Shown here in pieces: positions 1 through 64,000 of a stretch of 64,000 nucleotides of DNA. The notes beneath the pieces are model-generated. The model saw nothing but the letters and a program-made list of their open reading frames with translations, had not been told where the DNA came from and did no database searches. Source of the DNA: Albidovulum marisflavi (GTDB lineage Bacteria; Pseudomonadota; Alphaproteobacteria; Rhodobacterales; Rhodobacteraceae); the NCBI RefSeq assembly GCF_025751435.1, contig NZ_JAOWKY010000001.1:549001-613000 (forward strand), given 5' to 3'. Made by a program: the position numbers and the translations under genes. Every line of letters starts with the position of its first letter. The stretch's first letter is position 1.

Positions 1-1287
1 GACTTGCGTGATGGCGTTCTGGCATCGTTTCGCAATCTGTTGCTGCCCTCGCGGCTCAACCAGTTGGCGATCCTTTTGGTCTGCGCGCTCGTGGCGTGGG
101 GGGGCAGGCGATGGGCGTCCCCTCGGCTCAATGACTGGTTGCGCACCCGCGAGGGATGGCCGAAATGGCGGCTGCGGCTGGCGCTGGTCCTGCAGAAGCG
201 GCTCCAGCTGATCTTCTTCGTGCTGCTGGCCTGGTCCGCCAACGCCGTCATCGCATCCATGACCATCTTCACCTCGCACCGTTACCTTGTGGCCCTGGGC
301 GCGACGATTGCAACCGCACTGCTGGGTGTCAGCATTGCCGCACGGCTGATCCGGTCCCCGTTCCTGCGCCGTCTGGCCACCTGGGGCATGTGGGCCTTCG
401 TGGTCATCTATTTCCTGGACCTGTCCGGCGGCTTTTCCACCTTTCTCGACAGCGTCGCGGTCAACTTCGCCGATTTCCGCATCTCGGCGCTCTCGGTGAT
501 CAAGGCGCTTGTCGTCACCGGCGTCCTCTTCCTGGGCGCCCGCGCCGTGGCGGAACAGGCGCAGAAGCGGATCGAGGGGAACCAGGAAATCTCGCCCTCG
601 ATGCAAGTGCTGGCGGTAAAGTTCCTTCAGATCGCGCTTTACGGTGCCGCGTTCTTCATCGGGTTGAAGGCAGTTGGCTTCGACCTGACCGGCCTTGCGG
701 TCCTGTCGGGTGCCATCGGTGTCGGTCTGGGCTTCGGCTTGCAGAAGGTGGTTTCGAACCTGGTTTCGGGCGTCATCATCCTTTTGGACAAGTCGGTCAA
801 GCCGGGTGACGTGATCTCGCTCGGGGATACGTTCGGCTGGATCGAGCGTCTGGGCGCACGCTATGTCAGCGTGGTCACGCGGGACGGCAAGGAATTCCTG
901 ATCCCGAACGAGGATCTGATCACCGGACAGGTGGTCAACTGGTCGCACTCAAACGATTTCGTTCGCATCGACATCACCTTCGGCACATCCTACGGCGACG
1001 ATCCCCACATTGTCCGCAAGCTGGCCGTCGAGGCCGCCAGAAGCGTGGCGCGGGTGCTCCCAAGCCGCCCGGCGGTTTGCCACATCACGGGGTTCGGGGA
1101 CAGTTCGGTGGACTACGTGCTCCGCTTCTGGATCACCGATCCGGTCGAAGGGCTGATGAACGTCCGCGGCGCGGTGTATCTCGCGTTGTGGGATGCATTC
1201 AAGGAGCACGGCATCTCGATCCCCTTCCCGCAGCGGGAGGTCCGGCTGCTGAACGATCCCGCCCAGGCCGCCGACACGGCCGGCTGA
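1..1287 (+). CDS. MscS-family mechanosensitive channel (5' end cut)
   Basis: The reading frame is open at the left edge, so the true start lies outside; a TTG at position 4 is the first possible start inside. About 428 codons are visible. The N-terminal part has several hydrophobic segments. The conserved MscS pore and beta domain lies in the second half, with the glycine-rich pore helix (GLGFGLQKVVSN), then LLDKSVKPGD and the VNWSHS region. It is an inner-membrane channel that would release solutes on hypo-osmotic shock. It precedes rsfS on the same strand by about 240 bases, so co-transcription is possible but unproven. Only the missing N-terminus is uncertain. Confidence 0.85.
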   Translation, partial: DLRDGVLASFRNLLLPSRLNQLAILLVCALVAWGGRRWASPRLNDWLRTREGWPKWRLRLALVLQKRLQLIFFVLLAWSANAVIASMTIFTSHRYLVALGATIATALLGVSIAARLIRSPFLRRLATWGMWAFVVIYFLDLSGGFSTFLDSVAVNFADFRISALSVIKALVVTGVLFLGARAVAEQAQKRIEGNQEISPSMQVLAVKFLQIALYGAAFFIGLKAVGFDLTGLAVLSGAIGVGLGFGLQKVVSNLVSGVIILLDKSVKPGDVISLGDTFGWIERLGARYVSVVTRDGKEFLIPNEDLITGQVVNWSHSNDFVRIDITFGTSYGDDPHIVRKLAVEAARSVARVLPSRPAVCHITGFGDSSVDYVLRFWITDPVEGLMNVRGAVYLALWDAFKEHGISIPFPQREVRLLNDPAQAADTAG

Positions 1288-1530
1288 GGCCCTGTGATGG
1301 CCCCTGGCCTTCGGCGGCGCAGTATTCGTCCGCATGCGGACGCTGCGCTGCGGCAGCTGGGTGACAACCTGCCGCCAATCAGCCGCGTGTCATTGAGATT
1401 TCAACTTGCAGATGCTACTTTTGTAGTGTGGCCCGGCGCCGGGGCTCGTCACAGGCGCGCAACCCAGGAGGACGATGTCCTGTTTTCCGAAGTGCCGGCA
1501 GCCGGCGGTATGGCTGCAAGGGCGGTGCCG
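1288..1530. other. intergenic region before rsfS
   Basis: No convincing gene is seen. It contains a GC-rich inverted stretch around 1431-1444 and a GGAGG at 1468 followed by an ATG at 1475 that is out of frame with rsfS. The rsfS frame is open upstream through this region, but the protein family begins near 1531. It probably carries the rsfS promoter. Confidence 0.4.
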
Positions 1531-1902
1531 ATGACGGCGTTGCCCAAAGAAGTTTCCAGCGACGAACTGCTCGCTCGGATTCTCGCTTCCCTTGATGATG
1601 ACAAGGCCGAGGACGTGGTGACGATCGATCTCCGCGGGCGGTCGAGCGTTGCCGATTACATGGTCATCTGCTCGGGCCGGTCGTCGCGTCAGGTCGGCGC
1701 GATCGCAGAGAAGCTGACCGAGCGGCTCAAGGAAGATTACGGCCGGCTCTGCCGGGTCGAAGGCAAGGAGCAGGGCGACTGGGTCCTGATCGACGCCTCG
1801 GACGTGATCGTCCATGTCTTCCGCCCCGAGGTGCGTGAGTTCTATCAACTTGAAAAGATGTGGATGCCCGCTGGCGCCGGGTTCGCGACCCGCAACGCCT
1901 GA
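1531..1902 (+). CDS. rsfS: ribosomal silencing factor RsfS
   Basis: The 123-aa protein has the usual RsfS/Iojap size. The hallmark core SVADYMVICSG is at about residues 38-48, followed by the RVEGKEQGDWVLID segment and the C-terminal VREFYQLEKMW. RsfS binds uL14 on the 50S subunit and blocks subunit joining in stationary or starved cells. I chose ATG 1531, preceded by AAGGG about nine bases upstream. ATG 1510 in the same frame is an alternative adding seven residues. The stop overlaps the start of rlmH (TGATG), indicating translational coupling, and the pair is a standard bacterial operon. Confidence 0.92.
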   Translation: MTALPKEVSSDELLARILASLDDDKAEDVVTIDLRGRSSVADYMVICSGRSSRQVGAIAEKLTERLKEDYGRLCRVEGKEQGDWVLIDASDVIVHVFRPEVREFYQLEKMWMPAGAGFATRNA

Positions 1903-2372
1903 TGCGGCTGCATCTGTGCGCGGTCGGCCGCCTGAGGTCAGGGGCCGAGCGCGACCTTGTCGACGATTATCTCAAGCGTTTCGACCGGACGGGGCGGCCA
2001 CTTGGCCTGGGCCCCGTAGCCGAACATGAGGTCGAGGACAGGAAAGGCGGCGGAATGGCCGCCGAAGCGGCGCTTCTGGCGCGCGCGATTCCCCAGGGCG
2101 CGGTGATCGCCATTCTGGACGAGCGCGGGCAGACCATCACCTCGCCGGATTTCGCCGACCGGCTTGCGGGGTGGCGCGACGCGGGGCGGCAGGACGTGGC
2201 CTTCGTCATCGGGGGCGCCGACGGCATCGCCCCCGACCTGCGGGACCGTGCGGATTTTTCCCTGTCCTTCGGCAAGATGGTCTGGCCGCACATGCTGGTG
2301 CGCGTGATGCTGGCCGAACAACTCTACCGCGCCGCGACGATCCTTGCCGGCGCGCCCTACCACCGCGTCTGA
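1902..2372 (+). CDS. rlmH: 23S rRNA (pseudouridine-1915-N3) methyltransferase RlmH
   Basis: The 156-aa protein starts at the ATG that overlaps the rsfS stop. The SPOUT-fold knot is recognisable from ILDERGQ in the middle, the SAM-binding FVIGGADG and the C-terminal SFGKMVWPHMLVRVMLAEQLYRA region, with YHR at the extreme C-terminus as in the family. It methylates pseudouridine 1915 in helix 69 of 23S rRNA on 70S ribosomes. Length matches the family (about 155 aa). It is convergent with the downstream aminotransferase, with only three bases between the stops. Confidence 0.95.
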   Translation: MRLHLCAVGRLRSGAERDLVDDYLKRFDRTGRPLGLGPVAEHEVEDRKGGGMAAEAALLARAIPQGAVIAILDERGQTITSPDFADRLAGWRDAGRQDVAFVIGGADGIAPDLRDRADFSLSFGKMVWPHMLVRVMLAEQLYRAATILAGAPYHRV

Positions 2373-2375
2373 ACG

Positions 2376-3551
2376 TCAGGCCGGTGCAGCCGCCTGAAAC
2401 GCGGGAAGGCTTGCCTCGATCATCTCGAAGGTGCCGGTCAGGCTGATGCGGAAATCGGTCGGACGGTCGAACAGCGTTCCCGGCATGACGAAAACGCCAT
2501 GCCCAGCAAGATCGCGGGCGAATCCGGCCGCATCCCCTTTTGGCGCGCGCCCCCAGAGGTAGAACGTGCCGGCGGGCTTCGTCATCTGGTATCCCCATTG
2601 CGTCAGCGCCCCGTGCATCCGGTCGCGCTTGCGCTGAAGCTCGTCCATGTCGATGCCCATGCTCTCCAGATCTCGCACCGCGTATTGCAGCGGCGCGTCG
2701 GGAAAACACCATCCGCCCGCTACCTGTGACGTGGCGCAGGCCTCGCGCAGTGTGGTCCTGTCGGGCTCGGGCATGGTCGGACAGATCGCCAGGTACCCCA
2801 GCCGCAGGCCCGGCGACAGCAGGATCTTGCCGTAGCTGTAGTCGATCAGCGTATGCGGGTAGACTGCGGCCGGACTGGTGAATGCCGCCCCGTCGAAGCG
2901 GATGCGCCGATAGGGTTCGTCCGAAAGGATGAAGATCGGCCGGCCCAGTTCGGCGGACTTGCGGGACAGCATCGCAGCAAGCTCGGCCAGGCGCTCTCGG
3001 CTGTAGATGACGCCGGTCGGGTTGTGGGGCGTATTGACCACCACCAGCCGCGTCCGGCGCGATATCGCGGCCTCGATCGGCCCGATGTCAAGATCGAACG
3101 TGTCTTCCGCAAGCGGCACCTGAACCGGAACGGCGTTCCGGGCGCGCAGGGTCGTCGCGTAGCAGAACCAGCCGGGCAGCGGGATGATGCATTCGTCGCC
3201 GGGGTCGAGCAGCAGCGAAAACGCAAGCGCGATGGCGCCGAAGGCGCCGGGGGTCATCGCGATATCGTCGGATTCGAACGGCAGCCCGGTTTCCTGCCCA
3301 AGCGCCTTTGCGATGACTTCGCGCGGCTCCTCCTCGCTGGTCTTGTAGGCGAACCAGTCGGGGCGCTGCGGGTCCATCCGCGCCTTGATCGCCCGCACCA
3401 TGTCTGGCAGCGGCATTTCGTGCGGGTTGCCGAAGGTCAGATCGGCGCGCACGTCCTTGTCATCGACGCCCTCGCGATACTTGCTGAAGAAGTCGAAGAC
3501 CGTCCTGATGGCGTCGGCCGATGATGTGGCGCGTGCAGACAGAACCTGCAT
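2376..3551 (-). CDS. class I/II PLP-dependent aminotransferase
   Basis: The 391-aa protein starts at the ATG at 3549-3551, preceded on the minus strand by a strong AAAGGAGGA about five bases upstream. Fold-type I landmarks are present: NTPHNPTG at about residues 173-180, SDEPY at 210-214 and the PLP-binding lysine in SYGKILLSPGLRLGYL (Lys242). The substrate cannot be read; aspartate- or aromatic-type aminotransferases are the nearest families. The gene lies antisense inside the otherwise co-oriented rlmH/gpmI block and is divergent from gpmI, sharing the 165-base gap. The frame stays open well upstream of this start, but the Shine-Dalgarno site and family length support the chosen start. Confidence 0.88.
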   Translation of the reverse strand: MQVLSARATSSADAIRTVFDFFSKYREGVDDKDVRADLTFGNPHEMPLPDMVRAIKARMDPQRPDWFAYKTSEEEPREVIAKALGQETGLPFESDDIAMTPGAFGAIALAFSLLLDPGDECIIPLPGWFCYATTLRARNAVPVQVPLAEDTFDLDIGPIEAAISRRTRLVVVNTPHNPTGVIYSRERLAELAAMLSRKSAELGRPIFILSDEPYRRIRFDGAAFTSPAAVYPHTLIDYSYGKILLSPGLRLGYLAICPTMPEPDRTTLREACATSQVAGGWCFPDAPLQYAVRDLESMGIDMDELQRKRDRMHGALTQWGYQMTKPAGTFYLWGRAPKGDAAGFARDLAGHGVFVMPGTLFDRPTDFRISLTGTFEMIEASLPAFQAAAPA

Positions 3552-3716
3552 CCCATCCTCCTTTGCCCGGTAAATCGCGATCATGCGCCGAATCCCGCCC
3601 GCTGGCCACAGGCAAGTGGACTTGGGCGACCTTCGCGCCGCCGCCGCCCGCCAAGCGCGGTTGCCCGTCGCGCGCAAGCGGCCTAGAAGGGCGCAGGATG
3701 AAAGAAGGAGTCCAGG

Positions 3717-5237
3717 ATGACCCCGCCGAAGCCCGTGGTGCTGTGCATTCTTGATGGCTGGGGCCTTCGGGCCGAGACCGAGGCGAATGCCGTGGCCCTG
3801 GCGCGCAAGCCCGCCTTCGACCGCATCATGGCCACCTGTCCCCATGCGCGTCTTGTCACGCACGGGCCGGACGTTGGGCTTCCGACGGGGCAGATGGGCA
3901 ACTCCGAGGTCGGCCACACCAATATCGGCGCGGGGCGCGTCGTGGCGATGGACCTGGGCCAGATCGATCTGGCGATCGAAGACCGCAGTTTTTTCACCAA
4001 CGCGGCGATCGGCGCGTTCGTGCAGACCCTGAAGGGGACCGGCGGAACCGCGCATCTGATGGGCGTGATATCGGACGGTGGGGTGCATGGTCACATCGAC
4101 CACGTCATCGCTGCCTGCGAGCTTGTGGCGGGGGCGGGGGTTCCGGTCGCGCTTCACGCCGTGACCGATGGTCGCGATGTGGCGCCATCCTCTGCCGGCG
4201 GCTTCGTCGAATACCTGATGCCGCGGCTGCCCGCCGGGGTGCGCGTCGCATCTGTGACGGGGCGCTACTTCGCGATGGACCGCGATAACCGCTGGGACCG
4301 TGTCCAACGCGCCTATGAGGCGATGGTCGCGGCAACCGGGCTGACCGCACCAACGCCAGCCGATGCCGTCGCGTCCGCCTATGCGCGCAGCGAAACGGAC
4401 GAATTCATCCAGCCGACCGTGATCGGCGGCTACGAAGGCGCACGTGACGGCGACGGCTTCTTTTGCCTCAACTTCCGTGCCGACCGCGCGCGCGAGATCC
4501 TGCTGGCCATCGGCGAGGATGACTTCACCGGCTTCGATCGCAGCCAAAGGCCGCATTGGGCCACGCTGCTGGGCATGGTCGACTATTCCAGGACGCACGA
4601 TGCCTTCATGGCCGCGGCCTATCCCAAGCGCCCGGTCGTCAACACGCTGGGCTCCTGGGTCGCTGCGAAGGGCCTTCGCCAGTTCCGCCTGGCCGAGACC
4701 GAGAAATATCCCCATGTGACCTTCTTCTTGAACGGCGGGAAGGAGGCCCCGGAGGCGGGCGAAGAACGCTTCATGGCGCCGTCGCCCAAGGTCGCGACCT
4801 ACGATCTGAAACCCGAGATGTCCGAACCCGAAGTCGCCGACAAGCTGTCAGAGGCCATCGGCGCGGGCTACGACCTGATCGTGGTCAACTTCGCCAACCC
4901 CGACATGGTCGGTCACACCGGCGTGCTCGAGGCCGCTATCAAGGCCGTCGAGGCAGTGGACCAGGGACTTGGCAAGGCGCTGGACGCGCTGGAAAAGGCC
5001 GGCGGGGCGATGATCGTGACAGCCGATCACGGCAATTGCGAAACCATGATCGACCCTGAAACCGGCGGGCCGCACACGGCGCACACCACGAACCCCGTGC
5101 CGGTCATCCTGGTTGGCGGCCCCAAGGGGGCGCGGCTTCGCAGCGGGCGGCTGGCAGACCTGGCGCCGACGCTGTTGGACCTCATGGAGCTGCCCCTGCC
5201 GCCGGAAATGACGGGACGGACGCTGATCGAAAGATGA
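3717..5237 (+). CDS. gpmI: 2,3-bisphosphoglycerate-independent phosphoglycerate mutase
   Basis: The 506-aa protein matches the iPGM family throughout. It starts with the metal-binding ILDGWG (residues 11-16). The phosphoryl-accepting serine is Ser63 in GNSEVGHTNIGAGR. The DGRD motif follows at about 150, and the metal-binding TADHGN and AHTTNPVP motifs are near the C-terminus. It interconverts 3- and 2-phosphoglycerate in the cytoplasm and needs Mn2+. A good Shine-Dalgarno site (AAGGAG) precedes the ATG. The stop overlaps the start of the next gene (ATGA), so gpmI and the EnvC-like gene are coupled. Confidence 0.96.
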   Translation: MTPPKPVVLCILDGWGLRAETEANAVALARKPAFDRIMATCPHARLVTHGPDVGLPTGQMGNSEVGHTNIGAGRVVAMDLGQIDLAIEDRSFFTNAAIGAFVQTLKGTGGTAHLMGVISDGGVHGHIDHVIAACELVAGAGVPVALHAVTDGRDVAPSSAGGFVEYLMPRLPAGVRVASVTGRYFAMDRDNRWDRVQRAYEAMVAATGLTAPTPADAVASAYARSETDEFIQPTVIGGYEGARDGDGFFCLNFRADRAREILLAIGEDDFTGFDRSQRPHWATLLGMVDYSRTHDAFMAAAYPKRPVVNTLGSWVAAKGLRQFRLAETEKYPHVTFFLNGGKEAPEAGEERFMAPSPKVATYDLKPEMSEPEVADKLSEAIGAGYDLIVVNFANPDMVGHTGVLEAAIKAVEAVDQGLGKALDALEKAGGAMIVTADHGNCETMIDPETGGPHTAHTTNPVPVILVGGPKGARLRSGRLADLAPTLLDLMELPLPPEMTGRTLIER

Positions 5238-6343
5238 TGCCTGCACTCAGGGCCCTTGCCGCGGCCGTCTTTCTGGCGCACCCCGCGTGGGCGGATACCG
5301 CAACCGAGACGGCCGAAAGGGCTGCGGCAGACCTGCGCGAGGCGATCGCGACGCTTGATCAGGCGGAGGGCGCGCGCAACCGAATCGCCGCGCTGACGCA
5401 GACCATCCGTGCATACGAGCTTGGGTTGACGGCCCTGCGCGAGGGGCTTCGCAGTTCCGCGATCAGGGAAGACGAAATCCGCGCCTCGTTCGAGGCGCAG
5501 CGCGACACGATCGGTCAGCTTCTCGCGGCGATGGCCGCGATGGAGGCGGCACCGGGTCCGCTGGTGCTGTTGCATCCCGACGGGCCCGAGGCCGCGGCCC
5601 GCACGGGCATGATCCTGACCTCGGTGCAGCCGGCGCTGGAGGCGGAAGCGGCAAAGCTGAGGGCCGACCTGCAGGAAATCGCCAGGATGCGCGCGCTGCA
5701 GGTCAGCGCGCACTCCGCCCTGCAGGAAGGGCTGTCGGCCGCGCAGGCTGCGCGGACTGCGCTGAGCCAGGCGGTGCAGGACCGGACGGACCTGCCGCAG
5801 CGCTTCCTGGAGGACCCGGAAGAGTTGCAGGCCCTCGTCGCGAACGCTGAGACGCTTGAGGGTTTCGCGCGCGGCGTGGCGCGGCTGCAATCCGACATCG
5901 GCCCGCCGATGGAGGATTTCGCAAGCGCCGAGGGCACCCTGCCATTGCCGGTCGTCGGAACGCTGCTGCGCCGCGCTGGCGAGGCGGATGCCGCCGGGAT
6001 CGTCCGTCCCGGCATGCTGATTGCCACGCGCCCCGCCGCGCTGGTCACGACGCCCTGGCCTGCGACGATCCGCTATCGCGGCCCGCTGCTTGACTACGGA
6101 AATGTGATGATAGTCGAACCCGCGGCAGGCTATCTTCTGGTTCTGGCCGGATTGGCGACGGTCTATGGTGAGACCGGCGATGTTCTGGACGCGGGCGCGC
6201 CGGTCGGTCTGATGGGCGGAGACGAAACGGCCCTTGCGCAAGGGGCTGGCGCAGAGCGGCCGGAAACGCTCTATATAGAGTTGAGACGGGATGCGGAGCC
6301 GATCGACCCCGCGCCATGGTTCGAGCAAACAAGGGAAGAGTAG
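5234..6343 (+). CDS. EnvC-like murein hydrolase activator (degenerate LytM/M23 domain)
   Basis: This 369-aa protein begins with a signal peptide ending near AHPAWA, so it is periplasmic. It continues with a long alanine-, glutamate- and arginine-rich segment predicted as coiled coil (about residues 25-220) and ends in an M23/LytM-like beta domain (PWPATIRYRGPLLDYGNVMIVE...). The zinc-binding histidines of active LytM peptidases are not visible, as in EnvC proteins that activate amidases rather than cut peptidoglycan. Start may be either of two adjacent ATGs (5234 or 5237). Its place between gpmI and ctpA is typical of alphaproteobacteria. Role in septal peptidoglycan splitting is inferred. 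Confidence 0.85.
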   Translation: MMPALRALAAAVFLAHPAWADTATETAERAAADLREAIATLDQAEGARNRIAALTQTIRAYELGLTALREGLRSSAIREDEIRASFEAQRDTIGQLLAAMAAMEAAPGPLVLLHPDGPEAAARTGMILTSVQPALEAEAAKLRADLQEIARMRALQVSAHSALQEGLSAAQAARTALSQAVQDRTDLPQRFLEDPEELQALVANAETLEGFARGVARLQSDIGPPMEDFASAEGTLPLPVVGTLLRRAGEADAAGIVRPGMLIATRPAALVTTPWPATIRYRGPLLDYGNVMIVEPAAGYLLVLAGLATVYGETGDVLDAGAPVGLMGGDETALAQGAGAERPETLYIELRRDAEPIDPAPWFEQTREE

Positions 6344-6346
6344 CCG

Positions 6347-7684
6347 ATGAAGAAATATCTGTTGGGCGTCGCGGGTGGCACGCTGGCCGGGGTACTCTTC
6401 ACCACGCAGGTCGCGGGCCCGATCTTCGCGCAGGAAGCCGAAAAGGGCGGATCGGTCTATCAGCAGCTGGACCTGTTCGGCGACATCTTCGAACGGATCC
6501 GTTCGCAATACGTCGAGGACGTCGATCCGGGCGAGCTGGTCGAGGCGGCGATCAACGGCATGCTGACCTCGCTTGATCCCCACTCCAGCTATCTGCCACC
6601 AGACGAATTTACCGACATGCGGGTGCAGACCAGGGGCGAGTTCGGCGGCCTTGGCATCGAGGTCACGCAAGAGGAAGGCTTCATCAAGGTCGTGGCGCCG
6701 ATGGATGGAACCCCCGCGGCGGAAGCCGGAATCCTGGCGGGCGACTACATCACACATGTGAATGGCGAAAGCGTTCTGGGCCTGTCGCTGGACGATGCGG
6801 TCGACATGATGCGCGGTCCGGTTGGCTCGGAAATCGTGATCACCGTCGTTCGGGACGAGGTCGAAGAACCGTTCGACGTGTCGATCATCCGCGACACCAT
6901 CAAGCTGACCGCCGCAAGGGCGCGTCTTGAGGGCGATACCGTCGTCATCCGGGTGACCACGTTCAACGATCAGACCTACGCCAATCTTGAAGAGGGCCTG
7001 AAGAAATCCGTCGCCGACGCGGGCGGCATGGACAAGGTGAACGGCTTCGTCATCGACCTGCGCAACAACCCGGGCGGGCTTCTGACCCAGGCCATCGAGG
7101 TGTCCGACGCGTTCCTCGACAAGGGCGAGATCGTCTCGACGCGCGGCCGCAACCCCGAAGACAGCGAAAGGTTCAATGCCCAGCCCGGAGACCTGGCCGA
7201 GGGCAAGCCGATCGTGGTGCTGATCAACGAGGGGTCCGCCTCGGCGTCCGAGATCGTGACCGGCGCGCTGCAGGACCACCACCGCGCCATCGTCGTCGGC
7301 ACCAAGAGCTTCGGCAAGGGGTCGGTGCAGACGATCATCCCGCTGCGTGGAAGCGGCGCGATGCGTCTGACCACGGCCCGCTACTACACGCCTTCGGGCC
7401 GCTCGATCCAGGCGCTTGGCATCGCACCCGACATCCTGGTCGCGCAGCCCCGGGTCGCGCCGAACGCGGAGGAAGAGGAAGACACGACCGCCAACCGCTC
7501 GCGCTCCGAGGCCACGCTTCGAGGCAGCCTGACGAACGATTCCGTCAGCGAGGATGAAAAGCGCGTTCTGGAAGAGGAACAGGCTCACGCCGAACAGGCC
7601 GCGAAGCTGCGGCAGGAGGACTATCAGCTGGCCTACGCCATCGACATCCTCAAGGGCCTTTCGGCCATCGCCGAGGCGAACTAG
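6347..7684 (+). CDS. ctpA: S41 family C-terminal processing peptidase (CtpA-like)
   Basis: The 445-aa protein has an N-terminal signal or anchor segment (residues 1-27) and then a PDZ domain containing GGLGIEV and ILAGDYITHVNG. The S41 catalytic core follows, with the nucleophile serine in GSASASEIV and the lysine in GTKSFGKGSVQT (Ser/Lys dyad). The C-terminal tail is charged and rich in Glu and Gln. It is a periplasmic protease acting on envelope proteins or peptidoglycan hydrolases. It starts four bases after the EnvC-like gene, which suggests they work together; pairing of Ctp proteases with hydrolase regulators is known in other bacteria. Confidence 0.93.
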   Translation: MKKYLLGVAGGTLAGVLFTTQVAGPIFAQEAEKGGSVYQQLDLFGDIFERIRSQYVEDVDPGELVEAAINGMLTSLDPHSSYLPPDEFTDMRVQTRGEFGGLGIEVTQEEGFIKVVAPMDGTPAAEAGILAGDYITHVNGESVLGLSLDDAVDMMRGPVGSEIVITVVRDEVEEPFDVSIIRDTIKLTAARARLEGDTVVIRVTTFNDQTYANLEEGLKKSVADAGGMDKVNGFVIDLRNNPGGLLTQAIEVSDAFLDKGEIVSTRGRNPEDSERFNAQPGDLAEGKPIVVLINEGSASASEIVTGALQDHHRAIVVGTKSFGKGSVQTIIPLRGSGAMRLTTARYYTPSGRSIQALGIAPDILVAQPRVAPNAEEEEDTTANRSRSEATLRGSLTNDSVSEDEKRVLEEEQAHAEQAAKLRQEDYQLAYAIDILKGLSAIAEAN

Positions 7685-7687
7685 GCC

Positions 7688-8164
7688 GTGAAAGCCGAAA
7701 ACCTGCCCTATCGCCCCTGCGTGGGGGTGATGCTGATCAACGACGCAGGTCGGATCTTTGCTGGCCAACGTTTCGACAGCCCCATTGCCGCCTGGCAGAT
7801 GCCTCAGGGCGGGATCGACGCGGGTGAAAAACCGCGAAATGCGGCGCTTCGCGAGCTGGGGGAGGAAACCGGCATCGCGCCCGAGCTGGTGGAGTTCGTC
7901 GCCAAGTCCGCCGACTGGCTTACCTACGAACTTCCGTCAGAGCTGCTGGGCAAGGTCTGGGGCGGGAAGTACCGGGGACAGAAGCAGCGCTGGTTCCTGT
8001 TTCGCTACCTGGGCCGCGACGATCAGATCGACATCGCAACCGAACATCCAGAGTTTTCCGAATGGCGCTGGGTGACGGCGGAAGAGATGATCGCCGCAAT
8101 CGTGCCCTTCAAGCGCGCGGTCTATGAGCGAGTCGTTTCCGAATTCCGCGATTGGCTGGCCTGA
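7688..8164 (+). CDS. rppH: RNA pyrophosphohydrolase RppH (Nudix)
   Basis: The 158-aa protein carries the Nudix box at about residues 41-63 ([23 protein letters not shown] pattern, catalytic REx2EE). It has the RppH/Ap4A-hydrolase features [10 protein letters not shown] at the N-terminus, and [18 protein letters not shown] and FSEWRWV later. It removes pyrophosphate from 5'-triphosphorylated RNA to start decay. Translation begins at GTG 7688, three bases after the ctpA stop, with only a weak Shine-Dalgarno site, consistent with coupling. It closes the gpmI-envC-ctpA-rppH run. Confidence 0.94.
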
Positions 8165-8346
8165 CGCACCTTTAGCGCGGGGCGCGAAATGCGCCGCGCC
8201 GATCCCCGCCCCGGTAGAAATCCTGCCATGCTATCGGCGGAATTATCCGTATTCGTCCCGTTGCGACGCATCTGGCCCGGACCGGTCGGTGTTATCATGC
8301 GGACGCGTGACCGTGGCCTGACCGCGGTCCGAAAAGGGAGGGACCC
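8165..8346. other. intergenic region after rppH
   Basis: No gene is seen. A GC-rich hairpin (GGGGCGCG...CGCCGCGCC, about 8179-8202) without a T-run follows the rppH stop and may be a weak terminator. An inverted GACCG...CGGTC pair sits at about 8308-8331, just upstream of the AAAAGGGAGG ribosome-binding site of the next gene. Confidence 0.35.
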
Positions 8347-8934
8347 ATGAAGACGAATACGCTTCTCGGCGCCGCTTTGGCCGCCGCCTGTCTGCCCGCG
8401 GCCGTGATGGCGGACGACTATGACCTCGATGCGCTCAAGGCTGCCACGGAAAAGTACAAGGACGTGAATGTCGCGCTGGCCGAAGGGTTCATACCGGACC
8501 CGTCGGGCCACTGCATCAGCGCTGCCCATGAAGGTCTGCCCGCGGAACTTGGCAGCATGGGAATCCACTACCTGCGCCCCGACCTTCTTCTGATCGCGCA
8601 AGGAGGAGACAGGGTGGATGGCGGCAGCACGCACACCGACTTCATGACACCCGCGATCCTGCTTTACGAACCGCAGGAGGACGGGTCGCTGGAGCTGGTC
8701 GGGATCGAGAACCTCGTGTTCGAAAAGGCATGGGCCGATGCCGGCAATACCGTGGCGCCCGTTTTCAACGGACGGAGCTGGGACCACATGTCAGACGACC
8801 CTGCGACAGCAGGGGACGAGGCGCATGGATTCATGCCGCACTTCGATAAGCATGTGTGGATCTTCCGGGACAACCCCAGCGGCGTGGACATGCCCTTCAA
8901 TCCGAACGTGACCTGCGACCACATGCAGGGCTAG
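8347..8934 (+). CDS. conserved secreted protein of unknown function
   Basis: The 195-aa protein has a classical signal peptide (residues 1-22, cleavage near AVMA-DD) and follows a strong Shine-Dalgarno site. The mature part starts with an acidic, Lys-rich segment (KYKDVNVALAEGF). It includes GMGIHY-like residues (SMGIHYLRPDLL) and several His residues (HTDF, HFDKHVW, CDHM), plus two cysteines (about residues 58 and 191). I recognise the N-terminal pattern from widespread uncharacterised exported proteins but know no assigned function. Histidine clusters would allow metal binding, which is only a guess. It is monocistronic and convergent with uvrC. Confidence 0.75.
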   Translation: MKTNTLLGAALAAACLPAAVMADDYDLDALKAATEKYKDVNVALAEGFIPDPSGHCISAAHEGLPAELGSMGIHYLRPDLLLIAQGGDRVDGGSTHTDFMTPAILLYEPQEDGSLELVGIENLVFEKAWADAGNTVAPVFNGRSWDHMSDDPATAGDEAHGFMPHFDKHVWIFRDNPSGVDMPFNPNVTCDHMQG

Positions 8935-8940
8935 GCGCCG

Positions 8941-10818
8941 TCAGCCCCCCGCGTGGAAGAAATCGTAGACCGTCTGCGCGACCTTCTCCGAAATCCCCTC
9001 GACGGCCTTCAGGTCGTCGAGGCCGGCGCGGCTGACGGCCTTGGCCGATCCGAAATGCTGCAACAGCGCGCGCTTGCGGGTCGCGCCGACGCCCGGAACC
9101 TCGTCCAAGGGCGTCGCGCCCACCGCCTTGGCGCGCTTGGCGCGGTGCGCGCCGATGGCCCAGCGGTGCGCCTCGTCGCGCAGCCTCTGGACGAAGTAGA
9201 GCACGGGCGAATTGTGGGGCAGCGCGAAGGGCGGCTTTCCGGGACGGTGGAATTCTTCCTTGCCCGCGTCGCGGTCAACGCCCTTGGCGACGCCCAGCAT
9301 TGGCACATCCTCCACGCCAAGTTCCTCCATGATCTCCTGGACCGCGGACACCTGGCCCGCGCCGCCGTCGATCAGGATCAGGTCGGGCCAGGCTGGCGTC
9401 TCGCGGTCGGGATCCTCTTTCAGCAGGCGCTGGAAGCGGCGGGTCAGGACCTCCTTCATCATCCCGAAGTCGTCCCCGGGTGTCAGCTCCGTCCCCTTGA
9501 TGTTGAACTTGCGGTACTGGCCCTTGTCGAACCCGTCCGGCCCGGCGACGATCATGCCGCCGACGGCGTTCGTGCCCTGGATGTGGGAGTTGTCGTAGAC
9601 CTCGATCCGGCGGGGTGGGCCATCCAGATCGAACGCCTCTGCCAAGCCGTCCAGAAGCTTCGACTGCGCCGCGCTTTCGCTCAGCTTGCGGCCCAGGCTT
9701 TCGCGGGCGTTGCGGGCGGCATTTTCGACAAGCTCCGCCTTTTCGCCACGTTGGGGCACGGCGATTTCCACCTTGCGTCCCGCGCGATCCCCAAGCAGTT
9801 CGGTCATCAGGTCCGCGTTCTCGATCGGATGCGACAACAGGATCAGCCGGGGCGGCAGCTTGTCCGCGTAGAACTGGCCAAGGAAGGCTTCCAGCACCTC
9901 GGCCTCGTCCGCGCCCGATCCCGTCCTGGGATAGAAGTCGCGGTTGCCCCAGCTCTGGTTCGCCCGGATGAAGAAGACCTGGACGCAGGCTTGCCCCCCC
10001 TCCATGTGAAGGGCGACCACGTCGGCTTCGGCCACGCCGCGCGGGTTGATGCCCTGTGCGGACTGGACCTGCGTCAGCGCGCGGATGCGGTCGCGCAGCG
10101 CCGCCGCGCGTTCGAACTCCATCTCCTGGGACGCGGCGGCCATCTCTTCGGCGAGCTTCGCCTGGACCTGCGTTGTCTTGCCCTGCAAGAAACGTTCGGC
10201 ATCGGCGACAAGGTTTGCGTAGTCTTCCTTGCCGATGCGTCCGACGCAGGGCGCGGAACAGCGCTTGATCTGGTAAAGCAGGCACGGCCGGGAGCGGCTG
10301 GCGAACATGGCGTCCGAACAGTTGCGCAGCAGAAAGACCTTCTGCAGCTGGTTCAGCGTCCGGTTCACCGCCCCCGCGCTGGCGAAGGGGCCGTAGTAGT
10401 TGCCCTTTTCCTTTTTCGCGCCGCGGTGCTTCTTGATTTGCGAAAAGTCGGTTTCCTTGGACACGAGGATGTTGGGAAACGACTTGTCGTCGCGCAAGAG
10501 CACGTTGAAGTAGGGCTTCAGCTGCTTGATCAGGTTCTGTTCAAGCAGCAGCGCCTCGGTCTCCGTGCGCGTGGTCAGGAACATCATCGAGGCAGTGGCG
10601 TGGACCATGCGCGCGATGCGGGCGGAATGGCAGGTCGGGCGCGCATAGTTCGAAACCCGCGCCTTCAGGTTCCTGGCCTTGCCGACGTAAAGAACGCGCC
10701 CCTCGGCATCCAGCATGCGATAGACCCCCGGCTGTGCCGTCAGGGTCTTGATGTAGGACTGGATGACCGCATGGCCCCGCAGTGGGGACTCCGCGGCTTG
10801 GTCGAGGTCGTCAGTCAT
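8941..10818 (-). CDS. uvrC: excinuclease ABC subunit C
   Basis: The 625-aa protein contains an N-terminal GIY-YIG nuclease domain (PGVYRML...[14 protein letters not shown], about residues 32-60). A Cys-rich loop (CSAPCVGRI) and the UVR helical motif (about 215-250) come next. The C-terminal RNase H-like nuclease includes [15 protein letters not shown] and [10 protein letters not shown], and two helix-hairpin-helix motifs ([19 protein letters not shown]) lie at the end. It makes the dual incisions in nucleotide excision repair with UvrAB. It is transcribed away from a 300-base AT-rich region. Confidence 0.97.
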
Positions 10819-11119
10819 CTGTCATGATTCCGTTAGCCGGCTGCAATGTTACGTACTTGGGTGCAAGAGAAAACCTGTCCACGGTTTCTGTGGATAAGTC
10901 TGGTGATAATAATCCGGCACCCGGAAATTCTCCTTAGTTTGTTACCCGTTCGGCTATTTGCCTATTTTTTGAGCGATAAGCTAAGTCTTTGAAATATATT
11001 GATAAAAATATCAATGGTATGCAAATGACTGAAAATATTGAGAGAATCGTAACAATTGTGTGACCGCGGATCGCGACGTGCACAAGTCAAGGGTCCTGGT
11101 GGTCACAGGCAGCGTTTAT
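10819..11119. other. AT-rich 301-base intergenic region upstream of uvrC
   Basis: No gene is seen. From about 10900 to 11060 the base composition is clearly more AT-rich than the surroundings. It contains a perfect inverted repeat ATTGATA-AAAA-TATCAAT (10998-11015). The half-sites TTGAT/ATCAA resemble an FNR/FnrL box but are separated by six bases instead of four. The region must contain the uvrC promoter and the end of the SDR operon. Confidence 0.5.
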
Positions 11120-11908
11120 TCAGCCGATTCCGCGAATGTCCGGGGTCTTCCAGCCAAGGTGCTGCCCGCCGTCCACGCACAGAAGTTGGCCCGTCACGGC
11201 CGGCGCATCGAGGAAATATCCAAGCGCCGCGCAGATGTCGTCTGGGTTCGCGCCGCGCTCCAGGCACGAGGCGGCGCGCTGGCCGTCGAACTGCTCCTGC
11301 GGCTGGCGTTCGCCCCGCAGCGTCGATCCGGGACCGATCGCATTCACGCGGATATCGGGCGCCAGCGCCCTGGCCGCGGTCTGGGTGAAGGCCCACAGGC
11401 CCATCTTGGCGATCGTGTAGCTCATGAACTCTGGCGTCAGCTTGCGGACGCGCTGGTCCACCATGTTGACGACCAGCGCTTCCGACCGGCGGCCCCCCGG
11501 CCCCTCGGTCGCGCGCGGCGCCTGGCTGGCAAAGTGCTGTGTCAGGACGAACGGGGCCCGCAGGTTCGATTCCATGTGCCGGTCCCAGCTTTCGCGGGTC
11601 GCGGAACGGATGTTGTCATATTCGAAGATCGAGGCGTTGTTGATCAGGACCGTGAGTTCGCCCCCGAGTGCGGCGACGGCGCGGGACACCAGCGTTTCGG
11701 TCTGCGCCTCGTCCAGAAGATCCGCCTGCAGGACCTCGGCCCGGACGCCGCAGGTTCGCGCCTCCTCTGCCGTGGCCTGCGCGTCCGCGGCAGAACTTGC
11801 GTAGTGGATGGCGACATCCAGCCCGCGGCTGGCCAGGTAAAGCGCCATGTCGCGCCCCAGCCGCCTTGCCCCGCCGGTCACCAGCGCGCGTCCAGCGATC
11901 ATCGTCAT
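11120..11908 (-). CDS. SDR family oxidoreductase
   Basis: The 262-aa protein has the Rossmann motif TGGARRLG (about residues 10-17), NNAS (about 87-90), and the active-site Tyr and Lys in SYTIAKMGLWAF, as in classical short-chain dehydrogenases. It also has NAIGPG and a C-terminal VTGQLLCVDGGQHL. The TGGARRLG signature with ARALAP(D)IRVNAIGPG resembles the pteridine reductase/FolM subgroup, so a dihydromonapterin or dihydrofolate reductase role is possible but not shown. The start at 11908 overlaps the stop of the small zinc-ribbon gene (ATGA) and has GGAAGGGG upstream. Confidence 0.85.
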   Translation of the reverse strand: MTMIAGRALVTGGARRLGRDMALYLASRGLDVAIHYASSAADAQATAEEARTCGVRAEVLQADLLDEAQTETLVSRAVAALGGELTVLINNASIFEYDNIRSATRESWDRHMESNLRAPFVLTQHFASQAPRATEGPGGRRSEALVVNMVDQRVRKLTPEFMSYTIAKMGLWAFTQTAARALAPDIRVNAIGPGSTLRGERQPQEQFDGQRAASCLERGANPDDICAALGYFLDAPAVTGQLLCVDGGQHLGWKTPDIRGIG

Positions 11909-12075
11909 GACGTGCCCCTTCCGCAGTCGCAGTCGGCCTTGCCAACCAGGGGCCGCCCGCATGCCTTGCACCGCCGCATCCCGGCCCTGCCCGACCGGAT
12001 GCCTGGAACCCTGAAACGGCCGAACAGCGCCAGGACCGCCATCGCAATCAGGAAGAGCGTGACAACCTTGACCAT
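11905..12075 (-). CDS. 56-aa membrane-anchored zinc-ribbon protein
   Basis: A short frame runs between the sppA-like gene and the SDR gene. It starts with ATG three bases after the upstream stop and ends in a TGA that overlaps the SDR start. The product has one hydrophobic N-terminal segment (VVTLFLIAMAVLALFG) and a basic linker. It ends in a four-cysteine cluster (CKAC ... CDC, residues 38-51) typical of a tiny zinc ribbon. The tight spacing on both sides argues that it is a real gene and a coupling element. Function unknown; a membrane-bound assembly or quality-control helper for the neighbouring peptidase is a speculation. Confidence 0.72.
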   Translation of the reverse strand: MVKVVTLFLIAMAVLALFGRFRVPGIRSGRAGMRRCKACGRPLVGKADCDCGRGTS

Positions 12076-12078
12076 GAC

Positions 12079-12876
12079 CTAAAGCCCGTAGCGCGACCAG
12101 AGCGCGCGTTCCTCGGCCGCGTCCAGGACGGATCCGACAATTTGACCCGTGAAGCGCTGAAAGATCGAGCGCTTTACGCCGTAGGGGATCAACTTGACCT
12201 TGTCGCCGTAGATCGACTTCAGCTTCGGCACGACATGCGCAATCCCATCGGCCAGGCCCACGTCGACCGCGCCCTGACCCACCCAGATGTCCCCGGTGAA
12301 CAGGTCGCGCCCTTCGCGCAGCCGTGCGCCCCGGCGGCTGGCCACCTGGGCCTTGAATGCGTCGTGGATCGGTTCAAGGATCGCTTGCAGCCGCGCCACG
12401 TCTTCGGGCTTTTCCGGGCTGAAGGGATCAAGGAAGCTTTTCGAAGCGCCGGCGGTGTGCACGCGGCGCTCGATCCCGTGGCGGGCCAGGAATTCTGGAA
12501 AGCCGAAGCTGGAAGAGATGACACCGATCGAGCCGGTGACAGAGTTCGCGTCCAGCCAGATGTCATCGGCCGCCGTTGCCAGCCAGTAGCCGCCCGAGGC
12601 TGCCACGTCTTCGACGAAGGCGTGGACGGGGATCTTGCGCTCGTCCGCCAGACGGCGGATGCGTGCGGCGATCAGGGCGGATTGCACCGGCGAGCCGCCC
12701 GGCGAGTTGATGACAAGGGCCACCGCCCTGGGCTTGCCGCGGCGGAATGCGCGCTCGATGATGGGCGCAAGCGCGTGATCCGACAGGCTGCCACGGGCGC
12801 CTGCGGCGATGATGCCCTGAAGCCGGATGACGGAAACGCGCGGCCTGGGTCGGAAGATGTCGCGAATGGATCTCAT
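12079..12876 (-). CDS. S49 family peptidase (SppA/SohB-like)
   Basis: The 265-aa protein is the short form of the signal peptide peptidase family. It has VINSPGGSPVQ (oxyanion region), the nucleophile serine in DVAASGGYWLA, and NSVTGSIGVISSSFG. The lysine general base is expected near the start in this family. It lacks a clear N-terminal membrane anchor, unlike long SppA. It would degrade signal peptides or membrane-protein remnants. It heads a three-gene operon with the zinc-ribbon protein and the SDR enzyme, with spacings of three bases and an overlap. Confidence 0.9.
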   Translation of the reverse strand: MRSIRDIFRPRPRVSVIRLQGIIAAGARGSLSDHALAPIIERAFRRGKPRAVALVINSPGGSPVQSALIAARIRRLADERKIPVHAFVEDVAASGGYWLATAADDIWLDANSVTGSIGVISSSFGFPEFLARHGIERRVHTAGASKSFLDPFSPEKPEDVARLQAILEPIHDAFKAQVASRRGARLREGRDLFTGDIWVGQGAVDVGLADGIAHVVPKLKSIYGDKVKLIPYGVKRSIFQRFTGQIVGSVLDAAEERALWSRYGL

Positions 12877-12991
12877 GGATAGCGATTTAGCCTTTCAGGA
12901 CGTCCGTCACAATGGAAAGCGGCATGAAACCGCGATCCGGTCGCGGGTTCGGCCCTGGCGGGCGCGCCGTGGCCCATGTCTACCGCGATTG

Positions 12992-13474
12992 CTAGGCTGT
13001 CACGCGGATGCGCAAGGGGCGGCCCTCGAAGATTGTCTCCATCGAGAAATGGCCCGTTACGGTCTCGAGATCGCCGACAGAGATCATCTGCTGGTAGACC
13101 GCATCGTATCCGGCCATCGAGGTCGTCACGACCTTGAGGAAGTAATCCCACTCGCCGCCGATCCTGTGAAACTCGGCGATTTCCGGGATGGACTCGATCT
13201 TCGCGCGAAAACGGCTTGACCACTCGGGCGAATGGTTTCGCGTCTTGACGAAGACCATGACCGTCAGGTCAAGCCCCAGGGTCCGCGCGTTCAGCCGGGC
13301 CGAGGTCCCGCTGATGATCCCGTCCTGCGTCAGACGCTGCATCCGCCGCCAGCAGGCATTCTGCGACAGCCCGACCCGATCCGCGATTTCTCGTTGCGAC
13401 AGGGAACCGTCCGCCTGGATGCAGGTCAGGATGGATTGGTCGATCTTGTCGATTTTCATCCAAAAGCCGTTCAT
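12992..13474 (-). CDS. Lrp/AsnC family transcriptional regulator
   Basis: The roughly 160-aa protein has an N-terminal winged helix (IDQSILTCIQADGSLSQRE, recognition helix SQNACWRRMQRL) and a C-terminal RAM ligand-binding domain (GGEWDYFLKVVTTSMAGYD). It belongs to the feast/famine regulators that bind amino acids. Start is uncertain: ATG 13474, ATG 13459 or TTG 13483, none with a clear Shine-Dalgarno site. It is divergent from the class V aminotransferase and almost certainly controls it through the 80-base gap, which holds a short palindrome. The effector is likely an amino acid substrate of that enzyme. Confidence 0.9.
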   Translation of the reverse strand: MNGFWMKIDKIDQSILTCIQADGSLSQREIADRVGLSQNACWRRMQRLTQDGIISGTSARLNARTLGLDLTVMVFVKTRNHSPEWSSRFRAKIESIPEIAEFHRIGGEWDYFLKVVTTSMAGYDAVYQQMISVGDLETVTGHFSMETIFEGRPLRIRVTA

Positions 13475-13490
13475 ATGACCCAAAATTAGG

Positions 13491-13501
13491 TAGGATTCCT
13501 A
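13491..13501. promoter_or_regulatory. palindrome in the Lrp/aminotransferase divergent gap
   Basis: TAGGA-T-TCCTA is a perfect 11-base palindrome just upstream of the Lrp-type gene and about 65 bases upstream of the aminotransferase start. Its position fits an autoregulatory operator of the Lrp-family protein. It is short enough that chance is possible. Confidence 0.4.
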
Positions 13502-13565
13502 TCAAACAAGTGATGATTTGGCGATCCCCTGCAAGCATCATTGCGCCGCAGGACAGGAGACCGCC

Positions 13566-15035
13566 ATGACGATGACCGCTTTCGACCGCTTTCGCGCAAC
13601 CCTTGGCACCGAGGCCATTCCCGCACGGATCCATGACGCGGTCATCGGCAAGGACACGGTGATCGACGGCCCCTTTGGCGCCAGGGCGATGCTTTACGCG
13701 GACTATGTCGCCTCGGGGCGTGCGATCCGGCAGGTGGAAACCTTCGTGATGGAAGAGGTCCTGCCGTGGTACTCGAACAGCCACACCGAGGCGTCCCACT
13801 GCGGTGGCGTCATGACCCGGCTCCGGCGCGAGGCGCGCTTGGTCATCCGCGCGCTATGTGGGGCGGGCGAGGAAACGGCCGTTATCTTCGCCGGGTCAGG
13901 CGCGACCGCGGGGATCAACCGCCTGGTGCATCTGCTGGGTGTCGCGGCCGCCGCACGGCGCGGCGAACGCCCGTTGGTGATCATCGGACCCTATGAGCAT
14001 CACTCAAACATCCTTCCCTGGCGCGAAAGCGGGGCCGAGGTGATCGAGATTCCCGAAGACGCGGATGGGGGCCCGGATCGGCGCGCGCTTGCGCGGGCCC
14101 TGGAGGGCGCAGCGGGCAGAGGGCTTGTCGTGGGCAGCTTTTCCGCTGCGTCCAACGTGACGGGCATCCTGTCCGACGTCGTGGGCATCACCCGGCAACT
14201 CAAGGCCGCCGGTGCGCTGGCGGTGTGGGACTATGCCGGCGGCGGGCCCTATCTGCCGATCCGGATGACGCCCGCCGCCGATGCCGCGATCGACGCCATC
14301 GTCACCTCGCCGCACAAGTTCATCGGTGGTCCGCAGGCCTCGGGCATTCTGCTGATGCGCCGCGCCGCGGTCGCGGCTTCGGTTCCGACCTTGCCCGGTG
14401 GCGGCACCGTTCGCTTCGTCTCGCCCGAGACGCATGACTATGCCCGCAATGTCGAAGCGCGGGAGGAGGCGGGAACGCCGAACGTCGTCGGTGACATCCG
14501 CGCCGCGCTGGCCTTCATCGTGAAGGACGCGATAGGCCAATCCTTCATCAATGCCCGCAACGCCGCCCTGCGCGACCGCGCGCTGTCGGCCTGGAAAGGC
14601 TGTGACCGGATCGAGATCCTGGGCAATTGCATGACCGAACGCCTTCCGATCTTTTCGTTCCGCATCCGGGACGGTCGCGGCGGCCATATCCATCAGCAAC
14701 TCGCAACGCGGATGCTGTCGGACCTGCACGGGATCCAGGCGCGCGGCGGCTGCGCCTGCGCGGGCCCCTATGTCCACCGCCTTCTGGGGATCGGCAAGGC
14801 AGAATCCGAAGCCCTGCGCCTGGCGATCCTGTCCGGGCAGGAGACGCTGAAGCCCGGCTTCGTGCGGCTGAACTTCAGCTACCTCCTTTCGGATCAGGAG
14901 GCTGACAGGATCATCGCCGCGGTGCTCGGCCTGGCGCGGGACGCGGAACATCAGCTTGCGTTCTATGACTGTGACCCGGCCACCGCGATCTTCACGCCGC
15001 GTGCCCGGCCGGCGGATCAGGCGCCGCGCCCCTGA
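13566..15035 (+). CDS. class V aminotransferase (cysteine desulfurase-like fold)
   Basis: The 489-aa protein starts at ATG 13566 behind GGACAGGAGA. Fold-type I class V motifs are present: SNSHTEASH (about residues 70-78), GPYEHHSNILPWR (141-153), VWDYAGGGPYLPI, and the PLP lysine in SPHKFIGGPQASG (Lys251). A late GGCACAGPY may supply the desulfurase-like cysteine. It resembles SufS/CsdA-related enzymes of unknown substrate rather than IscS, with an extended C-terminus. The Lrp-type neighbour suggests induction by an amino acid. The 3' end overlaps the convergent GlxA-type gene by 19 bases. Confidence 0.85.
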   Translation: MTMTAFDRFRATLGTEAIPARIHDAVIGKDTVIDGPFGARAMLYADYVASGRAIRQVETFVMEEVLPWYSNSHTEASHCGGVMTRLRREARLVIRALCGAGEETAVIFAGSGATAGINRLVHLLGVAAAARRGERPLVIIGPYEHHSNILPWRESGAEVIEIPEDADGGPDRRALARALEGAAGRGLVVGSFSAASNVTGILSDVVGITRQLKAAGALAVWDYAGGGPYLPIRMTPAADAAIDAIVTSPHKFIGGPQASGILLMRRAAVAASVPTLPGGGTVRFVSPETHDYARNVEAREEAGTPNVVGDIRAALAFIVKDAIGQSFINARNAALRDRALSAWKGCDRIEILGNCMTERLPIFSFRIRDGRGGHIHQQLATRMLSDLHGIQARGGCACAGPYVHRLLGIGKAESEALRLAILSGQETLKPGFVRLNFSYLLSDQEADRIIAAVLGLARDAEHQLAFYDCDPATAIFTPRARPADQAPRP

Positions 15036-15985
15036 CGCAGGTCGCGCGGCGTGACGCCGAACTCGGCCGAGAAGGCCCGGGTCATGGCAGAGGCATCCCT
15101 GTAGCCGCATCGCAGTGCGATTTCGGACACGGGGTAGGTCGACTGCTCGACATAGCGACGCGCCGCCGACAGGCGCAGACTGCGATAGACGCTGCGCGGG
15201 CCCGCACCAAGTTCGGCAGCGAAACGCGACTCGAGCTCGCGCAGGCCAACACCCAGCTTTCGCGCGACCTCGGGCAGGGGAAGGGGGTCCTCGACATGCT
15301 TGCGCATCAGCGCGATCGCCGATTCCACAAGACGCCCGCGCGGCCTGCGGCGCAGCGGTTCTTCGGGGCGCTCCACGTCGGCGGACATGAACAGCGCCGA
15401 AACCTCCAGCCGCATCCCCTCGCCCAGAAGGTCGCCGACAAGCCGCGTGGTCAGGTCGAAGGCCGTCATGGCCCCGCCCGACGACATGAGCGTTCCGTCG
15501 ATGACGTAACGGCGATGTTCGACCTCGACCTCGGGAAAGGTTTCGGCGAAGGCATCGATCTCGTCCCAGTGGATGGTGGCACGGCGACCCTTCAGCAGCC
15601 CTGCCCGCGCCATCAGCCAGCTGCCCATGTCCATCCCCGCGATGGCGCCGTGCCGTCCCGCCGCTTCGCGGAGCGCCGACAGGCAACGCGGCGTCGCATG
15701 CGCACGGGCATCGTAGCTGGGCATGATGAAAAGCACATCGGCCCGATCGGCCTCGGCCAGCGAAGAATGCGGCAGGACCGGCAGACCCGAGGATGACGTG
15801 ACGCCCGCCCCGTCCAAGGTCACGAAGCGCCAGTCGAAGACCTGCCGCCGCGCGATCGTGTTGGCCGCGCGCAACGGTTCGACCACATTGGCCAGACAGT
15901 GCATCGAGAAACGCTCGAAAAGCCACAACAGGACCCTGTGGCTACGGTCTGCGTTTTTTGTCCAGATCGGCATGATTGAAGTCAT
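15017..15985 (-). CDS. GlxA-type AraC regulator (DJ-1/PfpI-like N-domain)
   Basis: The protein of about 322 aa combines an N-terminal DJ-1/PfpI-like domain (VLLWLFERFSMHCLANVVEPLRAAN...; MDMGSWLMARAGLL) with two C-terminal AraC helix-turn-helix motifs (LPEVARKLGVGLRELESRF and SEIALRCGYRDASAMTRAF). This architecture includes the carnitine and glycine-betaine regulators CdhR and GbdR. Start at ATG 15985 or 15973 is uncertain. It is divergent from the acyl-CoA dehydrogenase 70 bases away, suggesting it activates that catabolic operon. Confidence 0.9.
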   Translation of the reverse strand: MTSIMPIWTKNADRSHRVLLWLFERFSMHCLANVVEPLRAANTIARRQVFDWRFVTLDGAGVTSSSGLPVLPHSSLAEADRADVLFIMPSYDARAHATPRCLSALREAAGRHGAIAGMDMGSWLMARAGLLKGRRATIHWDEIDAFAETFPEVEVEHRRYVIDGTLMSSGGAMTAFDLTTRLVGDLLGEGMRLEVSALFMSADVERPEEPLRRRPRGRLVESAIALMRKHVEDPLPLPEVARKLGVGLRELESRFAAELGAGPRSVYRSLRLSAARRYVEQSTYPVSEIALRCGYRDASAMTRAFSAEFGVTPRDLRQGRGA

Positions 15986-16054
15986 AAGCTGCACGAAAAC
16001 CGCGGGCAATCCCTGCTAGCGATATTCCAGCGCCCCATCCCGGAAGGACTGCCC

Positions 16055-17218
16055 ATGCATTTCGGCCTGACCGAAGAACAGCAGATGATCGTCGACACCA
16101 CGCGTGCCTTCGTCGAAAACGAACTCTACCCGCACGAATTGACGATCGAACGCACCGGCCACCTGCCGATGGAACTTGTCAAGGATCTGCAGGCCAAGGC
16201 GATGGCGGCGGGACTTTATGCCGCCAACATGCCCGAAGAGGTCGGCGGCGCGGGCCTCGATACCCTGACCTGGCTGCTCTACGAAAAGGAGCTGGGTCGG
16301 GCGAACTACGCTCTGCACTGGACCTGCGTGGCGCGCCCTTCGAACATCCTTCTGGCGGGCAACGACGAACAGCGGGAGCAGTACCTCTATCCCTGCATCC
16401 GTGGCGAGACATGGGACTGCCTTGCCATGACCGAACCCGGCGCGGGATCGGACCTGCGCGGCATGAAGGCATCCGCGCGGCAGGACGGCGACGACTGGAT
16501 CCTGAACGGGACCAAGCACTTCATCAGTCATGCCGACATCGCCGGCTTCGCCATCGTCTTCATGGCGACCGGCGAGGAACAGACGCCGCGCGGCCCGAAG
16601 AAGAAGATCACCGCCTTCTTCGTGGACAAGGGGACCAAGGGCTTTACCGTGCGCGAAGGCTACCGGAACGTCTCGCACAGGGGTTACACGAACGCGGTGC
16701 TTGAGTTCGACGACTGCCGCTTGAACAAGCGTCAGATCCTGGGCGAGGTGCACAAGGGGTTCGAGGTGGCCAACAGCTGGCTCGGCGCCACGCGGCTGCA
16801 GGTCGCCTCGACCTGCCTTGGGCGCGCGGAACGCGCGCTGGGACACGCGATTTCCTATGCCGCCGAACGTGAACAGTTCGGCCAGAAGATCGGCAAGTTC
16901 CAGGGTATATCCTTCAAGCTTGCCGACATGGCGATGGAACTGAAGGCGGCGGAACTGCTGACGCGGGAAGCCGCCTGGAAATACGATCAGGGCACCGTGA
17001 CCGAAGCCGACATGTCGATGGCCAAGCTGAAGGCGACCGAGGTCCTGGCCCATATCGCGGACGAGGCGATCCAGATCCATGGCGGCATGGGCCTCATGGA
17101 TGAACTGCCCCTTGAGCGGATCTGGCGCGACGCGCGCGTCGAGCGGATCTGGGAAGGCACCTCGGAGATACAGCGCCACATCATCAGCCGGGAACTGCTG
17201 CGTCCCTTCGGCGCCTGA
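16055..17218 (+). CDS. acyl-CoA dehydrogenase (CaiA-like)
   Basis: The 387-aa flavoprotein has the standard family organisation: LTEEQQMIVDTTRAFVE at the N-terminus, AMTEPGAGSDLRGMKA (FAD/substrate loop), the adenine-binding QIHGGMGLMDELPLER, and WEGTSEIQR near the C-terminus. It would oxidise an acyl-CoA to the 2-enoyl-CoA, passing electrons to ETF. A GGAAGGA site precedes ATG. Context (GlxA regulator, CoA ligase, CaiD-like hydratase, CaiB-like transferase nearby) makes a gamma-butyrobetainyl/crotonobetainyl-CoA-like substrate plausible, but ordinary short-chain substrates cannot be excluded. Confidence 0.92.
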   Translation: MHFGLTEEQQMIVDTTRAFVENELYPHELTIERTGHLPMELVKDLQAKAMAAGLYAANMPEEVGGAGLDTLTWLLYEKELGRANYALHWTCVARPSNILLAGNDEQREQYLYPCIRGETWDCLAMTEPGAGSDLRGMKASARQDGDDWILNGTKHFISHADIAGFAIVFMATGEEQTPRGPKKKITAFFVDKGTKGFTVREGYRNVSHRGYTNAVLEFDDCRLNKRQILGEVHKGFEVANSWLGATRLQVASTCLGRAERALGHAISYAAEREQFGQKIGKFQGISFKLADMAMELKAAELLTREAAWKYDQGTVTEADMSMAKLKATEVLAHIADEAIQIHGGMGLMDELPLERIWRDARVERIWEGTSEIQRHIISRELLRPFGA

Positions 17219-17221
17219 GGC

Positions 17222-17293
17222 GGGGGGCTGTTTGCCCCCCGGCTCCGGGCACGCCCGGAGCTCCCCCCAAGGATATTTGAGAAAAGAAGAAGA
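17222..17293 (+). terminator. double hairpin plus conserved intergenic motif
   Basis: Right after the dehydrogenase stop there are two perfect hairpins: GGGGGGC-tgttt-GCCCCCC (17222-17240) and GCTCCGGG-cacg-CCCGGAGC (17242-17261). They are followed by CCCCCCAAGGATATTTGAG and an A/G-rich tail. I know closely similar hairpin-plus-GGATATTTG sequences as frequent intergenic elements of Rhodobacterales; they probably act as terminators or mRNA 3'-end stabilisers. Confidence 0.6.
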
Positions 17294-17370
17294 AACAGAA
17301 TGTTAACCTCGTCACGCAATTCTGAGGTCGCGGTACAGGCGGGGACGCCGATGATCGCAAAAGGAGAAGG

Positions 17371-17410
17371 CGCTCCGCTCCTTCAGGGGCGGAGCGTTTC
17401 TTTTGTCTTC
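17371..17410 (+). terminator. rho-independent terminator
   Basis: CGCTCCGC (17371-17378) pairs with GCGGAGCG (17389-17396) and is followed by TTTCTTTTGTCTT. It lies 150 bases after the acyl-CoA dehydrogenase and 70 bases before the CoA ligase, so those two genes may be separate transcription units. A further GGGGGTCCGGGGGC...GCCCCCGG inverted stretch follows at about 17427-17450. Confidence 0.65.
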
Positions 17411-17478
17411 CTTTCAACAATATTCCGGGGGTCCGGGGGCAGGGCCCCCGGCGCCGGGCACCTTTCGGGACGCATGGC

Positions 17479-19476
17479 ATGAGCCGCGATCTGAGCCGGC
17501 TTCTGCGCCCCCGCCACATCGCCGTGCTGGGCTCGGGCTGGGCCGTCAACGTCATAGACCAGTGCCGGAAGATGGGTTTCGAAGGGCCTGTTTGGCCCAT
17601 CCACCCGACGAAGGCCGAGATTGGCGGGCTCAGGGCATATCCGTCGATCGCGGCCCTTCCCGACGCGCCGGACGCAACCTTCATCGGCGTCAACCGCCAC
17701 GCGACGGTCGAGGTCGTGACCGATCTGGCGTCGCGCGGCGCGGGCGGCGCGATCTGCTTCGCCTCGGGCTGGACCGAGGCGGGGGAACCCGAGCTTCAGC
17801 AAAGGCTGGTGGCGGCCGCCGGCGACATGCCGGTTCTGGGGCCGAACTGCTACGGCGTCATCAACTACCTCGACGGGGCGCTGCTTTGGCCTGACCAGCA
17901 TGGCGGACGGCGGGTGGAGCGGGGCGTCGCGCTTCTGTCCCAGTCGTCGAACATCGTGATCAACCTCACCATGCAGGCGCGGGGGTTGCCGATCGCCTAT
18001 GTGGCATGCCTTGGCAACGCTGCGCAGATCGGTCTTGCAGAGCTTGCAGGCGCGCTTTTGGCGGATGAGCGGGTCACGGCGATCGGCATGTATGTCGAGG
18101 GCATCGACGATGCGCCCGCCTTCGCCGCGCTGGCCGAGGCGGCACGCCTGGCCGGGAAGGGCATCGTTTGCGTCAAGTCGGGCAAGACCGAGGCTTCGCG
18201 CACCGCGGCCGCGTCTCATACGGCCTCGCTGGCCGGCGGCGGGGCCGCGTCCTCGGCCTTCCTGCGGCAGGCGGGGGTGGCGGAGGTCAGCACGCTTTCC
18301 GAACTGCTGGAAGTGCTGAAGATCTTCCACGTCCACGGGCCGCAGATCGGGCCGCGGCTTTGTTCCTGTTCCTGCTCGGGCGGCGAGGCGGGGCTGGTCG
18401 CCGATCTGGCCGCGCCCTTCGGCCACGCGTTCGAACCGCCCACCGACGCACAGCGCCAGCGCCTTGGCGAAATCCTCGGGCCGATCGTGACCATCGCGAA
18501 CCCGCTTGACTATCACACCTTCATATGGGGCGACGGCCCGCGGACCGAGGCGGTGTTCACCGCCATGCTCGAAGGCTATGATGCGGGGATCTACATCATC
18601 GATCCGCCGCGCCCAGACCGCTGCGACCCGTCATCTTTCCAGCCCGCGGTGGACGCCATCGTCGCTGCGGGAAAGGCGACCGGAAAGCCCGCCTTCCCGG
18701 TCGCATCCTTGCCCGAGAATTTCGACGAGGAGCGCGCGATCGCGCTGATGGAGGACGGGGTCGCAACGCTCATGGGGCTTGAGACAGCTTTGGGCGCATT
18801 GAAGGCGGCGATGACGCCGGCGGGCAGCCCCGGATGGCGTCCCGCGCCGGCTTCGGCACCGCGGGAAACCCGGATGCTGAGTGAGGCCGATGGCAAGGCG
18901 TTGTTGGCGGGGGCCGGCATCGCGGTGCCCCGTTCGGTCAGTGGCGAGACCCTGGCCGAGGTCCGGGACCGTGCGCGGGGTCTGACTGCGCCCTACGCGC
19001 TCAAGGGGCTCGGTTTTGCACACAAGACCGAGGCCGGAGCCGTGAGACTGGGCCTGGCCACGCTGGATGATCAGCCAGAGATGCCGGGCGCGGCCGGCTA
19101 CCTGGTCGAGGAAATGGTGACGGGAGCGGTGGCGGAGATCCTGCTGGGTCTGCGGCGCGATCCGGTCTATGGCGTTACGCTTACGCTGGGACTTGGCGGG
19201 GTGACGGCAGAGGTTCTGGCCGACACCGTCACGCTGGTCCTTCCCGCGGGTCGGGACGAGATCCTGGCCTCGATGCGCCGGCTCCGGCTCTGGCCGCTGC
19301 TTGACGGCTATCGGGGCAGGGCGCGTGCCGACATGGAGGCGGTCGCCGATGTCGCCGTCGCACTTGGCACGCTGATGCTGGCGCGGTCCGAGCTTGAGGA
19401 AATCGAAATCAACCCCATCCTGGTCCGGGAAGAGGGCGCGGTGGCGGTTGACGCATTGATAAGGGAGGCGATCTGA
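17479..19476 (+). CDS. ADP-forming acyl-CoA synthetase (CoA-binding plus ATP-grasp)
   Basis: The 665-aa protein has the fused alpha-beta layout of NDP-forming acetyl-CoA-synthetase-like ligases. First comes a CoA-binding Rossmann domain (HIAVLGSGWAV...), then a succinyl-CoA-ligase-like domain with GPNCYGVINY and the phospho-histidine motif SHTASLAGG (His247). The C-terminal ATP-grasp domain includes YALKGLGFAHKTEAGAVRLGL and the late EIEINPILV. It activates a carboxylate to its CoA thioester with ATP giving ADP. The stop overlaps the CaiD-like start, so they are coupled and probably act on the same substrate, which is not identifiable here. Confidence 0.9.
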   Translation: MSRDLSRLLRPRHIAVLGSGWAVNVIDQCRKMGFEGPVWPIHPTKAEIGGLRAYPSIAALPDAPDATFIGVNRHATVEVVTDLASRGAGGAICFASGWTEAGEPELQQRLVAAAGDMPVLGPNCYGVINYLDGALLWPDQHGGRRVERGVALLSQSSNIVINLTMQARGLPIAYVACLGNAAQIGLAELAGALLADERVTAIGMYVEGIDDAPAFAALAEAARLAGKGIVCVKSGKTEASRTAAASHTASLAGGGAASSAFLRQAGVAEVSTLSELLEVLKIFHVHGPQIGPRLCSCSCSGGEAGLVADLAAPFGHAFEPPTDAQRQRLGEILGPIVTIANPLDYHTFIWGDGPRTEAVFTAMLEGYDAGIYIIDPPRPDRCDPSSFQPAVDAIVAAGKATGKPAFPVASLPENFDEERAIALMEDGVATLMGLETALGALKAAMTPAGSPGWRPAPASAPRETRMLSEADGKALLAGAGIAVPRSVSGETLAEVRDRARGLTAPYALKGLGFAHKTEAGAVRLGLATLDDQPEMPGAAGYLVEEMVTGAVAEILLGLRRDPVYGVTLTLGLGGVTAEVLADTVTLVLPAGRDEILASMRRLRLWPLLDGYRGRARADMEAVADVAVALGTLMLARSELEEIEINPILVREEGAVAVDALIREAI

Positions 19477-20279
19477 TGACAGAGATGCAGATGCGGATGG
19501 AGGGTCCGATACGGACACGGCGCGAAGGCGGCATTCTTGAGGTCACGCTTGACCGTCCCAAGGCCAATGCGATCGACCTTGCCACAAGCCGCATCATGGG
19601 ATTGACCTTCCGGGATTTCCGCGACGACGACAGCCTGCGCGTGGCGATCATCCGGGCCGAGGGCGAGAAGTTCTTCTGTCCCGGATGGGACCTGAAGGCG
19701 GCAGCAGATGGCGATGCGGTCGATGGCGACTACGGCGTCGGTGGCTTTGGCGGCTTGCAGGAACTGCCGAACCTGAACAAGCCGGTGATCGCGGCGGTCA
19801 ACGGCATCTGCTGCGGCGGCGGGCTTGAACTGGCGCTGTCGGCAGACCTGATCCTGTGTTCAGACAACGCGACCTTCGCGCTACCCGAGATCCGGTCGGG
19901 AACCGTGGCGGATGCTGCCTCGGTCAAGCTGCCCAAGCGCATACCCTATCATGTGGCGATGGACCTGTTGCTGACCGGGCGCTGGTTCGACGCGGCAGAG
20001 GCGAAGCAGTGGGGCATCGTGAAAGAGATCACGTCGCCCGATACGCTTCTGACCAAGGCCTGGGATCTGGCAAGGCTGCTGGAAAGTGGCCCGCCGCTGG
20101 TCTACGCCGCGATCAAGGAAGTGGTCCGCGAAGCGGAGAACATGCGCTTCCAGGACGCGCTGAACCGGATCACCAAGCGGCAGATGCCGACCGTGGACCG
20201 TCTGTATTCGTCCGAGGACCAACTGGAGGGCGCGCGCGCGTTCGCGGAAAAGCGCGATCCGGTCTGGAGGGGCCGCTGA
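19476..20279 (+). CDS. enoyl-CoA hydratase/isomerase family protein (CaiD-like)
   Basis: The 267-aa crotonase-fold protein has the oxyanion-hole segments FFCPGWDLKA and NGICCGGGLELALSADLIL, and a glutamate pair near LPEIRSGTVADAASVKLPKR. The DLKA...EIRSGTVAD pattern is that of carnitinyl-CoA dehydratase (CaiD) relatives. It would hydrate crotonobetainyl-CoA or a similar enoyl-CoA. It begins at the ATG overlapping the ligase stop. With the ligase and dehydrogenase it forms a CoA-dependent side-chain oxidation set. General enoyl-CoA hydratase is the alternative. Confidence 0.88.
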   Translation: MTEMQMRMEGPIRTRREGGILEVTLDRPKANAIDLATSRIMGLTFRDFRDDDSLRVAIIRAEGEKFFCPGWDLKAAADGDAVDGDYGVGGFGGLQELPNLNKPVIAAVNGICCGGGLELALSADLILCSDNATFALPEIRSGTVADAASVKLPKRIPYHVAMDLLLTGRWFDAAEAKQWGIVKEITSPDTLLTKAWDLARLLESGPPLVYAAIKEVVREAENMRFQDALNRITKRQMPTVDRLYSSEDQLEGARAFAEKRDPVWRGR

Positions 20280-20355
20280 GGCCCTCCGTGGGTCGGACTC
20301 GGAAGGAACAAGGCTGGATGCGGTCGCCGCCGGATTTTCGCGGCATGCCTTTGGC

Positions 20356-20384
20356 TTGAGCCCAGAAGGCGCATGTTCTAGTTT
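20356..20384 (+). promoter_or_regulatory. candidate sigma-70 promoter before the lipid A/Kdo genes
   Basis: TTGAGC (20356-20361), a 17-base spacer and TAGTTT (20379-20384) lie 30 bases upstream of the small gene that precedes the WaaA-like gene. Spacing is ideal; both hexamers are imperfect. Confidence 0.35.
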
Positions 20385-20414
20385 GGCCTGCGACCGATCC
20401 GAAGGGAGAACCGG

Positions 20415-20567
20415 ATGACCCAGGGCCTTCACCCTGTTTCCGCACAGGAGCCGGTGACGCTGGCAGTGATCGTTCCCCTTTGCCCGGATCACGGTCATGC
20501 CGCGCGTCCGCGCCCGCCGATCGATGTGTCGCGGACCGGCGTCATGCCGGCGGAACCCGCGGCATAG
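20415..20567 (+). CDS. 50-aa hypothetical protein upstream of the WaaA-like gene
   Basis: A short frame begins with ATG behind a good GAAGGGAG Shine-Dalgarno site and ends nine bases before the WaaA-like start. The product is proline-, alanine- and valine-rich with a VTLAVIVPL stretch and no recognisable domain. The well-placed ribosome-binding site and the tight spacing support translation. It may act mainly as a leader that couples translation of the next gene, whose own ribosome-binding site is weak. I do not recognise the family. Confidence 0.45.
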
Positions 20568-20576
20568 GGACCGGGA

Positions 20577-21809
20577 ATGGGGCGTTCGATCGTGCTTTGG
20601 GCCTATCTGCTGGCGGCGCAGCGGGCCGACACAGCAAGCCGGCCGTCGCGATCCGCCCGGCCAAAGGGCCCGCTGATATGGATTCATTCCGGCAACGGGG
20701 CATCGCTGGCCAGCCTCGGACAGCTGGCGCTTCGGTTGGTGCGAGAGCACAGAAAACTGAACCTGCTGGTGACGGCGGAAGGTGCCGCGCCCACGCTTCA
20801 GGGCTTTCCGAAGGGCACATCAGCCGATTTCCTGCCGCCCGACAGGCTTCCCGATGTGCGCCGCTTTCTGGACCATTGGTCGCCCGATGTGGCGGTGATC
20901 GCGGGGGCGGACCTGCCGCCGGCGTTGATCGTTCAGACCCACGATCGCGGCGTGCCGCTCTTGCTGGTCGACGCCAGCGTGGCGCCGAAGATATCCTGGG
21001 GGCAACGGTTTCGGCGCGGCATGACGGGATCCCTGCTTGCCCGCTTTTCGCGCCTGCTTGCGCGGGATCCCAGCAGCGCGCGGGGGCTTGGGCTGCGGGG
21101 GGCGCCGGTGGGCCGGATCGAGGTCGCGGGCCGGATCGAGGAAACCAGCGAGCCCCTAAGCTGCAACGAGGCCGAGCGCGAGGTATTGGCCGAACTCTTG
21201 AACGCGCGGCCGGTCTGGTTCGCCGCCGCCTGCCCCGAAGCCGAGGAGGAGGCGGTGATCGGCGCGCATGCCCATGTGCTGCGCCTTGCCCATCGCATGC
21301 TCCTGATCGTCTCGCCGGCAAATCCCGCGCGCGGGCCGGCCCTGGTCGAGCGTCTGAGCCGCGAAGGTTGGGTCGCGACCCTGCGCTCGGCGGACGAGGA
21401 GCCGGATCCGGGGGTGCATGCCTATGTGGCCGACACCGAAGGGGAAATGGGGTTGTGGTATCGGCTGGCGCCCCTCACCTTCATGGGCGGCACGCTTCTG
21501 CCCGGTGGCTCGGGCCGCAACCCGTTCGAGCCGGCGGCCCTTGGCTCCGCCATCGTGCATGGGCCGCATCTGGCGCCCTATCCCGATGCCTACGGACGGC
21601 TGGCCGAGGCGCGCGCGACGCGCTGCGCCGCGACGCCCGAGGCCCTGACATCCACGATCGCCGAACTGATGTCGCCCGACCGCGCGGCGCTTCTGGCGCA
21701 CAACGCCTGGGCCGTGACCTCGGGCGGGGCCGAGGTGACAGAGCGCGTGGCGCAGGCGATCCTGGAAACGCTGGCCGCCAGGCGGACCCCGGCGCAGGAG
21801 GCCGCCTGA
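20577..21809 (+). CDS. waaA: WaaA/KdtA-like Kdo glycosyltransferase, degenerate N-terminal motifs
   Basis: The 410-aa protein has the size and two-domain GT-B plan of Kdo transferase. The donor-binding half keeps [51 protein letters not shown] and GPHLAPY. The N-terminal half has [12 protein letters not shown] where active WaaA proteins have HSVSVGE, so the catalytic glutamate appears missing. GADLPPAL replaces the ETELWP motif. It overlaps lpxK (TGATG), as in many proteobacteria. It may be a divergent transferase with altered acceptor, or a pseudo-enzyme with an active paralogue elsewhere. Confidence 0.8.
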
Positions 21810-22801
21810 TGCCCGCGCCCGATTTCTGGTTCAGCGACCCCGACAAGCCCGACTGGCGCGCGCGCCTGCTGGGGCCGCTGGGTCGCCTTTACGCCCTTGC
21901 CACCGCGCGCAGGCTGTCGGGCGGCCCCTTCGCGCGCGTGGGCGTTCCCGTGCTATGTGTCGGTAACCTGAATGCGGGCGGCACCGGGAAGACGCCGACC
22001 GTGATCGCCTTGGCGCAGAAGCTTGCCGAACGCGGGGTGCAGGCGCATGTCGTCAGCCGCGGATACGGCGGGCGGTTGAGTGGCCCGGTCCGCGTGGACG
22101 AACGCCGCCACAACGCCGCCGACACCGGCGACGAACCCCTGCTTCTGTCCGCCTTCGTGCCGACCTGGGTCGCGCGGGACCGGGCCGAGGGCGCGCGCGC
22201 GGCTGTCGCGGCAGGTGCGCAGGCTGTCCTTCTGGACGACGGGCTGCAGAACCCCGCGCTGGCAAAGGACCTGTCGATCGTGGTGGTGGACGCCCAAAGG
22301 GGCTTCGGCAACGGCCGCTGCCTGCCCGCCGGCCCGCTTCGCGAACCTGTGCCGGTCGGACTGGGCCGCGCCGATATCGTGGTTTCGATCGGCGACGCGG
22401 ACGCGCAAGCGCAGTTCCGGGTCCGCTGGGGCTGGGCGACGCCCTGTCCGGTCGTGCGCGCGCAACTTCGGCCGCTTGCGACGGGGATGGATTGGGAGGG
22501 GCTACGCGTCCTGGCCTTTGCCGGAATCGGATACCCGGAAAAGTTCTTCGCCACGCTTCGCGCGCTTGGCGCGGACATCGTCCGCGCCGAGGCGCTCGAG
22601 GATCATCAGGCCTTCACTCCGCCGCTGTTGCGACGACTCGCGGGTGAGGCACTGGCGCGTGGCCTGCAACTGGTCACCACGGAAAAGGATGCCGTCCGGC
22701 TGCCAGAGGATTTCCGGCGCGGTGTCGTGACCCTGCCGGTTCGGCTTGAGGTCGAGGATTGGCCGGAAATCGACCGGCGGTTCGACGCCCTGGGCCTTTG
22801 A
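21809..22801 (+). CDS. lpxK: tetraacyldisaccharide 4'-kinase
   Basis: The 330-aa protein starts at the ATG overlapping the upstream stop. It has the Walker A loop in [18 protein letters not shown] (about residues 50-67), [20 protein letters not shown] (Walker B-like) and [23 protein letters not shown]. These are hallmarks of LpxK, the inner-membrane kinase that phosphorylates the 4' position of the lipid A precursor. Length agrees with the family. It ends 30 bases before a convergent CoA-transferase gene. Confidence 0.95.
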
Positions 22802-22830
22802 CCGCGGCGCGTTTCCGGCGCGCACGACCG

Positions 22831-23964
22831 TCAGCGCCCCTTGACCTTCACGTCGGCATCATGTTCGCCAAGCTTGGGCGAAGATCGCTCCAGCGCAAGC
22901 TCCGCGCCAGAGAACCGGAAGGGCGATCGTACGCCGGGCACGCCATCGCGCTCGATCCGCATTCCGCGCGCCACGACCTGCGGGTCTTCGAAGACCTCGG
23001 ACAGGTCGTTTATGGGACCGGCCGGCACGCCCTGAGCCTCGCAAGCCGCCAGAAGATCGGCCTTGTTCCATGTCTTCGTGCGTTCGGTCAGCTTCTCGGT
23101 CAGCACGGCGCGGTTGGCGATGCGATCCGCGTTGGTCAGGTAGTCCGGGTGCTCTGCAAGGTCCGCGACGCCCAGGATCGCGCAAAGCCGCCGGTATTGC
23201 GCGTCGTTGCCCGTCGCAAGGATGATCCAGCCGTCGGCGCAGTCGAAGACCGCGTAGGGCACGAGGTTCTGGTGCGCGTTGCCGATCCTTCCCGGCGCAT
23301 TGCCGGTGGCAAGGTAGTTCATCGCCTGGTTCGCCATGATCGCGACCGTCACGTCCAGAAGCGCCATGTCGATCTGCTGGCCCGTTCCGGTCGTCGTGCG
23401 CTGATGGACCGCGGCCAGGATCGCGGTCGCGGCATAGACGCCGGTGAAGATGTCTGAAACCGCGACCCCGACCTTCTGCGGCTGGCCCGAGGGATCGCCG
23501 GTCACGCTCATCAATCCGCCCATGCCCTGGATGATGTAGTCGTAGCCCGCGCGGGGCGCGTAGGGTCCATCCTGCCCGAACCCGGTGATCGAGCAGTAGA
23601 TCAGCCGCGGATTCACGTCCCGCAGGCTTTCGTAGTCGAGTCCGTATTTCTTCAGGCCGCCGACCTTGAAATTCTCGATCACGATATCGGCGTCACGCAC
23701 CAGGTCGCGGACGAAGGCCTGGCCTTCCTCGGTGCGGAAATCCGCGATGACCGACCGCTTGCCGCGGTTGCAGGCGTGGAAATAGGCGGCGCTCCGGTCG
23801 CCGTCCCGTTCGATGAAAGGCGGGCCCCAGCGGCGCGTGTCGTCGCCTTCGGGCGCCTCGACCTTGATCACGTCCGCGCCCAGATCCGCAAGCGTCTGGC
23901 CGGCCCAGGGACCGGCCAGGATGCGGGCAAGCTCGACGACCTTCAGCCCGGCAAGTGGTGTCAT
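22831..23964 (-). CDS. CaiB/BaiF family CoA-transferase (class III)
   Basis: The 377-aa protein begins with PLAGLKVVELARILAGPWAGQTLADLGADVIKVE, the class III CoA-transferase signature, and continues with RGKRSV and SITGFGQDGPYAPRAGYD. The likely catalytic aspartate is Asp171 in VGVAVSDIFTG. It moves CoA between acyl-CoA and a carboxylic acid. Its closeness to the CaiA/CaiD-like genes suggests a shared pathway, although formyl-, mesaconyl- or succinyl-CoA-dependent roles are equally possible for this family. The stop of the upstream DsbA-like gene is two bases away, so the two may be co-transcribed. Confidence 0.92.
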   Translation of the reverse strand: MTPLAGLKVVELARILAGPWAGQTLADLGADVIKVEAPEGDDTRRWGPPFIERDGDRSAAYFHACNRGKRSVIADFRTEEGQAFVRDLVRDADIVIENFKVGGLKKYGLDYESLRDVNPRLIYCSITGFGQDGPYAPRAGYDYIIQGMGGLMSVTGDPSGQPQKVGVAVSDIFTGVYAATAILAAVHQRTTTGTGQQIDMALLDVTVAIMANQAMNYLATGNAPGRIGNAHQNLVPYAVFDCADGWIILATGNDAQYRRLCAILGVADLAEHPDYLTNADRIANRAVLTEKLTERTKTWNKADLLAACEAQGVPAGPINDLSEVFEDPQVVARGMRIERDGVPGVRSPFRFSGAELALERSSPKLGEHDADVKVKGR

Positions 23965-23966
23965 CT

Positions 23967-24638
23967 TCAGTTCGCGAGCTTTTCGTCCAGGATCTGCTTG
24001 AACTCATCGTAGGGCATGTTGGAATACTTCTGCCCGTTGATGATGAAGCTCGGCGTGCCGGATATGTCGTCTTTGGTCGCGTTGGTCTGGTAATTGGCGA
24101 CCATGGCCCGCGCCATGTCGTTGTCCTTCAAGCAGGCGTCCAGTGCGTCAGGCGCGATGCCCGCCTTGAGCCCGATCTTGCGCAGGTTGTCCGCGATGCC
24201 CGCCTCGTTCTCGGCCTTCAGCCATTCCTTCTGGGTGTCGTAGATCATGTCCGAGATGCCGAAGTACTTTTCGGCGCCACCGCACCGCGCGACCATCGCC
24301 GCCCAAAGGCCGAACTTGTCGAAATAGACTTCGCGGTAGACGAACTTGACCTTCCCGGTGTCGATGTAGTCCGTCTTCAGCTGGTCAAACGCCGTTTCAT
24401 GGAAGTGCTGGCAGTGCGGACAGGTGAACGAGGCGTACTCGATCACGGTCACGGGCGCATCTTCCTGACCCAAGACCATGTCCGGGATCTGCGCGGCTTC
24501 CGACTCGGCGGTTGCCGTCTGGGCCTCGGCGGCAGCGGACAATGCCGGAGGCAGGTTGGCTTCGGGCTGCATGGCCCACCACCCGCCGGCGGCGACACCC
24601 GCGGCCACGATGGCGGCCAGCTTGATCTTTTTCGACAT
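23967..24638 (-). CDS. DsbA-family thiol:disulfide interchange protein
   Basis: The 223-aa protein has an N-terminal hydrophobic segment (residues 5-23: signal or anchor), a low-complexity Ala/Glu linker and a thioredoxin-fold domain with the active site CPHC (Cys73-Cys76) in YASFTCPHCQHF. The cis-proline loop is GTPSFIINGQ near the C-terminus. The helical insert carries two further cysteines (RCGGAE and DACLKD). It would oxidise or isomerise disulfides in the periplasm. Start ATG 24638 follows AGAAAGGCTGA. It sits downstream of the DciA-like gene on the same strand with a four-base gap. Confidence 0.93.
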   Translation of the reverse strand: MSKKIKLAAIVAAGVAAGGWWAMQPEANLPPALSAAAEAQTATAESEAAQIPDMVLGQEDAPVTVIEYASFTCPHCQHFHETAFDQLKTDYIDTGKVKFVYREVYFDKFGLWAAMVARCGGAEKYFGISDMIYDTQKEWLKAENEAGIADNLRKIGLKAGIAPDALDACLKDNDMARAMVANYQTNATKDDISGTPSFIINGQKYSNMPYDEFKQILDEKLAN

Positions 24639-24642
24639 GAAA

Positions 24643-25170
24643 TCAGCCTTTCTGTTTCCCGCTGCGAGATAAGACCTTTTCTCCCAGCGCTTCAAGGGCG
24701 GCCCTCAGGCCTTCATCGCCGACAGCGGCGGAAATCGATCGCGCGGTCGCGACAAGCTTGGGGTCGGGCGGGCGGGGGGCCGCCGCTGCCTTGGGGCGGA
24801 ACGCGACCTGCCCCTCGGCGAAACCCGTCGGGGCCGTCTGGGTGATCGCGACGCGGGAAATGGCGTTGTAGCCGTAGCAGGCGTTGACCTTTTCACGGAT
24901 CGCCGGAAGCTGCATCTGCAGAAGCGGCGCCGAGGCGCCCGTGGTCAGGACCGTCAGCGTGGCGCCGAACCCGTCGCGCGGATAGCTGATCTTGACCGGC
25001 AGGGCGATGGCCGCGACATCCTGGCCGACGATCTCTGCCCAGTGCGTCAGGAGCCGCGACACGGCAAAGCCGCGGGCTTCGCCCAGCTTGCGGATCTTGC
25101 CCGAAAGCAGGGAGCCCGCGGTTTCGAACCCGCGGCGGCGTCGGTGCGATGTACTTTCTGCTTCCGTCAT
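24643..25170 (-). CDS. DUF721 (DciA-like) protein
   Basis: The 175-aa protein carries the DUF721 domain in its first 110 residues: Arg-rich start, WAEIVGQDVAAIALPVKISYPRDG, LTVLTTGASAPLLQMQLPAIREKVN and YNAISRVAITQT. DUF721 proteins include DciA, which helps load the replicative helicase DnaB in bacteria lacking DnaC. The second half is Ala/Pro-rich and helical. It is divergent from mutY over 82 bases and followed by the DsbA-like gene. The helicase-loader role is family knowledge, not visible in the sequence. Confidence 0.85.
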   Translation of the reverse strand: MTEAESTSHRRRRGFETAGSLLSGKIRKLGEARGFAVSRLLTHWAEIVGQDVAAIALPVKISYPRDGFGATLTVLTTGASAPLLQMQLPAIREKVNACYGYNAISRVAITQTAPTGFAEGQVAFRPKAAAAPRPPDPKLVATARSISAAVGDEGLRAALEALGEKVLSRSGKQKG

Positions 25171-25252
25171 ACCTGTCCTTCCGGCATCTCGGGTCTATGT
25201 TAGGCGGAAATCCGGGCAATGCCCACAACCCACGACGCCGGAGAGCAAACAC

Positions 25253-26335
25253 TTGCGTGATGAGGAGTTGAGCGTGGCGCTTTTGCGCTGGTACGACGCG
25301 AACGCCCGCGTGATGCCCTGGCGCGTGAGCCCCGAAGACATACGCCTGGGACAGCGGCCCGATCCCTACCGCGTCTGGCTGTCCGAGGTCATGCTGCAGC
25401 AGACGACGGTCGCGGCGGTGCGCGACTATTTCCGCCGCTTCACCGATCGATGGCCCACGGTCCGGGATCTGGCCGCGGCCGAGGATGCGAAGGTGATGGC
25501 CGAATGGGCGGGGCTTGGCTATTACGCGCGGGCGCGGAACCTGCTGAAATGCGCACGCGTCATCGCCGCCGATCACGGCGGACGTTTTCCCGCGACCGCC
25601 GAAGCGCTTCTCAGCCTTCCGGGAATAGGGCCCTACACCGCCGCTGCGATCGCGGCGATCGCTTTCGATGAGCCCGCGACGGTGGTGGACGGCAACGTGG
25701 AACGCGTGGTCGCGCGCCTGTTCGCGGTCACGACACCGCTGCCCGCAGCCAAGCGCGAACTGACCGAACGCGCGGCCGACCTGACGCCCATGGCGCGCCC
25801 GGGGGATCACGCGCAGGCGATGATGGACCTGGGCGCGACGATCTGCACGCCGCGAAACCCCGCCTGCAGCATCTGCCCGCTGTCGTCCGCGTGCCGCGCG
25901 CGGGCCTTGGGAATCGCGGCCGACCTGCCTGCCAAGTCGCCCAAGCCCGTTAAGCCCACGCGCCACGGCATCGCCTTTGCCGGGTTTCGCCGCGATGGTG
26001 CGGCACTGCTTGAGCGGCGGCCCGAACGCGGCCTTCTGGGCGGCATGCTGGGCTGGCCCGGTGGCGCTTGGTCTGAGCGTGCCCCGGCCGAGGCCCCGCC
26101 GCCCGCCGCCGGGGACTGGCGCCGCGTGGGCGAGGTGCGCCACACATTCACGCACTTTCACCTTGTGCTTGAGGTGCGCTCGGCCCTGCTGGACACAGCC
26201 GCGGCCCCCGCTGCGGGACATTTCGTAGCCGCGGAGCACTTCCGCCCCGCCGATTTGCCCACGGTGATGCGCAAGGTCCACGATCTTGCGCAAGCTGCGA
26301 TGGCCGCAGTTGAGGGCGGGCGCGGGGGCGACTAG
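25253..26335 (+). CDS. mutY: A/G-specific adenine glycosylase
   Basis: The 360-aa protein probably starts at TTG 25253 (GGAGAG nine bases upstream), giving the usual LRDEELS... N-terminus; no in-frame ATG lies nearby. It has MPWRVSP, the catalytic glutamate in SEVMLQQTTV, the helix-hairpin-helix LPGIGPYTAAAI, VVDGNVERV with the catalytic Asp, and the [4Fe-4S] cysteines in CTPRNPACSICPLSSAC (spacing 6-2-5). A C-terminal Nudix-like domain reads 8-oxoG. It removes A mispaired with 8-oxoguanine. Confidence 0.94.
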   Translation: MRDEELSVALLRWYDANARVMPWRVSPEDIRLGQRPDPYRVWLSEVMLQQTTVAAVRDYFRRFTDRWPTVRDLAAAEDAKVMAEWAGLGYYARARNLLKCARVIAADHGGRFPATAEALLSLPGIGPYTAAAIAAIAFDEPATVVDGNVERVVARLFAVTTPLPAAKRELTERAADLTPMARPGDHAQAMMDLGATICTPRNPACSICPLSSACRARALGIAADLPAKSPKPVKPTRHGIAFAGFRRDGAALLERRPERGLLGGMLGWPGGAWSERAPAEAPPPAAGDWRRVGEVRHTFTHFHLVLEVRSALLDTAAAPAAGHFVAAEHFRPADLPTVMRKVHDLAQAAMAAVEGGRGGD

Positions 26336-26363
26336 GCTCTCGCCAAGTTCAGGGATTCCTCTC

Positions 26364-27488
26364 ATGCCGCGCCTCTTGTCCGCCCTGCCGTTCTGGATAT
26401 CGCTTGTCCTGCTGCCGCTTGCCGCCATCGGCGCCGTTCATGGCGGCTGGACCGTGGTGTTGCTGCCGCTCTACGGCTGGATCGGGATCACGCTTCTGGA
26501 CGCCTTCGTTGGCCACAACACCGCCAATCCCGACACGCAGACGCCGGACCGGGATCTGTTCTGGTATCGGCTCATCACGCTCATGTGGTTTCCGATGGAA
26601 GCTGCCGCGATCTATGGCTGCATCTGGTGGGTCACGCATCATGACACGCTGGCGATCTGGGAACGGATCGTGCTGTTCTTCGGTCTGGGCGTGATATCCG
26701 GCTCGATCGGCATCACCTATGCGCATGAGCTCTTGCACCAGAAAAACCGGCTCGAACGCTGGTTGGGCGATCTGCTGCTGGCCCTGGTGCTGTACAGCCA
26801 TTTCCGCACCGAACATTTGCTGGTGCATCACCGCTACGTCGGAACACCGCGCGATGCGGTCACTGCACGCTACAACGAAGGCTTCCACCGCTTCTTTCCC
26901 CGCGTGCTGCGCGAAGGGCCGGCATCGGCCTGGCGGGCCGAGCGGCAGATGCTGGCCCGCGCCAACCGCGCGACCTGGCACCGTTCGAACCCGTTCTGGC
27001 GCTATGGCCTGCTGCAGGCGGTGGCATTGCTGGCGGCGTGGCTGGTCGGCGGCTGGGCCGGGCTCGGGCTGTTCCTGTGGCAGGCTTTCGTCGCGATCTG
27101 GCAGCTGGAGCTGGTCAACTACGTCGAACATTACGGGCTGACGCGCGAACATCTGGGCGAGGGCCGGTACGAACCCGTAGGTCCGCACCATTCCTGGAAC
27201 GCCGACCATGCCGCATCGAACTGGATGCTGATCAACCTGCAGCGGCACTCGGACCACCACTGCAGGCCGGACCGGCGCTTCCCCCTGCTTCAGACCTACG
27301 GCGCGGAAAAGGCGCCGCAACTGCCGCTCGGCTTTCCGGCGATGACGGCGCTGGCGATGATTCCGCCGCTATGGCGGCGGCGCATGAACCCGCGCGTGCG
27401 CGCCTGGCGCAGGGCCTTCTACCCCGGGATCAACGACTGGTCCGACTACAATCGCGGGCGGCTGCCGATGCCCAGGGGCGCAAGCTGA
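26364..27488 (+). CDS. alkB: alkane 1-monooxygenase (AlkB family)
   Basis: The 374-aa integral membrane diiron enzyme has about six hydrophobic segments and all histidine boxes: HELLH (121-125), EHLLVHH (150-156) and LQRHSDHH (292-299), plus the AlkB-specific NYVEHYG (252-258). It hydroxylates terminal carbons of medium-chain alkanes and needs rubredoxin and its reductase, neither of which is encoded nearby. The start is the ATG after a stop-rich stretch 28 bases beyond mutY. Distinguishing AlkB from fatty-acid desaturases is secure because of NYVEHYG. The substrate range is unknown. Confidence 0.92.
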   Translation: MPRLLSALPFWISLVLLPLAAIGAVHGGWTVVLLPLYGWIGITLLDAFVGHNTANPDTQTPDRDLFWYRLITLMWFPMEAAAIYGCIWWVTHHDTLAIWERIVLFFGLGVISGSIGITYAHELLHQKNRLERWLGDLLLALVLYSHFRTEHLLVHHRYVGTPRDAVTARYNEGFHRFFPRVLREGPASAWRAERQMLARANRATWHRSNPFWRYGLLQAVALLAAWLVGGWAGLGLFLWQAFVAIWQLELVNYVEHYGLTREHLGEGRYEPVGPHHSWNADHAASNWMLINLQRHSDHHCRPDRRFPLLQTYGAEKAPQLPLGFPAMTALAMIPPLWRRRMNPRVRAWRRAFYPGINDWSDYNRGRLPMPRGAS

Positions 27489-27498
27489 AGCACCCGGA

Positions 27499-28608
27499 TC
27501 ATTCCCAATGCACGGGGCTGAACCCGTTTGCCTCGCACGACCGCCAAAGGGGGGCGAGCCAGCCGATCTGCTTGGGCAGCGGCGTGCCCGGCGTGACGAT
27601 ATGGGGGCCGATCCGCCGGGTCTGCCGCTTCAGGTCTTCTGCCTGGGCCCTGGTCAGCCCGACGGCATAGACGCAGCCCGCGATCTTCTGGAAGCGCGAC
27701 CCATGGGCTTCGATCGTTGCATAGGGCGCAAGCAGGATCGCGCCCGGACGTGCCTGTTCCAGGATGCGTTCCTCGAGCTGGCGCAGCAGGTCATCGTCCT
27801 GCATCGGCCGGTAGAGGTAGATGACATCGTAGCTGCCGTAATCCTCAAAACGCAGGGCATCGCCCTCGAAGACGCGGCTTTGCGCGGCGCGAAGTATGGG
27901 AAGCGTCCGTCGGGCGCTTTCGGCGTAACCCGGATCGTATTCGATCCCGTCCGCCACCGGAAACATCTGGGCCGCCAGCGCCACCTTGATCCCGCCCCCG
28001 CAGCCGACGTCCAGAAAGCGCGCGGGGCCCGGGTGACGTTGCGCCAGAAGAAGCCGGTAGGCCAGCTGCGCGATTTCCAGAAACAGCGACACCCGCGTGG
28101 GAATGTCCGCAAAGCACCCGTGCGTCGCGGATGCCTGCGCCTGCGGCGTCCGGTTGACCGCCCGATGGGCCCTGGTAAAGGCGACATCCGTGATTGACTC
28201 GATCGCGGCGCGGGGGTCCAGGATCCTGCGTTCCGCGGGAAGCAGGGGAAAGCTGCGCCGCTTTTCGATCTGGCGAAGCGTGTCCTGCACCGCCTTCCAG
28301 AGGCGCAGCCGCTTGCGCAGTTCCTTGCAGTATTGCGCCTCGGCGGCTTCGGCGGATCCGCGGGCGTAGGGCGCCTGGCCAAGCCTGCGCTGCTTGACGG
28401 ACAGCGCCGCCCGCGCCATCGCCATCAGCCGGTCGAGTTGGTCGATCCCGGCCGTCATTGCCCGCCGCCCGACCGGCGGTGCCATCAACTTTTCTGCCAG
28501 TTCAAGGGCCAGCGCCTCCGCGTCGGCCTCAAGCGCCCGGACGGCTGCGGGATGTCGTGTCGATATGTGCATCTGCGGACCTGGATGAACGATGGCGATC
28601 AGTGCCAT
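27499..28608 (-). CDS. class I SAM-dependent methyltransferase
   Basis: The protein of up to 369 aa (a later ATG at 28572 gives 357 aa) has a long helical, Arg-rich N-terminal region of about 190 residues without recognisable domain. A Rossmann methyltransferase core follows: motif I FLDVGCGGGIKVAL, GIEYDPGY, DALRFEDY and YDVIYLYRPM. The C-terminal part includes APYATIEAHG. The substrate is unknown. It is convergent with alkB and lies downstream of the ccrM terminator, so it is probably a separate unit. Confidence 0.82.
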   Translation of the reverse strand: MALIAIVHPGPQMHISTRHPAAVRALEADAEALALELAEKLMAPPVGRRAMTAGIDQLDRLMAMARAALSVKQRRLGQAPYARGSAEAAEAQYCKELRKRLRLWKAVQDTLRQIEKRRSFPLLPAERRILDPRAAIESITDVAFTRAHRAVNRTPQAQASATHGCFADIPTRVSLFLEIAQLAYRLLLAQRHPGPARFLDVGCGGGIKVALAAQMFPVADGIEYDPGYAESARRTLPILRAAQSRVFEGDALRFEDYGSYDVIYLYRPMQDDDLLRQLEERILEQARPGAILLAPYATIEAHGSRFQKIAGCVYAVGLTRAQAEDLKRQTRRIGPHIVTPGTPLPKQIGWLAPLWRSCEANGFSPVHWE

Positions 28609-28628
28609 CCTGTCCCGTTCCCGATCGC

Positions 28629-28658
28629 AAAAAAAGCCCCGCCGTGAACGGGCGGGGC
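28629..28658 (-). terminator. rho-independent terminator of ccrM
   Basis: Read on the minus strand, GCCCCGCC (28658-28651) and GGCGGGGC (28643-28636) form an eight-pair stem with a seven-base loop, followed by seven T residues. It sits 60 bases after the ccrM stop. Confidence 0.85.
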
Positions 28659-28720
28659 AGTATCGTGCCGTGGGTCAGGCCACAGGCACCGGCGGTAAGG
28701 ATTGAAGCTGCGGGGCGGGG

Positions 28721-29949
<1,229 letters not shown>

Positions 29950-29951
<2 letters not shown>

Positions 29952-30585
29952 AAGGGGTTATAGATTTCACTTGATACAAGATATTGTGCACGGGCCGGAA
30001 GGAACGCCTATGGTGTGGGGTGGCCCCTAAATCTCGGAGCGCCTCCAGGTGGTCCTTGGTCGGGTATCCGGCGTTGCGTTCCCAGCCGTAGCCGGGGTGC
30101 TGTTGCGCCAAATCCACCATGATGCGGTCGCGCACCACCTTGGCCACGATCGAGGCCGCGGCGATCGAAAGCGAACGTGCGTCGCCCTTGACGACGGCTT
30201 CTGCGCCAAGCGTCAGCCCCCTGGGGATCATGTTGCCGTCGATGAGGACATGATCCACCCCGCCGGGCAGGGCCGCGATCGCGCGGACCATTGCCAGGTG
30301 GCTTGCGCGCAGGATGTTCAGTTCGTCGATTTCGGCCACGCTGGCCTCGGCCCATGCGACTTCTGCCACCTCGCCGAGCCGGGCGAAAAGCGCCATGCGC
30401 CTGGCCGCGCTCAGCGCCTTCGAATCGTTCAGGCCGTCCGGGATTCGGCGGGGGTCCAGACGGACCGCGGCGGCGACCACCGGGCCGCAAAGCGGACCGC
30501 GCCCGGCCTCGTCCACGCCCGCGACTCGGGCAATGCCGCGCCTAAGCGCGGCGATCTCGAAGGAAAAGTCCGGGGTATTCGACAT
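29950..30585 (-). CDS. rnhB: ribonuclease HII
   Basis: The 211-aa protein has the RNase HII signature GVDEAGRGPLCGPVVAAAV (acidic residues Asp25 and Glu26), LNDSKALSAARR, VLIDGN and VKGDARSLSIAAASIVAKVVRDR. The YGWERNAGYPTKDH motif is near the C-terminus. It cuts RNA in RNA-DNA hybrids and at single ribonucleotides misincorporated in DNA. It lies directly upstream of ccrM on the same strand, separated by 110 bases, a conserved neighbourhood in Rhodobacterales. Confidence 0.95.
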
Positions 30586-30630
30586 GGCCCCAACTTGCCG
30601 TTCCCTGACGCGGGCGCAACCGCAAAAAGC

Positions 30631-31581
30631 TCAGGCCGACCTGAACAGCGGCGCGGCGTTCAGGCCGATTTCGTGCAGATGCCGGTCATCGGTCCCGCAA
30701 CATCCACCAAGGATGTCGGCCTTGGGCAGGCGGCGCGCCACATCGCCCATCTGCATCCCCAGTTCGACCGGATCACCGTCTTCAAGGTGGCCAAGCTTGC
30801 AAAGGGCGACTTTTTCCATGCGGGCGGCATTGGGACGAACAAAGCGCAGACGATCCTGCCAGGGGCCGGGCTCGGCGATCGCGGGTTCGAACTCCAGCGG
30901 GTGGGAGCAATTGATTCCGAACCACTGCGCCGCGCCATCCGTGCGCGCGTCGATGGCCTTGATCGCCTCGGCAAGTGTCGGTCCGGACCGCAGCCGCCCT
31001 TCGGTGGTCAGGGTCAGGCTGACACCGACCGGCATGCCGATGCGGCCGGCCGCGCGGATCACGCCGACCGCTTCGGGCACGTTGTTGAAGGTCATCGCGA
31101 CCGCCATGTCGGCGACCGTTTCCTTCAGCGTGGCAAGCTGGGTCGCGTGATATTCCTCCGCCTCGTCTTCGGTGATCTCGCCGCCGGTTCCGTAGGCGTC
31201 GCCACGCGGGCCGATGCAGCCGGCGATGTAGACGTCGCTGACGCGGTCCGCGTATTCGCGGCGCATGGCATCCAGGAACGCGATCGTCCGGCGTTCGAAA
31301 TCGGCAAGCTGATCAAGATTGTAGCCAAGCTTTGCCGACCAGTCCGGGCTTGCCCTGTAATCGTGCGCGGCGACCAGCATGCCGGTGCCATGGTGCGCCG
31401 CGACCTCGAAGTAGCGGCGGTACATCGCGTGCACCACAGCGTCGGCGCCGGAATTGTCCAGGAGCGTGAACATCGCGAATTCGGGAAGATCGAAGCCCCA
31501 TTTGTACAGGAGCTCCGTTTCTGCGCCGCCCTCGGTCAGGTAGAAGCGGCCCGCAAGGCGCGGTGGCATTTCCGTCGTCAT
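30631..31581 (-). CDS. homocysteine S-methyltransferase family protein
   Basis: The 316-aa TIM-barrel protein has zinc-ligand cysteines in GINCSHP and GGCCGTDDRH and the N-terminal LTEGGAETELLYKWG. These are features of the MmuM/betaine-homocysteine methyltransferase group. It would transfer a methyl group from a methylated sulfur or nitrogen donor to homocysteine to give methionine. The donor is unknown; betaines or S-methylmethionine are candidates given the betaine/sarcosine theme of the window. It follows an uncharacterised gene's terminator and runs towards rnhB, 45 bases away. Confidence 0.88.
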   Translation of the reverse strand: MTTEMPPRLAGRFYLTEGGAETELLYKWGFDLPEFAMFTLLDNSGADAVVHAMYRRYFEVAAHHGTGMLVAAHDYRASPDWSAKLGYNLDQLADFERRTIAFLDAMRREYADRVSDVYIAGCIGPRGDAYGTGGEITEDEAEEYHATQLATLKETVADMAVAMTFNNVPEAVGVIRAAGRIGMPVGVSLTLTTEGRLRSGPTLAEAIKAIDARTDGAAQWFGINCSHPLEFEPAIAEPGPWQDRLRFVRPNAARMEKVALCKLGHLEDGDPVELGMQMGDVARRLPKADILGGCCGTDDRHLHEIGLNAAPLFRSA

Positions 31582-31663
31582 CGCGGGCCTCCGGAATGTG
31601 CCAGAGTCTTATAGCACGGAACGCACCCCCGCCCAAATCGGCCGGGGTGAAAAAGCCGGGGCG

Positions 31664-31697
31664 AAAAAAAAGGGGGCGGATGCCGAAACATCCGCCC
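31664..31697 (-). terminator. rho-independent terminator
   Basis: On the minus strand GGGCGGAT-gtttcggc-ATCCGCCC is followed by CC and eight T residues. It lies about 57 bases after the end of the 154-aa secreted-protein gene and ends that transcript. Confidence 0.85.
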
Positions 31698-31753
31698 AGG
31701 TTCCTGCGCGCGAAGGGGGACGCGCCGGCTGCTCGATTTTTTCGTCGTCGGGA

Positions 31754-32218
31754 TCAGCGGCGCCATCGCGCGACGCGGTACCCATTCTTTTCAAGACAAT
31801 GCAGCCCATAGGCCTGGTGCCGTTGGCCGCGCGACTTGACCTCGACGCGGCATTCACGGGGCAGTCGGCGGTCCGCACCGAATTCGCGCATGCAGTACGG
31901 CGACACCACTTCGCGCCAGCGCCCCCGGATCTTGCCGTCAAAGATGCATTGCGCGGGAATGATCCTGCCGCGCTGTCTGTGGCCGAAGTACTTGCGATCG
32001 TGCCGCCAGCGGTCGTCGTGCGCCCAGTTTTCCCACTCGTCGCCCGAGGCGTTCTCGATTTCCTTCCTGTTCTTCTTGTCCAGTTCGTGGACAAGAAGCC
32101 CGACGCCCAAGGCGCCGATGGCAAGTTTCAGGACGTCATTGTTGTCGGCGTGAACCGGGGCGGCCGAGGTCATGGCAATTGCTGCGGCGGCGATGGCGGT
32201 GGTGATGCGATTTATCAT
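31754..32218 (-). CDS. secreted protein of unknown function
   Basis: The 154-aa protein starts at ATG 32218 behind GGAGAGAG and has a signal peptide (MINRITTAIAAAAIAMTSAAPVHA). The mature chain begins with a short hydrophobic stretch (LKLAIGALGVGLLVHEL), then is very basic and rich in Arg, Trp and His (WAHDDRWRHDRKYFGHRQRGR). Four cysteines (CIFD, YCMREF, ECRVE, HCLEK) probably form two disulfides. The pattern recalls small exported Rhodobacterales proteins of unknown role. An upstream extension of the frame exists but lacks a signal sequence. Confidence 0.7.
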   Translation of the reverse strand: MINRITTAIAAAAIAMTSAAPVHADNNDVLKLAIGALGVGLLVHELDKKNRKEIENASGDEWENWAHDDRWRHDRKYFGHRQRGRIIPAQCIFDGKIRGRWREVVSPYCMREFGADRRLPRECRVEVKSRGQRHQAYGLHCLEKNGYRVARWRR

Positions 32219-32413
32219 CTCTCTCTCCATGCTCGTTGCTCGTGCGGCGCAGTGGCCGCGGCTGATGGGGATGGGATGCCGCAGATCGAAGGGATCAGGC
32301 AATTACGCCTGCCCGATATGCGATAACAAAACCATGACCGGGCTTTGATATTGATTAACCGCGCCCGCAAGAGCAGTTTGAGCGCAACAGACCCCAGCAC
32401 CTGGCCCGAACCG
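32219..32413. other. divergent intergenic region
   Basis: The 195 bases separate two divergent genes for exported proteins. An AT-richer stretch (TTTGATATTGATTAACC, 32345-32361) probably holds promoters. No clear operator or hairpin is seen. Confidence 0.3.
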
Positions 32414-32653
32414 ATGAAACGCACGCTACTCTCCCTCGCCACACTGGCCGCCCTGACCGCGGCGGCGCCGGCCTTCGCGGACTGCACGGTCAAGTACAAG
32501 GCCAAGCAGGACAATCCGCTTCAACTGAAGGCGGGCGAGGCGACCCTGCCCGACAGCGCCTGCGGGTCCGAGTCCGCCGCGGCCGCCGCGCTGGCCCCGA
32601 AACTGGCAAAGGAAGGCTGGACCCTTCTGGCGATTGTCGCCATCCTTGGATGA
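32414..32653 (+). CDS. small secreted protein of unknown function
   Basis: The 79-aa protein (ATG 32414) has a signal peptide (MKRTLLSLATLAALTAAAPAFA) followed by a mature part of about 57 residues with two cysteines (DCTVKYK and DSACGSE) that could form one disulfide. The C-terminus GWTLLAIVAILG is hydrophobic. No family is recognised. The downstream membrane protein gene starts 28 bases later, so the two may be co-transcribed. Confidence 0.65.
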   Translation: MKRTLLSLATLAALTAAAPAFADCTVKYKAKQDNPLQLKAGEATLPDSACGSESAAAAALAPKLAKEGWTLLAIVAILG

Positions 32654-32681
32654 CGCATTTCTAGCCAGGGAACCAACCCCC

Positions 32682-33386
32682 GTGTCCGATTATCCCAACA
32701 CCGCGCAGGTGGCGCTCAAGGCGGGGAACCGCGTCGTCGTCTGGGGCATCGCGGGCATCGTCGCCACGCTTGTGCTGGCGGCGGGCTTCCTGTTCTTTTC
32801 CCTGCCTGATGCGAACGCCTTCAACGCGCGGGTCGAACGCATCTTCATCGAGAACGACGCGCTGACGACCGGCGAGCAGATCAGGCTTCTGGAAATCCTC
32901 GCGCAGTCGGGCACGACCTTTTCCGAGGTGCTGACAAGCTACCGGGTCGTGATTTTCATCCTGATGATCTTTGCGGCCGCGCTTCTGATCGCGGCGCTGG
33001 TCTTCCTGGTCATGATCGTCGCGCTGAACCGCCGCATGGTGGAAATCCAGCGCCAGGGAATCCAGGTGTCCTCGCTTCTGATCAGCCGGACCGAAAAGGC
33101 CGTGGTGCTGAACGATCTTGAGTTCAAGCTGACCGATGCGGCGATCGAAACGCTTGCCGTACTGGCCGAGGCGCGGATGGACGACGACGTGCTGTCGGGG
33201 GCCGAGATCGAGGCGGTGATCACGGGCCGCAAGTCCGTCGACTGCGATGAGGCCGCGGGCGCGGTCCGCATCAAGCGTCTGCGCGACGCGCTTGGAAACC
33301 AGATCGTGTCCGAGCTTCTGGTCAAGAACATCGCGCGCCGCGGCTACATGCTTGCGGTCAACAAGGACGCGATTCGGATGATCTGA
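32682..33386 (+). CDS. membrane-anchored winged-helix protein
   Basis: The 234-aa protein probably starts at GTG 32682. Transmembrane segments lie at about residues 18-40 (VVVWGIAGIVATLVLAAGFL) and 88-115 (VVIFILMIFAAALLIAALVF), separated by a 45-residue, probably periplasmic loop. The C-terminal 120 residues look like an OmpR/PhoB-type winged helix: LTDAAIETLAVLAEA, a recognition-helix region AGAVRIKRLRDALG, and the hairpin KNIARRGYMLAV. Such a layout suggests a one-component membrane-bound transcription factor like ToxR/CadC but with the DNA-binding domain at the C-terminus. Targets unknown; similarity was judged by eye. Confidence 0.65.
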   Translation: MSDYPNTAQVALKAGNRVVVWGIAGIVATLVLAAGFLFFSLPDANAFNARVERIFIENDALTTGEQIRLLEILAQSGTTFSEVLTSYRVVIFILMIFAAALLIAALVFLVMIVALNRRMVEIQRQGIQVSSLLISRTEKAVVLNDLEFKLTDAAIETLAVLAEARMDDDVLSGAEIEAVITGRKSVDCDEAAGAVRIKRLRDALGNQIVSELLVKNIARRGYMLAVNKDAIRMI

Positions 33387-33491
33387 TTTTCCCTTGCGCC
33401 GGTAGGGCTTGAGTCGCGGCGCAAAGCCGCTGGGCCTTGCGTCGGGAGGCGGGGGGTCCTATACCGACGCCTCGTTTGCCGGCATGGGGGG

Positions 33492-34592
33492 ATGACCGTG
33501 ATTCAGACACCCTTCTATCTCATCGACAAGGCGAAGCTTCTTCGCAACATGGAGATCATCGACCGCCTGCGCGCGGGGTCGGGGGCCAAGGCGCTTCTGG
33601 CGCTGAAGTGCTTTGCGACCTGGTCGGTCTTCGACACGATGCGGGAGCACATGGACGGCACCACGTCGTCGTCGCTTTACGAGCTTCGCCTCGGCAAGGA
33701 AAAGTTCGGCAAGGAAACCCATGCCTATTCCGTGGCCTGGGCCGATCACGAGATCCAGGAAGCCGTCGGATACGCCGACAAGATCATCTTCAACTCGGTC
33801 GGCCAGCTTGAGCGCTTCGACAACCAGTCGTCCGGGATTCAGCGAGGGCTGCGACTGAATCCGCGCTTTTCGACCTCGGGTTTCGACCTTGCCGATCCGG
33901 CGCGGCCGTTCTCGCGTCTTGGCGAATGGGATCCGGTCAGGATCGAGCAGGTGATCGACCGCATTTCCGGCTTCATGATCCACTACAACTGCGAAAACCG
34001 CGACTTCGATCTGTTCGATCAGCAGCTTGGGCGGATCGAGGCCGAGTTCGGCCCGCTTCTGGAAAAGGTGAAGTGGGTCAGCCTGGGCGGTGGCATCCAC
34101 TTCACCGGCGAGGGCTATCCGGTCGATGACCTTGCCGCCCGGCTGAAGGCGTTTTCCGAGAAGTTCGGCGTTCAGGTCTATCTGGAGCCGGGTGAGGCGG
34201 CGATCACCAATTCCACCTCGCTTGAGGTCACGGTGCTTGACCTGTTGAACAACGGCAAGGACCTTGCCATCGTCGACAGCTCGATCGAGGCGCATATGCT
34301 GGACCTGCTGATCTACCGCGAAAAGGCCAAGCTGCCGCAGTCGGGGGATCATGAATACCAGGTCTGCGGGAAATCTTGCCTTGCGGGCGACATCTTCGGC
34401 GATGCGCGCTTTGAGCAGCCGCTGTCGGTCGGCGACCGCATTTCGGTCGCGGATGCCGCGGGCTATACGATGGTGAAGAAGAACTGGTTCAACGGCGTGA
34501 CCATGCCGTCCATTGCGATCAAGGAACTGGACGGTCAGATCCGTCTGGTGCGCGAATTCGGCTACGAGGACTACGCCTCGAGCCTGTCGTGA
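33492..34592 (+). CDS. nspC: carboxynorspermidine/carboxyspermidine decarboxylase
   Basis: The 366-aa alanine-racemase-fold (group IV) decarboxylase has the PLP lysine in LLALKCFATW (Lys39). It also has SSLYELRLGKEKFG, IHYNCEN, the glycine-rich LGGGIHFTGEGYP, YLEPGEA and CGKSCLAGD, the last containing the catalytic cysteine. It removes CO2 from carboxyspermidine to make spermidine, acting after the dehydrogenase encoded next. The start is ATG 33492 (GTG and ATG choices close by). The pair is the common alphaproteobacterial spermidine route that does not use decarboxylated SAM. Confidence 0.93.
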   Translation: MTVIQTPFYLIDKAKLLRNMEIIDRLRAGSGAKALLALKCFATWSVFDTMREHMDGTTSSSLYELRLGKEKFGKETHAYSVAWADHEIQEAVGYADKIIFNSVGQLERFDNQSSGIQRGLRLNPRFSTSGFDLADPARPFSRLGEWDPVRIEQVIDRISGFMIHYNCENRDFDLFDQQLGRIEAEFGPLLEKVKWVSLGGGIHFTGEGYPVDDLAARLKAFSEKFGVQVYLEPGEAAITNSTSLEVTVLDLLNNGKDLAIVDSSIEAHMLDLLIYREKAKLPQSGDHEYQVCGKSCLAGDIFGDARFEQPLSVGDRISVADAAGYTMVKKNWFNGVTMPSIAIKELDGQIRLVREFGYEDYASSLS

Positions 34593-34645
34593 GCGTGTTA
34601 CGCGCCCCCCTTCCACTGGCCTCTGGGAACAAGGAGACAGCCGAA

Positions 34646-35887
34646 GTGAAAAAGAACGTGCTTATCATCGGCGGCGGCGGCGTCGCGCAGGTCGTTGCGC
34701 ACAAATGCGCGCAGCATAACGACCTGCTGGGCGATCTGCATATCGCGAGCCGCACGAAGTCGAAATGCGACTCCATCATCGAAAGCGTCCACCAAAAGGG
34801 CGCGATGAAGGTGCCGGGCACGTTCGAAGCGCATGCCGTCAACGCGATGGACACCGCCGCGGTGGCCGATCTGATCCGCAAGACCGGCGCCCAGATCGTC
34901 ATCAACGTCGGCTCTGCCTTCGTGAACATGTATGTGCTGGACGCCTGCATCGAGACGGGCGTGGCCTACATGGACACCGCGATCCACGAGGATCCGGAAA
35001 AGATCTGCGAAACGCCGCCCTGGTACGGCAACTACGAATGGAAGAAGCGCGAGGCTTGCGAAAAGGCCGGTGTCACCGCGATCCTCGGCGTGGGCTTCGA
35101 CCCCGGCGTCGTGAATGCCTACGCCCGCCTGGCCGAGGACGAATACCTCGACACGATCACCTCGATCGACATCGTGGACATCAACGCCGGGTCGCATGGC
35201 AAGTGGTTTGCCACGAACTTCGACCCGGAGATCAACTTCCGCGAGTTCACCGGCACCGTCTATTCCTGGCAGAACGGCCAGTGGCAGTCGAACACCATGT
35301 TCGAGGTGGGCAAGGAATGGGACCTGCCCGTGGTCGGCAAGCAGAAGGCCTACATGACCGGCCATGACGAGGTGCATTCGCTGTCCGCGCGCTATCCGCA
35401 GGCGGACGTGCGCTTCTGGATGGGGTTCGGTGACCACTACATCAATGTCTTCACGGTGCTGAAGAACCTTGGGCTTCTGTCCGAACAGCCGGTCAAGACC
35501 GCCGAGGGGCAGGAGGTCGTGCCGCTGAAGGTTGTCAAGGCCGTGCTGCCGGATCCGGCGAGCCTTGCGCCGAACTACACTGGCAAGACCTGCATCGGCG
35601 ATTTCGTGAAGGGGACCAAGGACGGCAAGCCGGCCGAGGTCTTCATATACAACGTCGCGGACCACAAGGAGGCCTACGAGGAAGTGGGCAGCCAGGGCAT
35701 TTCCTACACCGCGGGCGTGCCGCCCGTCGCCGCCGCGATCCTGATCGCGAACGGCACCTGGGACGTCAGGAAGATGGCGAACGTCGAGGATCTGGATCCC
35801 AAGCCCTTCATCAGCCTTCTGAACCGCATCGGACTGCCCACGCGGGTCAAGGACGCCAACGGCGACCGCGCGGTCGAGTTCGGCTGA
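34646..35887 (+). CDS. carboxynorspermidine dehydrogenase (saccharopine dehydrogenase family)
   Basis: The 413-aa protein most likely begins at GTG 34646, with AAGGAG about nine bases upstream and the Rossmann motif NVLIIGGGGVAQVVAHK right after. Other features are GVGFDPGVVNAYAR, GSHGKWFATNFDPEINFREF and SYTAGVPPVAAAIL, typical of carboxy(nor)spermidine dehydrogenase. It condenses aspartate semialdehyde with putrescine or diaminopropane using NADPH. It forms an operon with nspC and ends in a terminator that marks the edge of the conserved chromosome before the tRNA-Arg islands. Confidence 0.93.
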   Translation: MKKNVLIIGGGGVAQVVAHKCAQHNDLLGDLHIASRTKSKCDSIIESVHQKGAMKVPGTFEAHAVNAMDTAAVADLIRKTGAQIVINVGSAFVNMYVLDACIETGVAYMDTAIHEDPEKICETPPWYGNYEWKKREACEKAGVTAILGVGFDPGVVNAYARLAEDEYLDTITSIDIVDINAGSHGKWFATNFDPEINFREFTGTVYSWQNGQWQSNTMFEVGKEWDLPVVGKQKAYMTGHDEVHSLSARYPQADVRFWMGFGDHYINVFTVLKNLGLLSEQPVKTAEGQEVVPLKVVKAVLPDPASLAPNYTGKTCIGDFVKGTKDGKPAEVFIYNVADHKEAYEEVGSQGISYTAGVPPVAAAILIANGTWDVRKMANVEDLDPKPFISLLNRIGLPTRVKDANGDRAVEFG

Positions 35888-35913
35888 AAATCGTCAATCG
35901 ACCATCAGGAATT

Positions 35914-35945
35914 GGGGCGGCATCCTGAAAGGTGCCGTCTTTTTC
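35914..35945 (+). terminator. rho-independent terminator after the spermidine operon
   Basis: GGCGGCATCC pairs with GGTGCCGTC across a TGAAA loop (one wobble pair and a bulge) and is followed by TTTTTCGTTTC. It lies about 27 bases after the stop. Confidence 0.8.
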
Positions 35946-35960
35946 GTTTCGGCCTGAAGT

Positions 35961-35976
35961 ATGGCGGCTCCGTCAG
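35961..35976. repeat. imperfect copy of the tRNA-Arg 3'-end att sequence (outer left end)
   Basis: ATGGCGGCTCCGTCAG matches the sequence across the tRNA-Arg 3' end at 51090-51105 in 15 of 16 positions, same orientation. It is flanked by an inverted pair GTATGGC/GCCATAC (35959-35985), as expected for the core of a tyrosine-integrase site. It probably marks the left boundary of the accessory region. Confidence 0.6.
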
Positions 35977-36451
35977 CAGCCATACTCAATTTCGAGGTAT
36001 TCCCGACATTTCCGGATTTCCCCCGTATTCACTGGGCCTTGCAGCCACATCGTTCCAAATTAGTCTAGCGCATTTCACGGCAGCGCGGACACGGGGCGAG
36101 ATGCGGGACGGGCGAGGCGCGAAGGCGACGAGCTTGGACATGCGTACAGATTGCCAATAATGGCCTAAACGGCGGATGCAGGGGCAGCCACGGGTAGTTC
36201 GCGCTCGTGCTCCGACGAAGCCTTTCGCGAGCGGCCCAAAGCGGTCGCTCGACCATGGTCCGGAATGTTTCGTCTGCACCCCGCATTGCTGACATTCGCT
36301 CTGGGAGCCAAACCCCCAGAATACCGCCACTCCTTTGACCCGGCTCTGTAGTCCTACGGATTTCAAACCCGCGCCAAAAGGTTAAGCTGGTCCCAAGTCA
36401 TGATGCGCCGGCCGCATCGCTCGCACCGGGATCGGATACTTGGTAGAAGTA
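35977..36451. other. 475-base gene-free stretch at the left edge of the accessory region
   Basis: No gene with a credible ribosome-binding site or protein-like composition is seen on either strand. Short segments such as AAAGCGGTCGCTCG and GCATTGCTGACATTCGCTC (about 36238-36303) resemble degenerate intergenic sequence I associate with Rhodobacterales genomes. The last part should contain the sensor-kinase promoter. Confidence 0.45.
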
Positions 36452-37987
36452 ATGCAACCTGTCAGAGACCTTTTGCGCCACCCTCTGGCAAAAGGGATGG
36501 CTTGGCTTCTGCTGTCCGGATTTGCCCTGGCGGCACTTGCGGGTGTCGAGCGCAGCGCGCGACTGTCCGAGCTGACGGCAGAGAGCGAGCGTCTTCACGC
36601 GGTCGCCTCGCAACGCGTTGACCAGCACGACGCGCACCTGACGGCGCTTTCGGCCATCGCGGTGGCCGGAGCAGCGCAGCGTCCCGACCTCTTTCGCGAG
36701 GTCGCGGGCGCGATCATGCGCTTCTACCCCCGCATCGTGAGCGTCTCTCTCGTGCCGCTCGACGGCCGGGACGGCGCGCTGGAAATCGGTATCCGCGAGG
36801 CTGAGCTTCGGGAACTCATCCGCGCGGCAGCCGAACGCTCGACCGGCGCCCCGGTCCTGATGCGGTATCCCTCTGACCGCCCGTACTATCTGATCGTCAA
36901 ACGCAGCCCCAACACCGACGCGGCGCGCTACGGGCTCGCTCTGGTGATCGACGCGGCGGCGCTGCTTGACGGGGATTCCGCCTATTGGGCGCGGGCGGAG
37001 GCGACGCGCTGGCTGTCGCTTCCCGATGGCACGCCGCTGATTGGTGATGCGGGGGATGGGCGCGCGCCGCAGTTCGCACGCGCCCTTTCCAGCGGTACGC
37101 AGCCGCTTGAGCTGAGGACCGGCATCCGCATGACTGTCTCGGACATCCTTCCGACGGGCCGGATGGCCTTGGTCCTTGCGCTGATCGCATTGAGTGCCAT
37201 AGCGCTGCGCACGATCGGGCGGCAACGTGCCAAGGTCCGCGCCGCGGAAGAGCGGGCCGAATTGAGCGGTCTCGAGACCCGTCTCAGCCACGCATCCCGG
37301 GTGAACGCGCTCGGCGAAATGGCAAGTGGCATTGCGCATGAACTGACCCAGCCTCTGACGGCGATCCTGGCGCAGGCGCAGGCGGCCCGGCATCTGGCCG
37401 CACGGGGCGACGTGGAACGCGTCGCGGGAATCCTCGAGGATGTTGTCGGACAGACGCGGCGCGCCTCCGCGATCCTCGAGCGCCTGCGGACGTGGACGCG
37501 GCCGCGGGAACGCAAAGCGGAACTCATCGATCTCAGAAACTGCATCCGCGTGGCCGAAACCCTTCTCGCGGGACAAGCCGCAGAGATTGGCGCCCGCCTT
37601 TCCCTGACGATGCCTTCGGAGCCTGTGATGGTCGAAGGCGATCGCGTGGAACTCGAACAGGTACTGTTCAACCTGATGCGGAATGCCCTGGACGCAGTCG
37701 CCGAGAGTGCCGGCGCGCGAGAGGTCGTCGTCGTCGCGTTCCTGGACGGCGAGATGGCAGTGACCGAGGTGAGCGACACCGGTCCCGGCATTCGGCCGGA
37801 CATTCGGGTCCGGCTGTTCACGCCCTTCGTGACGACGCGGGAGAACGGAACTGGGCTCGGCCTCACGCTCAGCCATCGCCTGGTCGAGCGGGCCGGTGGC
37901 GATCTGACGGTGGTCGATGCCCGCCAGGGCGCGCGGTTCAGGATCAGCCTGCCGCTGGCCCCTACCGCGCGGGAGGCTGCGGAATGA
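36452..37987 (+). CDS. sensor histidine kinase
   Basis: The 511-aa protein has a first transmembrane segment (about residues 17-33), a predicted periplasmic domain of about 200 residues without recognisable family, and a second transmembrane segment (238-254). The kinase core follows: H-box GEMASGIAHELTQPL (His296), N-box NLMRNALDAV, G1 DTGPGI and G2 NGTGLGLTLSH. The DctB/FixL-like core predicts phosphotransfer to the FixJ-type regulator whose ATG overlaps this stop. The signal is unknown; the genes that follow encode exported proteins, one HbpS-like, so extracytoplasmic haem or redox sensing is an idea. Start ATG 36452 is likely. Confidence 0.9.
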   Translation: MQPVRDLLRHPLAKGMAWLLLSGFALAALAGVERSARLSELTAESERLHAVASQRVDQHDAHLTALSAIAVAGAAQRPDLFREVAGAIMRFYPRIVSVSLVPLDGRDGALEIGIREAELRELIRAAAERSTGAPVLMRYPSDRPYYLIVKRSPNTDAARYGLALVIDAAALLDGDSAYWARAEATRWLSLPDGTPLIGDAGDGRAPQFARALSSGTQPLELRTGIRMTVSDILPTGRMALVLALIALSAIALRTIGRQRAKVRAAEERAELSGLETRLSHASRVNALGEMASGIAHELTQPLTAILAQAQAARHLAARGDVERVAGILEDVVGQTRRASAILERLRTWTRPRERKAELIDLRNCIRVAETLLAGQAAEIGARLSLTMPSEPVMVEGDRVELEQVLFNLMRNALDAVAESAGAREVVVVAFLDGEMAVTEVSDTGPGIRPDIRVRLFTPFVTTRENGTGLGLTLSHRLVERAGGDLTVVDARQGARFRISLPLAPTAREAAE

Positions 37988-38592
37988 CCGCGCCGGTCTA
38001 TCTCGTAGATGACGATGCGGGGGTTCGGGATGCGCTCTCTCTGCTGCTGTCCACGGTGGGGATCGATGTCAGGACCTTTCCGGGCCCAGAGGATTTCCTG
38101 TCGGCGCTCCCAAAGCTCGATCCGGGCTGCCTGATCCTCGATATCCGGATGCCGGCGATCTCGGGATTGAAGCTGCAGGAACGCCTGACGGCAAGTGGTG
38201 TGGCCTGGCCGACCGTCGTGATTTCCGGGCACGGCGACATCGAGGCCTGCCGAAAGGCGTTCCGCAATGGAGCAATCGACTTTCTCTCGAAACCGGTGGA
38301 CGAACAGGACCTCATCGATGCCATTCAGAAGGGGCAGGCCGCACTTGACCGCGCCGCCGAAGCCGATGCCGAGCGTCGCGAAACGATGGCGCTGTTGGCT
38401 GGGCTGACGCCACGCGAGCGCGAAGTGCTGTCACTGGTGGCACGCGGGTTCGCAACCCGTGACATCGCCGCAGCGCTCGATGTCTCGCCGCGGACGGTCG
38501 AAAGCCATCGTGCGGCAATCGGGGCCAAACTGGGCACGACCTCGCCCGCCGAGATGACGCGCCTTTGGATCGAGGCCGAGAGCGCTCCGTAG
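37984..38592 (+). CDS. FixJ/LuxR-family response regulator
   Basis: The 202-aa protein has a receiver domain (VYLVDDDAGVRDAL; phosphorylation site Asp53 in LILDIRMP; Lys103 in FLSKPVD) and a C-terminal LuxR-type helix-turn-helix (LTPREREVLSLVARGFATRDIAAALDVSPRTVESHRAAIGAKL pattern). It starts at the ATG overlapping the kinase stop. The nearest plausible targets are the three exported-protein genes immediately downstream. The family usually activates transcription as a phosphorylated dimer. Confidence 0.93.
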   Translation: MTAPVYLVDDDAGVRDALSLLLSTVGIDVRTFPGPEDFLSALPKLDPGCLILDIRMPAISGLKLQERLTASGVAWPTVVISGHGDIEACRKAFRNGAIDFLSKPVDEQDLIDAIQKGQAALDRAAEADAERRETMALLAGLTPREREVLSLVARGFATRDIAAALDVSPRTVESHRAAIGAKLGTTSPAEMTRLWIEAESAP

Positions 38593-38681
38593 TTCTACGG
38601 AGCCGTGGGGGTGACCTACGAATGGGGCGGGCGCCCGCGATGGCGTAGGTGGTATCCTGTCACCAGCAAAGGAGAACCGAC

Positions 38682-39164
38682 ATGCTCAGAACGACCGCTT
38701 TGCTCGCCGCACTTGCCGCCCCCGTGGGCGCGGTGGCTCAGGACCTGCCGACCAACCCCTATCTGCCGCTCGCCATGGCGAGTGACGCTGCGAATGCGGC
38801 TCTCGAAGCCTGCGCCGCCGAAGGCCACAGCGTCAGCGTCGCCATCGTCGCCCGCGACGGCAATACCAAGGTGCTTCTGAAGGCGGACAATTCCGGCCCG
38901 CACACGGCGTCAAGCGCGACCGGCAAAGCCTTTACCTCGGCCGGTCTCGGTCGGGACACCGCCGGACTTGCCGAATTCATTTCCGGAAACGCGGCCAACG
39001 ATGGTCTGCGCGACATGGACCCGCGCCTCGTGATCCAGGCCGGCGGTCTGCCGATCCGGATCGGTGAGGCGCTCCTTGGCGGCATCGGCGTCGGCGGCGC
39101 ACCGTCGGGCGCGATCGACGCGGATTGCGCCCGTGCTGGTCTCGACGCGATCGGCGCCGAGTGA
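38682..39164 (+). CDS. exported GlcG/HbpS-family haem-binding-like protein
   Basis: The 160-aa protein starts at ATG 38682 after AAAGGAGAA. A signal peptide (MLRTTALLAALAAPVGAVA) precedes a GlcG/HbpS (DUF336) domain: ALEACAAEGHSVSVAIVARDGN, the central GPHTASSATGKAFTSAG, and the C-terminal GGLPIRIGEALLGGIGVGGAPSGAIDADCARAGLDAI. In Streptomyces, HbpS binds haem outside the cell and modulates the kinase SenS. Here it lies directly downstream of a kinase/regulator pair, a parallel worth noting. Haem binding is not shown by the sequence. Confidence 0.85.
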   Translation: MLRTTALLAALAAPVGAVAQDLPTNPYLPLAMASDAANAALEACAAEGHSVSVAIVARDGNTKVLLKADNSGPHTASSATGKAFTSAGLGRDTAGLAEFISGNAANDGLRDMDPRLVIQAGGLPIRIGEALLGGIGVGGAPSGAIDADCARAGLDAIGAE

Positions 39165-39225
39165 AGCCAACGGGGTCCGCGCGTCATGCGCGGGCCCGTC
39201 TTCATCCCCCAGGAAAGACAGACCC

Positions 39226-39900
39226 ATGCGCCGTCCTGCGATCGTTGCACTTCTCATCGGACTTGCCGGGCCGCTCTCGGCGCAAACCGCTCCCTCGACG
39301 AGCGAAGTCGCGGACTATGACGGTCTCTTCCGGGCCGCCCATGAGGGCGATGTCGCCGAGATTGAACGACTGGTGGCGCAAGGTGCTGACGTTGATGCCC
39401 GCGACTCCAGGGGCCGGACGCCCGTGCATGTGGCGGCCTTCGCCTCCGAAGACGAAGCGCTGCGTGCCTTGGCCAAAGCCGGTGCCGACATGAACGCCCT
39501 CGAATACCGGGCCTACGACGTCGTGACGATCGCCGCGGTTGCGGGCGACCCCGACCTGATGTCGCTCGCCATCGAACTGGGCAACGATCCGGGCTTGGTG
39601 ACGAGCCCCTATCTTGGCACCGCGCTGATCGCTGCGGCGCATCTCGGGCATGCCGAAGTGGTGCGGCGCCTGATCGACGCGGGTGCACCGCTCGATCATG
39701 TAAACAACCTGCACTGGACGGCCGTCATGGAAGCCGTCTTGCTGGGGGACGGCGGCCCGGATCACCAGGCGGTGCTCGATGCGCTCCTCTCTGCCGGGGC
39801 CGACCGAACCCTTGCCGACCGCGATGGCGTCACACCGCTTCAGCACGCCGAGGCGCGCGGCTTTACAGAGATGGTCGAACGTCTTCGCCGGGAGGATTGA
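39226..39900 (+). CDS. exported ankyrin-repeat protein
   Basis: The 224-aa protein (ATG 39226, AGGAAAG upstream) has a signal peptide ending near GPLSAQ and about five ankyrin repeats. Examples are DGLFRAAHEGDVAEIERLVAQGADVDARD and GRTPVHVAAFASEDEALRALAKAGADMNA; further copies lie in the C-terminal half, ending with DGVTPLQHAEARGFTEMVERL. Ankyrin repeats mediate protein binding. Periplasmic ankyrin proteins in proteobacteria have been linked to protection from peroxide, often beside catalases. It sits between the HbpS-like and cupin genes, 61 bases after the former. Confidence 0.9.
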   Translation: MRRPAIVALLIGLAGPLSAQTAPSTSEVADYDGLFRAAHEGDVAEIERLVAQGADVDARDSRGRTPVHVAAFASEDEALRALAKAGADMNALEYRAYDVVTIAAVAGDPDLMSLAIELGNDPGLVTSPYLGTALIAAAHLGHAEVVRRLIDAGAPLDHVNNLHWTAVMEAVLLGDGGPDHQAVLDALLSAGADRTLADRDGVTPLQHAEARGFTEMVERLRRED

Positions 39901-40157
39901 CCGGCGCGTGCGACCGGAAACTCGCTGAATTCTCCAGGGCATGTGCAAGCAATCGGACCAGGGCCGCCATCGACGCGACATGCGGCCAGCGGCTGCCTTG
40001 ACCTCGGAAACGGCCTCCGGCTGCAGGTGCGGCGCCTCAGGCCGGAAAGTGGCTGAATCTTCTTCACGCTTGGCTGAAAAAGTAACGTTTGTCCGCAGCA
40101 GTGGTAACAGACGATGATTTTGACGTTGTTGAACCGAGCCATTGAAGGAGATGTCAC
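39901..40157. other. intergenic region between ankyrin and cupin genes
   Basis: The 257 bases show no gene. The final 90 bases are AT-richer (GCTGAAAAAGTAACGTTTGT and GACGTTGTTGAA) and probably include a separate promoter for the cupin gene, so the three exported-protein genes may not be one transcript. Confidence 0.35.
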
Positions 40158-40601
40158 ATGTTCCGGCTCACGAGCGTCTTGCCTTGCGTAGATCCGATCA
40201 AAGCCATTCCGGTCGCGTTGATTTGTGCGATGGCGGCAGGCAGCGGGCCCGTCCTTGCCGATGCACATTTTCCCACCGAACATAAGGGCCTTACCGTCGA
40301 ACAGCTTGGGGCCGTTCCCGCGGACTCTGTGCAGCGTCAGGTGGGCCTCGGTGGCCACATACTGCTCCTGCGGCGGATCACGATCGAACCGGGCGGTCAA
40401 ATCGCGCGCCACAGTGCTGCCGAGGTGCCTGGCGTGGTCTATATGGAAACGGGCACCTGGACAGAGGGGCGCGACGGTAGCGAAACGTCACATGTGGCGG
40501 GCGAGACCTTCATCGAGGATGCCGAGACGGTGCACTGGTTCTTCAATCGTGGGGATGCACCGGCATCGGCCCTGGTCTGCGACATCAAACCCGCAAGTTA
40601 G
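40158..40601 (+). CDS. exported cupin-domain protein
   Basis: The 147-aa protein starts behind an AAGGAGAT site. Residues 1-35 look like a signal peptide (VALICAMAAGSGPVLADA). The mature chain is a single cupin barrel: RRITIEPGGQIARHSAAEVPGVVYMETG (motif 1 with one clear His and a Glu) and VHWFFNRGD (motif 2). The incomplete His set leaves metal binding uncertain. It is the third exported protein downstream of the two-component pair. Function unknown; small periplasmic cupins may bind small ligands. Confidence 0.82.
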   Translation: MFRLTSVLPCVDPIKAIPVALICAMAAGSGPVLADAHFPTEHKGLTVEQLGAVPADSVQRQVGLGGHILLLRRITIEPGGQIARHSAAEVPGVVYMETGTWTEGRDGSETSHVAGETFIEDAETVHWFFNRGDAPASALVCDIKPAS

Positions 40602-40800
40602 AACCGAGGGCGCGCGGCGCACCGGCATGGGGCGATCTCGTCAATCGGGTGGGGCGTCTAACCCGGTATCGCCGGGTTTTGAGGCCGGTGGAAGCGGGGG
40701 CCTCTTGCGGCGATCAACACTTGTATTTGAACGTGGGGCTCCCGCCATGTACTCTTTCCCGCATGTGGTTACCAGGTTTGACCCGGAAACTCGGGCTTTG

Positions 40801-41733
40801 ATGCGAAAGCTTCCTCCTTTCGCAGCTGTGCGGGCCTTCGAGGCTGCTGCTCGACTTGGCAGTATCAAGAAGGCCTCAGAGGAGCTTTGTCTCACGGCAT
40901 CTGCCGTCAGCCATCAGGTTCGTGCCCTCGAAGAATATCTGGACACGTCGCTCTTTCGGCGCGCCGGAAACCGGGTTGACCTCACCTTGACCGGGCGCGC
41001 CTACGCGGGGAAGCTGACGACCCTCCTCGATGCCTTTGACGAGACGAGCAGGTCCGTGAAAGAGGTCGGACGAAAGCCCTTTCGCGTTCATTGCACCCCT
41101 GGCTTTGCCGCCCGCTGGCTTGTTCCCCGGCTTGATCGCCTGGCATTCGGGAATCGGGTGCGGATCTCGGTCTCAAACGGCGCGCCATCAACCGATTTCA
41201 CTTCGAATGCGGCGGACGTGGTCATTCAATGGGCAGACCAGGCGGTCTCGGGTGTGGTCACCGAACCGCTCATGCGATCTGCCCGGTATCCCGTGGCCAG
41301 CCCCTCCTTCATACGATCCGAAGGGTTGCACGAGTCTGGGGACCTTTGCCGCACGACTCTGATGCACGATGAGACGATGGATGCCTGGGGCGAATGGTTT
41401 GAGGCCGCCGGCATCGATCCTCCGATATTTCCACGCGGCCCGACATTTCCGAACTGCGAGCTTGCGACGACGGCTGCCGAACAAGGGCAGGGTGTCGCAC
41501 TGGCATATGATGCGGTCGTCCGATCCACGCTTGAAAGCGGCGCGCTTGTCCGACTTTTTGATACGGTCACCATGCCATTCGTCATCTATTCGGTTGCATA
41601 TGCTGCATCTCGAAAGGACGATCCCATGGTGCGAGAGTTCTCGCAGTGGATTCACGGGGAGGCGGAGGCAGAGGGAACCGCCGCAAATGCCGTACCTGTT
41701 CGCGAGTTATCGGGCGGCCGCAGATCGCGGTAA
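40801..41733 (+). CDS. LysR-family regulator (GcvA-like)
   Basis: The protein of about 310 aa has the N-terminal helix-turn-helix LPPFAAVRAFEAAARLGSIKKASEELCLTASAVSHQVRALEEYLDTSLF pattern, the GcvA/AmpR subgroup form, and a substrate-binding domain. Start ATG 40801 gives the typical N-terminus (MRKLPPF); ATG 40747 would add 18 residues, and neither has a strong Shine-Dalgarno site. Target genes are not obvious: no divergent gene lies upstream, and downstream is a gene-poor stretch. It may be a remnant of a larger cluster or regulate in trans. Confidence 0.88.
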   Translation: MRKLPPFAAVRAFEAAARLGSIKKASEELCLTASAVSHQVRALEEYLDTSLFRRAGNRVDLTLTGRAYAGKLTTLLDAFDETSRSVKEVGRKPFRVHCTPGFAARWLVPRLDRLAFGNRVRISVSNGAPSTDFTSNAADVVIQWADQAVSGVVTEPLMRSARYPVASPSFIRSEGLHESGDLCRTTLMHDETMDAWGEWFEAAGIDPPIFPRGPTFPNCELATTAAEQGQGVALAYDAVVRSTLESGALVRLFDTVTMPFVIYSVAYAASRKDDPMVREFSQWIHGEAEAEGTAANAVPVRELSGGRRSR

Positions 41734-42026
41734 AGCAACCTGATCAAATGCGCCCGGCAGGCAGAAGGGCCAATCCATGGCCTGGGCTCGAGCCAAGGCT
41801 GCAAGTCTTGCCCAGGACTTCTTTGGCCAGTGATTGCCCTGTTCGCATCGCTGACGTTGATGTGCGCTGCGGCGAGACGCTGCTTTTCCGCTGATGGCGT
41901 CGAAAAGTCACTTTTGCAGCGTGGCAAGTCGTTTGATTTACGCGACTTATGGCTATCATCTTCGCAGGTTTATCGGCCACCAATCCGACCGCCATGGACT
42001 CTTACCCTGTCCGCTGGGCCGACGCG
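41734..42026. other. 293-base gene-free stretch
   Basis: No credible gene is visible. A segment around 41842-41890 (CGCATCGCTGACGTTGATGT...) loosely resembles 43530-43575 (CGCATTGAAGATGTTGATGT...), both inside the accessory region, suggesting decayed copies of the same intergenic sequence. Confidence 0.35.
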
Positions 42027-42407
42027 TCATTCCTGGTCGTGCAGGGCGCGTGCGGTGATGATGGCGGGCATGTTGCCCTCCGCCCATTCGATGAGCGCCT
42101 GCAAGCGCGGCAGAAATCCCTGCCCGATGTCCGTAAGGCTGTAGCTGACGCTTGGCGGCTTGGTGTCGAAGACCTCGCGCAGGATGATGCCGTCGCGCTC
42201 CAGGTCCCGCAGGGACTGGGTGAGCATCCGCTTCGAAATATCGGGCAGCGCGCGCAACAGCGCGTTGAACCGGCGGGGGCCGTCGCCCAGCTCCAGCAGG
42301 ATCAACACGGGCCATTTGGCCGAGACATGGTCAAGGATCTGCCGCACCGGGCAGTTGGACGGATCGAAGCCCTGTGCCCTCCACTGCTCGAGCCTGCTGT
42401 CGGACAT
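42027..42407 (-). CDS. HxlR-family regulator with a conserved N-terminal cysteine
   Basis: The 126-aa protein (ATG 42407; GTG 42416 possible) is a winged-helix HxlR protein. [58 protein letters not shown] is the classic pattern, ending in [15 protein letters not shown]. Cys19 in the N-terminal arm is at the position used by redox or quinone sensors such as QorR, YodB and HypR. It is divergent from a QorB-like quinone oxidoreductase and surely represses it through the palindrome between them. Oxidation or quinone adducts at Cys19 would release repression. Confidence 0.9.
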
Positions 42408-42478
42408 GTCTCTCACGGGGTGGTTCCCTTTATGTGACCTTGTTCCAAAAACCTGCCTCCTTTCGCGCTCACCATTAA

Positions 42479-42493
42479 GTCTCTAATTGAGAC
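42479..42493. promoter_or_regulatory. palindromic operator candidate for the HxlR regulator
   Basis: GTCTC-TAATT-GAGAC is a perfect 15-base palindrome midway between the divergent regulator and oxidoreductase starts (34 bases from the oxidoreductase ATG). Position and symmetry fit HxlR/QorR-type operators that overlap promoters in both directions. Confidence 0.6.
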
Positions 42494-42526
42494 CTATAAA
42501 CGATTCGAGACCTGAAAGGAATGGAA

Positions 42527-43384
42527 ATGGCGACCTATCTCGTGACCGGAGCCTCCGGCCAACTCGGCCAGCTTGTCGTGGACCACCTGAAAACCCTCGT
42601 CCCGGCGGACGAAATCATCGCGCTCGTGCGCTCCGACGCGGCGCGCAAGATCTATGAGGCGAAGGGCGTGGCGACACGCCGGGGCGACTACGACGACCCC
42701 CAAAGCCTGCGGGCCGCGCTTGAAGGCATCGACCGGGTGCTGCTGATCTCGTCGTCCGAGATCGGCAAGCGAGCGGCGCAGCACCGGAATGTCATCGACG
42801 CGGCGAAGGCGGTGGGCGTTGGCTTTGTTGTCTACACCTCGCTCTTGAACGCCGACCGCAGCGGCATGGCACTGGCCGAGGAACACATCGCGACCGAGGC
42901 GGCGCTGAAGGAAAGCGGCCTTCCCCATGCCATCCTGCGCAACGGCTGGTATTCGGAAAACATCGCCGGCACGGCAACCCAGGCACTGAGCCTTGGACGG
43001 CAGTTTGGCGCCTCCAGCGGTGGGCGTTTCGCCACCGCGTCGCGTCAGGACTTCGCAGAGGCCGCGGCCAATGTGCTGGCCGGAGAGGGGCACGAAGGCA
43101 AGACCTACGAACTCGGCGGCGACAGCCCCTTCACGATGGCCGAATACGCGACCCTGCTGAGCGAGTTGTCGGGCAAGGACGTGGCCTATGTGAACCTGGA
43201 CGAAGACGCGTACCGCTCGGCGCTCGTGGGTGCCGGGCTTCCGGAAGGGTTTGCCGCCCTCCTGGCCGACAGCGACGCGAAGGCCGCAGAGGGTGCGCTG
43301 GCGACAGAGAGCCGAGACTTGGCCCGCCTGATCGGCCGCCCCACGACACCGATGCGCAGGACTTTGGAAGAGCTGATCGCTTGA
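42527..43384 (+). CDS. NmrA/QorB-type NAD(P)H:quinone oxidoreductase
   Basis: The 285-aa protein starts at ATG 42527, six bases after GAAAGGA (an ATG at 42521 is too close to it). It has the Rossmann motif YLVTGASGQLGQLVV, ALVRSDAAR, GDYDDPQSLRAALEGIDRVLLISS, and the QorB-like YTSLLNADRS and LRNGWYSENI. These atypical SDR proteins reduce quinones with NADPH without flavin. Together with the HxlR regulator it forms a quinone or electrophile stress module carried in the accessory region. Confidence 0.88.
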   Translation: MATYLVTGASGQLGQLVVDHLKTLVPADEIIALVRSDAARKIYEAKGVATRRGDYDDPQSLRAALEGIDRVLLISSSEIGKRAAQHRNVIDAAKAVGVGFVVYTSLLNADRSGMALAEEHIATEAALKESGLPHAILRNGWYSENIAGTATQALSLGRQFGASSGGRFATASRQDFAEAAANVLAGEGHEGKTYELGGDSPFTMAEYATLLSELSGKDVAYVNLDEDAYRSALVGAGLPEGFAALLADSDAKAAEGALATESRDLARLIGRPTTPMRRTLEELIA

Positions 43385-43880
43385 ACGCTTCCGCAGGGCG
43401 ACCGGGTCGCCGCCAGGGCGCGGGTCCTCTCACTGGGCCGTTCGTGGCGGACGGCCCAACCTCGCCGGTGGAGAGGGGAGCGGCACGAGTTCAACATCTC
43501 GGAGCGGGAGAACTGAGCGTCCGCCCGGTCCGCATTGAAGATGTTGATGTCCCTTGGGGCGAACGACCGCTTCCCGCCCATCGCTCCGCCGACAAGGTTA
43601 GGCACGTTACGTGCGAGGCGCTGACCACGATTAAAAAATCTTGAAACCCGCCCGCGTGGGGGGTGAGTAGAGATACCGGCGCGCGCGATTTCTCCCCTGC
43701 CAAAGGCACCCCCGGTACAGAAACACGCCCCCCCTCTGCGCGAAGGGGGCACCGCTCAGGACTTGGCCTTGCCGCAGTTCAGCGCCGGGCGAGCTTCGAC
43801 AGCTGGTGTTGGCTGAAATGTGGGGCGAGTTTGGCTGTCGAGTGAGTTCTTCGCTTACCTTCAGTATCGTCTAGAAAGTA
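43385..43880. other. 496-base gene-free stretch before the internal att site
   Basis: No gene is supported. A hairpin GGGCCGT-tcgtggcg-ACGGCCC (43436-43457) without a T-run follows the oxidoreductase and may end its transcript. The rest is mixed, with degenerate intergenic-type sequence (43527-43600), then becomes AT-richer near 43850 where the second island begins. Confidence 0.4.
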
Positions 43881-43896
43881 AATGGCGGCCCCGTCA
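43881..43896. repeat. attL: 16-bp exact copy of the tRNA-Arg 3' end region
   Basis: AATGGCGGCCCCGTCA is identical to 51089-51104, which spans the CCA end and T-arm side of tRNA-Arg(CCT), in the same orientation. It is flanked by the inverted pair ATGGCGG/CCGCCAT (43882-43904). Together the two copies bracket the integrase-bearing 7.2-kb element. Confidence 0.85.
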
Positions 43897-43942
43897 TCCG
43901 CCATATGGCATTGAAATAATTGAAAAAAGTGTAGATTAAGAC

Positions 43943-44062
43943 GTGTTACCCGCCATAAAGCCCGCCTATAACTTTACGCTTGCCCTGGCCTCGATAAACG
44001 AGGTGGATGAAGAGCTTGGTGAGCTAACGGGTGGAATCGTAAGATTAATCGTCGGCCTTTAG
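43943..44062 (+). pseudogene. 39-codon fragment near attL
   Basis: A short frame from GTG 43943 to TAG 44062 encodes a protein-like sequence (AYNFTLALASINEVDEELGELTGG). Its start resembles the YxFTLxL...DEL...L opening of a widespread family of small proteins of about 80-100 aa, which here would be truncated. No ribosome-binding site is visible, and the first bases overlap the 15-bp repeat, so it may be a remnant or chance. Confidence 0.3.
43946..43960. repeat. 15-bp direct repeat, left copy (possible integrase arm site)
   Basis: TTACCCGCCATAAAG occurs here, 50 bases inside attL, and again at 50967-50981, about 108 bases inside attR and just upstream of the integrase gene, in the same orientation. 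Position in both arms suggests integrase or excisionase binding. Confidence 0.55.
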
Positions 44063-44155
44063 GCTGACGCGTGATGCGCGCCGCGATTGCTTGACTTCAT
44101 CTCACGACTCCTAAGACAACAAGGCTCAGAAGAGACCGAGGGCAGATACTTGATC

Positions 44156-44611
44156 ATGGCAAGATGGCTTTTCAGAATTTTTGCAGTTGGCGTGATTGGC
44201 GTCCTAGGGCTTGCCACCTATGATTTTTACAGGGGTGGTTACTTCAGTCTGCCGGGAATACCAGACAATGCATATCTCATCGATTTCAGGGACGGCTTCA
44301 GGGCTGTGGTAATAGATCCTGAGGTGTCCGACCCTTTGTATGCAAACGTTCCAAGGCATTTTCGTCGCCTAAGGAATGCCAACCCCGACAGAAGGTATCT
44401 TGGGGTGCCTTTCGAAGTAGCGCCTTGGCTTCGGGATGCTTGGTCGTTTTGCAAAGCGCCAACCGAGGAAGAACGGGTTTACTTCCAAGAAAGTATGCCC
44501 GACGAATGGAAGCAATCGCTTGAATACGCGAGACTTGATGCTGTTTGCTTGAACAGCGTCGATGGTAAGCAGGTTCCGCGTGGGCTGATTTACTCGGTTC
44601 CAAACCTCTGA
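44156..44611 (+). CDS. membrane-anchored protein of unknown function (island cargo)
   Basis: The protein of 151 aa (ATG 44156; TTG 44087 would give 174 aa) has one N-terminal transmembrane helix (WLFRIFAVGVIGVLGLATY). A soluble, probably periplasmic domain of about 120 residues with two cysteines (FCKAP and VCLNS) follows. No family is recognised. It is the only plus-strand gene of the element and lies at the end opposite the integrase, followed by its own terminator. Its codon use is less GC-biased than the host genes. As terminal island cargo, a defence or host-interaction role is possible but unproven. Confidence 0.6.
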   Translation: MARWLFRIFAVGVIGVLGLATYDFYRGGYFSLPGIPDNAYLIDFRDGFRAVVIDPEVSDPLYANVPRHFRRLRNANPDRRYLGVPFEVAPWLRDAWSFCKAPTEEERVYFQESMPDEWKQSLEYARLDAVCLNSVDGKQVPRGLIYSVPNL

Positions 44612-44648
44612 CTCTGAAGCTAATCTTAACACGCTGCGTCACTGTATC

Positions 44649-44675
44649 GCCCACCCACATTTGGTGGGCTTTTTC
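44649..44675 (+). terminator. rho-independent terminator of the 151-aa cargo gene
   Basis: GCCCACC (44649-44655) pairs with GGTGGGC (44663-44669) and is followed by TTTTTCCTT, about 40 bases after the stop. Confidence 0.8.
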
Positions 44676-44785
44676 CTTAATGTCTTCGGCTTGGCTTGCG
44701 CTCCATGCCCAAGAAGGACCGTGCTAATGACTAAGGCACAGGAGGCCTGCAACTCTCTGATTGGTCGGCTTGCATGGGTTGAAGG

Positions 44786-45034
44786 CTAATCGCGCAATAG
44801 CTGCTCGATTTCCCTCGCCTCCCGCACAAGCTCGCTCAGCATTTGCCGTTCCTCTGTCCAATCGCCCGACCGCATTCCGTGCTTCCAGGTCGGGTGATCC
44901 TTGCCGGAACGATGCCCGCCGCCCGCTCCGTGAAACCGGCACACGCTCCACCCTTTCACCGAAGGCCCTTTGCACCTCTCGCCCGTCCGCTTTGATGTTG
45001 CCGTGCACCTGGGGGCCGCGTGGGCCTTGCTCAT
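44786..45034 (-). CDS. small cysteine/histidine phage-type protein
   Basis: The 82-aa protein (ATG 45034, GAAAGGTGA upstream) has the layout RCTATSKRTGERCKGPSVKGWSVCRFHGAGGG followed by HPTWKHGMRS and a helical acidic tail. Cys10, Cys21, Cys32 and His35 could bind a metal. Similar HGG/HGA-motif proteins sit near small terminase genes in prophages of alphaproteobacteria, but their function is not established. It is the last gene of the minus-strand operon, 11 bases after the preceding stop. Confidence 0.65.
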   Translation of the reverse strand: MSKAHAAPRCTATSKRTGERCKGPSVKGWSVCRFHGAGGGHRSGKDHPTWKHGMRSGDWTEERQMLSELVREAREIEQLLRD

Positions 45035-45044
45035 GGGGTTGTCG

Positions 45045-45593
45045 TCACCTTTCATCCGTGGCCCTCCCACCATGCTGCACATTGCCGACGACTGCCTGCC
45101 CGCCATTTTCGACCGTGACGCGCTCCACCCGGACCACTTGCTGCCCCTTCGAGCGGTAGCGCTTCAGCGTGTCCATTTGCGCGGCGTAACTGCGCAGGAG
45201 CTTGTTGTAGGCCCGTTCTGCGGCGTCTTGCTGAGTAATGGTCTCAACATGGTTCAGGCGACGGGCAAACATCATCACTGCTTGATGAGTTGCCGCCATC
45301 TGGGCGAGGATCAGCATTTCCGCCGCATCTCTTGGCTGCATTGAGTCCACGAAGCCAAGCGCGAAGTTGGTGGCTTCCTCGTCAAAACGCTTGCCGTGAG
45401 AGCCAAGGTTTGTGAGCTGCTGCAAGACACCCGTCGAAACATGCCTGCTGCCCGCACCGGCCTTGATGCGCGAGTAGTCGCCGGAAATGGCAATTTCCAG
45501 GTTCTTGCCCTCAAGCTTGAACGCAACCGACGGAATTTCTCGCTCATCCTGCACAGGCAGATTGGCCCCATTCTGCTTTTCGTCATCGGTCAA
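45045..45593 (-). CDS. hypothetical island protein
   Basis: The 182-aa protein most likely starts at TTG 45593, seven bases after a GGAGG. It is a helical protein with no recognised domain: acidic start, VAFKLEGKNLEIAISGDYSR, then LILAQMAATHQAVMMFARRLNHVETITQQDAAERAYNKLLRSYAAQMDTL and a basic C-terminus. The spacing to the next gene suggests co-translation. Comparable proteins accompany small HGG-motif proteins in phage-derived islands; a DNA-packaging or regulatory role is only a guess. Confidence 0.6.
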   Translation of the reverse strand: MTDDEKQNGANLPVQDEREIPSVAFKLEGKNLEIAISGDYSRIKAGAGSRHVSTGVLQQLTNLGSHGKRFDEEATNFALGFVDSMQPRDAAEMLILAQMAATHQAVMMFARRLNHVETITQQDAAERAYNKLLRSYAAQMDTLKRYRSKGQQVVRVERVTVENGGQAVVGNVQHGGRATDER

Positions 45594-45804
45594 AGGATTG
45601 CCTCCAGGCGTGTTGGGAAGGTTGAAATCGTGATGATCAAGCGGTCGCGGATTGCCCCACCTCGGGCACCCGACTGGCCAGCCGCATCTTGCCTCACTAC
45701 CACCCACCCCCCTTTAGGGGTGGGGTGGTGGGGCAGTGCGGCAGGTCGGGAATCGTGCCCCACTGCCTCACCTTGCCCCACCTCGGTTTCAGGGGTGGTG
45801 GGGT
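45594..45804. other. C-rich repeat region, candidate replication origin or regulatory hairpin
   Basis: The 211 bases between the helicase-like gene and the next gene contain TTGCCCCACCTCGG twice in direct orientation (45652-45665 and 45773-45786), a further GTGCCCCACTGCC, and inverted GGGGCAGTGC. A long, nearly perfect inverted repeat CCACCCACCCC...GGGGTGGGGTGG (about 45700-45728) lies between them. Placement beside primase and helicase genes suggests an origin of the element. Confidence 0.4.
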
Positions 45805-46983
45805 TCATTCGGTTGCCCATTCGCCCACCTCTAGGCAGGGCCGCAGGTTCCTCTTGGCGTCTTCGTGCTGCACCTCTCGCAGCGCCCCGCTTGCTAGCCA
45901 GGTTTTCAGCATCCGGGTAATCCGGGCCTTGTCCTTCGCGGCATCCATCCCCAGCACCGAGGCCACGATTTCGCCCGCCCAATCGCTCTTGGCTTGATTG
46001 CTGGCACGGGGTGGATTGCCCGCCTTCCATGCGTCCTGAATGGCGCGCTGCACCGCCAGAAGGTCGGCGGCACTCAGCCCCTCGAAATCGTCGGGCCATT
46101 CCCAGGCTTCCGTCACACCCACGCTATCGCCGTTCGGCAGGTCAACCGACACCATGCGCCGCCATTCGCGTTTGCCCGGTGGGGCAAGGTTTGCCTTGTC
46201 ACGGTCGATGCTGAAGTAGGTATTTGGGTCCGAGGAAACCCCGGCATCGGCCTTCTGCGCATCGCTCATGCGGTTCAGGACACGGGCAGACCGGGCAGCA
46301 CCCAGCAACGCCACCGCGCCCCGGCTGCTTTCCGAGGACGCTTCCTCGCCCCCCAGCTTGCGGGTGTGGTGGACCAACTCAATCGCGCAGTTGCACCGCT
46401 CGGCCACGCGGCCCCACTCCTTCGCCACAAGGTCAATTGCGCCGTTGTCGTTCTCATTCACCCGGTGCGAGGACACGAAGGGGTCTACAATCAGCACGTC
46501 GATTTGGAGTGCCTCGATTTCCGCGATGATGGCGGCAACCTCGGGCGCGTTGATGGTCGCGCCGTCCCGCGCCTGGGTGGCGGTGCAAAGCCCACGCTCG
46601 CGCCCGCTGTCCAGAAAGAGGCGTCCACCCAGCGCCTCTGCGTCTATGCCGTGGTGAATCATGGTAGCCGACACCCGGCGCTCAAGCTCGTCCCTTGGAT
46701 CTTCGAGGTTCACCACCCAAACCCGAAGCGGCCCCGAAACCCATTCTCCCAGAAGGTTGCGGCCCGAGGCCATTGCGACTGCCTCGCAGATGGTCAGGGA
46801 GGATTTTCCCACGCCACCAGGGGCGACGGTGACGCTGACAAAGCGGCGGATCAGATGCCGCCCATAGAGCCATTCCCTGCGCGCGAGGGCGGCAGGGTCA
46901 CGCCAGACAAACGGGGTCGCCTTGATCGGTTCCGGCGCACCGGTTGGAATGAAGGTGACAGGCTGAGGGGTGATCGCAGTCAT
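45805..46983 (-). CDS. RecA/RepA-like AAA ATPase (replicative helicase candidate)
   Basis: The 392-aa protein has Walker A in VAPGGVGKSSL (about residues 53-63) and Walker B in IDVLIVDPFVSSH. ELVHHTRKLGGEE and SSRGAVALLGAARSARVLNRM are the arrangement of RepA-like hexameric helicases of plasmids and satellites. A C-terminal helical domain, probably winged helix, follows (about residues 280-392). Its start overlaps the primase stop (ATGA). With the primase it would replicate the excised element. Confidence 0.85.
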   Translation of the reverse strand: MTAITPQPVTFIPTGAPEPIKATPFVWRDPAALARREWLYGRHLIRRFVSVTVAPGGVGKSSLTICEAVAMASGRNLLGEWVSGPLRVWVVNLEDPRDELERRVSATMIHHGIDAEALGGRLFLDSGRERGLCTATQARDGATINAPEVAAIIAEIEALQIDVLIVDPFVSSHRVNENDNGAIDLVAKEWGRVAERCNCAIELVHHTRKLGGEEASSESSRGAVALLGAARSARVLNRMSDAQKADAGVSSDPNTYFSIDRDKANLAPPGKREWRRMVSVDLPNGDSVGVTEAWEWPDDFEGLSAADLLAVQRAIQDAWKAGNPPRASNQAKSDWAGEIVASVLGMDAAKDKARITRMLKTWLASGALREVQHEDAKRNLRPCLEVGEWATE

Positions 46984-47840
46984 GCGGCGGCCCTCCCCTG
47001 CAATACGTCATTCCAGTCCAGACCCTGCGGCGCGGGCAGAAGCGACACATCCCAGCCCAGCGCATGGGCGGCACTCGCCAGCACCCGGCCCGCGTTCTCG
47101 CCCGCGTCATCACCGTCTGTTGCGACGATCAACCGGCCTGGGCGTTCGGGCAGGCGCAGCGCCTTCATTCCGGGGGCAGAAAGGGCAGCCCATACCGTCG
47201 CAGGGCCTTCCAGAAGGCCGCTGCACAGGCTCAGGCCCGTTTCTATGCCCTCACACACCACAAGCGCCCCAGGCCCTTCAGAGAGCGGCACAGCACCACC
47301 GCCGCAGGGTCCAAGCATCATCTTGGCGCTGCCCGTGATCCGGCGTCCGGTCTTCTCGAAGAAGGTGCGATGCACCGCCCCGGTGGAAACCTCGGCAACC
47401 ATCGCAGAGAGCCAGCGCCCGCTTGGTGCGTGGTGCAGGTCCGTTGCCCACCGCAGCGACAGCGGAAGGTCACAGGTGATGCCCCGACCTCGCAGGTATG
47501 CCTCTCCCTTCGTGCCGCTGATCGGCATGGAGCGGCACCAGAGGGCGCGGGCCTTGTCCAGTTGCGCCCGTTCATAGTCGGCCCGCTTTGCCTCGGCCTC
47601 GGGCTGGGCGATGGGATCATGGGCGAGGCGGTCGAGCGGCAGTCCCGCCGCCTTCACGATTTCGCGGAAGTCGCAGCCGCCCTTGTGGCAGTAGGCCAGA
47701 AGCCTGCCGCCCTCATCCCGTAGCGAGAGGGCACGTTGATCGGCGCGGCGCTCGGGTTGGCAGACGGGGCACGGCGCGTTGCCGTGATTGCCGTGCCACT
47801 CTCCCCCAATGGCCAGGGTGATTTGACGCGCGTCCGTCAT
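46980..47840 (-). CDS. Toprim-domain DNA primase
   Basis: The 286-aa protein (ATG 47840, GGGAGGG upstream) has an N-terminal CHC2-like zinc ribbon with CPVC ... CHKGGC (about residues 22-60) and DFREIVKAAG. A central region carries YLRGRGI, and the C-terminal Toprim fold has the acidic glutamate in VVCEGIETGLSL and the DxD-like RLIVATDGDDAGENAG. It would make primers for element replication. Its start overlaps the stop of a 33-aa frame and its stop overlaps the helicase start, showing tight coupling. Confidence 0.88.
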   Translation of the reverse strand: MTDARQITLAIGGEWHGNHGNAPCPVCQPERRADQRALSLRDEGGRLLAYCHKGGCDFREIVKAAGLPLDRLAHDPIAQPEAEAKRADYERAQLDKARALWCRSMPISGTKGEAYLRGRGITCDLPLSLRWATDLHHAPSGRWLSAMVAEVSTGAVHRTFFEKTGRRITGSAKMMLGPCGGGAVPLSEGPGALVVCEGIETGLSLCSGLLEGPATVWAALSAPGMKALRLPERPGRLIVATDGDDAGENAGRVLASAAHALGWDVSLLPAPQGLDWNDVLQGRAAA

Positions 47841-47938
47841 TCTTGGCCCTCCCCATAGACAAGCTGGGCGAGGATACCCGCCACGGGGCCTGAGAGGCCG
47901 CACAGACGGCGCAGTCGAGCGAGGCGCAGGCTGATCAT
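47837..47938 (-). CDS. 33-aa coupled small protein
   Basis: A short frame starts at the ATG overlapping the stop of the winged-helix gene (ATGA) and stops at a TGA overlapping the primase start (ATGA). The peptide MISLRLARLRRLCGLSGPVA... is basic, amphipathic and ends in GEGQE. The primase Shine-Dalgarno sequence lies inside it. The four-base overlaps on both sides support translation, either as a peptide or as a coupling device. Confidence 0.5.
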   Translation of the reverse strand: MISLRLARLRRLCGLSGPVAGILAQLVYGEGQE

Positions 47939-48288
47939 GCCGCCACCTCCAGCCCATCCAGGCGGGCCACTGCGCTGCGCAGGAAATATATGCCATAGTC
48001 ACCGACCCCGGCCTGCCTGCTGCCGGGGTAAATGACGGTTTCAACGTCCAGGCCAAGCTCGTGCTTAAGGACGCAGACGATATCCGAGATCCGCACCGGG
48101 GAGGCGCAATAGACCGGCCCCCGCATCAGCAGGTCAAGAATCTGGCGACGGCGCTTTTGCAGGGTCACGGTGACGGCTTCGCCGTCCCTGCGCGTGATCC
48201 GGTAGTGCGCCGGGGCGCGGTCTTTCGGCAATTCACCCACGCGGTAAATGCGCTGGGCGTTTCGGGGAGGGTTAATACTGGATTTCAT
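47935..48288 (-). CDS. winged-helix-like DNA-binding protein
   Basis: The 117-aa protein (ATG 48288, AGGA five bases upstream) has a basic, Pro-rich N-terminus. A likely winged-helix domain follows: KRRRQILDLLMRGPVYCASPVRISDIVCVLKHELGLDVETVIYPG pattern, ending GVGDYGIYFLRS. The N-terminal YRITRRDGEAVTVTLQ gives a beta strand pair. It may regulate the replication operon or act at the origin. It is the first gene of the ATGA-linked chain leading to the primase and helicase. Confidence 0.65.
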   Translation of the reverse strand: MKSSINPPRNAQRIYRVGELPKDRAPAHYRITRRDGEAVTVTLQKRRRQILDLLMRGPVYCASPVRISDIVCVLKHELGLDVETVIYPGSRQAGVGDYGIYFLRSAVARLDGLEVAA

Positions 48289-48356
48289 ACTCGTCCTCAT
48301 TGCAGTTGAAACCGCGCAGAGCCTGAGCTAAATCTTGCGTATCGCCCGCAAGAATA

Positions 48357-48392
48357 AAGCCGCCGCCCATCGCACGGGTGGCGGTTTTCTTA
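48357..48392. terminator. bidirectional hairpin terminator
   Basis: GCCGCCGCCC-atcgcac-GGGTGGCGGT forms a strong stem flanked by AATAAAG on the left and TTTTCTTATTTC on the right. It ends the alpA transcript on the minus strand, separating it from the primase operon. Confidence 0.65.
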
Positions 48393-48575
48393 TTTCGATG
48401 ACTTGGCACGGGCTGCTTCCCAAGCCTCGATTTCCGACAGCTTCCAGCGGGTGCAGCCGGGGGTCAGGCTCAGTGGCTTTGGGAAGCCTCGTGATTGCAC
48501 CCACCGCCAAGGCGTTGCTCTGTGAACATCGTAGCGAGCGGCAACTTGCAGGTCAGAAAAGTAAGTGTCGGGCAT
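48390..48575 (-). CDS. alpA: AlpA-family excisionase/regulator
   Basis: The 61-aa protein (ATG 48575, GGAG nine bases upstream) is a MerR-like winged helix of the AlpA type: FSDLQVAARYDVHRATPWRWVQSRGFPKPLSLTPGCTRWKLSEIEAWEAAR pattern. AlpA/Xis proteins bind DNA to direct excision and activate element genes. Its position between the cargo/integrase unit and the replication operon is usual in P4-like and satellite elements. Confidence 0.88.
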   Translation of the reverse strand: MPDTYFSDLQVAARYDVHRATPWRWVQSRGFPKPLSLTPGCTRWKLSEIEAWEAARAKSSK

Positions 48576-48590
48576 TGCGTCTAGCTCCAA

Positions 48591-48700
48591 TCAGTTGCGA
48601 TTGGGCGCTATTAGAACTTCGCCGCGTTCGGAAATAAACACACATAATCAGAGGCTTAGGCGAATAGGCAAAAACCGCCATTTGCATAAGGACTTTGCGC
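48591..48700. other. AT-rich promoter region of alpA
   Basis: The 110 bases upstream of alpA contain AT-rich segments (AAATAAACACACATAATC, 48629-48651) that probably include its promoter. No repeat matching the att arms is seen. Confidence 0.35.
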
Positions 48701-49654
48701 CTAGGGTCGCAATCGCTTAGGCGGTTTCGCTGGAAACAGGGAGGCATATCGCGCTTGGAGAGCTTCGCCAGCGTCTCCAACCCGAATCTCAACGAGGTAC
48801 TGCTTTATCTGTCCCGCACCGTTCTTCCAAAGCTGGGGTTCTGCCTTCTTGCATTCCGCCAGTGCTATTTCAGAAATGACGCTGGGATTTTTGACGTCGG
48901 GATTTCGTGTGCAAACTGTCTCCATTGCGTCAAGCAATCTATGCATTCTTCTTTTCCTGGCGTCGCGCGAGGCTTTGGTGCCCTTGTCACCAGCATTCTT
49001 GCGCATCGCTTTTACATCTGATGCGGCGCTCTCGACACCAAGAGCAATAACCTCAAGGTCTCTCCAATAATAGCCAGCAGCAAAGTCGTTTTCTGCAACG
49101 TAATAATGGTATTGGTAGGCGGCGGCGACGTAAGCTGCAGAAGACCTAGGCAAGTTCATTAAGCAGTATTCGAATGCACCTGCAGCCCTCCAGTTTTGAC
49201 CAAACTGCCGCCGCAATTCATCCGCGCGGAGTTCTCCAATAAAGTCAATAACTTGCTGCGTTAGGCCTTGCCCAAGATATATATCTGCCGCTTCCAGCGT
49301 CTCAAAGGCTAGTGGGGAATCGAGGTCACCATAACTTCTAAATCCCACAGAAGATTTGGAATCTATGATATCCGTGTAGTGAACTTTAAGTGGATCAGAA
49401 AGCTCTCCTGGTACCTGCCAAGCCTCCTTGATCTCGGAGCCAACAGCGTTGCTCGCCATAAATTCTTTTGCTTCGTCTTCAGAGTAAAAAATAGTAAATC
49501 GCGTTTCCCTTGGAAGCATACCCGTCTTAATTGTCAACCAGACGGTCCAGAGTTGCCGACTCTCCCCCGATGGATGCAAGCTTTCGCCCGGCATGGTGTG
49601 CTGCAGGCTTACTTCCTCAACTATGCGCTTTCGCGTCGCTGTCCTCGGATCCAT
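48701..49654 (-). CDS. 317-aa unknown cargo protein coupled to the integrase
   Basis: The ATG at 49654 overlaps the integrase stop (TAATG), so translation is coupled. The N-terminal 70 residues contain WTVWLTIKTGMLPRETRFTIFYSEDEAKEFM, a beta-rich domain. The rest is mostly helical with YLGQGLTQQVIDFIGELR and repeated Ala/Tyr-rich helices (AAYVAAAYQYHYYVAENDFAAGYYW), a Lys/Arg-rich stretch (KGTKASRDARKRRMHRLLDAME) and a PPKRLRP tail. I recognise no family. AT-rich codon use differs from the host genes. Cargo next to integrases of satellites often encodes phage defence, which is an inference only. Confidence 0.7.
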   Translation of the reverse strand: MDPRTATRKRIVEEVSLQHTMPGESLHPSGESRQLWTVWLTIKTGMLPRETRFTIFYSEDEAKEFMASNAVGSEIKEAWQVPGELSDPLKVHYTDIIDSKSSVGFRSYGDLDSPLAFETLEAADIYLGQGLTQQVIDFIGELRADELRRQFGQNWRAAGAFEYCLMNLPRSSAAYVAAAYQYHYYVAENDFAAGYYWRDLEVIALGVESAASDVKAMRKNAGDKGTKASRDARKRRMHRLLDAMETVCTRNPDVKNPSVISEIALAECKKAEPQLWKNGAGQIKQYLVEIRVGDAGEALQARYASLFPAKPPKRLRP

Positions 49655-50946
49655 TACGCCAACCTCACCACCTCACCAAGAGCAGTACCGCCGCCCAACG
49701 CATCCGCCCAATCGCGCATCATGCGCCGCCGCTTCTCTACCATGTCGCCCCGACGATACGCCGCCTCAACAGCGTTGCTGATCTTATGCGCAAGGGCAAC
49801 CTCAGCCATTTCGCCGGGGTAGTTTGTCCGCTCGGCCACCCAATCGCGGAAGGTGCTGCGTAGCCCATGCGGCACGGCGGGGCGCTTGTTGCGCGGATCA
49901 AGGAAGCCGGGGCGCTGATTGCTGACTTCCGCCTCCTGCATACGCCGCATGGTGGCACTCAGGGTCATGTCGGAAAGCTGCCCACCCCGCGCGGCAGGGA
50001 ATACCAGCGGGTTGCCTTCGAGACGCGGCAGGGCTTTGAGCAGGTCAACGGCAGCCGGTGAGAGTGGCACCTTGTGTTCCCGTTTCATTTTCATGCGCTC
50101 GGCTGGGATCACCCACAAACCGCGCTCCAAGTCGATTTCATCCCATGCCGCCCCTCGGACCTCCCCCGACCGAACGGCGGTCAGGGCCAGAAACTCCAAG
50201 GCCCGCGCCCCGAAGCCTTCGCGCTTGCGCAGTTCAGCCATCCACCGGGGCGCATCATCAAGGGCAACGGCGGGGTGGTTTTCTTTCTCAGCCACCTTGT
50301 CAGGCGCAGGCAGAAGTTCCTTGAGGTTGCCAGCCCATCGCGCCGGATTGTCGCCAGTGCGATGCCCCGCAACCGTTGCCCATGACAGCACCGCCTCGAT
50401 GCGACCCCGCAGGCGCGATGCCGTTTCGGTCTTGCTCTGCCATATCGGTTGCAGCACCCGCAGAACGTCTTTCACCGTGATCTGCTCAACCTGCATCTGC
50501 CCGAGGACGGGCACCGCATACTGATCAAGCGTATTGCGCCACTGGTCGCGGTGCTTGGCATTCTTGAAGCCGTCCAGCTTCGCGGCAAGGCAGCGGTCAA
50601 CGGCGACCTTGAAAAGCAGTCCTCGGCCTTGCGCCGCCGCCAGGGCAGACTTAAGGGCCTTCCGTTCCTCCACGGGGTCGATACCCCGGCGGATCTGGTC
50701 TTTCGCTTCCCGCGCCCGCTCCCTGGCCTGCGCCAAGGTCACATCAGGAAAGCCGCCCAGTCCGATTTCACGGCGAGCTTTACCAACCTTCGTGCGCAGG
50801 AGCCAACTGCGGCCATCGTGCGGCGTGATCTGCAACATCAGGCCCGAAACGCCCCCGACAGAGACAACTTCGTTCCACTTGCTCTTTCCGCTGTGGCGCA
50901 GGTTTCGCACCTCAAGCGGGGAAAGTTCCTTGGCTAGCTTTGGCAT
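49654..50946 (-). CDS. int: tyrosine-type integrase (P4-like, DUF4102)
   Basis: The 430-aa protein (ATG 50946) has the N-terminal DUF4102 arm-binding domain (SGLMLQITPHDGRSWLLRTKVGKARREIGLGGFPDVTLAQARERA pattern), a core-binding domain, and the catalytic domain. Catalytic residues are Arg259 in TAVRSGEVRG, a Lys near 289, His360 and Arg363 in HGLRSTF, His387 in LAHKIS and the nucleophile Tyr397 in VEAAYRRGD. It recombines the element at the tRNA-Arg 3' end. A 15-bp repeat shared with the left end lies about 20 bases upstream of its start and may serve in autoregulation. Confidence 0.95.
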   Translation of the reverse strand: MPKLAKELSPLEVRNLRHSGKSKWNEVVSVGGVSGLMLQITPHDGRSWLLRTKVGKARREIGLGGFPDVTLAQARERAREAKDQIRRGIDPVEERKALKSALAAAQGRGLLFKVAVDRCLAAKLDGFKNAKHRDQWRNTLDQYAVPVLGQMQVEQITVKDVLRVLQPIWQSKTETASRLRGRIEAVLSWATVAGHRTGDNPARWAGNLKELLPAPDKVAEKENHPAVALDDAPRWMAELRKREGFGARALEFLALTAVRSGEVRGAAWDEIDLERGLWVIPAERMKMKREHKVPLSPAAVDLLKALPRLEGNPLVFPAARGGQLSDMTLSATMRRMQEAEVSNQRPGFLDPRNKRPAVPHGLRSTFRDWVAERTNYPGEMAEVALAHKISNAVEAAYRRGDMVEKRRRMMRDWADALGGGTALGEVVRLA

Positions 50947-50966
50947 CTTGGTAAAAACCCATACTC

Positions 50967-50981
50967 TTACCCGCCATAAAG
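50967..50981. repeat. 15-bp direct repeat, right copy (possible integrase arm site)
   Basis: TTACCCGCCATAAAG, identical to 43946-43960 and in the same orientation, lies between the integrase gene and attR. See the left copy. Confidence 0.55.
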
Positions 50982-51088
50982 GATACGATTGGGCGCGACT
51001 CTTTGCAACGGCCTGCGGCACGTTCTGCGTTATTTAATTGAAATTATGTGATGTTTCCGCAGCGTCTTGCGACAGGTTGCAGTGGGTG

Positions 51089-51104
51089 AATGGCGGCCCC
51101 GTCA
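51089..51104. repeat. attR inside the tRNA-Arg 3' end
   Basis: AATGGCGGCCCCGTCA covers the last bases of the tRNA (including CCA) plus two flanking bases. It is identical to attL at 43881-43896, so insertion kept the tRNA intact. Confidence 0.85.
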
Positions 51105-51166
51105 GGATTCGAACCTGAGACCTACCGCTTAGGAGGCGGTCGCTCTATCCCCTGAGCTACGGGGCC
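51091..51166 (-). tRNA. tRNA-Arg (anticodon CCT)
   Basis: The 76-base minus-strand gene folds as a cloverleaf. The acceptor GGCCCCG pairs with CGGGGCC, discriminator G, encoded CCA. The D-stem is GCTC/GAGC, the anticodon stem ACCGC/GCGGT with loop CTCCTAA (anticodon CCT), and the T-arm TCAGG-TTCGAAT-CCTGA. It reads AGG codons. Its 3' end is the integration site of the adjacent element(s). Confidence 0.97.
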
Positions 51167-51339
51167 GCTTCGATCTTGGATAGAGCCACCGCGTGGGATT
51201 GGCAAGCGCGGGTCTGTCGGGCTCCGGCGTGTGCCCATGGCTGAAATGCCGGACTTCGTGTCGGTTTTGCCCGGGGTCGCGACGCAGCCAAACGCCATAT
51301 TGCGCGCAAGACATGCCTTTGCCCGAAGGGAGCCCCCGC

Positions 51340-52590
51340 ATGCGTTATTCCGGCCTTCGCGTCATCAAGGAGGCGCTGACCGGCCACCGCGGCTGGACGC
51401 CTGTCTGGCGCGACCCCGCGCCGCAGGCCAGCTACGACTATGTCATCGTTGGCGGCGGCGGCCATGGCCTCGCCACTGCCTATTACCTCGCGAAGGAGTT
51501 CCGCCAGGCCCGCATCGCGGTGCTGGAAAAGGGCTACCTCGGCGGCGGCAACGTGGGCCGGAACACCACCATCATCCGCTCGAACTACCTGCTGGACGGG
51601 AACGAACCCTTCTACGAATTCTCGATGAAGCTGTGGGAGGGGATGGAGCAGGACTTCAACTACAACGCGATGGTCAGCCAGCGCGGCATCATCAACCTGT
51701 TCCATACCGACGCCGCCCGCGACGCGGCGACGCGGCGCGGGAACGCGATGATCCTGCACGGCGCGGACGCCGAGATCCTGGACCGCGATCAGGTCCGGGC
51801 AATGTATCCGTTTCTGAACTTCGACAACGCCCGTTTCCCGATCAAGGGTGCGCTGATGCAGCGCCGGGGCGGCACGGCGCGCCATGACGCGGTGGCCTGG
51901 GGCTATGCGCGCGGCGCCGACATGCACGGCGTGGACCTGATCCAGAACTGCGAAGTCACCGGCATGCGGATCGAGAACGGGCGCATCCTGGGTGTCGAAA
52001 CCTCGCGCGGGTTCGTCGGTGCGAAGAAGGTGGGCGTCGCCGTTGCCGGTTCGTCGAGCCGCGTGATGGCCCACGCAGGAATGCGGCTGCCGATCGAAAG
52101 CCACGTGCTTCAGGCCTTTGTCTCCGAGGGGCTGAAGCCCTTGATCGACGGCGTGATAACCTTCGGCGCCGGGCATTTCTACGTCAGCCAGTCGGACAAG
52201 GGCGGCCTTGTCTTCGGCGGCGACATCGACGGCTACAACAGCTACGCGCAGCGCGGCAACCTGCCGGTGATCGAGGACGTCGCCGAGGGCGGCATGGCGC
52301 TGATGCCGATCATCGGGCGGGCGCGGCTTCTGCGGACCTGGGGCGGGGTCATGGACATGTCGATGGACGGTTCGCCCATCATCGACAGGACCCATGTCGA
52401 GGGTCTCTATTTCAATGGCGGCTGGTGCTACGGCGGGTTCAAGGCGACGCCCGCCTCGGGCTGGTGCTTCGCGCACCTGCTGGCGACGGACCGGCCCCAC
52501 GAAACCGCCACGGCCTATCGCTTTGACCGGTTCCTGAAGGGCCTGGCCATCGACGAAAAGGGCCAGGGCCCGACGCCGAACCTGCACTGA
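51340..52590 (+). CDS. soxB: sarcosine oxidase subunit beta
   Basis: The 416-aa subunit starts at ATG 51340 after GAAGGGAG. It has the dinucleotide-binding YVIVGGGGHGLATAYYLAKE (FAD) and RGGTARHDAVAWGYAR; His182 is the candidate covalent-FMN site of the family. The C-terminal GGWCYGGFKATPASGWCFAHLLA is also typical. It is the catalytic subunit of heterotetrameric sarcosine oxidase, which demethylates sarcosine to glycine, giving methylene-THF and H2O2. It is the first gene of the soxBDAG operon, just past the tRNA. A paralogue acting on another N-methyl amino acid cannot be excluded. Confidence 0.93.
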   Translation: MRYSGLRVIKEALTGHRGWTPVWRDPAPQASYDYVIVGGGGHGLATAYYLAKEFRQARIAVLEKGYLGGGNVGRNTTIIRSNYLLDGNEPFYEFSMKLWEGMEQDFNYNAMVSQRGIINLFHTDAARDAATRRGNAMILHGADAEILDRDQVRAMYPFLNFDNARFPIKGALMQRRGGTARHDAVAWGYARGADMHGVDLIQNCEVTGMRIENGRILGVETSRGFVGAKKVGVAVAGSSSRVMAHAGMRLPIESHVLQAFVSEGLKPLIDGVITFGAGHFYVSQSDKGGLVFGGDIDGYNSYAQRGNLPVIEDVAEGGMALMPIIGRARLLRTWGGVMDMSMDGSPIIDRTHVEGLYFNGGWCYGGFKATPASGWCFAHLLATDRPHETATAYRFDRFLKGLAIDEKGQGPTPNLH

Positions 52591-52600
52591 GGTCAGACAG

Positions 52601-52888
52601 ATGATCATCAACCATCCCCTTCTTGGCCCCCGCGACGCGCAGGAGTTCGTGTACCTGGGCGACGCGCGCCTGATCGAGCGGCCCGACGGCTTGGCCGAGG
52701 GCGCGGCACAGGCGCTCCACGACCACGTCTTCCTGCGCGACAACCCGGCCGGCGAACACCGCGAACTGTGGTTCCACGAACAGGGCGACCGGTCCTGGCT
52801 GGTCGTGACCCGCAACACGCTTACCCATGAAATCACGCGCGTCGAACTGGCCCGCGACGTGGCCCGCGCCAAAGGACGTTCGAAATGA
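52601..52888 (+). CDS. soxD: sarcosine oxidase subunit delta, variant without zinc-site cysteines
   Basis: The 95-aa protein keeps the SoxD frame: NHPLLGPRDAQEFVYLGDA at the N-terminus, FLRDNPAGEHRELWFHEQGDRSWLVVTRNT in the middle. Canonical SoxD has CPxCGPRD and a later H-x3-C that bind zinc; here the cysteines are replaced (PLLGPRD; HEQGD) and the protein has no cysteine at all. It lies 10 bases after soxB and overlaps soxA (ATGA). Complex assembly may therefore not depend on a zinc site. Confidence 0.9.
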   Translation: MIINHPLLGPRDAQEFVYLGDARLIERPDGLAEGAAQALHDHVFLRDNPAGEHRELWFHEQGDRSWLVVTRNTLTHEITRVELARDVARAKGRSK

Positions 52889-55797
52889 CGCAGCCGAACC
52901 GCATTCCCGGCGGCCTGATCGACCGGGCGCAGACGTTTTCGTTCACCTTCGACGGCAAGCCCTATCGCGGGCATCCGGGTGACACGCTTGCCTCGGCATT
53001 GCTGGCGAACGGCGTGCGCCTGATGGGGCGCAGCTTCAAGTATCACCGTCCGCGCGGGCCGATCTCTGCCGGGTCGGACGAACCAAACGCCCTGGTCGAG
53101 CTTCGGACCGGCGCGCGCCAGGAACCCAACACCCGCGCGACCGTGGTCGAACTGTTCGACGGGCTTTCGGCGCAAAGCCAGAACCGCTGGCCCTCGCTTG
53201 CCTTCGACGCGCTCGCGATCAACGACCGGCTGTCGCCGTTCTTCGCGGCGGGGTTCTACTACAAGACCTTCATGTGGCCGGCGGCGTTCTGGGAAAAGAT
53301 CTATGAACCGATCATCCGCCGCGCCGCGGGTCTGGGCAGCCTGTCGCGCCTGCCGGACCCCGACATCTACGACAAGGGTTTCCTGCACTGCGATGTCCTG
53401 ATCATCGGCGCGGGGCCCGCGGGCCTTGCCGCAGCCCTGACCGCCGGTCGGTCGGGCGCGCGGGTGATCCTCGCGGATGAGGATTTTCGCATGGGCGGAC
53501 GCCTGAACGCCGAAACCCACGGTGTCGGCGGCATGGCGGGCGCGGACTGGGCGGCGCAGGCGGTGGCCGAACTTGCCGGCATGCCGAACGTGCGCGTGAT
53601 GGCGCGGACGACAATCCTCGGGGCATTCGACCACGGCATTTACGGCGCGGTGGAGCGGGTCAGCGACCATTTGCCGGTTCCCGCCGCGGGGCAGCCGCGC
53701 CAGATCCTGTGGCGCATCTACGCCCGTCGCGCGATCCTGGCCGCCGGCGCGACCGAGCGCATGATCGCGTTCGAGGACAACGACCGGCCCGGCATCATGC
53801 TGGCCAGCGCCGTGCGGGCCTATGCCAACCGCTGGGGCGCGACGGCCGGGCGCCGCGTCGCGGTCTTCACCAACAACGACGACGGGCTGCGCACCGCCGA
53901 GGACCTGCGGGCAAGCGGCGTGGAGATCGCCGCGATCATCGACAGCCGCAAGGGCGAGGAAGTGGTCGGCAGCCGCGGCCGGCTGGGCCTGCGCTCGGTC
54001 ACGGTGCGCGGCGGCTCGGGCAAGACGCGGACGGTAGAGTGCGAGGCGCTGGCGGTCTCGGGCGGATGGAACCCGAACCTGCACCTGACCTCGCACCACC
54101 GGGGCAGGCCGGTCTGGGACGACACCATCGCCGCCTTCATTCCCGGCCCCGGCGGGCCGGGTGGGCTTGTGGCCGCAGGTGCCGCGGCGGGGCAGCTTTC
54201 GACCCATGCGGCATTGCGGTCCGGCGCGGCTGCGGCTGCGGCGGCTCTGGCCGATCTTGGCCAAACCGCGGCCGCCTTCGACTTGCCCGAGGCCGAGGAC
54301 GCCCCGGTGTCGATCACGCCCAAGTGGCATGTCGCCGGAAAGGGCCGCGCCTGGGTCGATCCGCAGAACGATGTCACCGTCAAGGACGTGAAGCTGGCCC
54401 ACCAGGAGGGCTTCCGCTCGGTCGAGCATCTGAAGCGCTACACGACGCTGGGCATGGCGACCGACCAGGGCAAGGCCGGCAACCTCCTTGGTCTTGCGGT
54501 CATGGCGGAAATGACCGGGCAGACCATTGCTCAGACCGGCACGACGATCTATCGCCCGCCCTACACGCCGGTCGCGATGGGCGCGCTTGCGGGCCGGTCG
54601 CGCGAAAAGGACTTCAAGCCGACGCGGCTGACGCCCTCGCACAAGTGGGCGGCCGAACAGGGGGCGGAGTTCGTCGAGGTGGGCATGTGGCTGCGCGCCC
54701 AGTGGTTCCCGAAACCGGGAGAGACGCACTGGCGTCAGTCCGTGGAACGCGAGGTTCTGGCAACACGCGCCTCGGTCGGGATCTGCGACGTGACGACGCT
54801 GGGAAAGATCGACATCCAGGGCAAGGATGCCGGCGCTTTCCTGGACCGGGTCTACGCCAACACCTTCTCGACCCTCCCGGTGGGCAAGGTGCGCTATGGC
54901 CTGATGCTGCGCGAGGACGGAATGGTCATGGACGACGGCACGACCGCGCGTCTGGCCGAGGATGAATGGGTGATGACGACGACCACGGCCAACGCGGTCC
55001 CGGTCTTCCGACACCTTGAATTCTGCCGCCAGTGCCTCTGGCCCGACATGGACGTGCAGATGATCTCGACGACCGAGGCCTGGGCGCAGTTTTCCGTCGC
55101 CGGTCCGAATGCGCGGCGCTTGCTGGAAAAGGTGGTGGACCAGGATATCTCCGACGCGACCTTCCCCTATATGGCCTGCGCCAACATCACCGTTTGCGGC
55201 GGCCTCAGGGCGCGGCTTTTCCGCATCTCTTTCTCGGGCGAGCTTGCGTATGAGATCGCGGTTCCGACCCGCTATGGCGACGCGATGATCTGCGAACTGA
55301 TGAAGGCCGGAGAGGAGTTCGGCGCGGTGCCCTACGGGACCGAGTCGCTGGGCGTCATGCGTGTCGAGAAGGGCCATGTCGCGGGCAATGAGCTGAACGG
55401 CCAGTCCACCGCGCTGAACATGGGGCTGGGCAAGATGGTGTCGAAGAAGAAGGACGCCATCGGAATGGTCCTTTCCCAGCGTGAGGGTATGGTGGCCGAG
55501 GGCGGGTTGCGGCTGGTCGGCGTCAGGCCCGTCGATCCGGCGCAGCCGCTGACTGCCGGCAGTCACTTCATCGCCACCGGCAAGCCCGCAGTCTCTGCCC
55601 ACGACGACGGCTGGCTGACCTCGGTCGTCTATTCGCCGCACCTGGGCCATTCCATTGCTCTGGGCTATCTCAAGAACGGCTCCGCCCGCGTGGGAGAGCG
55701 CATGCGCGCGGTCAACCTGCTGAAGAAAACCGATGTCGAGATCGAAATCGTCAGCCCGCATTTCTTCGATCCGGAAGGGGAGCGTCTTCGTGCCTGA
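52885..55797 (+). CDS. soxA: sarcosine oxidase subunit alpha
   Basis: The 970-aa subunit has an N-terminal ferredoxin-like domain lacking a cluster (FTFDGKPYRGHPGDTLASALLANGV) and an NAD-binding flavoprotein domain (DVLIIGAGPAGLAAALTAGRSGARVILADE, about residues 170-200). A second nucleotide motif lies near GATERMIAFEDNDRPGIML, and the C-terminal folate-binding GcvT/T-protein domain is at about residues 580-970 (VGICDVTTLGKIDIQGKDAGAFLDRVY). It binds NAD+ and THF. The start overlaps soxD; soxG begins inside its 3' end. Confidence 0.95.
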   Translation: MTQPNRIPGGLIDRAQTFSFTFDGKPYRGHPGDTLASALLANGVRLMGRSFKYHRPRGPISAGSDEPNALVELRTGARQEPNTRATVVELFDGLSAQSQNRWPSLAFDALAINDRLSPFFAAGFYYKTFMWPAAFWEKIYEPIIRRAAGLGSLSRLPDPDIYDKGFLHCDVLIIGAGPAGLAAALTAGRSGARVILADEDFRMGGRLNAETHGVGGMAGADWAAQAVAELAGMPNVRVMARTTILGAFDHGIYGAVERVSDHLPVPAAGQPRQILWRIYARRAILAAGATERMIAFEDNDRPGIMLASAVRAYANRWGATAGRRVAVFTNNDDGLRTAEDLRASGVEIAAIIDSRKGEEVVGSRGRLGLRSVTVRGGSGKTRTVECEALAVSGGWNPNLHLTSHHRGRPVWDDTIAAFIPGPGGPGGLVAAGAAAGQLSTHAALRSGAAAAAAALADLGQTAAAFDLPEAEDAPVSITPKWHVAGKGRAWVDPQNDVTVKDVKLAHQEGFRSVEHLKRYTTLGMATDQGKAGNLLGLAVMAEMTGQTIAQTGTTIYRPPYTPVAMGALAGRSREKDFKPTRLTPSHKWAAEQGAEFVEVGMWLRAQWFPKPGETHWRQSVEREVLATRASVGICDVTTLGKIDIQGKDAGAFLDRVYANTFSTLPVGKVRYGLMLREDGMVMDDGTTARLAEDEWVMTTTTANAVPVFRHLEFCRQCLWPDMDVQMISTTEAWAQFSVAGPNARRLLEKVVDQDISDATFPYMACANITVCGGLRARLFRISFSGELAYEIAVPTRYGDAMICELMKAGEEFGAVPYGTESLGVMRVEKGHVAGNELNGQSTALNMGLGKMVSKKKDAIGMVLSQREGMVAEGGLRLVGVRPVDPAQPLTAGSHFIATGKPAVSAHDDGWLTSVVYSPHLGHSIALGYLKNGSARVGERMRAVNLLKKTDVEIEIVSPHFFDPEGERLRA

Positions 55798-56356
55798 TCA
55801 TTCGTTGAAATCCGTGACCCCGCTGGGGCACGACATGCCCGAAAGCGTGACCGTCGGACCGATCACCATCGCCGAGGTGACGGATATCGCCATGGCCTCG
55901 GTGGCCGCGCGGCAGGGCCGCATCGCCGATGTGGCCGACGCTGCGCAGAAGATCGGTGTGACCCTGCCCGAAGCCGGACGCCATGCCGCCGGCACACCCT
56001 GTTCCGCGTTCTGGACGGGGCCGGAGATGTGGATGGTCGAGGCGCCCTTTGCCACGCACGAAGATATCGTGGCCGCGCTGAAGCCCGTCTTCGGGGATGC
56101 GGCATCCCTGACCGAGCAAACGGACGCCTGGGTGCGGCTGCGCGTCAGCGGCGCGGACCTGCCGCGGTTGTTCGAAAGGCTTTGCAACGTCGATCTGGCG
56201 CGCAGCTCGGCAGGTGACGCCATCCGCACGATGATCGAGCATCTGGGGGCGTTCCTGCTGATCCGCAGGCCGGACGAGATCGACGTGATCAGCGCGCGGT
56301 CTTCGGCCGCATCGCTTCATCACGCCCTTGCGGCGGCGGCGAAAAGCGCCTTCTGA
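55790..56356 (+). CDS. soxG: sarcosine oxidase subunit gamma
   Basis: The 188-aa protein begins at GTG 55790, eight bases before the soxA stop, with GGAAGGGGAG upstream. It shows the SoxG pattern ITIAEVTDIAMASVAARQG, GTPCSAFWTGPEMWMVEAPF, LTEQTDAWVRLRVSGADLPRLFERLCNVDL and a C-terminal LHHALAAA. It is a GcvT-like small subunit of the heterotetramer. The operon order B-D-A-G is standard. It is convergent with the GlxA-type gene three bases downstream. Confidence 0.9.
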   Translation: MPDHSLKSVTPLGHDMPESVTVGPITIAEVTDIAMASVAARQGRIADVADAAQKIGVTLPEAGRHAAGTPCSAFWTGPEMWMVEAPFATHEDIVAALKPVFGDAASLTEQTDAWVRLRVSGADLPRLFERLCNVDLARSSAGDAIRTMIEHLGAFLLIRRPDEIDVISARSSAASLHHALAAAAKSAF

Positions 56357-56359
56357 CGC

Positions 56360-57388
56360 TCAGGCACGCCGGGTTTCGGGCACCGGCGGCATCGCCCCCG
56401 ACAGGCCGCGCAGCCCCGCAAGGCTGCGCCGTTCCTCGCGCGGGCCGATGCCGAAGGCGGCGGCGTAGTACCGGGCAAGTTCGGTCGAGCTGGAATAGCC
56501 GACCGACTGCGCGATTTCCGTCAGCGACGCGTTCGAGAAGATGACCCGCTGACGCGCACGGCGCAGCCGCATCAGCCTGTAGTAGCGCAAGGGCGTCTGG
56601 CCCGTCGCGGCCTTGAAAACCCGCTCAAGCTGGCGTTCGGACAGCGCCACGGCGGTCGCGACGTCGGCGATCTGGATCGGATCCTCGATATGGTCGGCAA
56701 AAAGCGCGATCGCGGCCCGGACCGGCGCGGGCAGCAGCGTCTCGGTCCCCCCCGCGCCCGCCACCGGCATGGTCTGGACCGCGTTTTCGTCGCGCACGAA
56801 GGGGTGCTGGAACCAGCAGGCGACCTCGGTCATCGTCGGGCGGCCCAGCCGCTCTTCGATCAGACGCAGCATCAGGTCGAAGACCGCGCCTGCGCCCGAA
56901 ACGGTGATCCGTCGGCGGTCGCGCAGGATCGCGGCCTGCGTTGCGTCGATCAGCGGGAACTCGGCGGCAAAGGCGGCTTCATAGCACCAGTGCACGGAAC
57001 AGCGCCGTCCCTCCATCAGCCCGGTGCGCGCCAGCGGAAAGATCCCGCCCGAAAAGGCGCCGATGGTGACGCCGGAGCGGTCCAGCCAGCGCACCTGCGC
57101 CTGCGAACGGCGCGGGTCCTCGAATGTGCCCGACGGTCCGGACAGGAAGAACAGGTAATCAAGCCCCCGTGCCTCATCCAGGCTCATGTCGGGGTCGAAG
57201 CGCACCTCTGCGCTCGATCGCACCGGCGCCGCGCTTTCCCCGACCAGTTTCCAGGCGAACTCTTTCCGACCAGTGATTTCATTGGCCGCGCGCAGCGGTT
57301 CGATCGCCGACGTCAGGCACGCCATCGGAAAGCCGGGGAAAAGAAGGAAGCCCAGTGTTTCCGTCGTTCCGTTTCCCGAGGTGATCAT
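56360..57388 (-). CDS. GlxA-type AraC regulator beside soxBDAG
   Basis: The 342-aa protein has a DJ-1/PfpI-like domain (LGFLLFPGFPMACLTSAIEPLRAAN; GAFSGGIFPLARTGLMEG) and two AraC helix-turn-helix motifs (IADVATAVALSERQLERVF; TEIAQSVGYSSSTELARYY). Members include GbdR and SouR, which control glycine-betaine, dimethylglycine and sarcosine catabolism. Location next to soxBDAG suggests it activates that operon. It is divergent from the XRE/cupin gene over a short gap holding a perfect palindrome. It is a distant relative of the GlxA-type gene at 15017-15985. Confidence 0.92.
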   Translation of the reverse strand: MITSGNGTTETLGFLLFPGFPMACLTSAIEPLRAANEITGRKEFAWKLVGESAAPVRSSAEVRFDPDMSLDEARGLDYLFFLSGPSGTFEDPRRSQAQVRWLDRSGVTIGAFSGGIFPLARTGLMEGRRCSVHWCYEAAFAAEFPLIDATQAAILRDRRRITVSGAGAVFDLMLRLIEERLGRPTMTEVACWFQHPFVRDENAVQTMPVAGAGGTETLLPAPVRAAIALFADHIEDPIQIADVATAVALSERQLERVFKAATGQTPLRYYRLMRLRRARQRVIFSNASLTEIAQSVGYSSSTELARYYAAAFGIGPREERRSLAGLRGLSGAMPPVPETRRA

Positions 57389-57417
57389 ATCGCGTTCGCC
57401 CCTATTGAGTGCAGACT

Positions 57418-57437
57418 ATTTTCACAGTAGTGAAAAT
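57418..57437. promoter_or_regulatory. perfect 20-bp palindrome, operator of the XRE/cupin regulator
   Basis: ATTTTCAC-AGTA-GTGAAAAT lies in the gap between the divergent GlxA-type and XRE/cupin genes. Its second arm overlaps an ATG (57436), which argues that the regulator starts further downstream. Length and symmetry suit an XRE dimer site. Confidence 0.7.
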
Positions 57438-57459
57438 GGGCACGTTCCCCAGCCATGAT

Positions 57460-58140
57460 ATGCCCATGTCGCCGAAACAGCCAGACGCAGGGACGGACGC
57501 ACCCGCGATCACCCCTGCCAAGCCCGCGTTCAACCAGGACCCGCACCGCGTGCGCGAACTGACCGAGCGCAATCTTGAAAGCGCCATCGGCCGCGAGGTT
57601 CGCGCCTTCCGCCACCAGCAGGGGATGACGGTCGCGCAACTGTCGCAGGTGACCGGCCTTTCGATCGGCATGCTGTCGAAGATCGAAAACGGCATGACGT
57701 CGCCCTCGCTCACCACGCTTCAGATCCTGAGCCACGCCTTTTCGACGCCGCTCACCTCGTTCTTCCGCGGATACGAGGAACGGCGAGAGGTGCAGCATGT
57801 CAAAGCCGGAGAGCATGTGGAGATCGAGCGCCGCGGCACGCGGGCAGGCCACCAATACAACCTTCTGGGCCATATAGGGTCGAACTCCTCCGGCGTGGTG
57901 GTCGAGCCTTACCTGATCACCCTGACCGAGCAGTCCGACACCTTCCCCGCCTTTCAGCACGACGGGATCGAACTGCTTTACATGCTTGAGGGTGAGGTCA
58001 CCTATCGCCACGGCGATCAGCTTTTCAACATGACCCCCGGCGACAGCCTTTTCTTCGACGCGGATGCGCCGCATGGCCCCGAGGTGCTGGTGAAGCTGCC
58101 CGCGCGCTACCTGTCCGTGATCGCCTATCCTCAGGCCTGA
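57460..58140 (+). CDS. XRE-family regulator with C-terminal cupin domain
   Basis: The protein of about 226 aa has a helix-turn-helix (IGREVRAFRHQQGMTVAQLSQVTGLSIGMLSKIENGMTSPSLTTLQILSHAF pattern) and a cupin sensor domain (PAFQHDGIELLYMLEGEVTYRHGDQLFNMTPGDSLFFDADAPHGPEVL pattern). Start is uncertain among ATGs 57436, 57460 and 57466; the palindrome over 57436 favours the later ones. Such regulators (PuuR/SutR type) sense small amines, acids or sulfur compounds. It probably controls itself and the divergent GlxA-type gene. The 3' end overlaps the convergent gene by ten bases. Confidence 0.88.
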   Translation: MPMSPKQPDAGTDAPAITPAKPAFNQDPHRVRELTERNLESAIGREVRAFRHQQGMTVAQLSQVTGLSIGMLSKIENGMTSPSLTTLQILSHAFSTPLTSFFRGYEERREVQHVKAGEHVEIERRGTRAGHQYNLLGHIGSNSSGVVVEPYLITLTEQSDTFPAFQHDGIELLYMLEGEVTYRHGDQLFNMTPGDSLFFDADAPHGPEVLVKLPARYLSVIAYPQA

Positions 58141-58424
58141 GAGCGGCCATGGTGATGCCGCCAGACCTCGGTCCGTACGCGGGCGGTCTTGTAGGCGTCC
58201 ATGATCGCCAGGGCGTAGACGAACAGCCCGCCAGCGAACTTGCCCACGACCGAGACATCGGGCGACGCCGTCTTGAGCGTGAAGCCGCCCAGCAGCAGCA
58301 TGAAGAAGACGAAGATCAGACCCCGGTACGGCTGCCGGTTCAGAACCTGGCCGGACCCGGGCAGGATGATCGCCGACGCAAGCACCAGATAGGGGTTCAA
58401 CGGGGATCTGGGGGCCGGGGTCAT
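58131..58424 (-). CDS. small membrane protein
   Basis: The 97-aa protein has three hydrophobic stretches: LVLASAIILPGSGQVL, GLIFVFFMLLLGGFTL and VGKFAGGLFVYALAIMDAY. The NPYLVLASAIILPGSGQVLNRQPYRGL motif recalls the TM2/DUF5683-type small membrane proteins with a GxGQ turn. Function unknown. Its ATG overlaps the stop of the upstream gene (ATGA), so the two are co-translated. Confidence 0.75.
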   Translation of the reverse strand: MTPAPRSPLNPYLVLASAIILPGSGQVLNRQPYRGLIFVFFMLLLGGFTLKTASPDVSVVGKFAGGLFVYALAIMDAYKTARVRTEVWRHHHGRSQA

Positions 58425-59119
58425 GCGGAGAGGCTTTCCTGAAAGGGCGTCTGGCTTGCAATGATATCGTCGCGCAACGCCAGAAGCGATTCAAGCACCG
58501 GTTCCAGGCGGGTGGGGTCAAGCTGATCCGCCGCCATCTCTGCATCGCGATAAAGCAGGTAACGGGTGCGGTCGGCTTCTTCGGCAAGGAAGACGACCCG
58601 AAGCCCGCGGGGCGAGACGATCAGTTCCTTTATGCGCGGGTCGTCGAACAGGCCAAGGTGCGGCCTCAGGACGGCCTCCGGGAGCAGGCTGGCGGCATCG
58701 TCGCTGCGAATGGTCGCCGTTTCCGGGAATCCCGCGGGAAGGGCGATCTGGTCCGACAGGCCGTTGAAGTTCGAGAAGGGCTCAAGCCCCGTCGGCCGCA
58801 TCATCAGGTCCAGCGTGGCGCGAAGCGGCAGGGGTTCGGGCAGGGTGACAAGCACCCAGAGCGCGGGAAGCTTGCGGAAGGTCAAGGTGTCGGGAACCGC
58901 CTGCAGGTCCACCAGCCGGCCCCGGTAACGCCCCGAAAGGCGCGGGAATCCTGCCGTCCCTTCGCCTGTCCGGCGCTCGTTCAGCAACGACTTGGCGGCG
59001 TCGAAGTAGCGTGCACGGTTCGCGCTGCGTTCGCGGCCCGCGCGAAGCGAGCGCGTCAGCAGCAGCGCGACCAGCAGGCCCGCGCCAAGGGCCAGAAGCA
59101 TCAGGAAAAGACGGTCCAT
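58421..59119 (-). CDS. membrane-anchored protein of unknown function
   Basis: The 232-aa protein (ATG 59119, GGAGG upstream) has one N-terminal transmembrane helix (LFLMLLALGAGLLVALLLTRSL) and a soluble domain of about 200 residues: FPRLSGRYRGRLVDLQAVPDTLTFRKLPALWVLVTLPEPLPL, later IKELIVSPRGLRVVFLAEEADRTRYLLYRD. No family is recognised. It is coupled to the 97-aa membrane protein downstream. It lies 60 bases after the permease operon on the same strand. Confidence 0.75.
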   Translation of the reverse strand: MDRLFLMLLALGAGLLVALLLTRSLRAGRERSANRARYFDAAKSLLNERRTGEGTAGFPRLSGRYRGRLVDLQAVPDTLTFRKLPALWVLVTLPEPLPLRATLDLMMRPTGLEPFSNFNGLSDQIALPAGFPETATIRSDDAASLLPEAVLRPHLGLFDDPRIKELIVSPRGLRVVFLAEEADRTRYLLYRDAEMAADQLDPTRLEPVLESLLALRDDIIASQTPFQESLSA

Positions 59120-59179
59120 CACAGGGCCTCCGGATGGAAATGGCCCGCCGGGGCGGGCCACCTCCGATTTCACTGGGGA

Positions 59180-60616
59180 TCAGTAACCTTCGGGTTTCGG
59201 CCAGGGCATCGTGAACTGCGCGCCGCGGCTCACGAAGCGGTAGCGCCAGAAGTGGAACCAGAGCGAGACCACGATGTAGAATCCGATCATCGCGATCAAC
59301 TGCGTGCCGTAGCCCAGGAACACCGCGAAGAAGGTGATCCCGCAAAGGCAGAGCAGCACGATGGCCGGCAGCGGGTGGAACGGATGTTCGTAGCCCCGTT
59401 TGATCGTGTTCAGGGGCCATTTCTTGCGGAACATGATCACGTTCAGGGGCATGAAGGTGTATTCCAGCAGGCCGGACAGGATCGAGAACGTAATCACCTG
59501 GTCAAGCGGAGCGCCAAGCGCGAAGATCAGCGCGATCGGCACCAGGAACACGATCGAACGGTAGGGCGTGCGATACCTGGGATGCACCGCGCCGAACCAG
59601 CCCGGCAGGTACTTGTCGCGGCCCATGGCGAACCACGCTCGGCTGGCGTCGTTGATGCAGCCGTTGGCGGACGCGAGCGTCGCGAAAAGCGTCCCGAAGC
59701 CCAGCAGCCAGACAAGCCCGGTTGACCCCGACAGGCGCGCGGTGTCGAAGAGCGGCGCGACCGAACCGTCGACGCCGTCGCCCAGGTATTCCCACGGCAA
59801 CACGCCCGAGCACGTGTACCAGGTCAGCGTCGCCGCGATCAGCAGCGTCATGATGCCGGCGAGCGTGCCGAACGGCAGCGCCCGGGCGGGTGAGCGGACT
59901 TCCTCGGCCGCCTGGGTCGTGCCCTCGATGCCAAGGTAGTACCATAGGCCGAAGTGCATCGCCGCCAGCACGCCGATCCAGCCGTAGGGCAGTTCATGCC
60001 CCTCCATCAGGGCCGCATGCTGCATGATGCCACCGCCAAGAACGCCGGAGGTCGACAGGAACAGCACGAGAATGGCCACGAAGGCGATCGCGGTGATGAC
60101 AAGGTTGAAGGTCAGAGTCGCAAGCACGCCGCGGTAGTTCAGCCATGCCAGGAACATGATGACGAGGATGATGAAGGGCCTTTGGTCAAGTTCGCCCGCA
60201 TATCCGGTCATGCTTGCCACGACCGAGACCAGATAGCCCGCCGTGATCGCGTTCGCGGCCTCCAGCATCGTATAAGCGAAGGTGAGGTACAGCCCGACGT
60301 TGAACGCCATCAGCGGGCCGACGATGTGCTTGGCCTGCGTGTATTGACCGCCCGCGGCGGCGACGGTCGAGGTGACTTCGGAGTCGATCATCGCGACGCA
60401 GCTGTAAAGGATGCCCGCGAACCAGCAGGCGATCAGCGCCGCGTAGGCGCCACCCTTGCCGACCGCGAAGTTCCAGCCCATGTATTCGCCGACCAGAACG
60501 ATGCCCACGCCCAGTGCCCACACATGCGCGGGTCCAAGGACGCGCAACAGTCCGACGACCGTTCCGTGCGGACCGAAGCCATCCATCTCTTTCGAAGTGA
60601 TATCGGTGTTTGCCAT
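59180..60616 (-). CDS. APC-family amino acid/amine permease
   Basis: The 478-aa protein has about twelve transmembrane segments and the APC pattern (VLGPAHVWALGVGIVLVGEYMGWNF; GIEGTTQAAEEVRSPARALPFGTLAGI). GEYxGWN plus a PxxRTPYRS-like loop (HPRYRTPYRSIVF) is closest to ethanolamine-permease-like transporters. It imports a small amine or amino acid by proton or sodium symport. Three very small membrane-protein genes precede it on the same strand, and divergent glxBCD-like genes lie beyond. Substrate unknown; ethanolamine, methylamine-related compounds or glutamine are candidates. Confidence 0.88.
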   Translation of the reverse strand: MANTDITSKEMDGFGPHGTVVGLLRVLGPAHVWALGVGIVLVGEYMGWNFAVGKGGAYAALIACWFAGILYSCVAMIDSEVTSTVAAAGGQYTQAKHIVGPLMAFNVGLYLTFAYTMLEAANAITAGYLVSVVASMTGYAGELDQRPFIILVIMFLAWLNYRGVLATLTFNLVITAIAFVAILVLFLSTSGVLGGGIMQHAALMEGHELPYGWIGVLAAMHFGLWYYLGIEGTTQAAEEVRSPARALPFGTLAGIMTLLIAATLTWYTCSGVLPWEYLGDGVDGSVAPLFDTARLSGSTGLVWLLGFGTLFATLASANGCINDASRAWFAMGRDKYLPGWFGAVHPRYRTPYRSIVFLVPIALIFALGAPLDQVITFSILSGLLEYTFMPLNVIMFRKKWPLNTIKRGYEHPFHPLPAIVLLCLCGITFFAVFLGYGTQLIAMIGFYIVVSLWFHFWRYRFVSRGAQFTMPWPKPEGY

Positions 60617-60627
60617 GATCCCGCCCC

Positions 60628-60795
60628 TCAGATCTTGTGCTCTTCGGTCATGGCCTCAAGCTCGCCTTCGCGCGATGAGGTCAGGACATCTTCCGAGTAG
60701 GTCGTATCCGTCTTGAGCCAATCGGCGACCATGAACAGGCCCAGAAGCGCAGAGACGCCCCAGGCCGCGTATTCCAGCATTTGCCAGGTTTCCAT
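60628..60795 (-). CDS. 55-aa single-pass membrane protein
   Basis: A short frame from ATG 60795 to TGA 60628 encodes one transmembrane helix (LEYAAWGVSALLGLFMVADWL) followed by an acidic cytoplasmic-type tail rich in Glu, Thr and Ser, ending EEHKI. It sits between the 126-aa membrane protein and the permease with gaps of about ten bases each side, which supports that it is a real gene. It may be an accessory subunit of the permease. Confidence 0.7.
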   Translation of the reverse strand: METWQMLEYAAWGVSALLGLFMVADWLKTDTTYSEDVLTSSREGELEAMTEEHKI

Positions 60796-60804
60796 CTGCG
60801 CCCC

Positions 60805-61185
60805 TCACTTTCCGTCGAATTTCTCCGCGATGACCTCGCGGTATTCGGTTTCCGAAAACTTCAGCATCAGCACGTAGTAGGCTATGATGACCACGATCAT
60901 CGCGAGCAGCGCCCCGGTGGTGAAGGAGTAGTCGAAGCGCGCCAGGATCAGGTCGTGCGCGCTTTCGGGCGTATAGCCGAGGGCCTCGTATTGCGCCGCT
61001 TGCGCCGGGGTCTGACCCAGCGATTCCCAGGTGGGATTCGCTTCGGGCGCCGCGACAGTCTTGGCCGCACCCGAAAGTCCCATCTTCAGCGGAACGAACA
61101 GCGCGCCGAGCGTCAGTACCACCAGAAAAATCACGTCGAATATCTGGCTGGCCTTGCTTTGCGTCGGGGCTATGTATCTTGCCAT
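60805..61185 (-). CDS. 126-aa two-helix membrane protein
   Basis: The protein (ATG 61185, GAGGGG upstream) has transmembrane segments near residues 16-36 (FDVIFLVVLTLGALFVPLKMGL) and 91-110 (ALLAMIVVIIAYYVLMLKF), with a loop between them containing WESLGQTPAQAAQYEALGYTPESAHDLI. The C-terminus is charged. No family is recognised. It is the second gene of the permease operon, five bases after its predecessor. Confidence 0.75.
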   Translation of the reverse strand: MARYIAPTQSKASQIFDVIFLVVLTLGALFVPLKMGLSGAAKTVAAPEANPTWESLGQTPAQAAQYEALGYTPESAHDLILARFDYSFTTGALLAMIVVIIAYYVLMLKFSETEYREVIAEKFDGK

Positions 61186-61190
61186 GTCGA

Positions 61191-61505
61191 TTACCCCTCT
61201 GCCACGCTGGCTTTTTCGCCGAACTTCGCCGCGCGGGCCTCGTCCAGAAACTTGATGTCGAGCCCGTACATGAAGTCGCGGTCCTCACGATAATGGCGCA
61301 GCATCGCCACGATCGCCGCGGTGTTGAACAGCAGGACTATTCCGCCGCCGATCAGAAGAATCACGCGCGCCGCGCTTGACGGGGCCAGCGACCAGGTGGC
61401 GATCGCCACGAAGATCACCGCCAGCCACAGGCCGATGACGAATGCCCAGGCCACCAGAACGTCGCGCTGGTGCATCGCTTGGATGCGTCCAGACAGGTCT
61501 GACAC
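61191..61505 (-). CDS. 104-aa two-helix membrane protein
   Basis: The protein probably starts at GTG 61505, with GGAGGAG nine bases upstream; an internal ATG ten codons later is an alternative. Transmembrane segments are VAWAFVIGLWLAVIFVAIATW and VILLIGGGIVLLFNTAAIVAM, followed by a basic/acidic tail (RHYREDRDFMYGLDIKFLDEARAAKFG). It is the first gene of the operon 61505-59180. I do not recognise a family. Confidence 0.75.
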   Translation of the reverse strand: MSDLSGRIQAMHQRDVLVAWAFVIGLWLAVIFVAIATWSLAPSSAARVILLIGGGIVLLFNTAAIVAMLRHYREDRDFMYGLDIKFLDEARAAKFGEKASVAEG

Positions 61506-61775
61506 TTTCCACTCCTCCCTATGTTGTCTTCGATCCCGGCTGCACATCGTCTGAGGGCGGTCGGGTACTTTTCTCCTCGTCAACTTTTTTTTCTACAGGG
61601 AATATCTCCTGCGGCAATCTGTCAAGCTTTCTGTGAGTGCGCGAAAGGTGGACACCTTCGTCCGCCCTCGCAAAGAGGATGGATGGCTACCCCCTATGGT
61701 TAAAAATGTTTCTTGCTAGTTGAATCGAAAATGCGAAGCTGCTAGCGTCGCTTCATAATCATTTGGGAGCGCATC
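61506..61775. other. divergent promoter region between the permease operon and glxB
   Basis: The 270 bases contain a T/C-rich tract (61568-61600), an inverted pair GGTGGACACCTTCGTCC (61647-61663) and an AT-rich stretch (TTAAAAATGTTTCTTGC). A possible promoter TTGAAT-17 bases-TAGCGT lies at about 61721-61749 upstream of glxB, with GGGAGC before its ATG. No gene is seen. Confidence 0.4.
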
Positions 61776-62672
61776 ATGTGCGGCATCGTCGGCCTTTTCC
61801 TGAAGGACCCCTCATTAGAACCAAAGCTTGGTGCCATGCTGGCGGACATGCTTGTCACCATGACCGACCGCGGCCCCGACAGCGCAGGCATCGCGATCTA
61901 TTCCGGCGCCCGTGACGGCATCGGCAAGATCACCGTGCAATCCGCGCAGCCCGAGGCGGACTTCCGGAACCTGGACGAGGATCTGAAGAACGCGATCGGC
62001 ACGCCCGTGCTGCTTCTGATCAAAAGCACGCATGCTGTGCTTGAGGTGCCGCTGGATCAGCTTGAGGCTGCGCGCACGGCACTTGCCCATCTGCGCCCGG
62101 CCGTGAAGATCATGAGCGTCGGCGACAGCATCGAGATCTTCAAGGAGGTGGGGCTGCCGAAGGACGTGGCCGCGCGGTTCGACATTGCCCGGATGAAGGG
62201 CACGCACGGGATCGGGCACACCCGCATGGCGACCGAATCGGCCGTCACCACCATGGGTGCGCACCCGTTTTCAACCGGGTCCGACCAATGTCTGGTGCAC
62301 AACGGTTCACTTTCGAACCACAACTCGGTCCGCCGGACCCTGAAGAAGGCGGGCATGACCTTCGAGACGGAAAACGACACCGAGGTCGCCGCGGCCTTCC
62401 TGTCCCACAAGATGGAGGACGGCGCCGGGCTTGGGCAGGCGATGGAGGCCACGCTGACAGACCTTGATGGCTTCTTCACCTTCGTCGTCGGCACCAAGAA
62501 CGGCTTTGGCGTCGTGCGCGATCCGATCGCCTGCAAGCCCGCGGTCATGGCCGAAACCGATCAGTACGTCGCCTTCGGATCCGAATACCGCGCCCTTGTC
62601 GATCTGCCGGGCATCGAAGACGCCCGCGTCTGGGAACCTGAACCCGCCACCGTGTATTTCTGGGAACGCTGA
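61776..62672 (+). CDS. glxB: class II glutamine amidotransferase (GlxB/MgsA-like)
   Basis: The 298-aa protein has Cys2 (MCGIVGLF), the N-terminal nucleophile of Ntn amidotransferases, and the conserved RMATESAV, CLVHNGSLSNHN and NDTEVAAAFLSHKM motifs. It releases ammonia from glutamine. It is the split-off amidotransferase domain of glutamate synthase; the next two genes encode the GXGXG and FMN-barrel domains. The set matches both glxBCD and N-methylglutamate synthase mgsABC; genes beyond the window would decide. Confidence 0.9.
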   Translation: MCGIVGLFLKDPSLEPKLGAMLADMLVTMTDRGPDSAGIAIYSGARDGIGKITVQSAQPEADFRNLDEDLKNAIGTPVLLLIKSTHAVLEVPLDQLEAARTALAHLRPAVKIMSVGDSIEIFKEVGLPKDVAARFDIARMKGTHGIGHTRMATESAVTTMGAHPFSTGSDQCLVHNGSLSNHNSVRRTLKKAGMTFETENDTEVAAAFLSHKMEDGAGLGQAMEATLTDLDGFFTFVVGTKNGFGVVRDPIACKPAVMAETDQYVAFGSEYRALVDLPGIEDARVWEPEPATVYFWER

Positions 62673-62674
62673 GC

Positions 62675-63364
62675 ATGCCGAGTTTCGATCTGGGGGCGCA
62701 CGGGTTGCGTGCGCTCAATAGCAACCTGCACGCCCTCAAGGGGCAGACCAACGAAACCCAATGGGACATCGTCAATCCCCGCGGCAGCCATGCCATCGCC
62801 GTGGGCGTTGATGCGCCCGTGGACATCACCGTTCACGGGTCCACGGGATACTACTGCGCCGGCATGAACAAGCAGGCGACGGTCCGGGTGAAGGGTTCAG
62901 CCGGTCCGGGGGTGGCGGAAAACATGATGTCGGGCACGGTCATCGTGGACGGCGACGCCAGCCAATACGCCGGCGCAACCGGCCGCGGCGGGCTTCTGGT
63001 GATCAAGGGCAATGCGTCGTCGCGCTGCGGGATCTCGATGAAGGGCATCGACATCGTCGTTCACGGTTCGATCGGCCACATGTCGGCCTTCATGGCGCAA
63101 TCGGGCAACCTGGTGGTGCTGGGCGATGCGGGCGATGCCCTTGGCGACAGTCTGTACGAGGCGAGACTGTTCGTGCGCGGCAACGTGAAAAGCCTTGGTG
63201 CCGACTGCATCGAAAAGGAAATGCGGGCAGAGCACCTGGAGATTCTGGAAAACCTGCTTCGCCGCGGCGAGGCGGACGCCAAGGCCAGGCCGGAAGAGTT
63301 CCGGCGCTACGGTTCGGCCCGCAAGCTCTACAACTTCAACATCGACAACGCGTCGGCTTACTGA
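62675..63364 (+). CDS. glxC: GXGXG-motif protein (GlxC/MgsB-like)
   Basis: The 229-aa beta-helix protein has repeated G-rich turns (GSTGYYCAGMNKQATVRVKG, GDASQYAGATGRGGLLVIKG, GNASSRCGISMKGIDIVVHG, GSIGHMSAFMAQSGNLVVLGDAGDALGDSLYEARLFVRG), the glutamate synthase alpha C-terminal (FwdC/GXGXG) fold. It probably forms the structural bridge and ammonia channel between GlxB and GlxD. It starts two bases after the glxB stop. Confidence 0.9.
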   Translation: MPSFDLGAHGLRALNSNLHALKGQTNETQWDIVNPRGSHAIAVGVDAPVDITVHGSTGYYCAGMNKQATVRVKGSAGPGVAENMMSGTVIVDGDASQYAGATGRGGLLVIKGNASSRCGISMKGIDIVVHGSIGHMSAFMAQSGNLVVLGDAGDALGDSLYEARLFVRGNVKSLGADCIEKEMRAEHLEILENLLRRGEADAKARPEEFRRYGSARKLYNFNIDNASAY

Positions 63365-63373
63365 GGACCGAAC

Positions 63374-64000
63374 ATGAGCGACTTCCCCCATACGCCGCCG
63401 CGCCAGTCCTGGACCTTTTCGAACGACACCAACGCCGAGATTCGCCGGGCCGCGGCGTCCGGCATCTACGACATTCGCGGCGGCGGCTCGAAGCGGCGGC
63501 TGCCGCATTTCGATGACCTTCTGTTCCTGGGCGCCTCGATCAGCCGCTATCCGCTGGAGGGCTACCGCGAAAAATGCGCGACCGACGTCTGGCTCGGCAC
63601 GCGCTACGCGCAAAAGCCGATCCACCTGGATATTCCCGTCACGATCGCGGGCATGAGCTTCGGTTCGCTCTCGGGCCCCGCGAAAGAGGCGCTGGGTCGC
63701 GGCGCGACGCTTGCCGGGACCTCCACCACGACCGGCGACGGCGGCATGACCGAGGAAGAGCGCGGCCATTCCAAGACGCTGGTCTATCAGTACCTGCCCT
63801 CGCGCTACGGCATGAACCCTGATGACCTGCGCCGTGCGGATGCGATCGAGCTTGTCGTGGGGCAGGGCGCCAAGCCCGGCGGCGGCGGCATGCTGCTGGG
63901 CCAGAAGATCTCCGACCGCGTCGCGGAAATGCGGACGCTTCCCAAGGGGATCGACCAGCGCTCGGCCTGTCGTCACCCCGACTGGACCGGGCCCGACGAT
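63374..64000 (+). CDS. glxD: FMN-binding glutamate synthase family protein (GlxD/MgsC-like, 3' end cut)
   Basis: The first 209 codons are present; the frame is open at the right edge. The start is ATG 63374, nine bases after the glxC stop. Visible features of the glutamate synthase FMN barrel are LDIPVTIAGMSFGSLSGPAKEALGRGATLAGTSTTTGDGGM and VVGQGAKPGGGGMLLGQKI. It would join ammonia to 2-oxoglutarate, or in the Mgs form swap methylamine onto glutamate. The Fe-S cysteines expected further on are outside the window. Confidence 0.88.
   Translation, partial: MSDFPHTPPRQSWTFSNDTNAEIRRAAASGIYDIRGGGSKRRLPHFDDLLFLGASISRYPLEGYREKCATDVWLGTRYAQKPIHLDIPVTIAGMSFGSLSGPAKEALGRGATLAGTSTTTGDGGMTEEERGHSKTLVYQYLPSRYGMNPDDLRRADAIELVVGQGAKPGGGGMLLGQKISDRVAEMRTLPKGIDQRSACRHPDWTGPDD

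Follow-up and report, generated by a model that had tools for sequence, protein, structure and literature searches.

The tRNA-Arg site and its repeated 3′ end

The window, which means here the whole 64-kb stretch of DNA analysed, contains a sole tRNA gene, tRNA-Arg(CCT), located by ARAGORN at 51091-51166 on the reverse strand. The 3′ end of this gene holds an att site, AATGGCGGCCCCGTCA (51089-51104, forward strand). The same 16 bases are found again at 43881-43896 (16/16, forward strand), and a third copy, ATGGCGGCtCCGTCAG, lies at 35961-35976 (forward strand), where 15 of the 16 bases agree with the tRNA end in a frame offset by one base. These three copies share one orientation, as the sequence-only reading of this DNA had described, and they delimit two units. 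Similarity to such a short core needs care. At up to three mismatches the core has 6 matches in the window against 5.63 expected, so that only close copies are informative, and core-like 15-mers are frequent in this genome (48 sites at up to two mismatches against 13 for the reversed pattern). When one mismatch is allowed, the 15-base core occurs at 8 sites of the 3.8-Mb genome, that is, the three att copies and five others. From these five sites, the expected number of same-strand chance sites in 15 kb is 0.01.

Both distal sites have short inverted arms that can be seen by eye, ATGGCGG-9 nt-CCGCCAT at 43882 and ATGGCGG-9 nt-CAGCCAT at 35961, with the CAGCCAT arm at 35977-35983. A search for inverted pairs with a minimum of nine bases reported none, and these 7-base arms fall below that minimum.

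Genes between the repeats

The right unit encodes a tyrosine integrase with Arm-DNA-bind_3, Phage_int_M and Phage_integrase domains (49654-51021, reverse strand), which is 94% identical to a protein of the related genome G011 and 50% identical to the integrase of another relative, G021. Its replication genes lie on the same strand: an AAA_25 helicase-like replication ATPase (45805-46983; Pfam 9.7e-42; 95% to G011), a Toprim primase of uncertain start recognized by a domain match (46980-48056; 93% to G011), and a 121-aa protein upstream of the primase (47935-48300; 92% to G011). The reverse strand also holds a 220-aa ORF of no family (45045-45707; 72% to G011), a small HGG-motif protein (44786-45106; 85% to G011) with weak matches to phrog_3678 and HGGxSTG, the latter below cut-off, and a 317-aa ORF in a low-G+C stretch (48701-49654), for which we found no family match, no viral-contig relative, and 4 distant matches in 339 other genomes. 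A 174-aa protein of no family is read from the forward strand (44087-44611). Nine ORFs of this element were scanned; integrase, Toprim primase and AAA_25 are present among them, and no capsid, tail or terminase match was found. In these ORFs the right element shows integrase and replication genes and no virion gene set, as a phage satellite would. A 15-bp repeat, TTACCCGCCATAAAG, occurs in a distal copy (43946-43960) and a tRNA-side copy (50967-50981), both on the forward strand, and 0 of 2000 shuffles reach 15 nt. We infer that the two copies are putative arm-type sites of the integrase.

The left unit has a different content. On its forward strand are genes for a histidine kinase (36440-37987; Pfam HisKA and HATPase_c), a response regulator with a receiver and a LuxR-type HTH (37984-38592, within an ORF at 37492-38592, the start being taken from the 202-aa ORFs of relatives), an HbpS-like protein that is exported by appearance (38649-39164; Pfam HbpS-like 4.8e-27), an ankyrin-repeat protein recognized by a domain match (39064-39900; true start probably near 39226, judged by eye), a cupin protein (40158-40601; Pfam Cupin_2), a LysR-type regulator (40225-41733; domains at ORF residues 201-479 and a true start later than that of the ORF), and an NmrA/NAD(P)H-binding protein (42521-43384; domain match). 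An HxlR-type regulator (42027-42416; domain match) is on the reverse strand. No integrase match was found in 35961-43881. These domain searches bear out the gene contents that had been proposed for the two modules from the sequence alone.

The kinase, regulator, HbpS-like and ankyrin genes form a cassette that is also found in other genomes. Among the matches listed, near-full-length relatives of the kinase are present in 5 of 100 other genomes (G006, 82%; G011, 65%; G056, 52%; G014, 51%; G033, 47%), in which the DNA of the cassette aligns over 1.7 to 3.7 kb. Inspection of their ORF lists gave neighbours unlike those in the window and unlike each other. The core TGGCGGCYCCGWYA is absent from all five loci (15-20 kb each; core variants of relatives included). 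The G056 cassette is a neighbour of tRNA-Arg(TCT), 0.4 kb away, and no repeat of this tRNA end was found within its 20 kb. Since the cassette stands elsewhere without att copies, cargo and element have separate histories, and the cassette evidently travels or persists independently of the left element. One half of the cargo (half A) is host-like in G+C content, with 66.5% against 65.5% in the flanks. For the second half (39950-43640), short or weak matches only were obtained, in 10 of 21 other genomes of the genus, and they point to no clear source. In Streptomyces, secreted HbpS is described as acting with a sensor kinase and a regulator (PMC4991794; PMC3754957); by analogy, the HbpS cassette in the window may work like that system.

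Relatives of the left module

At its tRNA-Arg, G021 has an element of 8.8 kb between 16/16 att copies. It encodes a tyrosine integrase of its own, located at its tRNA-distal end, together with an AlpA-like excisionase and an 822-aa protein assigned to phrog_684 (virion structural protein); a further gene matches replication initiators weakly. None of its nine scanned ORFs gave a relaxase match and phage-type genes were found instead; descent of the left element from a conjugative element is not supported. An 11-bp repeat, AATGTGGGACG, is present at both ends of the G021 element, and 17 of 2000 shuffles reach 11. Among the relatives, the left kind was found at tRNA-Arg in G021 only.

Four pieces of this element are found in the window with their order kept. 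The first (35961-36069) includes the distal att site of the left, resident element and a remnant of its left end (35977-36069, forward strand), and matches the G021 element end, att site and flank together, at 85% over 109 bp (E 6e-28 in a search of 107 loci). The second (36076-36144, reverse strand; 84% to G021, 79% to a sister element on contig C6 of the same genome) is a remnant of a small HTH gene that retains, by eye, its first ~22 codons. The third (43633-43802, 84%) and the fourth (43803-43896, 94 bp, 85%, E 2e-22 in the same 107 loci) belong to a remnant of the right, tRNA-side end (43614-43880, forward strand), so that the last 270 bp of the left module are old-element DNA. Between 36069 and 36076 the window lacks ~7.2 kb of G021, integrase included, and at 43802/43803 it lacks a further ~0.8 kb. 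In the window, 7.5 kb separate the second piece from the third, against ~0.36 kb in G021, and this stretch is the cargo block of the left element (36145-43613). By comparison with G021, the left module is evidently a decayed element whose integrase region has been lost. The lost integrase was also looked for elsewhere in the genome, and no candidate was retained: relatives of the G021 integrase there are the right-hand copy (50-54%), a copy on contig C6 (35%), and one fragment with 149 matched residues and a stop.

It could be argued that the repeat at 35961 is a coincidence and that the genes at 36-43 kb simply belong to the chromosome, with one right element next to them. The left copy is, after all, a 15/16 match, and five other genomes have the kinase-HbpS-ankyrin part in different surroundings that lack the att core. 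The sequence-only reading had in fact regarded such att-less relatives as a sign of coincidence. They do exist for part of these genes (kinase, regulator, HbpS-like and ankyrin), but the repeat is not coincidental, because its flank and the other end of the module match the G021 element. The two ends (109 and 94 bp, 85%) and the inner pieces (69 and 179 bp) match, in the same order, an element at the same tRNA. A chance origin of the repeat was rejected on this homology and on the expectation of 0.01, and an ordinary chromosomal block is extremely improbable as an account of these genes.

Relatives of the right element and the chimeric site

Judged by identity of CASDH, the gene to the left of the stack, G011 is the nearest of the relatives searched. 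It has the right kind alone at its tRNA-Arg, an element of 10.45 kb whose flanking 20-bp repeats include the 16-bp core. DNA identity between G011 and the window is 90% over 5.4 kb in total, made up of a 3.8-kb replication block (44799-48604) and 1.6 kb on the integrase/tRNA side (49658-51216). The distal arm TCCGCCAT is common to both genomes, and 14 bases, TTACCCACCATAAA, are found at both ends of the G011 element. As extra cargo, this element encodes a DNA cytosine methyltransferase and a XamI-type restriction enzyme. The tRNA-Arg of G011 is not near CASDH: CASDH was not found within 13.4 kb on that side of the tRNA, nor any tRNA within 19.9 kb downstream of the CASDH gene. A third kind of element occupies the same tRNA in G002; it encodes a 51% integrase and an AAA_25 ATPase, and one of its genes matches terminase weakly, below cut-off.

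The flanks of the middle repeat at 43881 have two origins. Its left flank, CTTACCTTCAGTATCGTCTAGAAAGTAA, is with few changes the sequence adjoining the tRNA in G021, and its right flank is the distal end of a G011-type element. Because of these matches, the middle repeat is to be regarded as a chimera of both elements, and it is evidently the product expected from the right element entering the tRNA-side att site of the left one.

A match to tRNA-Arg(CCT) is found in 21/21 other genomes of the genus. In 7 of them (G004, G008, G012, G013, G014, G015, and G018) CASDH and the tRNA downstream of it are 0.7-2.5 kb apart, and a search of this interval for relatives of the two integrases found none. 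G010 has 10.9 kb between CASDH and tRNA-Arg, likewise without such an integrase. Counting G010 and G021, the link between CASDH and tRNA-Arg is present in nine other genomes of the genus; CASDH itself was searched in 101 genomes (the own genome and 100 relatives), 39 of which match, own included. Of 45 named records scanned from a set of 80, which may overlap the genus genomes, 4 have tRNA-Arg(CCT) 0.7-2.5 kb after CASDH, among them Frigidibacter sp. SD6-1. Repeats of the tRNA end that enclose a related integrase are present in 3/21 (G021, G011, and G002). No repeat of the tRNA end at up to two mismatches was found in 16/21, some of these stretches being only 3-9 kb, and in the other two (G019 and G020) the contig ends at the tRNA. 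Relatives with CASDH followed by tRNA-Arg and no module, and others with a single module, were what the sequence-only reading had suggested looking for; in the seven genomes tRNA-Arg follows CASDH closely, and G021 and G011 each have a single module at tRNA-Arg.

Order of events and mobility

From these comparisons it is very probable that the tRNA-Arg(CCT) site took two elements in turn, first the left one, now decayed and holding cargo, and then the right, integrase-bearing one. The comparisons show that a G021-type element inserted into the tRNA-Arg 3′ end on the downstream side of CASDH. In the window the genes for its integrase, virion protein and excisionase-like product are no longer present, and a 7.5-kb block of regulatory and redox-type genes takes up the cargo slot. 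The tRNA-side att site is occupied by a second element, of G011 type, whose integrase is related (50% identical). The order at the site is thus left att, the decayed element and its cargo, the chimeric att, the element with the integrase, and the tRNA gene. The decay probably came before the right element arrived. The earlier proposal of a stack of two modules, with an integrase-less left one that was there first, is supported by the left kind standing alone in G021 (whose cargo differs), the right kind alone in G011, the chimeric site and the lost integrase region.

The same arrangement might have been reached if both modules had arrived as a single composite element formed elsewhere, and nothing here gives separate entry dates for them in this lineage. 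Each kind, however, has been found by itself at the tRNA-Arg of a different species in the genus, and the left site, unlike the other two, carries a mismatch. Arrival as one composite is therefore very unlikely.

The right element, with its integrase, identical cores, and copies of TTACCCGCCATAAAG at 43946 and 50967, is expected to retain the capacity for excision between 43881 and 51089. The left module would be at most a passenger. The left core differs at one base from the other two cores. The left copy of the G021 11-bp repeat is absent, as it falls in the missing part; the longest common repeat between the module's own ends is 9 bases (193 of 2000 shuffles reach 9), and TTACCCGCCATAAAG is not common to the left end. 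Excision of the left module alone seems unlikely, given the core mismatch and the lost end repeat. It may still be asked whether the module is a working passenger, with the right integrase excising either the left module alone or the whole 35961-51104 composite, by mobilisation in trans (the alternative raised in the sequence-only reading) or in cis. The distal sites are alike in layout by eye (core, 9-nt spacer, inverted arm), the integrases of the right element and G021 are 50% identical, and a review reports composite excision across unlike att sites in a tRNA-Lys tandem of Streptococcus agalactiae (PMC5704250). Against this stand the mismatched left core and a left end with neither the G021 repeat nor TTACCCGCCATAAAG, and a working passenger is unlikely. 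A live composite, in which the satellite-like integrase on the right excises all 15 kb and carries a host signalling cassette between cells, is quite unlikely; if true, it would be a satellite counterpart of cis-mobilisation by conjugative elements. The left module is rather expected to be a fossil frame around kept genes, for which movement as a passenger is possible but unlikely.

The cargo slot

Another element of the G021 kind is found in the same genome, at tRNA-Thr(GGT) on contig C6. It has a different integrase and a 14-bp repeat of the tRNA end, and it carries the same virion gene as G021 (87%). At the position of the left-module cargo, this sister element has the genes of ShosA and ShosT (ShosTA), and in G021 the position holds a 128-aa gene without a known family. 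In the left module, the slot is taken by the 7.5-kb block of two-component system, HbpS-like, ankyrin, cupin, LysR, HxlR, and NmrA genes. Thus, no two of the three elements compared have the same slot content. The elements described here resemble phage satellites or other small integrative elements whose cargo can be exchanged, and they are probably phage-satellite-like rather than conjugative. The cargo slot of G021-type elements is open to survey.

Relation to known systems and wider distribution

A review of integrative elements outlines a three-step route of decay and tandem accretion, in which the integrase-less remnant is called a CIME, and lists satellite prophages as one sort of partner with which such elements stand in tandem (PMC5704250). 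The left module fits the structural half of the CIME definition as given there, with integration genes lost and att sites kept, one of them with a mismatch. The features of tandem accretion are likewise present, namely repeats delimiting two units, each kind alone in relatives, and a chimeric middle att. Unlike a CIME as described in that source, the relative of the left unit in G021 has an integrase, an AlpA-like gene and a phrog_684 virion protein, with no relaxase match in its nine ORFs. The closest parallel for the slot is the anti-phage gene hotspot described in P4-like phage satellites (PMC9122126). As in the satellites of that account, small integrase-bearing elements have a slot whose content varies among relatives, with ShosTA in the C6 sister and XamI-type restriction-modification in the G011 element. 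Unlike them, the replication module here consists of a Toprim primase and an AAA_25 ATPase, no helper phage is known, and the left slot holds signalling and redox-type genes. A two-island composite at a tRNA site is also described for CGI48/GI21 at tRNA-Trp of Shewanella putrefaciens (PMC8978831), where one island lies within the other, whereas here they stand side by side.

The stack is therefore the known pattern of decay plus tandem accretion, ordinary in kind and unusually well resolved. A single-element relative for each half shows how an element without mobility genes can persist at a tRNA, framing genes of host type, and how the old end can serve as the target for another element whose integrase is related. 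This suggests that decay and accretion, which the review describes for conjugative and mobilizable elements (PMC5704250), extend to satellite-like elements in this alphaproteobacterial group. A search of a library of open-licence papers found none on this stack.

The two end sequences of the left module were also searched in a family sample of 345 genomes from 344 genera, a sample that does not include G021. Matches were obtained in the own genome (the window and C6), with short, weak ones in G277 for the left end and in G189, G334, and G377 for the right end. The right-type helicase is found at E <= 1e-40 in 15 of 344 other family genomes, and the loci of 8 of the 15 were examined. One of them, G314, retains the primase at 71% and the 121-aa gene at 63%, along with an integrase at 51%, and contains no tRNA within its 15 kb; in G114 a primase match of 30% was obtained. 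In IMG/VR, no loci matched the G021 virion protein, 3 loci matched the integrase, and 16 loci matched the helicase at 38-54%. In phage records, the helicase was found in 2 of 50,697 and the G021 virion protein in 111, all below 60% identity.

The same tRNA-Arg(CCT) gene is used by a third kind of element in G002, a genome of the same genus. This element is 9.1 kb long (L217 10675-19766), and it carries a 51% identical integrase, an AAA_25 ATPase and one gene with weak terminase matches. In the tRNA gene itself, the T-stem (51102-51120) reads GTCAGG/CCTGAG in the window and in the congeneric genome G011, and GACAGG/CCTGTG or GATAGG/CCTATG in most relatives. The difference affects both sides of the stem, one of which lies inside the att core.

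The right-type element of G011 carries as cargo a DNA cytosine methyltransferase and a restriction enzyme of the XamI type (L206 8310-10396). In the window, the gene of a 317-aa protein (48701-49654), which matched nothing among the families searched, lies in a low-G+C stretch (52%) between the integrase and replication genes, and its counterpart position in G011 is occupied by a 228-aa gene. Possibly, this region is a second cargo slot.

The left module's cassette (36440-39900), made up of kinase, response regulator, HbpS-like and ankyrin genes, resembles the HbpS-SenS-SenR system of Streptomyces. Of the 100 other genomes compared, 5 also carry it, in neighbourhoods different from the window's; in one of the five, G056, a tRNA-Arg(TCT) lies 0.4 kb from the cassette.

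Elsewhere in the A. marisflavi genome, contig C6 has another element of the left kind, which is whole in G021, at tRNA-Thr(GGT) (L258 2228-15158); its integrase differs, and its cargo slot holds ShosA/ShosT genes. An integrase fragment with an internal stop, 40% identical to the G021 integrase, is located at C2:1365355-1365765 (L271).
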